DNA from: Pagrus major
Lineage: Eukaryota; Chordata; Actinopteri; Spariformes; Sparidae
NCBI RefSeq assembly: GCF_040436345.1
Contig: NC_133223.1
Coordinates: 30,181,493 to 30,245,492, forward strand
Direction of reading: 5' to 3'
DNA length: 64,000 nt
The translations under genes were made by a program, and so were the position numbers. The stretch's first letter is position 1. Every line of letters begins with the position of its first letter. The notes beneath the pieces are model-generated. The model was not told the origin of the DNA. It did not search any database and saw only the letters and a list, made by a program, of their open reading frames with translations. Below, in pieces: positions 1-64,000 of this stretch.

Positions 1-45
1 CCTTGTGATTAACAACATTAAACTGCTTTCTGTTCATCACAAAAA
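1..45 (+). other. 3' end of an upstream PRR13-like gene copy
   Basis: The first bases match the last part of the 3' UTR of genes A and B: a TTGTGATTAACA block followed by ATTAAA at 17-22 and a TTCATCA stretch where cleavage would be expected. This shows that the tandem gene family continues to the left of the window. No coding sequence of this copy is visible, so its product and integrity are unknown. Confidence 0.6.
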
Positions 46-560
46 AAGTCATTGCCTTGTCTCTTTATTGTCATCTAAAAAAAAATAAAAAATATCCGTA
101 TCAGAAATACTTGATTAAGCCCTGAATGGAATCTGGGTTACAATAGAGTTGCTCCTTCCAGAAAAGAAATGTCACAGTATAATGAAATTGTAAGAAAATA
201 TAAAACTTGAGAACATAATAAATAAGGGTTTGCACAAATAGAAATTTGGTCGAGGGGTTGAATCAGACCTGTGGCCCCTTTGCTGCATGTCATCCTCTCT
301 CTCTCTTCTGGCTTTCCTGTCAACTCTTCAAGCTGTCATGGCAAATAAAGGCACTACAAAGCCTAACAAAATATGCAAAAAAGAAAAAAAAAGTGGCCTT
401 CCTTTGGCTTGCTGAGTGTCTGGAGCGTCACTAATCAATCTATTCTTGTTCTGAGAGATAAAGTCTGTCCTATGCAAGAAATTGAAGGTTTAAAGATCTC
501 ACACAATAGTGTGTAATATTCTGGCTATCCTGTGCCTTTTCCTGAGGTTTCCTCTATCCA
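46..560. repeat. Intergenic; dispersed repeat scrap at about 274-395
   Basis: There is no gene here. Positions 274-395 (CCCTTTGCTGCATGTCATCC, a CT-rich run, then GCAAATAAAGGC) resemble the 3' part of a repeat I recognise as common in teleost genomes. The family name is not assigned. The rest is AT-rich with no recognisable content. Confidence 0.4.
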
Positions 561-574
561 CTGAGGTGATGGGA

Positions 575-690
575 TTGTGATTTTGGGCTGTATAAATAAA
601 ACTGATTCGACTGGACACAATAATGAGCCCTGAGGGACACCACATATGTCAACTTTCCTAGATGTATAGTATCCCAAGAGAAAATTGTTG
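575..690 (-). mobile_element. LINE reverse-transcriptase fragment (decayed)
   Basis: On the minus strand, positions about 655-618 read I-C-G-V-P-Q-G-S-L-L, the conserved GVPQGS block of non-LTR retrotransposon reverse transcriptase. The same block, degraded to GLPEGS, recurs at about 4165-4195 beside a YADD motif. Only a scrap is left, with no open reading frame around it. An L2/CR1-like element is the best guess. Confidence 0.55.
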
Positions 691-1204
691 TCGTTTTAGA
701 TGAGATGTGACCGTCCTTCTTACCCATGTGAACCAGTCACTTCTCAAGCCTTTCCAATAGGATCTTGCCCTTTCACAACGTGTCTATCTTATTTTGTGTT
801 TGGTAGGCCAACACAAAATAACATCAATACCCATAAAATGCACTTCACTGCATTATATGTTCAGGCATACTTTTTGCAACATGCAGTACACAAAATAGTG
901 GCGTTAGAGATATGATTATTCCATAACAAACACAATGGGGCAAAATTATGGACAATATACAGTGCATAAAATAATGAGGCAGTTATCTGTATGGATACAT
1001 ACATTTTTGTATGTGAGCTGTGGTTATGATGGATTGTTGGTATTAATGAAAATAATGAGAGGATGAATATTACATGTGTACTGTGGTGAAGGGATGGGGC
1101 AATGGAATAAGTAAATGCTATTCATTAATGACTTTGCAAAGTAAAATATATATAAAATTTAATAAAACAGAAACAGCATCATTCAAGTTGTTCCCTGATT
1201 AATT

Positions 1205-1470
1205 TTACAGTCCTGTTAAGGAGCTAAGTTCATTGCGAGGATTACAGTGTTACTCAACCTGCAAATATGAAAAAGGGGAACAAATATAAATGTGACATTT
1301 CTTTCTCCTTTCAACATTCAGAGGGGGTAAACTTTTCCTTTTTCACTCTGGATATGTAGCAATGTCATGGTCACTTCAATAGAAAAGAGGAGAGAGGCTT
1401 ATAACACAGTTTTTCCCTGGTACTGTAAAAAGAGGATGCAGTGTTTATTGTGAAATGTGATGTATTGAAA
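1205..1470 (+). repeat. Dispersed repeat, copy 1 of 3
   Basis: The block runs from ACTCAACCTGCAAATATGAA to a TTGTGAAATGTGATG end. It recurs upstream of gene C on the opposite strand (about 14640-14850) and, diverged, inside lss intron 16 (about 25560-25800). The lss copy shows that it is a mobile or dispersed element and not only part of the gene-family duplication. Class unknown. Confidence 0.55.
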
Positions 1471-1834
1471 GTATTGTGATTAATAAGATATGACAGCAGT
1501 GAACATGCATTTTAGATGAGTTACATTTATACTCTTTGAAAACATCTTTAAAAAGACAAGTAAATTGTATGTAAGCTAATGCATGATGCAGGGGTTTACT
1601 ACCAGGGAGTTATTGTGAGCAAAAATTATGATTCGGTTTATTTAATAATTGTTTTTGTTTGTTTTTCAATAAATGTCAATTACAAACACGCACAAAACAA
1701 AACAATTAATTTGCTATTTTACCTATTTTGAGTCCATCTTAACAAATGTTAAGTTTTGCTGTCTTTTCCTTTTAAATACTTTAATAATTTTATTTCTTTT
1801 CTTTTTTTTCTTCTTTTTTTTTAATTTTCAGGTT

Positions 1835-1990
1835 TGTACAGTTGGTTGGACAAAACAAATATTGTGAAAGTGTCACTGGGCTCTGATCAATTCTGATGGC
1901 ATTTCTCAGTATTTCACCAATTTTTACAAAACATGGAGAAAATAATCAGCAGATTAATCCATAACGACAACAATCATTAGTTGCTGTCCT
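1835..1990 (-). mobile_element. hAT-like non-autonomous element fragment
   Basis: Read on the minus strand, this resembles the teleost element that begins GCTGCAACTAATGATT and carries internal landmarks such as CCCAAAGTGAC and TTGTCCAAC. Landmarks here are CAACAATCATTAGTTG near 1968-1983, GTCACTGGG near 1872 and GTTGGTTGGAC near 1840. The same insertion is present at the matching place upstream of C (13610-13935) and, shortened, upstream of B and B', so it predates their duplication. Confidence 0.55.
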
Positions 1991-1994
1991 ATAC

Positions 1995-2195
1995 AAAACA
2001 GTTAAACATAGCTCCACCTCAACCAACTACATTAAAATCCTGCTTTTACATGAATGGTTGAGTAATAACAATGTGATGATATAATGATTATACTTACATA
2101 CGTTTTGAATGCAGGACTTTAGCTTGTAACAGAGTATTTTTACAGAGTAGTATTAATAAATTTACTTAAGGATCTGAGTACTTCCTCCTCCACTG
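1995..2195 (-). mobile_element. hAT-like MITE end abutting the gene A promoter
   Basis: This AT-rich segment contains the landmarks GAGGTGGAGCTA (minus), TTGTAACAGAGTATTTTTAC and TTACTTAAG-GATCTGAGTACTTCC, and ends in CCTCCTCCACTG. That is the inverted-terminus form (CAGTGGNGGAAG...) of a very common teleost hAT-type miniature element. The end at 2195 lies 21 bp upstream of the TATA box, the same spacing as in B and C. Confidence 0.6.
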
Positions 2196-2216
2196 CCTCT
2201 CTGTCCCGTGGCTTCC

Positions 2217-2223
2217 TATAAAA
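2217..2223 (+). promoter_or_regulatory. TATA box and non-coding exon 1 of gene A
   Basis: TATAAAA lies within CTTCCTATAAAAGCAGAG, a core shared with genes B, C and E. Exon 1 would start about 25-30 bp downstream and end at 2272 before GTAAGAAA. It carries no start codon in frame with the protein. Confidence 0.75.
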
Positions 2224-2520
2224 GCAGAGCCAGTTCACTGCTGTCTGTTCATCGCTACTCCAGCATTTCACAGTAAGAAACTTTCTGAGCATGATTACCA
2301 CAAAATATCTGCATGTGCCTATCACTTTGTGTGAAGTGATTGATCGATCATCTTGTATTTCCTATGTTAACTGTATTGCATTATTCATGTCTTTATCAGA
2401 GAGACGTATCCTACTGATCTGTATATACAAACATTGGTGACATGGTTTTCTCATATTAAGATGGTGTTTGTTTGTTTGCTTCTTTCATTTCAGCGTTTGG
2501 ATCTCTTCTGAACTTCCAAA

Positions 2521-2802
2521 ATGCACCCAGGTAAAAAACTCACGTGTTGTAACTGTACTATTATTATGTTAGGAGCAAACTGACATCATGTCTTTACAAA
2601 GAAACAAACAATGTTGATTCCCACTCCTTTTGTTTGACCAGGAATGCCCAGAGCAATGCCACAGGTATGCCCTCCAGGTCCATACTATCCTAAACCCAAT
2701 GGTACATACCAACCTCAAATTGCTATATGCCCACCTCACCCAGGTCCATACCCTACTCCTCCTTCATTTGGTCCATGTCCAATGGGACCAGTGTGGCAAT
2801 AA
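2521..2802 (+). CDS. Gene A: short Pro-rich PRR13-like protein, tail lost
   Basis: Coding exons are 2521-2530 and 2642-2802, giving 56 aa. Exon 2 starts at 2494 after TTTCATTTCAG, and its ATG is the first in the mRNA. The junction falls in phase 1 within a Gly codon, as in all family members. The product starts MHPGMPRAMPQ, is rich in Pro, Tyr and Cys (CPPGPYYPKPNG, ICPPHPGPYP), and ends GPVWQ with TAA two bases before the conserved splice donor at 2805. It has no His-rich section, no CHKK motif and no Ser/Asp tail, which longer relatives carry. The last exon (from 3012) is therefore 3' UTR. No signal peptide or membrane segment is seen. It could be a functional short paralogue or a decaying copy; the intact promoter, splice sites and polyadenylation signal favour transcription. 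Function unknown. Confidence 0.6.
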
Positions 2803-3011
2803 GGGTAAGACCCAGTTGAGTCACTGATGAATATAAAGTGCAAACTTATTTGTCAGCTAAAACTAATGCAGTCTACTACAAGAGTCCAGCATTAAATCCT
2901 CCCTTCATGAAGGTTATAATGTTAAGTTTTTGTTGAAACTTAATTAACCAACTAATTGACGTGTTTTTAGTAAATTAAATGTTAATGTTTGTCTCTACTG
3001 TCGTCCTCCAG

Positions 3012-3240
3012 CAGCTCTTGCAGCTCTGATGAGATGAACATGTCCGAATGGGAGGAGAAACAAGACCAGTTTCCACCTGGAAACCTTCATCCTGCTTCCT
3101 TTAATGATAGTAATCAGTTTATTTGACCACCTGTATTTTGAAGCATGTGTTTCATGTGACCCTCTGTATGCTTTTGAATTAGACACTGATCAAAATGGTT
3201 CCTTTGTGATTAACAGCATTAAACTGTTTTCTGTTCATCA
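3012..3240 (+). terminator. Gene A last exon (non-coding) and polyadenylation signal
   Basis: The acceptor is CTCCAG ending at 3011. In genes C-F the acceptor TAG lies directly before TCCTC (two conserved bases upstream of the CCAG); here that TAG reads TCG, so the exon is expected to start about 9 bases later. ATTAAA at 3218-3223 is the probable polyadenylation signal, in a block also seen in gene B and at the left window edge. Confidence 0.65.
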
Positions 3241-3728
3241 CCAATGCAAGTCATCTCTTTATTTGTATTTTCTTACCTTACTGGCTAAATTTGTCTAAAA
3301 ATTAAATATTAAATCATTCATAAAGCAAAACTGATTTGCTGGTTCTAGCTTCTTGAGTGACAGTCTGTCTGGTTTTGACAGTTTTTCTCTTTTATATCAT
3401 TGTAAATTGAACATCTTGGGGTATTTGACTTCTTGTTCAACTCAACTAAATCTCTCCAGAGGTCACCTTGGACTCTATAAACTTGTGATATGCAATTTTA
3501 ACATTTCTCTGACATTTAGTAGCCATGACAGCTAACAAATTGATCAAACACAAGAGACAGGATTGACGGATAATAAAATGATAGTTGCAGCTATGACCTT
3601 TATGTATATCTTTTTTTATCCTTAGGAATTTGACACACAACAAAACAACTTGAGCCAGGAAAGAAAGAGCAGACTACCAAGGCCTCTTATCTAGTTCATC
3701 TTTGACTACTGACTTGAATACTGAAAAT

Positions 3729-3742
3729 GGCGCCCCCTGGTG
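3729..3742 (-). promoter_or_regulatory. CTCF-like motif downstream of gene A
   Basis: GGCGCCCCCTGGTG is the reverse complement of the CTCF core CACCAGGGGGCGCC. An identical 14-mer lies at the corresponding place downstream of gene B (9276-9289). Motif match only; binding is inferred. Confidence 0.5.
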
Positions 3743-3849
3743 TGAGATCATAAATAGCAGGGGGAAATAAGGCGATTGTTAATAAATGTGCATGAAAAGT
3801 CACGTAGAACTTCTGTATGTAACGAAAGTAACAATATTACAATTTGATA

Positions 3850-4215
3850 TGTAGTAGTAGTAGCAGTAGTAGTAGTAGTAGTTTCAGGATTCAGTTTTAG
3901 GTACAACTGTGTGTCATCAGCGTAACTATGATAACATAAATTTTATTTGCAGAGTAACGTACAAACCAAAGTGCAGTGGAACCAATAAAGTCCACGAAAG
4001 TAACAATATAATATCAACAACTCTGTCACAATATAACAACAAAATAATAACAATATAATAATTTGATATGTAGTAGTGGTACAACTGTGTGTCATCAGCG
4101 TAACTATGATAACATAAATTTTATTTGCAGAGTAACGTACAAACCAAAGTGCAGTGGAACCAACAATGAGCCCTCAGGGAGCCCACATATAATGTCCACC
4201 TTCCTGGATGTATAA
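3850..4215 (-). mobile_element. LINE reverse-transcriptase fragment, internally duplicated
   Basis: On the minus strand, 3929-3905 and 4107-4083 read C-Y-H-S-Y-A-D-D-T, the catalytic YADD block of a non-LTR reverse transcriptase. About 4195-4165 reads a degraded GVPQGS block. The stretch 3901-3985 is repeated almost exactly at 4079-4163, an offset of 178 bp, so YADD occurs twice. Short TAG-repeat and AT-rich insertions separate the copies. Non-functional remnant, L2/CR1-like. Confidence 0.65.
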
Positions 4216-4685
4216 TTCCCAAGAAAATAGTGTATTATGGCAAGTCTATTGTCACGATTTACTTGTCAGTCCTGTTCAGTACCCGAAGAAGAAGAAGAAG
4301 AAGAAATAAACATGTCCCTCATATACAGTACGTCATCAGTTGATGTTGATGGTGTTTACGTTACGGACATTTCCAACATGGCGTCTTCCGCTGTGCTGAT
4401 TTCTCTTGTGTTACTGTGGCAGTTTCTCGCTATCAATCAAATCAAAGAACACTGCTTCGTAACAGGGTGCTAACGTTATCAGTTTTTGATTTAATTACTT
4501 TATTGATAGAGTGAAGTTGTGAATGAAATTATGAGCTTCATCTCACTGCCACCATCTTCTTTATGAGGATTTTAAAGGATTGTTCCATTTCACAGGGGGA
4601 GATTTCAATCATAACCCCTTGTTACTCTTTTCTTTGGGGCAAGGGGGCATTTGAAAATAAGGGAAGGGGTAATAGTTGGAACAGG
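4216..4685. other. Intergenic, no gene seen
   Basis: Unique-looking sequence with a short GAA run (4283-4306). An open stretch of 78 codons at 4237-4473 has no recognisable protein features or splice context and is treated as chance. Confidence 0.4.
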
Positions 4686-4689
4686 GATC

Positions 4690-5035
4690 TTTCTTGATTT
4701 CTCATTCGAGACTCGACTCCTGAAAGACGCAACTAAACTTGAGACTTGAGTCACCGAAGACAAGGGACTTAAGGCTTGAGTCCTAAAAGACTTTTGAGAC
4801 TTTCCTCCCTGAAGAATTGTTTTCAGACTTTGATCCCAAAGGCCTGACTTCCGACTTGACTCCTTAAGGAACCGGCTTGATATTTGAGACTTGACTCCTG
4901 AAAGACAAGACTGAACTTGAGACTTGACTCACCAAAGACTGGACTTGAGACTCGAGGCTTGAGTCCTCAAAGACTGGGCTTGTCATTTGAGACTTGACTT
5001 TCTAAAGTTTTGCCCCTATAAAGATGTGACTTGAC
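4690..5035 (+). repeat. ACTTGA-type degenerate minisatellite (upstream of gene B)
   Basis: Imperfect units of about 20-40 bp repeat the theme GAGACTTGACTCC-TGAAAGAC. The same theme occurs upstream of gene C on the opposite strand (14195-14620) and upstream of gene D (29998-30500), each time in the orientation of the neighbouring gene. Confidence 0.65.
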
Positions 5036-5124
5036 TAACTACTTTCATTACTCCCAGATATCCTCGCTGACTATTATTATGTTATCAAGTCTGTGACCAC
5101 TACAAAATGTTAAAGGATGGTTCA

Positions 5125-5283
5125 ATTTTCTTGATTTGTGAACACAGGACAGCATCACACATCTAATTAGAAGATACACCTTCAAAAGTTTTGGTTTCTT
5201 GGTTACTCTTGGTTTTAATAATTAGACTTTTGTATTTTAACTCTCTTAATGGTTTCTGAAGTTTGAGAAATACGAAGAAGAAG

Positions 5284-5315
<32 letters not shown>

Positions 5316-5515
5316 GAAGAACAAGAACAAGATCTAAAACGTTCTGCATTTTGAGAGTGTTACAACACAGGTATCGACACACTCACACTCCCACACTGTA
5401 CTCCCACCAGCAGCAAATACACTTGAGAAACAGTGAAAGATCATCAGAGTTCAAGTCAGAGTCAGGACTCACAACAGTTCAAGTAAATGATACAAGTTCA
5501 AGTCAGTGGCACGGA
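5125..5515 (+). repeat. Duplicated block, copy 1, with GAA microsatellite
   Basis: The block from ATTTTCTTGATTTGTG through the GAA run (5274-5312) and the CACACTGTACTCCCACCAGC stretch is repeated at 6235-6580 about 1.07-1.11 kb downstream. It reads as a tandem segmental duplication between genes A and B. Glu-rich or Leu-rich open frames across the GAA runs are microsatellite artefacts. Confidence 0.75.
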
Positions 5516-5859
5516 CACTGATGTTCTGATGAGGGTAAAAGAGTTGGGTGACCCGCAGGCAAAGATCGAAGGAGACTTATCACATGGCAATTGTTTCAAG
5601 CAAAAATGCAAAGCTTTTGTCTGCAAGATTTGACGTCTTAAGTAAAGTGAATATCTGTGAGTGTTTTGGTTGTACGGAACAAGCTATTTGAATACAGCAA
5701 CTGAGGCAAATAACACTTTTGGTTTGTAGACTGTCAGAAAATGAATTGGCTATTTTAACTATTTTGATAATCATTTGTCACTTTGTATGTATCCAGCCTA
5801 AAAAATGTCATGGTTTGCTGCTGATTTTTTAAAATACATTAAAAAAAAAAAGGATTCTT

Positions 5860-6238
5860 ATTTTCAGGTTTGCACAATTGGTTGGACAACACATGACACA
5901 CTTTTACTTTTAATACTTTTTAAGTACATTTTCCTGATTATACTTACATACATGTTCAATACAGGAGTTTGACTTGTAACAGAGTATTTTTACAAAGTGG
6001 TACTAGTACTTTTACTTAAGTAAAGGATCTGAGTACTTCCTCTTCCACTGCCAGGGTCCTGATCCAATTGATCATTTACATTCAAACTACCTCTCAGAAG
6101 TTTGGGGTCAGTTAGAAATGTCCTCATTTTTGAAAGAAAAGCATAAATGTTTTAAAATTTACTTGACGGACTAATTGATATGTTTTTAGTGAACAAAAAG
6201 TCAATGTTTGTCTCTTCTGTCGTCCTCCAGCAGCATTT
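5860..6238 (+). pseudogene. B': decayed family copy (promoter flank joined to last-exon start)
   Basis: Positions 5863-6050 match the flank just upstream of the B promoter (7122-7306), including the hAT end TTCCTCTTCCACTG, but no TATA core follows. After about 100 bp holding a Tc1-like terminal scrap (6090-6150, around AAGTTTGGGGTCAGTTAGAAA), 6158-6238 matches the end of intron 3 and the start of exon 4 in genes A and B (ATGTTTGTCTC then TGTCGTCCTCCAGCAGC). Exons 1-3 and the core promoter are gone. This is a deleted gene-family copy with no coding capacity. Confidence 0.6.
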
Positions 6239-6580
6239 TCTTGATTTGTGAACACAGGACAGCATCACACAGCCTCTTGATTTTAATAATTAGACTTTTG
6301 GATTTTAATTCTCTTAAATGTTTCTGAAGTTTGAGAAATACGAAGAAGAAGAAGAAGAAGAAGAAGAAGAAGAAGAAGAAGAAGAAGAAGAAGAAGAAAT
6401 AAAAAAGTTCTGCATTTTGAGAGTGTTACAACACAGGTATCGACACACTCATGCTCCCACACTGTACTCCCACCAGCAGCAAATACACTTGAGAAACAGT
6501 GAAAGATCATCAGAGTTCAAGTCAGTCAGGACTCACAACAGTTCAAATAAATGATACAAGTTCAAGTCAATGACACTGAC
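6235..6580 (+). repeat. Duplicated block, copy 2, with long GAA microsatellite
   Basis: Second copy of the 5125-5515 block. The GAA run here (6342-6398) is longer than in copy 1. One end abuts the B' exon-4 remnant, so one duplication breakpoint lies at about 6235. Confidence 0.75.
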
Positions 6581-6599
6581 ACTTATGTTCACATCTCCA

Positions 6600-7037
6600 A
6601 TTGCTTTAATTTATTGATATGCAAGCATAGTGAATCTGCTTTTCTTACCAACAGCACCTTCAACTTTTAGCGTGTTTTGGTTGTATGAAAAAAGCAATTT
6701 TGATACATCATCACAGGCTGAGAGAAATTAAGAGATATTTGAAAAAGTATTTTGGATGTTTTTCAATAAACTTCAAAAGTATTGAAATGTCAGTACACAT
6801 CGATATTTTATATTAAAAGTTATGATAGTCATGATAACACTAATATAGACTTTTGCTTGCTTACAGAGTAATAAGGTTTTGAAATGTTTGGACACAACCG
6901 AAGCAAATAACACTTTTAGTTCATAGACTGTCAGAAAATGAATTGGCTATTTAAACTATTTTGATAATAGTTTGTCATTCTTTATGTATCCAGTTTAACA
7001 CATGTAAAGAATTGCTGCTGTTCCTTTAAAGTACTTG

Positions 7038-7118
<81 letters not shown>

Positions 7119-7195
7119 TTTTCAGGTTTGCACAATTGGTCGGACAACACATGGAGTACTTTTATTTTTAATACTTTAAGTACATTTTCCTGATA
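6600..7195. repeat. Gene B upstream flank with hAT-derived pieces and a TA microsatellite
   Basis: About 6900-7020 repeats 5710-5800 (CAAATAACACTTTTAGTT, then GAAAATGAATTGGCTATT). A pure TA dinucleotide run occupies about 7039-7113. The sequence that follows (TTTTCAGGTTTGCACAATTG) equals 5862-5881 in B' and resembles 1826-1845 in A. These are remnants of the hAT-like insertion shared by A, B and B'. No gene is visible. Confidence 0.55.
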
Positions 7196-7306
7196 ATACT
7201 TACATACATGTTCAATGTAGGAGTTTGACTTGTAACAGAGTATTTTTACAGAGTGGTACCAGTACTTTTACTTAAGTAAAGGATCTGAGTACTTCCTCCT
7301 CCACTG
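7196..7306 (-). mobile_element. hAT-like MITE end abutting the gene B promoter
   Basis: Same terminal segment as at 1995-2195, ending CCTCCTCCACTG at 7306. The TATA box begins at 7328, leaving exactly 21 bp between element end and TATA as in A and C. Confidence 0.6.
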
Positions 7307-7327
7307 CCTGTCCGCCCTGTGGCTTCC

Positions 7328-7334
7328 TATAAAA
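7328..7334 (+). promoter_or_regulatory. TATA box and non-coding exon 1 of gene B
   Basis: CTTCCTATAAAAGCAGAG core. Exon 1 is expected at about 7355-7382, ending in CACTCA before GTAAGTTC, the same donor context as genes C and E. Confidence 0.78.
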
Positions 7335-7657
7335 GCAGAGCCAGTTCGCTGCTGTGTCAGTGAATCTGCACTCCAGCACTCAGTAAGTTCACTAGTAGCT
7401 CTCTGGGCATAATTATATGATGTAATTGCAAAATGTAATACTTCTGACCTGCATTGCCTGTTTTCTAATATTTAACAAATACGCTGTCTTTTCCACAGTG
7501 GACTGAAGATGCTTTCTTTCTACAAAATATAGCATTTTATGTTATACAACGGCTTTAATCTGCATTTGTGTAAAAATATGTTCTTATTTTTCTCATGTTA
7601 AATGGGTGTTGTTTGCATCTTTCATTTCAGCGTTTGGATCTGATCTGAAATTCAAAA

Positions 7658-8086
7658 ATGTACGGCTACAGCGGCGCTAACTCAGGTAAAGAAGTCAAAT
7701 GCAGTAACATTTTTTTGTTACTTTTCACTTTCACTAAAACTCCGTCCTCGTCCTTTTTGTCAAACGTTCTTCACTGAATTTTAAGGAGCAAATTTACATC
7801 AAGTTTATACACAGAAAAAGAGAAAATGATGAGCCTCCTCCCTTTTGTTTGACTAGGTAACCAAGGAATGCCCAGATACCCTGGAGCATACCCAGGAGCA
7901 CCAATACCAGGAGCACCAATACCAGGAGCACCAATGCCAGGAGCACCAATGCCAGGAGCACCAATGCCAGGAGCACCAATGCCAGGAGTACCAATACAAG
8001 GAGGAATGCCTGGAAGAATGCCTGGAGGAATGCCTGGAGGAATGCCTGGAGGAATGCCTGGAGGACCAGTGCCTCGGAGGTTTTGA
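7658..8086 (+). CDS. Gene B: PGAPM/GGMPG-repeat PRR13-like protein, tail lost
   Basis: Coding exons are 7658-7685 and 7857-8086 (85 aa). Exon 2 starts at 7631 after TTTCATTTCAG. It encodes MYGYSGANS and joins in phase 1 through a Gly codon to exon 3, which starts [11 protein letters not shown]. Residues about 21-54 are five-residue PGAP[IM] repeats (15-bp DNA units), and about 58-79 are GGMPG repeats (12-bp units). The protein ends P-R-R-F with TGA 26 bases before the conserved donor at 8113, so the CHKK motif and Ser/Asp tail of the family are absent and exon 4 (from 8526) is non-coding. No signal peptide is seen. Fully spliced gene structure, TATA box and polyadenylation signal support expression. 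Function unknown; the repeats suggest a disordered or extended protein. Confidence 0.68.
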
Positions 8087-8525
8087 TATCACTCGGGTCC
8101 TGAGCAGTAAAGGTAAGATCCAGTTGATTTACTGATAAATGTACAATGCAAATCATTGAATGTTTATTGTACCAAAGTTAATACTGAGCGTCGGTCCACT
8201 GGCAATCGGTAACAGTTACATTTAAGTCTCATTAATTTCACGTATGCGATAAATCAAACTAGTTAGCTAGTAAAATGTTATTTGAAATAGTTTATTCTGT
8301 TCTCTTTTTACATTTATTTCTTTTTCCAGTCAGGCAATACACTAAGTTGTCAGTTTATTAGATCCACCAGCTAAAACTAATGCAGTCTAATACAAGAGCC
8401 CTGCTATAAATCCTCCCTTAATGAAGGTCATAATGTTCAGTTTTTGGTGAAATCTAATCAATAGACTAAGTGACATGTTTTTAGTGTATTAAAATTCAAT
8501 GTTTGTCTCTGCTGTCGTTCTCCAG

Positions 8526-8775
8526 CAGCTCCTGCAGCAGCGCCTCTGAACAGATGAAGATGTCTGAATGGGAGGAGAAACAATACCATTTTCCTCCGGA
8601 CACCTTCATCCTGCTTCCTTTAATGAAAATAATCAGTTAATTTAACCACCTACCTTTTAAATCATGTTTTTTGTGCAACATACTATGCTTTTGATGATTT
8701 AGACACTGATTATAATTGTTCCCTTGTGATTAACAACATTAAACTGCTTTTCGCTCATCATTAAAGCAACAGTGC
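8526..8775 (+). terminator. Gene B last exon (non-coding) and polyadenylation signal
   Basis: The acceptor is CTCCAG ending at 8525, with the ancestral TAG acceptor again changed to TCG. ATTAAA is at 8738-8743 in the same TTGTGATTAACAACATTAAA context as at the left window edge. Confidence 0.65.
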
Positions 8776-10640
8776 CTTGTGTCTTTATTCTCTTTTTTAT
8801 TTGATCACATTGGCAATACGTTTAATAATCAATTAAACATTTAAATTATTCATTAAACAAAATTAATTTGCTGTTTCCAGCTTCTTTAGATTGACAGTTT
8901 GGTGTTTCTCTGTTTTATATCAACGTCGATTGAACATATTTAGGTACTGTACTTTTTGTTATAACAAACCAGAAATTTCCTGGCATCATCTTGGACTCTA
9001 AACTTGCAATGGGCATTTTCTCTGACATTTCACAGCCTTGACAGCTACTCAGTTGATCAAAAAAGTGACTGATTAACTGTTGATAAAATAATAATAATGT
9101 TTTTAAATTATATCATATTCTTAGAACATATAATCTACATTTGTCCTTGGGAACTTAACACATAGCAAAAAACTCAACTGAGCCAGGAAGGAAAAGTAGA
9201 CTACCAAGGCCTCTCCTCTGGCTGTTTCAAAATTCAGAGTCTATTTTTGACTTCTGACCTGAATGTACTGCATATGGCGCCCCCTGGTGAGGTCATAGAT
9301 ATCAGGAGAGGTCAGACGATGTTAACAAGTGATCATAATAAGACATGTAGAACTCATTTTTGTAATGCAAATAACTACATAACGTGTTGATTAATAACTG
9401 CAATGTGATTATTGAATTTAGAAGAAGGTCAGGTATAAATGTGTGTCATCAGCGTAACTATAAAAACAGCAGGTAACAGTGTTTACCCCTAAAAGCGAAA
9501 AGGGAAACGTAAGAGGCTGATGCATCATTCAGCAAAAGAGCATTTGGACCTGCTGAAATGTGCATCCACCTGTTTTTCACTCAGGAAGGCTATCACATAT
9601 ATGAAATTGTCAAGCTTGAGTCAAACAGCCCAGAATATGAGCAGGTAACACCGTTGACCATATAAAGTTTCGGAAAAGAACCTTAAGAGGGGGAAGCATT
9701 ATAAAAACTCTCACATTTATGACATTTTCAAGTTTGAGATGTGTATCCACCTGTTTTTTCAGGATAGATGAGAGTTAGAGTTAGTTAGTTATGAAATTCT
9801 CAATGTGGAGTCAAAACAGCCCAGAATCTGAGCTGGTCACAGTGTTTCACATTAAAGAGCTTGAAAAGATACTTAAGAGGTGAGAACTGACACTGTCACA
9901 GGTTCCTGGAAGAACAACCCCCCAGCGACAGTGAAGCTGCCCCCCAGCGACACAAAGACCATTAAACAAACTTGTTGTTGTAGAAATGGTTTTGCCCCTA
10001 ATGCAGATAGATAGTGATGAGGTTGAAAATGTGCAAAAAGTCTTGCTCAAAGACTTTGCTTATGACTTGCACACGTGTAACTTACTCCCACCTCTGTCCA
10101 GGTCACTAAAAGTAATTTTATTTTCAAATGGTGGTTTGACAAAAAAAAACAACAAATTATCACAGACTTTCAATACAATCAAACTAACGAATGAATAAAA
10201 TCAATGAAGCCACTTGATTACACAAAAAGTCCCCCTTAACATAAAAACATTTATTTTTCTCAAAATGCAGATTTAAGCAGTATTTAAATATACACTTGAG
10301 ATTTTGCTACAGTTCATAATTATTTATATATGTTTTTGTTGCCATGTGACACCAGATAAACAACAATTTTGGACTGGACTAAGTTGTACCATATAGGTTG
10401 ACATTGTGTGGTTTTGTTTTCTGTCAAAATTAATCATTGATACCATCCACTCTAAGATATGTGTCTTTTACACTCAGATTTTTGAAAATGTCCCGGCACC
10501 ATCTACTGGTGTTATCGACGCTGAGACTGTGCCAATATCACAGCCAGACCCCACCCCCCCTTTCCTCACATCCAACTGGGATTTTCCCTGTTTTGTTTCA
10601 ATCTACACAAAAGTTAAGAAAAGCCAACACAGCCACCCAA
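8776..10640. other. Intergenic between genes B and C (convergent ends)
   Basis: There is no gene. Contents are a CTCF-like GGCGCCCCCTGGTG at 9276-9289, a LINE YADD scrap on the minus strand at about 9431-9470, and a tandem duplication of about 135 bp (9555-9690 and 9736-9877, offset 181-191 bp) marked by ATCCACCTGTTTTT and CAGCCCAGAAT. The remainder (9880-10640) is AT-rich with no recognised element. The short open frames at 10406-10739 lack any family likeness. Confidence 0.5.
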
Positions 10641-10660
10641 ACAACTCTGTTTACACTTCA

Positions 10661-10666
10661 TTTATT
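10661..10666 (-). terminator. Polyadenylation signal of gene C
   Basis: AATAAA on the minus strand, about 145 bases beyond the stop codon of gene C. Confidence 0.55.
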
Positions 10667-10809
10667 ACACAAGTATTTCATTAAAGGCCGTGTGATTTTC
10701 TATGTTTTGGACCAAGAACCTTTTTTAGGTCATATGTGATTCTTGAGTTGAGGATGAAGATTTCCAGGTTGTAACTTGTCCTCGTTCTTCTTCGTCGAGG
10801 AGTCTTCAT

Positions 10810-13060
10810 CTACTCAGAGTCACTGGTGCAGGGGCTGCTGGAGGACTACAGAGAATATGAACACGAAAGAAAAAAACGTCAGAGCGATTACACATACCAA
10901 TATTTGCTGTAAGAATCATTTAAAAATATTTTAATGCAAATGGTTTTTGGTAGATGAGGGAATCACTGAATAGATATATGGATGTTATGTATAGACGTTA
11001 TAAACTTGAAAGGTGATATTTCAGGCTTAAAATACTCGGATGCATGTAAATTCCTTGCTGCTCCTGTCAACAGTTCCATCTAGTGGTTATTTTTGACATT
11101 TTAATGATATTTCCTACTTTTCTGGGACATTTCCTGACAATGTTGATAAGCTACACTATTCATCAAATATTTTATGACAGATTTTAAGCATTTTGCATAG
11201 AACTGAAACTAATGATTACTGTATGTGCTATTGATAGTTTGGTTTGAAATAAATCAGAAAGTATCCACAGTAACACATTTACTTTCTCTGTTTTCAACCA
11301 AAAGTCCAAACATCGAAATTGTTAACATTTAATTAAATTATTCAAATAAATACAAGGAAAGGCTGCAAATCTTCACATTTGTGAAACTGGAATTATGAGA
11401 ACTTAATTAAAAGATTAACAAACAAAAACAGTTGACAACTGATCGTTTCAGCTGTACTTTTACATACTGTTGGGTCGATTTATTTGCTGTAACAAAACTT
11501 TTCATAAGCTCTTCAAATGTCTGCTTAACTCTTAACTTGTAACGTATCTGCCAGAAGCAGTCAGATCCGTATAGCTGAGTAAAATGTAAAAATGCTTCAT
11601 GTTTCTCTGAATTCTGAACAAAATGTCAACACTGTTGAATCTTACCCCGCTGCACTCCTTCCCCTTCTTGTGACAATCGACATGCTTGTGGCCGAGCTTG
11701 TGCCTGTGCTTGTGTTTCGGTTTATCTTCCTGTTTAAATTCACCAGCAGGTCCACTGCCACCATGCTGGTCATGGCCTCTGAGCTGTCCACTGCCACCAG
11801 TCTCTTCACTGCCTCCATTCTGTCCACTGCCACCAGTCTGTCCGCTGCCACCAGTCTGTCCGCTGCCACCAGCCTGTCCACTGCCACCAGTCTGTCTGTT
11901 GCCACCAGCCTGTCCGCTGCCACCAGTCTGTCCGCTGCCACCAGCCTGTCCGCTGCCACCAGTCTGTCCACTGCCACCAAAGTTTCCACAGCCACCATAG
12001 TGTCCACAGCCACCATAGTGTCCACAGCCACCAAAGTGGCCAATGCCACCAAAGTATCCACTGCCAACAGTCGGTCCACTGCCACCAAACTGTCCACTAC
12101 CACCAAACTGTCCACTACCACCAAACTGTCCACCACCACCAAAGTATCCACTGCCAACAGTCGGTCCACCCCCACCAAACTGTCCACTGCGACCAAACTG
12201 TCCACTACCACCAAACTGTCCACTACCACCAAAGTATCCACTGCCAACAGTCGGTCCGCTGCCACCAAACTGTCCACTGCGACCAAACTGTCCACTGCCA
12301 CCAAACTGTCCACTGCCACCAAACTGTCCGCTGCCACCAGTCTGTTCAATACCACCAAACTGTCCACTGCCACCAAACTGTCCGCTGCCACCAGTCTGTC
12401 CACTACCACCAAAGTGTCCACCTCCACCAAACTGTCCACTACCACCAAACTGTCCACTGCCACCAGTCTGTCCACCACCATCAATCTGTCCACTGCCACC
12501 AGTCTGTCCACTCCCACCAGTCTGTCCACCTCCACCAAACTGTCCACTGCCACCAGTCTGTCCACCACCACCAATCTGTCCACCACCACCAATCTGTCCA
12601 CTACCACCAAACTGTCCACTGCCACCAAACTGTCCACTACCACCAAACCAAGGACCGAAGTTCCATCCGTTCCACCAACTAGGTCCTGGTCCATACCATC
12701 CAAAAGATGGGGCTACAGCAGGACAGCAAACAGGTGGACAACAGGACTGTGTAGAAGAGTTGTTGCATTGTTCCATCCATGGTGGACATTGAGGATATCT
12801 TCCTTGCACTGGCTGAGGATAACAGCCAAAGGGATACCGGTATCCTGGTTAAACAAAAGAGATGAGGCTCACATTTTTCTTTTTTAGTTGGTAGAAAACA
12901 TGGTATACATTGTTGCTAATTAAAATTCAATAAAGACAGTTTGCATAGTGTTTTAGTATAAGTGACAAAGACTGAAAATTAACAGAAGACAGTGTCAACA
13001 AGTAGGTTCTTTACCTGTGTTAGTGATGTTATAGCCAAACTTTGGAGAATTTCCAATCAT
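10810..13060 (-). CDS. Gene C: long GGSGQ-repeat PRR13-like protein
   Basis: Coding exons on the minus strand are 13060-13015, 12844-11646 and 10845-10810, giving 426 aa. The ATG at 13060 follows acceptor TTTCAG at 13070. Exon 2 encodes MIGNSPKFGYNITNT and joins in phase 1 through Gly. Exon 3 starts GYRYPFGCYPQP, has a Cys-rich patch (QSCCPPVCCP, residues 48-57) and a Trp/Gly-rich stretch (65-82). It then has about 45-50 six-residue repeats of the type FGGSGQ / TGGSGQ (about 82-375), a Lys/His stretch (KHKHRHKLGHKH, about 392-403) and the family motif DCHKKGKECSG (405-415). Exon 4 adds only SSSSPCTSDSE. The Ser tail and CHKK motif recall PRR13. No signal peptide or membrane segment is present. 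It is the only inverted and by far the longest member. The repeat exon is open in several frames on both strands because the unit is 18 bp. Function unknown; the repeats suggest an elastomer-like or phase-separating disordered protein. Confidence 0.75.
11200..11455 (+). mobile_element. hAT-like element fragment in gene C intron 3
   Basis: Landmarks of the GCTGCAACTAATGATT element are present in diverged form: AACTAATGATTACTG near 11206, GCTGCAAATCTTCACATTT near 11362 and AGTTGACAACTGATCG near 11430. The remainder of intron 3 (10846-11645) shows nothing recognisable. Confidence 0.45.
11750..12645 (-). repeat. 18-bp coding minisatellite of gene C
   Basis: About 45-50 units whose plus-strand form is CTGTCCACTGCCACCAAA or CTGTCCACTGCCACCAGT. 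Each encodes six residues on the minus strand. A longer periodicity is visible where groups such as FGGSGPTVGSGYFGG recur (three times between about 12040 and 12260), evidence of block duplication inside the array. Confidence 0.85.
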
Positions 13061-13264
13061 ATCTGAACTCTGAAATGAAAGAAGCCACTTAATTACACAA
13101 AAATCCTGTTTTTACACGAGAAAATAAATAACTTTTTAATTTTTTTTTTATTGAGTTAAGCAGTTTTAAAAACCAAAATGCTAAATTATGGGGAAAGAAA
13201 GCATTTGCAGTCCACTGTAGACAGTTTGTTTTGTTAAATGTAGAAAAACAGTAAGTGAACTTAC

Positions 13265-13319
13265 TGAGTGCTGGAGTGCAGATCCACTGACACAGCAGTG
13301 AACTGGTTCTGCTTTTATA
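13265..13319 (-). promoter_or_regulatory. TATA box and non-coding exon 1 of gene C
   Basis: TATAAAA is at 13319-13313 (minus) in the CTTCCTATAAAAGCAGA core. Exon 1 is expected at about 13290-13266 and ends at 13265 with CACTCA before GTAAGTTC, as in B and E. Confidence 0.75.
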
Positions 13320-13340
13320 GGAAGCAACGGGGCGGACAGG

Positions 13341-13935
13341 CAGTGGAGGAGGAAGCACTCAGATCCGTTACTTAAGTAAAAGTATTAATACTGCTCTGTG
13401 AAAATACTCTGTTACAAGTTAAAGTCCTACATTGAAAACGTCCATAACCAGTAAAATCTATACTTAAATTATTAAAAGTAAAAGTACACCGTGCAGACTG
13501 TCGTATAATTATACACATAATGTTAGATTATAATGACTCATGCATTAATGTAAAAGCAGGATTTTACTCTTGTAAGTTAGTTGAGGTGGAGCTATGTTGG
13601 ATTGTTTTGTATAAGACTGCAACTAATGATTATTTTCATTTTCGATTAATCTGATTATTTTTTCAATTAATCAGTTGTTTGGTTTGTAAAAATGTATAAA
13701 ATAGTGCAAAACGCTGTCATAATTACCCAGAGCCCAAAGTGACACCTTCACAATGCTTGTTTCGTACAACCAACCGTCCAGACCTCAAAATGATTTAACA
13801 ATTATAATAATAGTTAAAGTAACTGAAAAGAAAAACAGCAAATCTTTATATTTGTGAAGGTGGAATCATGAAAAATGACAAACAGTAATTAAAATGGTTT
13901 AATAGTCCTTTTTTGTCAATTAACTAATTGGTAAA
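13341..13935 (+). mobile_element. Two hAT-like elements upstream of gene C
   Basis: Positions 13341-13600 start CAGTGGAGGAGGAAGCACTC, carry TTACTTAAGTAAAAGTATTA and TTGAGGTGGAGCTATG, and match the element end upstream of A and B. The terminus lies 21 bp from the gene C TATA box. Positions 13610-13935 (CTGCAACTAATGATTATTTT, CCCAAAGTGACACC, TTTGTGAAGGTGGAATCATG) are the GCTGCAACTAATGATT element, at the same position as upstream of A. Confidence 0.6.
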
Positions 13936-13939
13936 TTAT

Positions 13940-14190
13940 CATAATATCAGGTGTGAAATGTACAGTATGTGTTTGTAAATAAAATAATTATTTAAAAAAA
14001 TGCCAGTTGCACAGTAACTTCCTACAGCCTGAGGTGATGTATTCAAAAAGCTTGTTTTATGCTCCCAAAACACTCTAATGGTCGACCATATTCAGTTTCA
14101 AAACCTAGTTAAACATCAATGAAAGAAATTTCAACAATAGGAGACTGTTTCACACTCGCTCACTAGTCTGTGGTAGTAAAGTTTGTTCAG
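13940..14190. other. Gene C upstream flank, no gene
   Basis: AT-rich sequence with no recognised element. Part (around TGATGTATTCAAAAAGC at 14036) resembles the inverted form of about 6690-6720 near gene B. Confidence 0.3.
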
Positions 14191-14194
14191 GTCT

Positions 14195-14620
14195 GTAGGA
14201 AGTCACGTCTTAATGTCAAGTCAGTTCTTCAAGGAGTCAAGTCGTTGAAGTCAGGTCCTTGGGATTGAAGTTTCATGTCAAGTTTTTATGGTAAAGTCTC
14301 AAAATTTGAGGCTAAAGTCTCAAATGTCAAGTCATCAAGGTGTCAAGTCAAACGTCAAGTCTTTAGGAAATCAATTTTCATGGATCTCAAGTCAAATGAA
14401 GTTTTTGGCAATAAAGTCTCTAATGCCAAATCAAGTTGTCAAGAATACAAGTCTGAAGTCAGACCTTTGGGGGTCAAGTCTCAAATGTCAAGCCAAGTCT
14501 TAAAGGTCTCAGGCTTCGGGTCTTCAGTGAAGTCTTCAGTGGGTCAAGTCTAAGTGTCAAGTCAAGTTTTTAAGAGGTCAAGTCTGAAGTCAGGCCTTTG
14601 GAGGTGAAGTCTTAGGGGAG
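14195..14620 (-). repeat. ACTTGA-type minisatellite upstream of gene C
   Basis: Imperfect units around GTCAAGTCTCAAATGTCAAG and GAAGTCAGGCCTTTGG. The reverse complement matches the theme at 4690-5035 and 29998-30500. Open frames here (14275-14553 and 14288-14503) merely follow the repeat. Confidence 0.65.
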
Positions 14621-14639
14621 CAAGATAGGAGACAGAGGT

Positions 14640-14850
14640 TACACAGTCTCAATATTAAACATCACATTTCACAACACACACTGCATCCCCTTTTTACAGT
14701 ACCAGGGAAACATGAAGCTACTGGGTGGGTAAACTTTTTCTATTGAAATGACCGTAACATTGCTACACATCCAGACATACAGAAATGTCACGTTAATATT
14801 TGTTCCTCTTTTTCATATTTGCAGGTTGAGTCACACTGAGACTCCTCACA
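14640..14850 (-). repeat. Dispersed repeat, copy 2 of 3
   Basis: Inverted counterpart of 1225-1460: TTTCACAACACACACTGCATCC, TTTTTACAGTACCAGGGAAA and CATATTTGCAGGTTGAGT are recognisable. It belongs to the inverted duplication with the gene A flank. Confidence 0.5.
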
Positions 14851-15833
14851 GTGAACCCAACTTGCATTATGATTTAATTATGAAATTATTTTTTGTTTTA
14901 TTCAAATTGCATTTTTTAGAAAACACATTAACTCTTATTATGGTCATCAATACCACCAACCCAATGCCACAGTTCATGTACAAAAATGCATTTATCTATA
15001 GAGATAGCTTCCCCTTTATTTAATGTACAGTATATTGGCAACAAGTTTTTCAGTAAAAAAATGTTTTGTGGGTTGCATTATGTACCTCTTATATATCTTT
15101 TGTTGAATGTGCATGCTTGGATTTCCAGATGTCATTATTAATGATACTTTTTAAATTCTGAAAATAGTATGAAAAGTTACCAAGACATTAATCCAGCGAC
15201 TTTGTCATGCCTTTTTATTCATTTTTAACCCCTGGCTTAATAAGTAGGATATCTCCATCTCCACTATTTTGTGTTCTGTATGTTATAAACAGTAAGCAAT
15301 GTTTCAAGATATGACTTTATTCATCCCTCTCCGTGGAATTTCATTGAGACTGATCATATCTGGCAGTGAAGTGCATTAAATGGGTATTGACAGTATGGTG
15401 TTGGCAACAGACCGATCAAGCACCAAAAAAGACAGGCACATGGTGAAAAAGCTGAATCGCTGAAGACAACAGCAACAATCTTTCCGTAGCACATTTATAC
15501 AAGAGGTCCAGGGAGTGATTCACAGAACACCTTTTAGAGAAATTCTAATAAAAAACACTTCTTCATAATTGCATAATAACACCCCAGATGCAGGGATACT
15601 TCTAATGTTTTATTTATTTAGTATGTTTTCATTATTGTTGAGCTCATTGCTAAGCTGCGCTGTGCAAAATATTAGTGTGCCATCAGCATTACGGTCAAAA
15701 GTGCTCAATCTCATTTCAAAAACTTTAGAAAAATTGTAATTACAAAAAGCATTTGTTGATGACGGTCATTTAATGCTTCCTGTTCTACTTCTCCAGTGTG
15801 AAGAAGAGCAGTGTGCTGTGACCTGTTTGTCAC
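14851..15833. other. Intergenic, distal part of the inverted gene A/C duplication
   Basis: AT-rich. Positions 15240-15420 match 800-915 in inverted orientation (ACTATTTTGTGTTCTG, GCAGTGAAGTGCAT), marking the far end of the duplication. No gene is visible. Confidence 0.45.
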
Positions 15834-16280
15834 CGGTGTTGTAAAAAGTACCCAAAAGTTATACTAGTAAAAGTGTGATGCTAAAATCTTACTTTTGTGG
15901 GGGGAAAAAAGTCACACATTTGAATAGTACTTGAGTAAAAGTCCTAAAGTATATGATACAGTATTAAATGAGTATCAAGAGTAACTTTTTGGGTATAAAT
16001 ACATTTATTGAATACTTATTTATCAAAAATACAAGTAAAATCAAAATTCAAGTGTTTTTTATCCGATTGCCGATAAAATGTATTCATTTGAAATGTGATA
16101 ATCTGGCTTTGATACAGCAAGCAAATACATGTTGTGGAGTTAAAAGTACAATATTTGTGTCCAAAATGTAGTGGACTGAAAGTATAAAGTAGCCGAAATT
16201 GCAACTCAAGTCAAGTACAAAAACCTCAAAATTATACTTAAGTAAAGTACTTGAGTAAATGTACTGATATTTCATCACTG
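15834..16280. mobile_element. hAT-like MITE, about 447 bp
   Basis: Ends CGGTGTTGTAAAAAGTAC and (inverted) CAGTGATGAAATATCAGTAC form degenerate inverted termini, followed inward by TACTTGAGTAAAAGTCCTAA and TACTTAAGTAAAGTACTTG stretches typical of teleost elements. Flanking 8-mers TTTGTCAC (15826-15833) and CATGTCAC (16281-16288) agree in their last six bases, consistent with an old 8-bp target duplication. It has no coding capacity. Confidence 0.6.
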
Positions 16281-16439
16281 CATGTCACACGCTGCCACCG
16301 TGCTCCTCAAAGCAAGTAAGTTATTCCTGTGCTGCATTGGGCTGCTCCTCCACATATAAGGTGATCCTCAGAAAAGGAAGCTTCAACCTCTGGATACTCA
16401 ATCCAGAAAATGTAAAAAAAGAAAAATTAGTGGTAAATA

Positions 16440-16590
16440 CAACAAATGATTCCATACAAGGCTTGAAGAGTCACAAAATGGCGTGATAACAATGAAAATG
16501 ATGTGACTCAGATGATATGGCCTTTACAATCACCAGATCTCAGCCATGTTGAACATCCTTAGGAGAGTTTGTACACTTGTGATAGTCATT
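16440..16590 (+). mobile_element. Tc1-like transposase scrap (broken)
   Basis: Around 16517-16565 one frame reads W-P-L-Q-S-P-D-L-S-H-V-E-H-P followed by a stop. This is a decayed form of the WPPQSPDLNPIE block near the C-terminus of Tc1/mariner-type DDE transposases. Nothing longer survives. Confidence 0.5.
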
Positions 16591-16599
16591 GTTGCTTAT

Positions 16600-17440
16600 T
16601 TACAATCATTCTTGTTCCTTATTATCATGGCCAGCTAAAGCCACCATGGCTGAAGACACAAACACAAGAGCACCACCTGGAGAAAATGCAAGACATCACA
16701 GTTCTTATAGATATGCGACTTGCAATATGTGGTACATGTGGTTCACTCTGAGTGACAACCCGTTACATTGATTGCAACAGTGTTTGTCTTATTTTTTGGT
16801 GTGAGTTAAGGTCTTGGTTTGTACAAAGATTTAGATTTTTGCTCTTGGTTTGATGTTGTACCATTATTTTTGCATGTATAAATTGAAAATGGCTTAATAT
16901 AATAAACTCATTTGTGTATTTTTTTTCCACAAACCTGATATAATGGTAATTTTCAAAACTGTGTTAAAAAATCTTTAGAATAGATGCTTTTTGTCTTTAG
17001 CTCATATAGAACTACATTGATTGTCTTTACCAGCTACATTTATTTCATTTTATTTACTTTATCCTGTTTGCACACACATAAGATTATATAAAATCAGATC
17101 ATTAGAAGATAAGAGATGTGTCAGGAGAGGTCAAGAAGCCATCAGGATTCTACAACAGACCTCCCCTCCCTTACAGAAAATTAAAAATAAAAATCTGTAT
17201 AACATAATTTATAACAAAAACACACACAATAAACAGAAAAAAACGTGTCTCTTAATAGACAGTCATTCAATAAACACGTAGAAATACATATATAATTAAT
17301 TAGAATGAAATCAAACTGCTTAATTTTGAATAAAAGTGTCATTTTTTACACAAATCTCCCATTTAACCCAGTTATTATTCAGTAGTTTACAGGCACTGTC
17401 ATCATAATCAATGAGCACATGTGTAGTGTTTGTCCTAATC
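16600..17440. other. Intergenic before lss, no gene seen
   Basis: AT-rich sequence with several short chance open frames. No repeat family is recognised. Confidence 0.35.
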
Positions 17441-17446
17441 GCGCTC

Positions 17447-17736
17447 TGATTGGACGACCTCACGGCAGACCCGCCTCTTTCTCCGCCCAGCTGGTTTGTG
17501 ATTGGACAGCCGGATCTCTGCTCATGTCTCTCCATGTGGAGAACTACTCGGACGGCACCGCGAGGTCTGCTGGGAAATGCAGTGTGAGCCGCCACTGAAC
17601 GATGAACCTTCTCTCCTTAAAGAACTACAACTCCCATGATAAGAGCAAAAGGGGGCGGAGACACTAGAGTGGCTGAAAAGAAAAATATCGATGTGGTTCA
17701 GCGGAGGATTCAACGCTGTAGCTGTCAATTACAGAA
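17447..17736 (+). promoter_or_regulatory. lss: lss promoter and 5' UTR: CCAAT, GC and ZNF143-like boxes
   Basis: A GC-rich island with no TATA box. Two ATTGG (inverted CCAAT, NF-Y) boxes lie at 17449-17453 and 17501-17505. Sp1-type GC boxes are at about 17483-17489 (CTCCGCCC) and 17651-17657 (GGGGGCG). Two ZNF143/Staf-like motifs lie in opposite orientation: minus ACTGCATTTCCCAGCAG (17583-17567) and plus ACTACAACTCCCATGAT (17624-17640). NF-Y and Sp1 sites are usual partners of SREBP in sterol-gene promoters. A clear sterol response element was not identified by eye. Confidence 0.6.
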
Positions 17737-27910
<10,174 letters not shown>

Positions 27911-28206
27911 CCACCTTTTAAAGGTCACAGTTCTTCAGACTGCCGGAATGGATGAATTAAAACGTCCACGTCTTAAGCAAACAAACAACAGCCGCAGATG
28001 ATGTAACACATTTCATTCTTTGAATAACTTTCTATGTCGACATTCCAGGACGGCTCATCCATCAGAGCTACTCCTTAAAAATCTGTTGTGATAATCTGCT
28101 GCTATCGAAAACGCCCAGTTAATGTGGGCTGGTTTAGAAAGTGTATAAAAGCATTCATGTCCATGTTGCCTTATATTCGTGCTCCTTCCTTACCATTTCC
28201 ATTTAG

Positions 28207-28212
28207 AATAAA
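28207..28212 (+). terminator. lss: Polyadenylation signal of lss
   Basis: AATAAA about 300 bases after the stop codon. A second AATAAA at 28289-28294 could be an alternative. Confidence 0.6.
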
Positions 28213-28299
28213 GAATTTTGTCTATGGTGTCATCTTAACTCTGTGTCTTCAATGAATGTACTTTATATTGGTTTGTGCACATAAGGAAAATAAATCATT

Positions 28300-29990
28300 T
28301 TATTGTGAATAGAATTGCTGAAGACCAAATGCTGATCAGTCCGGAGGTTTAGTTGTTACTGAAAGTTATTTCTTGTGCAACACTGAAATATTGGCCGTGC
28401 TAACTAGCACTGAAACACCGGGTCTATGAGCAGTGATGTCACATGTTGTTTCAACCTTTATCAGAGTGACGGTTGGCAGAGCAGACACGTTTTTCAGCAC
28501 ATACGATAGCAAGCAGCAACAAGTGTTTGTGTTAGTTTTACAGTTGCTAGGGGGAAAGAAGCAGCGTGGAGAGGAGGTCTCCATCCTGTAATGTTACTAT
28601 GTTGGTCTAAATCAAACACTTTCCCTTGGAGGGCCAAAACTCAAACACTGTAGTGAGCCACAGGCCAGAAACATGCACATGTTGTAGTGTTGTTAAGATG
28701 CAAGATGCTACAAGGATCCCAAATTCCTTTCATTGAATGAATTCCTACACAAAGTGTCACCCTGTGTCATGCAGTGCTCAGATTATGAAAAAATCAGAAT
28801 TATAAGTCATTCTACATATTTAAAGAGCTTTTTACCTCACAAAAAACAGCATAAACAGCTATTTATATTATAATTTTGTATGTTTTTAGGTTTTTTTTTA
28901 TGCCTCTGAGCTGGAGACAGTCGTGGCCAGAGGCTTTATGTTTTCAGGTTGAACGTCCACTTCTTGTGAACCACCTTGATGATTTTTTTTTCAAATGTGG
29001 TACAAATGTTCACTTGGACTCAAGGATGAACTGATCAGATTTTGGTGGCCATAAGTAAAGGTCATTGTGTCCTCACGGGACCCTGTTCTCGTGAATGCGA
29101 TATCTCAGAAACGCCGTGAGGGAACTCCACCTCTTTGGCCATAACTCGAGAATTCAAGCAATAACATTTGACATACAAAAGTCTGACAGGATAAAATGGT
29201 GACATTAAGACATTCTGCAAAAATTGTGCTGGTCTTGACACTAGGGCTGCACATTACTGGAAAAAACTGACTTTGCAACATTTTGCAATATTTTTCGCCG
29301 GAATTACAAAAATATAAAGTACACACTTGTATTAAAATTGACTGGACTTGAAGCAGGGAGGATTCAACCTTGCAACCTTTCGGTCATTAATCTACTTTTG
29401 TCACCTTTAGGAATGTTTCCAATGTGTTACTTCTGCAAAAGCAAAAAGATGTGGATTGTCACAGTTTGTACTGTATGTGAGGCCGGGCTCTCTACCTGTG
29501 TTTTTGCCCTTTGACCAGGAATGATGTCTCTGACACGTGAATTTTTGAAGAGTAGTCAGTGTGTCAGTCAGTCAAGTGTTTTCATGGGAATGTTTCACTG
29601 ATTTAAAGATAAATGTGTTAGTCTGTGATATGTACGAAGAACATACAACTGTCGTCAAACATCATGGGAGTGTCGAGTAAACACAAGAATGTTTATTTGT
29701 GTAGCTGAGGTGCAGGAACAGGTGACTGCTAACGGACATAGTGGGCCTACAAGATAGTATAGGACACAACTGTGAAACTGGTTTTGATTGTTCAGAGTCT
29801 TAAGCATGACCAGATGCTGATAAGAAAACTTGTTTTGACTGTCCTCCCTCACCTTTTGCACAGAGGGAGGGTGGGGGTTGTATAGTGAACTCACCCACAA
29901 CAAGAAGGAAACCCTGTAAGTTTCCATTTAAAAAACAAAAACAAACAAACAAAGATTGTTTTTTTACCACAGTTGTTCATTTTTGATTTG
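28300..29990. repeat. Intergenic between lss and gene D; dispersed repeats
   Basis: About 28900-29215 (CACTTGGACTCAAGGATGAA, TTTTGGTGGCCATAAG, GCGATATCTCAGAAACGCC, TTTGGCCATAACTCGAGAAT) is a dispersed repeat I recognise from teleost genomes. About 29245-29320 (AGGGCTGCACATTACTGG...) is a scrap of another. Elsewhere nothing is seen; short open frames lack any coding features. Confidence 0.5.
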
Positions 29991-29997
29991 TTGTCAA

Positions 29998-30500
29998 CTC
30001 AAACATGAGGATTTGAGACTTGAGCTCCTCAGAAGCTTGACTTGAGAATTGAGACATGAATCCCTGAAGACCGGATTTCAGACCAGACACAACTTGATTT
30101 GACAACTGAGACTTGACTCCCTAAAGACTTGACCTAACCCAGGACTTGAATCCTTTAAGACTTGATAATTAAGTCTTAACTCCCAAAATAGTTGACTAAA
30201 CCCAATCCTTGAATCTCAAAAGACTTGACTTGAGACTCGAGGCTTGATTGCTTTAAAACTTGACTTGATATCTGAGACTTGACTCCCTAAAGATTTGACC
30301 GAACCAAAGACTTGAATCCTGAAAGACCTAACCTAAGACTCTTGATTGAGTCCTGAAAGCCTCGACATTTTTGAGTCGACTCCCTAAAGACTAAACTCAG
30401 GAACTGAATTTCCTAAAAATTGACAAAAGTCAAGACTTCCTGAAAGAATTGACTTGAGACTTGACTTAAGACACAAGAGCAGAGACAACAAGCCTTAAGA
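29998..30500 (+). repeat. ACTTGA-type minisatellite upstream of gene D
   Basis: Imperfect units such as GAGACTTGACTCCCTAAAGA and GACTTGACTTGAGACTC. Same theme as upstream of B and C. It ends about 340 bp before the gene D TATA box. Confidence 0.65.
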
Positions 30501-30835
30501 GACAAGTCTTTTAAAACCACATAGCTTTAATATTTATCTATAAGCTTTTGTTATTATGGAAATGAATCACTGTTAAAACATTCAAAGGGAATCTGTACAA
30601 TGTTTTTCTAATCGTCAACAATCAAAAAGCTGAAAACTCACGAATACGCGACTCGTGCGTGTAGACTTGCTCGACAACAGACAGTTCACAATGAAGGTTT
30701 CAAACAAACAAAGAGGCGTGTCAAACATGCCGTGCAGAGGTGAAAATAAACACTGAATCTAGAGTTACATGAAGCACAACTCACATAGCGCAGATATTTC
30801 CCCGATTAGCTGCTTTAGGTTCAGGTGTGGCTTAA

Positions 30836-30891
30836 TATAAAGGGAGCAGCAGGTGAAAGCTGCATCAGTGGATTTTCTCTTTCCAAACCAG
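30836..30891 (+). promoter_or_regulatory. TATA box and non-coding exon 1 of gene D
   Basis: TATAAA at 30836-30841, within GTGTGGCTTAATATAAAGGG. Exon 1 ends at 30891 before GTAAGTTCACC. The core differs from the CTTCCTATAAAAGC core of A, B, C and E, although the GTGTGGCTT lead is shared with E. Confidence 0.7.
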
Positions 30892-31329
30892 GTAAGTTCA
30901 CCTCTAATACTACATTGTTGTGCATATCACACCTTGAATTGCCTTACACTTGTATTTTCCTAATCCTAAGTGTTTTGTAAAGATGTTTTTCAGGTGTATT
31001 TTTATTCAGTAACACTAAAATAACCATCATTAATAAATTAGTAGAATCAAACTTTAGTTAAGTCATTATTTCACTGTTAACAAACCACAAAATGCTTAAC
31101 AAACCATTTCTTAAGAAATAGTTTATTGTGAAGTTGCACCTTATGTGTATAATAATAATAATAATAATCATTTGGATGGACAATTATGAAGTTCAAACTG
31201 ATGTTTAATTAACTATGCAATGAGAATTTATTAAGTGATGGTTATTATAAAGTGTTACCATTTAGTCTTGTGTAAAAGTCTTATTTGCTCAAGTGAGTTT
31301 GTTCTTTCTTCAATTTCAGGATTTTCGAC

Positions 31330-32205
31330 ATGTCTGACGACGGTAAACAACACACTTGGTTTTGGTTCATCCTCACTTCGTTCTTTCAAATATATTGAAT
31401 TTGTATTACATACTTGACACTTGCAGTTGCTAACTATTGATTTATGACAAATTACAGAACGTCGTTGTGGTAAAGGCGAGGGCCATAAAAAAAAACATAA
31501 ACATGGACATAAACATAAACATGGACATAAACATGGACATGGACATGGTGGCTGCCATGGACAAAAACATGGACAGAAACATGGACATGGACCTGGGTGC
31601 AAGAATAAACACAGGCACAGGGCCGGGCACAGGCATCGCAAGTGTCACAAGAAGGATAAGGACTGTCACGGGGTAAGAGCCAGTAGTGTTCAGTTCATTC
31701 ACAAGAGAAAGTTGATTTTGTTCAGAATTCAGAGAAACAATAAGCATAAATGTTTGTGCAGTCCAAATGAAAACTGATCACAGAAATGCTCTGCCATCGA
31801 TGTTAAAGGTTAGTTATTGAGGGGGAGAGCAGTGAATACAAGTGCAGTTCCACACACTCACAGACATGAATGACATGTAGGATTTCTTCATGCACGTCTA
31901 AAAGCAACTTTGTTACATGCATTTTGTTGAGTTGTGCACTTACAGCATCCCAAATATTTTCCCACAATGTACAAGCCGAGAGAAATCTGGAGGAGTGAAC
32001 CATTGACTCTCTGCACTCCGATCAAAAACTAAAAGTTGATTAAGAAGGGTTATAATCATTCTGTCTCTTTTGTCAAGGATTGAATCATAGTCTGTCATCG
32101 CTGATTGACTTTTTCTGTTTGTTTTCCTCCTGCTTGTAGTCCTCTAGCAGCTCCTGCTCATCCAGCAGCTCCAGCTCCAGCTCATCGAGCAGTGACTCTG
32201 ACTAG
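31330..32205 (+). CDS. Gene D: Lys/His/Gly-rich PRR13-like protein
   Basis: Coding exons are 31330-31342, 31458-31672 and 32140-32205, giving 97 aa. Exon 2 begins at 31320 after CAATTTCAG. It codes MSDD, then phase 1. Exon 3 lacks the Pro-rich section of the other members. It reads ERRCGKGEGHKKKHKHGHKH, continues with KHG/GHG repeats to about residue 55, then RHRAGHRHRKCHKKDKDCHG (residues 57-76), whose end is the family motif. Exon 4 encodes 21 residues, almost all Ser with one Cys, ending DSD: the longest tail in the cluster and the closest to the PRR13 C-terminus. His and Cys suggest metal binding (inference). The acidic start and basic body suggest an intracellular protein, and no signal peptide is seen. 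Polyadenylation signal AATAAA at 32353-32358. Confidence 0.75.
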
Positions 32206-32352
32206 ATGACGACTCCTCGCCAGGACGTTCATCCTCCTACACCAGAATCTCACATGACCCACAACAGTTCTTTGTGACTCAATAAGCCTCAAATGTATAT
32301 TCTTGGTCCTAAACATGTAAACTCCAGAGTTGTCACTGATTGTATGTCCTTG

Positions 32353-32358
32353 AATAAA
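32353..32358 (+). terminator. Polyadenylation signal of gene D
   Basis: AATAAA about 150 bases after the stop codon, in CTTGAATAAAACAC. Confidence 0.7.
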
Positions 32359-32490
32359 ACACTAATCAAATAAATAAATGAAGTGAAAACAGAAAAACAT
32401 TGGCTGGCTGTATTTGCTTTTCATAACTTGTATTGAAGTCATTGAAGATTGAAACGGTCACTGTAACAAACAGTGTTGGTGTTGATTCTG

Positions 32491-32505
32491 CCACCAGATG
32501 GCACT
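32491..32505 (+). promoter_or_regulatory. CTCF-like motif between genes D and E
   Basis: CCACCAGATGGCACT fits the consensus CCASYAGRKGGCRSY at all positions. It lies about 40 bp upstream of the gene E TATA box and 130 bp past the gene D polyadenylation signal. Confidence 0.5.
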
Positions 32506-32546
32506 GAAGTAAGACATTTTTCAGGCTCTGCTGAGGTGTGGCTTCC

Positions 32547-32601
32547 TATAAAAGCAGAGACAGTTCACTGTTGTGCCTGTCGATCTCTGCTCCAGCACTC
32601 A
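32547..32601 (+). promoter_or_regulatory. TATA box and non-coding exon 1 of gene E
   Basis: TATAAAA at 32547-32553 in the CTTCCTATAAAAGCAGAG core shared with A, B and C. Exon 1 ends at 32601 (CACTCA before GTAAGTTC). Unlike A, B and C there is no hAT element end upstream. Confidence 0.78.
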
Positions 32602-32913
32602 GTAAGTTCACGAGTAGCTATCTGGGCTTATTAACCATAAATTATGTGTGTGTCTTTGTGTGTGTACTGATGTTGTGTTTCCTTTTGCATTTCTGTCACC
32701 ACGTCTGTATTTATCTCAAGATCTCCTACTTCTGACCTGTGCTACCTGTTTTCTGACATTCATAACACACACTTTTGTTACAGTAGTGCAGTTTTCCTCA
32801 GTTGACTGCAGATGCTGTCTTTGTGAAAAGTTTTTTTTTCGCACGTTGAGAGAGGATTTGTCAGCAAATTCAGTGGCTTCTCTCATTTCAGGGTTTGGAT
32901 CTGAAATTCTGAA

Positions 32914-34748
32914 ATGTTCGGGAATAACAGAGGTAAATAAATCACTAGTTGTTGTAACTGTAAGTGTTTCATAACATGATAACTTACATTTTTTGTAACA
33001 AGAAGCTGTTCCTGTTTATTATTATATTATTATATACAATGTATCTTGTTACAACATTAAACTTTTATAACATTAAGATACATAGTATATTGTTATAACA
33101 TAACATTATCATTATCAACATTTTCTTGTTATAACAGTATAAGTTATCACAAAATAATGTGAAACATGTTATTACAGTATTTTAAAATGTGAAACACAAA
33201 CACAACGTTGATAAGATTAATAGTATATTGTTAAAACAAGAAAAGTTTCTTGATTTGAGTTTTTATTTCATAATCAATCTTGGTAATATCGTGTAATAAC
33301 TGAAAAAATGTCTTGTTATGAAGAGAAAACATCATGTCATAACAGTAAGTTTCACGTTTTACAATATATTTGACGTTATGTCGTGTTACTGATCCATTTC
33401 TGTTTTTTCTGGCATGGCAGCAATACCCTTTTTCACTGTTACTAGCCCATTCCCCGTCTTTATGTCAAACTGTCCTCATTTAACTTAAAGGAGCAAGAGT
33501 TGACATCAAGTGTATAAACAATAAAAAAGGAAATGATGAGCCCCACCCCTTTTGTTTGACCAGGAAACCAGTATCCCTCTGGCTGTCATCCTCAACCAGG
33601 AGGATACCCTCAATATCCACCAGGACCTGCCCAACCCCAACCCTGCCCTCCTCCGCCCTGTGATCCAGCCTATCCTCCACCCCCACCTTGTGGAGGGGGT
33701 GGAGGCCATGCTCATGGACCAGGGCCTGGTTATGGGCATGGACCTAGCTACGGTCCTGGGTACGGGCATGGACACGGACACGATCATGGTCATGATCATG
33801 GACATGGTCATGGGCACGGACATGATCATGGACATGGACATGATCATGGACATGGTCATGGGCACGGACATGATCATGGACATGGGCATGATCATGGACA
33901 TGGCCATCACGGTCATGATCATGGACATGGGCATGGCCATCACGGACATGATCATGGACATGGGCATGGCCATCACGGACATGGACATGGTCATCATGGA
34001 CATGGACATGGTCATCGTGGCCACAGGCACAGGCATGGTCACATGCATGGCCATTGTCATAAGAAAGGCAGGCAGTGTCATGGGGTAAGATCCAGTTGAA
34101 TTATCAATAAATGTAAAGTGAAATCGGTCCACTGATATTTAGTAAAAGTTGCATTTAAGCCATATTACATTATTAAATGCAGCAGCCACACCTGACAAAG
34201 AAAAACACATCAGTATCACCTTATAACGTTAAAAGGTTATTGTTAATTCTTTTTACAATTTAACAAGAATTTTCACCTTATTTAAAGAAAAAACATCAGA
34301 ATATACCAAGAAACTTCTCTCGTTATACCTCTGTTTTTATACTGTTAAATCTTTATGTTATAACATGATAACTTTTTTTATAACAGAACATTTCAGGTTA
34401 AAACGTGACGTTAACGTTATAATTTCTTGTTATAACATCAAAACACATTTTTATGTGAAAACATCTTGTTATAGCAATAAATTTGTCATGTTATAACGTG
34501 AAACTAATACATTATGTTTTTCTCACGTGGCGGCGTTATGCTTCTGTAAAAAAACAGAGAAGGAAAGCTAATACTTGTTTATCATTTGTCAGCTGTACAG
34601 ACGTGATTCCTAATGAACATAATGTTGCTTTGTGTGTGCTGGATATGTGAATAGCCAATTGTTTGCTGACATGTTGCAATAACTACATTTTGGTTTGTTT
34701 CTGCTGTAGTCCTCCAGCAGCTCCTGCAGCAGCAGCGACTCTGACTAG
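32914..34748 (+). CDS. Gene E: GHGHDH-repeat, His-rich PRR13-like protein
   Basis: Coding exons are 32914-32932, 33564-34084 and 34710-34748, giving 192 aa. Exon 2 begins at 32892 after CATTTCAG and encodes MFGNNR, then phase 1 Gly. Exon 3 begins [20 protein letters not shown], has a Pro/Cys-rich section to about residue 50 (PCPPPPC, PPPPPC), then GHGPGYGHG-type sequence. From about 70 to 160 it has dense His-Gly repeats with Asp at intervals ([20 protein letters not shown]), then [21 protein letters not shown] ending at 180. Exon 4 encodes [11 protein letters not shown]. Roughly every second residue over 90 positions is His, a strong candidate for Zn, Cu or Ni binding or pH-dependent behaviour (inference). 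The Pro-then-His order recalls PRR13. No secretion signal. Polyadenylation signal ATTAAA at 35075-35080. Confidence 0.78.
32985..33400. repeat. GTTATAAC-type palindromic motif array, gene E intron 2
   Basis: The self-complementary octamer GTTATAAC and close variants (GTTACAAC, TTTATAAC, GTTAAAAC, GTCATAAC) recur many times, often as TTCTTGTTATAACA. The same motif fills part of intron 3 of the gene (34220-34505). Confidence 0.6.
34220..34505. repeat. GTTATAAC-type palindromic motif array, gene E intron 3
   Basis: Variants include CTTATAAC, CGTTATAC, TGTTATAACATG, CTTGTTATAACATC and ATGTTATAACGTG. The motif matches that of intron 2, although the His-coding exon lies between them. Confidence 0.6.
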
Positions 34749-35074
34749 ATGAAGATGTCTGGATGGGAAGAGAAACCAGTCAAGATGCCACCTGGAAACC
34801 TTCAGCCTGCTGTTTTTTATATGAATTTGCAATTTAATTCAAAGCGTGTGTTTTAAAGCTTCTTTGCTGTTGTTTTGTTTTTTATATTTTTCTAACTTTG
34901 GGCCATTAAATGCAAAAAAAAAGTCATGTGTGGCTGTCACACACTATATTACCTCGTATGAAATGTTAGGTCAATACATTTTCAACACACAGCCCGTCTG
35001 TGTGACTCTGCTGACATCATTCAATGCATGACATATGATTTGATTTATTAGACACTAATCATAATCTTGTGATC

Positions 35075-35080
35075 ATTAAA
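35075..35080 (+). terminator. Polyadenylation signal of gene E
   Basis: ATTAAA in CTTGTGATCATTAAAAC, homologous to the GTGATTAACAACATTAAA block of genes A and B. Confidence 0.6.
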
Positions 35081-35109
35081 ACAAATAATCTCTACAACGC
35101 CTTGCCTCT

Positions 35110-36111
35110 TTATTTTCCTCTTCATTTGACCTCAGTCATTTATTACACTGTACACACAGTTATATTATCTTTATTTACCAAGGGAGTGATGCAGTAAGAC
35201 CTTTGTTCAGCTCACACACCCCGACACTCCCCATTTTGGTCTTGTTCATATTTAAATCACTAAAGCATTGATTACAAAAGCTTCTCTTTTTAGGGCCCAA
35301 GTACGACAGAGGGTCCTGCTGCATTTTCATCCAAGTGTAAACTGGAATGAGAGCTGAGTAAACTGTGCAAAGAGCAACAGCTGGTTCTTCTGCACCACCT
35401 TCTGTGGACTGAAACTATTAAACATGTCGGTCCAACGCCAGTCAGTCGAGTTTTGTGTTTGACAGCTGATAAAACATGAAGTGCAGTGTGCGGTACAGTT
35501 CATTTAATTCTTTCTGTTCTTTGTTTGGATCCACAGAGTCGTCTCTAGTCTTCCTTAGGTTCACACTAAAACAACAACAACAACAACAACAACAAGAGTA
35601 AAAACAGGTTGACAACAGTTTAAAATCCAAAATGATCAATAAAACAAGAAAAGGAAAAATGAAACAAAATGTAATGATCAGAAAGTAAATAGTGATGGAA
35701 TCAAGTACAGTTCTAGTACAATGAAATATTTCCATATGTTGCTTTATATTTCTGGAGGCAGATATTGTTCTTTTACTCCATTATATTTATTTGATAACTT
35801 TAGTTACTTGTTGCTTTGCAGATTGCATGAATAAAAATGAAAATTAAAGGCGCACTATGTAATTTTGGAGAAGAAATTTCAATCAGAAGAGAAAAATCTT
35901 CGTTGACTGATTTTTTTTCTGCCTAAACAAACTAAATAAACAAACGCTTTGTTTTCATGACTGAATAAACTGAATAAACAAACTGACATTATAGGACAAC
36001 ACAACTTCAAATGTACATTGTGTATATGTGGCGGACCCTGCCACCTTCCTAGCTTCAAACAGTGTTCTGGGAACCTCTGAGGATTTTCCTCTGAGAAGAA
36101 CATCAGACATA

Positions 36112-36142
<31 letters not shown>

Positions 36143-36680
36143 ATCAGGCATTAATTAATTTATAAAATGTAACAAATAGATTTTCCATTGTATTCATTCA
36201 TTCATTCAATACAAATGTATGTAAATTTTGACCTCATGAATGAAAATCTACTTTTAATCAGTCTTATTACACTGCAACATTAAATCATTTAGTTTACGGC
36301 CTGTTTAGGAGTGTTCTGTCTGATAAGAGCCGCCCACGTATTAATAATTTCATAAGTGCTGATTAGAGATATGTGCAGATCAATCTGTCAACTTATCAAG
36401 CAATGAAAGAATCAAAAATATATTATTTTCATTTTCAACATTTCAAGTGTAATGAGGCTGCAAACAACCAAAACATCTACCAAAGGATAAGTTGTAAAGC
36501 AGATTTTTAAACAGAAAAGTTTTCAAATGTTTTTGTATGGGTGTGTGTGTGTGTTGATATCTTAGGCTCATTCATGTTGACTGTATGTTAACGATTACAC
36601 ACACACGCCTATTTATTTCACATAGCAACAATGTTCTGATGGAAGTTGAGGAAGTTCTGCCCCCTGATCATGTGAAGTGG
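35110..36680. repeat. Intergenic between genes E and F; repeats
   Basis: An AAC-type microsatellite lies at 35572-35595, a truncated hAT-like terminus at about 35690-35830 (GTGATGGAATCAAGTACAG, TTTTACTCCATTATATTT), a dispersed repeat at about 35845-36090 (GGCGCACTATGTAATTTTGG, ATGTGGCGGACCCTGCC), an AAAT microsatellite at about 36110-36143 and a GT run near 36541-36553. No gene is visible. Confidence 0.5.
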
Positions 36681-36686
36681 ACTGCA

Positions 36687-36745
36687 CATAAAAAGGATCA
36701 GCAGGCGACAGCAGCTGCGTCTGCGGCTCTGCTCTCCAGCACACG
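36687..36745 (+). promoter_or_regulatory. TATA-like box and non-coding exon 1 of gene F
   Basis: CATAAAAA at 36687-36694 is a TATA-like element. Exon 1 is expected at about 36715-36745, ending CACACG before GTACGTTCACC. The core has diverged from the other members. Confidence 0.55.
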
Positions 36746-36879
36746 GTACGTTCACCTTTTACACCTTTCTGCTAAAGACTCGCTCTAAAATATGAAATCA
36801 TATTAAATGTGTGTTCATTTGATTAAAGTGCCTTTTTTTCCATCTTTCAGGATCTGTAGTTTCATCTGAAGTTTTAAAG

Positions 36880-37726
36880 ATGTACGGACACAACCAAGGT
36901 AAATAACACAACCGCTTTCAATCATTTTATTTCAATTTATTCCGACTTTAAGGTCCCATTGAGATACAAAACCTCCTTCATGGAGTTCAAGCGAGCGGAT
37001 AGTTTTAAGAATAAGGGACCTTTAAAAGACCTTTAAAGGTGTTTTCGAAGAGCGCTTCTAAGATTGTAAAATATGATTAATGTGCATTAAATACTTGATT
37101 TTATTTCTCTTTTCTCCTTATGTTTAGGAAACCAGTACCCTCCTGGTTACCCTCAACATCCTCAGCAGATGCCAGGAGGATACCCTAACTGTCCTCCAGG
37201 CACCGTCCCACCACCCAACTACCCTCCTCAGCCCCACGGGTACGGACCTGGACCTGGTTGTGGCCCAGGATACGGACCTGGCCATGGACACGGACCTGGA
37301 CAGGGACAATGCCATGGACAGGGCCATGGACAGGGCCATGGACATGGGCACGGACACGGACCTGGACACGGACAATGCCATGGACAGGGCCATGGACATG
37401 GGCACGAACATGGGCACAAGCACAAGCACAAGCATGGTCACAAGCATGGAAAGTGCCATAAGAAAGGAAAGCACAGTCACGGGGTGAGAGTCGCTCAATT
37501 TCTCCAAAGTTGTTTGTTTTATTAGCTCCAGAAATGTATATATATATATTTGTTGAGTCTTTAATTTATCTGTTTTTTTATTTTGGTTTTGGCAGTGTTG
37601 GTCCTCCATATGGTTTTAGCATTTTGTTTGTTTTGTAGATGATTGAATTTAATATTTGACGTGTTCGTGTTGTGTTTATTCTTGGTTTAGTCCTCCAGCA
37701 GCTCCTGCAGCAGCGACTCTGACTAG
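36880..37726 (+). CDS. Gene F: GPGHGQ/GHGH-repeat PRR13-like protein
   Basis: Coding exons are 36880-36898, 37128-37483 and 37691-37726, giving 136 aa. Exon 2 begins at 36851 after ATCTTTCAG and encodes MYGHNQ, then phase 1 Gly. Exon 3 starts NQYPPGYPQHPQQMPGGYP, has a Pro-rich part to about residue 45, a Gly/Pro/Cys stretch (GYGPGPGCGPGYGPG), then GHGQ/GHGH repeats with two copies of the GQCHGQGHG block. A Lys/His section (HKHKHKHGHKHGKCHKKGKH) follows, ending at residue 125. Exon 4 encodes [12 protein letters not shown]- and C-termini are closest to gene E. In order and composition this is the most PRR13-like member (inference). Metal binding is plausible from His and Cys content. No signal peptide. 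Polyadenylation signal AATAAA at 38023-38028. Confidence 0.78.
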
Positions 37727-38022
37727 ATGAAGACTCCTCAAGACCTCAAGCTGGCACCTGGAAAAACTCTATCCTCTATCCTAACATGTATTATAATCAA
37801 TATAGTTCTGCCTAAATGTTTCTTCTTCACATGTACTCTTAGAAACATATTTGTTTCAAAATGTATAAATGTTTGAAAATGATCCTAAATCAGCCGTGTC
37901 ATAATGTAGAATGAGCTTTTCTTAACATTTCATGACGTCGGTGTACAGTAAGAGACATTATTGTATCCATAATTGTGTTTGTGAGAAAAGATTTAAAAAG
38001 CTTTCTGTGCATGTTTAATGCT

Positions 38023-38028
38023 AATAAA
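38023..38028 (+). terminator. Polyadenylation signal of gene F
   Basis: AATAAA about 300 bases after the stop codon, in ATGCTAATAAATTAACAG. No nearer AATAAA/ATTAAA was found. Confidence 0.55.
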
Positions 38029-38049
38029 TTAACAGTTCAGTGTCTTGTG

Positions 38050-39430
38050 TCCATGCTCCTGAAAACACTCGTTTGTTACTTTGGCTCTAACGTAACCGAG
38101 GCGTGTTCTTTATTTGCACAGGGAAGGTCGCCTGAGTACATTTGCTCCGCCACACCTCGGTCGCAGCGGTGCATCACACCCTAATCTTATTTTGATAGCC
38201 TGTGTAATCAAACATGTTCACATTCATATCCAACCTTTTACATAACAAGTTCACTGGTCTTTGAGGGTCACTGTTTCTTGTTTCAGTAAGCAGACCTCCA
38301 TCAGGTTGTTGGTTCCTGATTGCAAGTGAAGAGGACAGTGTGCAGGAGTGTTTTGTTCTGATTTTGTTGATCTGTGAAATTAAAACAGAACTATCAAGGT
38401 CATATTTTATGAATTCATTAATACTGACATTGATTTTTCGCTATCATTTTTGGTGCATTTAAAAGAATTTTGATTTATTTATTGCATCATTTTTTTAAAT
38501 CTATTTTCTTATTTTTGATATTGGCAGTTTTGGTCCTCCATATTTTCTCCAAATGATGTAATAGAGCAAGTTAAAGTAGACACATCAATAAATATTGAAA
38601 AAAATACCAAACTTAAATGAGCTTGTTTGACCTTGTTGCATTTAGCAAACATGGAGGGTGGGGTAATCAGAAAATAAGAATAAATATTGTTGAAAATTCA
38701 CAGCTTTTAGTTTTAAAGATGTTTTTCATTTTACTCTTTCATCTGGAATATTAAACATATATTTTACATGATTAATTTACCAGTTTTTATCAGATTAAAA
38801 TGTCATTTTCTTGTTTTGGGACAACTGATCTTGTAGGTACTGGGCTGACATCATGTAGGAACCATATAAAATCATAAACACATTTGCAGAAATGTTATGC
38901 AGATGATCAATGATGAATATTTTGAACAAGAAAATGTTATTTATTTAGCATTTTTCTTAACGGGACATGTTTTTAGTCCCGTTAAGTCTTAAGTATCAGC
39001 GAGAGAATGTTTAAAAAAGATGGGCCTAATGGACAACAGATACATAAAATTATGTCTTAGAAATAGCTATTTCACTTTCACTGGTTAATAATATGTAATA
39101 TAAAGCAATGATACTTAATGTTAATTTTATAGTAAATTGCATATATATGTATATATATATATATAATATTAAAATTAAAATATTCTATAGTATACAATGT
39201 AATAAAACTGTATACCATATTAACAAATAGTACAATATAATATGGAAAGTTACTATATAGTATAAAATTATTGTATAGTATGAATAAATCATATCATAAC
39301 ATATAATAGATAATATTTTTGTATGATTTACATCAAAATTATAAATAACTGGACAGAAAAACAAATAAATGTTATGTTATTATAAGAACACCTGGGTGCA
39401 GTACCGCTTCTCTCCGTAGGTGGCAGTGTG
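38050..39430. other. Intergenic, strongly AT-rich, no gene seen
   Basis: Sequence 39100-39340 is extremely AT-rich with TATA- and ATAAT-type runs. No gene or recognised element. A weak CTCF-like CCGTAGGTGGCAGTG lies at about 39414-39428, at the edge of the hibch promoter. Confidence 0.4.
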
Positions 39431-39439
39431 GCACAAACA

Positions 39440-39589
39440 CAGCGCGAACTGACGCTCCTTCATTGGTGCGTACGCCCACCGAGACGTCACCGCTCTGACC
39501 AATCAGAGACGGCTCGCTGCTCCTTCCAGGAAGTAAACTACAGGGGAAAGAGCAGGGGAAGCAGCTCTACCTGAAAGTCAAATAAAATA
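39440..39589 (+). promoter_or_regulatory. hibch: hibch promoter and 5' UTR: CCAAT, CRE and ETS boxes
   Basis: A GC-rich stretch with inverted CCAAT (ATTGG, 39462-39466), a CRE-like GACGTCAC (39483-39490), direct CCAAT (39499-39503) and an ETS-type AGGAAGT (39528-39534). It has no TATA box, as usual for a mitochondrial housekeeping gene. The AGGAAGT site lies about 55 bp before the ATG. Confidence 0.55.
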
Positions 39590-63984
<24,395 letters not shown>

Positions 63985-64000
63985 GTAGGCCTCGAACATT

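Follow-up and report, generated by a model that had tools for sequence, protein, structure and literature searches.

How can a row of neighbouring genes share one promoter and one splice plan while the exon in the middle keeps changing its repeat? The question is raised by a 64 kb window of Pagrus major contig NC_133223.1 (the window being the whole stretch of DNA analysed), the first 38 kb of which carry six four-exon gene models, here called A to F. An earlier, sequence-only reading had described these as an expanded tandem family resembling PRR13, with constant ends and exchanged middles. That description was partly confirmed: the array is real, and its constancy is less strict than claimed. 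The explanation to which we give a slightly better than even chance is that a PRR13-like gene was duplicated in tandem as a whole unit and that its repeat exon turned over fast.

Local duplication and repeat turnover are familiar from other gene clusters. A literature search on PRR13 in fish, the lss/hibch neighbourhood and the epidermal differentiation complex (EDC) in fish found no description of the array in the titles and abstract openings of the matches listed.

Structure of the Array

Genes A and B, on the forward strand, and C, an inverted copy on the reverse strand, lie to the left of lanosterol synthase, while D, E and F, again on the forward strand, lie between lanosterol synthase and HIBCH. 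Each neighbour was identified by one exon: lanosterol synthase at 27210-27377 (against PDB 1w6k, E 6e-27) and HIBCH at 41161-41292 (against PDB 3bpt, E 9.1e-12). In the turquoise killifish, PMC7462614 places two unnamed transcripts, XM_015941868 and XM_015941869, with lss and hibch at a major FST peak in a single region of chromosome 10. The two transcripts may be members of the array, a guess from their being named together with lss and hibch.

All six models have GT donors and AG acceptors throughout and an exon 2 that ends in phase 1, which bears out the proposed array of four-exon genes. The TATA-driven, non-coding first exon also stands, as a TATA-like motif occurs 55-59 nt upstream of every exon-1 donor (TATAAA in five genes, CATAAAA in F). 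The start codon lies in exon 2, the bulk of the coding sequence in exon 3 and, in C-F, the tail in exon 4. The start exon was said to end in a Gly codon; this is so in five genes, whereas the split codon of D encodes Glu.

Gene A (2217-3240) has its TATA motif at 2217, exon 1 ending at 2272, exon 2 at 2494-2530, exon 3 at 2642-2804 and exon 4 from 3012; we infer the positions of its exon 1 start and 3' end. Its product has 56 residues and no repeat. In gene B (7328-8765), with the TATA motif at 7328, exon 1 ends at 7382, exons 2 and 3 occupy 7631-7685 and 7857-8112, and exon 4 starts at 8526, giving a product of 85 residues with GAPMP and GGMP repeats. Gene C (10650-13324, reverse strand) reads from a TATA motif at 13319 through exon 1 (to 13265), exon 2 (13069-13015), exon 3 (12844-11646) and exon 4 (from 10845), and encodes 426 residues with 48 units of FGGSGQ type.

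Gene D (30836-32380) comprises a TATA motif at 30836, exon 1 to 30891, exon 2 at 31320-31342, exon 3 at 31458-31672 and exon 4 from 32140; the 97-residue product has a Lys/Gly/His repeat and a long Ser run. Gene E (32547-35095) starts with a TATA motif at 32547 and exon 1 to 32601, followed by exon 2 (32892-32932), exon 3 (33564-34084) and exon 4 from 34710, with ATTAAA at 34905 and 35075, and encodes 192 residues with a GHGHDHGH repeat. The last gene, F (36687-38045), has CATAAAA at 36687, exon 1 to 36745, exon 2 at 36851-36898, exon 3 at 37128-37483, exon 4 from 37691 and AATAAA at 38023; its 136-residue product carries a GHGQ/GHGP repeat.

Homology among the Copies and Remnants

Since a profile trained on the six known copies is circular when applied to them, such profiles were used for new places only, and homology was assessed by leave-one-out nhmmer searches, in which a profile from five copies was searched for the sixth (E-values refer to the 64 kb window). 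The promoter and exon 1 were recovered in six of six runs (E 8.6e-28 to 1.8e-5), as was exon 4 (E 1.8e-29 to 3.4e-8), D being the worst case in both. Exon 2 was recovered in five of six (E 1.1e-15 to 9.8e-6); the start exon of D was not (E 9.2), and its homology is not recognisable.

Self-BLAST connects the copies outside the repeats as well. A and B align over 1147 bp at 72% (2854-3936, from intron 3 to past exon 4), B and C around the promoter (86% over 246 bp), C and E in the promoters (86% over 74 bp), and B and E around exon 4 (82% over 119 bp). At the protein level, all six pairs within C-F score above all 200 local shuffles, and each of the nine pairs involving A or B is equalled by 26 to 199 of the 200, so that A and B belong to the family by their DNA only. 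There is thus good support for a local tandem family in which the transcription unit is common and the middle exon changes.

Parts of further copies are also present. The remnant and the 3' tip that had been predicted were both found by self-BLAST. The tip, at 1-72 on the forward strand, belongs to a copy extending to the left of the window; it has ATTAAA at 17 and 83% identity to 8722-8792, downstream of B. The remnant, at about 5900-6234 on the same strand, is an upstream promoter stretch fused to an intron 3/exon 4 border: 5860-6052 matches 7118-7308 at 93%, 6169-6234 matches 8464-8529 at 88%, and an exon 4 relic lies within it at 6209-6234 (E 0.0032, six-copy profile). A relic start exon at 6876-6911, forward strand, whose donor GT is lost, had been missing from the earlier inventory. 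It matches the six-copy exon-2 profile, which was not trained on it, with E 0.0019, and is the top outside match in five of six leave-one-out runs, the exception being the run with F left out.

Other repeated sequences are found in the window. Between A and B, 5206-5526 and 6274-6590 are a recent tandem duplication (93%) with GAA runs, adjacent to the 93% match of 5860-6052 and 7118-7308 mentioned above. A dispersed repeat of the acttgagacttgactcc type, with a period of about 35 bp, occurs at 4846-4999, 14165-14612 and 30091-30390, next to the array and on either side of lanosterol synthase. Another dispersed element is found at 1173-1463, 14643-14856 and 25532-25814 (68-69% alike), with one copy within the lanosterol synthase gene. 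A further dispersed sequence, with inverted copies at 18094-18259 and 53098-53266 (88% alike), occurs in the regions of lanosterol synthase and HIBCH. A 27-bp minisatellite at 60908-61542 has 23.5 copies with 85% matches, and several of its frames are open, on both strands; it is flanked by HIBCH-like exons and therefore probably intronic.

The C-Terminal Module and the Truncated Copies

The coding Ser...DSD end attributed to every gene is found in four of the six, as DSD in D, E and F and as DSE in C; the reading frames of A and B terminate within exon 3. Genes C-F have the signature CHKK[GD][KR]x[CS][HS]G-SSSSxC in common, in which the last junction separates the CHKK part from the SSSSxC that follows. 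In this module, which has 20 codons only, dN is lower than dS in all six pairs, the extremes being 0.12 vs 0.90 (D-F) and 0.25 vs 0.29 (C-D). The module looks constrained as protein.

In A, the stop (TAA at 2800) precedes the end of exon 3 by 2 nt; in B (TGA at 8084) the distance is 26 nt. Exon 3 of both genes ends in phase 2 instead of 0, and because both stop within this exon, their exon 4 is non-coding 3'UTR. The claim that ends and exon phases are kept therefore holds in four of six genes for the C-terminal end and for the phase between exons 3 and 4, in five of six for the start exon, and fails for the remainder.

The Repeat Exon

A single repeat exon per gene had been proposed. All genes except A have one; Tandem Repeats Finder reports no array for A's exon 3. 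The middles are quite different, as had been stated, in B and C, but not in D, E and F, which have related His-rich repeats (70% DNA identity for D-E and 71-72% for E-F).

The array in C consists of exactly 48 stop-free units of 18 nt, after which a Lys/His-rich end is retained. Stop-free arrays arose in 1.35% of 2000 simulations, which ignore that the units are not independent of each other. Several frames of the repeat are open, and open frames were rejected as support for C. Among 85 changed codons, 27 are synonymous (0.32, against 0.24 expected), a value reached by 5.1% of simulations and thus borderline, the units again not being independent. Substitutions are spread evenly over the codon positions (40, 33 and 36), which speaks against strong constraint in this array.

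It might be argued that most of the array is decaying, with F and E working and the other copies drifting as their minisatellites expand. The truncation of A and B, the remnants with the relic start exon, and the even variation of codon positions in C would all fit. However, splice sites and an open frame are kept in all six genes, the units in C are free of stops, and the module, with dN below dS, is still present in C and D, even if the difference between these two is small. The 50-nt rule relates the distance between a stop and the last junction to nonsense-mediated decay, and at 2 and 26 nt it predicts no such decay for A and B. We regard widespread decay as unlikely.

Under whole-unit duplication, one four-exon transcription unit (a TATA promoter and a very small non-coding exon 1, then start, repeat and serine-tail exons) would have been copied repeatedly. 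Every duplicate would arrive with its own promoter, and duplication could therefore give co-regulated genes at once; the common promoter suggests that the array proteins may be made together. Exon 3 would change fast by in-frame gain or loss of short units (6-18 nt), leading to Gly-Ser-Gln, Gly-Ala-Pro-Met or Gly-His middles. C-F would have retained the C-terminal module, and A and B would have lost it to a stop that closely precedes their final splice junction.

Possible Relationship to PRR13

Human PRR13 has a Pro-rich start, followed by Lys/His and then by Ser...DSD. This order, as given by a provisional human sequence, is best matched by F. The Pro-to-His order ascribed to the whole array is present in E and F and partly in C; it is absent from A, B and D, the last of which has no Pro-rich part. 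There are also differences, since the provisional human sequence does not contain the CHKK..C motif of C-F, and the array has Gly-His or Gly-Ser-Gln repeats in place of the PRR13 middle.

The six proteins were compared with this provisional human PRR13 sequence of 148 residues, using 300 shuffles within 15-residue blocks as a control. The score was equalled by 29 shuffles for A, 30 for B, 3 for C, 6 for D, 234 for E and 5 for F. When whole proteins were shuffled, it was equalled by 29 for A, 21 for B and none for each of C-F. The suggested resemblance to PRR13 thus appears to be favoured for F, C and D, which exceed most local shuffles with this provisional query, for E only under the weaker whole-protein control, and for A and B under neither. 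Kinship is no more than suggested by these results, and the link is weak to moderate.

According to PMC11911201, which refers to a rainbow trout study of 2010, PRR13 is encoded by four exons with three introns and has 187 residues, with ten serines at the C-terminus. Four exons are likewise found in the six models; the serine run, on the other hand, is coding in C-F only, where Cys residues break it up and its length is mostly below ten, and is lost in A and B. In ayu, a figure legend of PMC8389408 gives prr13, then pcbp2 and map3k12, while the array lies by lss and HIBCH. On the strength of this one legend, true PRR13 orthology was set aside: with the ayu prr13 located elsewhere, the array genes would be paralogs. 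They are probably paralogs of PRR13 and not PRR13 itself.

Possible Functions of the Array Proteins

The array proteins are small and, judged by composition, probably disordered. A simple hydropathy scan of the 40 N-terminal residues of each of the six gave a highest 12-residue mean of 0.57 and no hydrophobic start stretch; because this mean is so low, the proteins are probably not secreted, and a secreted SCPP or mucin type was set aside. A Pfam search at E up to 1 returned no matches for A-E. For F it returned TrAA12 (E 0.00089; 18.1 bits, where the cut-off is 30.9) and CFAP143 (E 0.33); neither reached its cut-off, and we read them as composition. Viral and prokaryotic collections gave 12 and 149 pattern matches to F, none of them confirmed, a result uninformative on fish.

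Two views of what the proteins might do are about equal. In the first, the array would encode PRR13-like regulators, with the constant end module acting in the nucleus and the repeat exon serving as a free spacer. TXR1/PRR13 is described as a transcriptional repressor of TSP1 (thrombospondin-1), and the constraint found here is located in the end module. However, A and B have no such module, kinship with PRR13 is no more than suggestive, and a mouse study reports that the traits tested were unaffected when Prr13 was conditionally removed from CD4 T cells. A regulatory role for the array is doubtful.

In the second, the array would be a convergent fish counterpart of the amniote EDC, made up of co-regulated intracellular structural proteins of the surface epithelium; we think this improbable. 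SPRR, loricrin and hornerin-like proteins are amniote EDC types. The Pro-, Gly/Ser/Gln- and His-rich middles of the array would take the roles of these, with PRR13 as the ancestral source at most, a correspondence that we again hold improbable. The copies are clustered, have TATA motifs and a non-coding exon 1, and show a strongly biased, fast-changing composition; the 43 Gln, 10 Lys and 13 Cys of C would suit cross-linking.

Published work describes the amniote single-coding-exon EDC genes with the same features, namely a TATA box, a non-coding exon 1, a local cluster and a biased, changing composition, and reports that homologs were not found in fish. In those genes the whole coding sequence lies in one exon, whereas the array has four exons and a split coding sequence. 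The distance from TATA to donor also differs, 55-59 nt here against the 60-90 nt applied to amniote genes in that work, and no S100 genes were seen adjacent, the neighbours tested being the lss and HIBCH exons only.

Implications

It is tempting to speculate, although the chance is small, that a fish-specific cluster derived from PRR13 has independently evolved the logic of the EDC, in which promoter and frame are common and the repeat exon may freely take on a Pro-, Gly/Ser/Gln- or His-rich composition, so that varied protein materials result. If the killifish transcripts XM_015941868 and XM_015941869 are members, the array would lie, going by PMC7462614, within a strongly population-differentiated region of that species. 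The locus displays in one place several stages in which a low-complexity gene is copied whole and its middle replaced, with the promoter and splice plan constant, and allows one to ask whether fish have a cluster of structural repeat proteins of their own.
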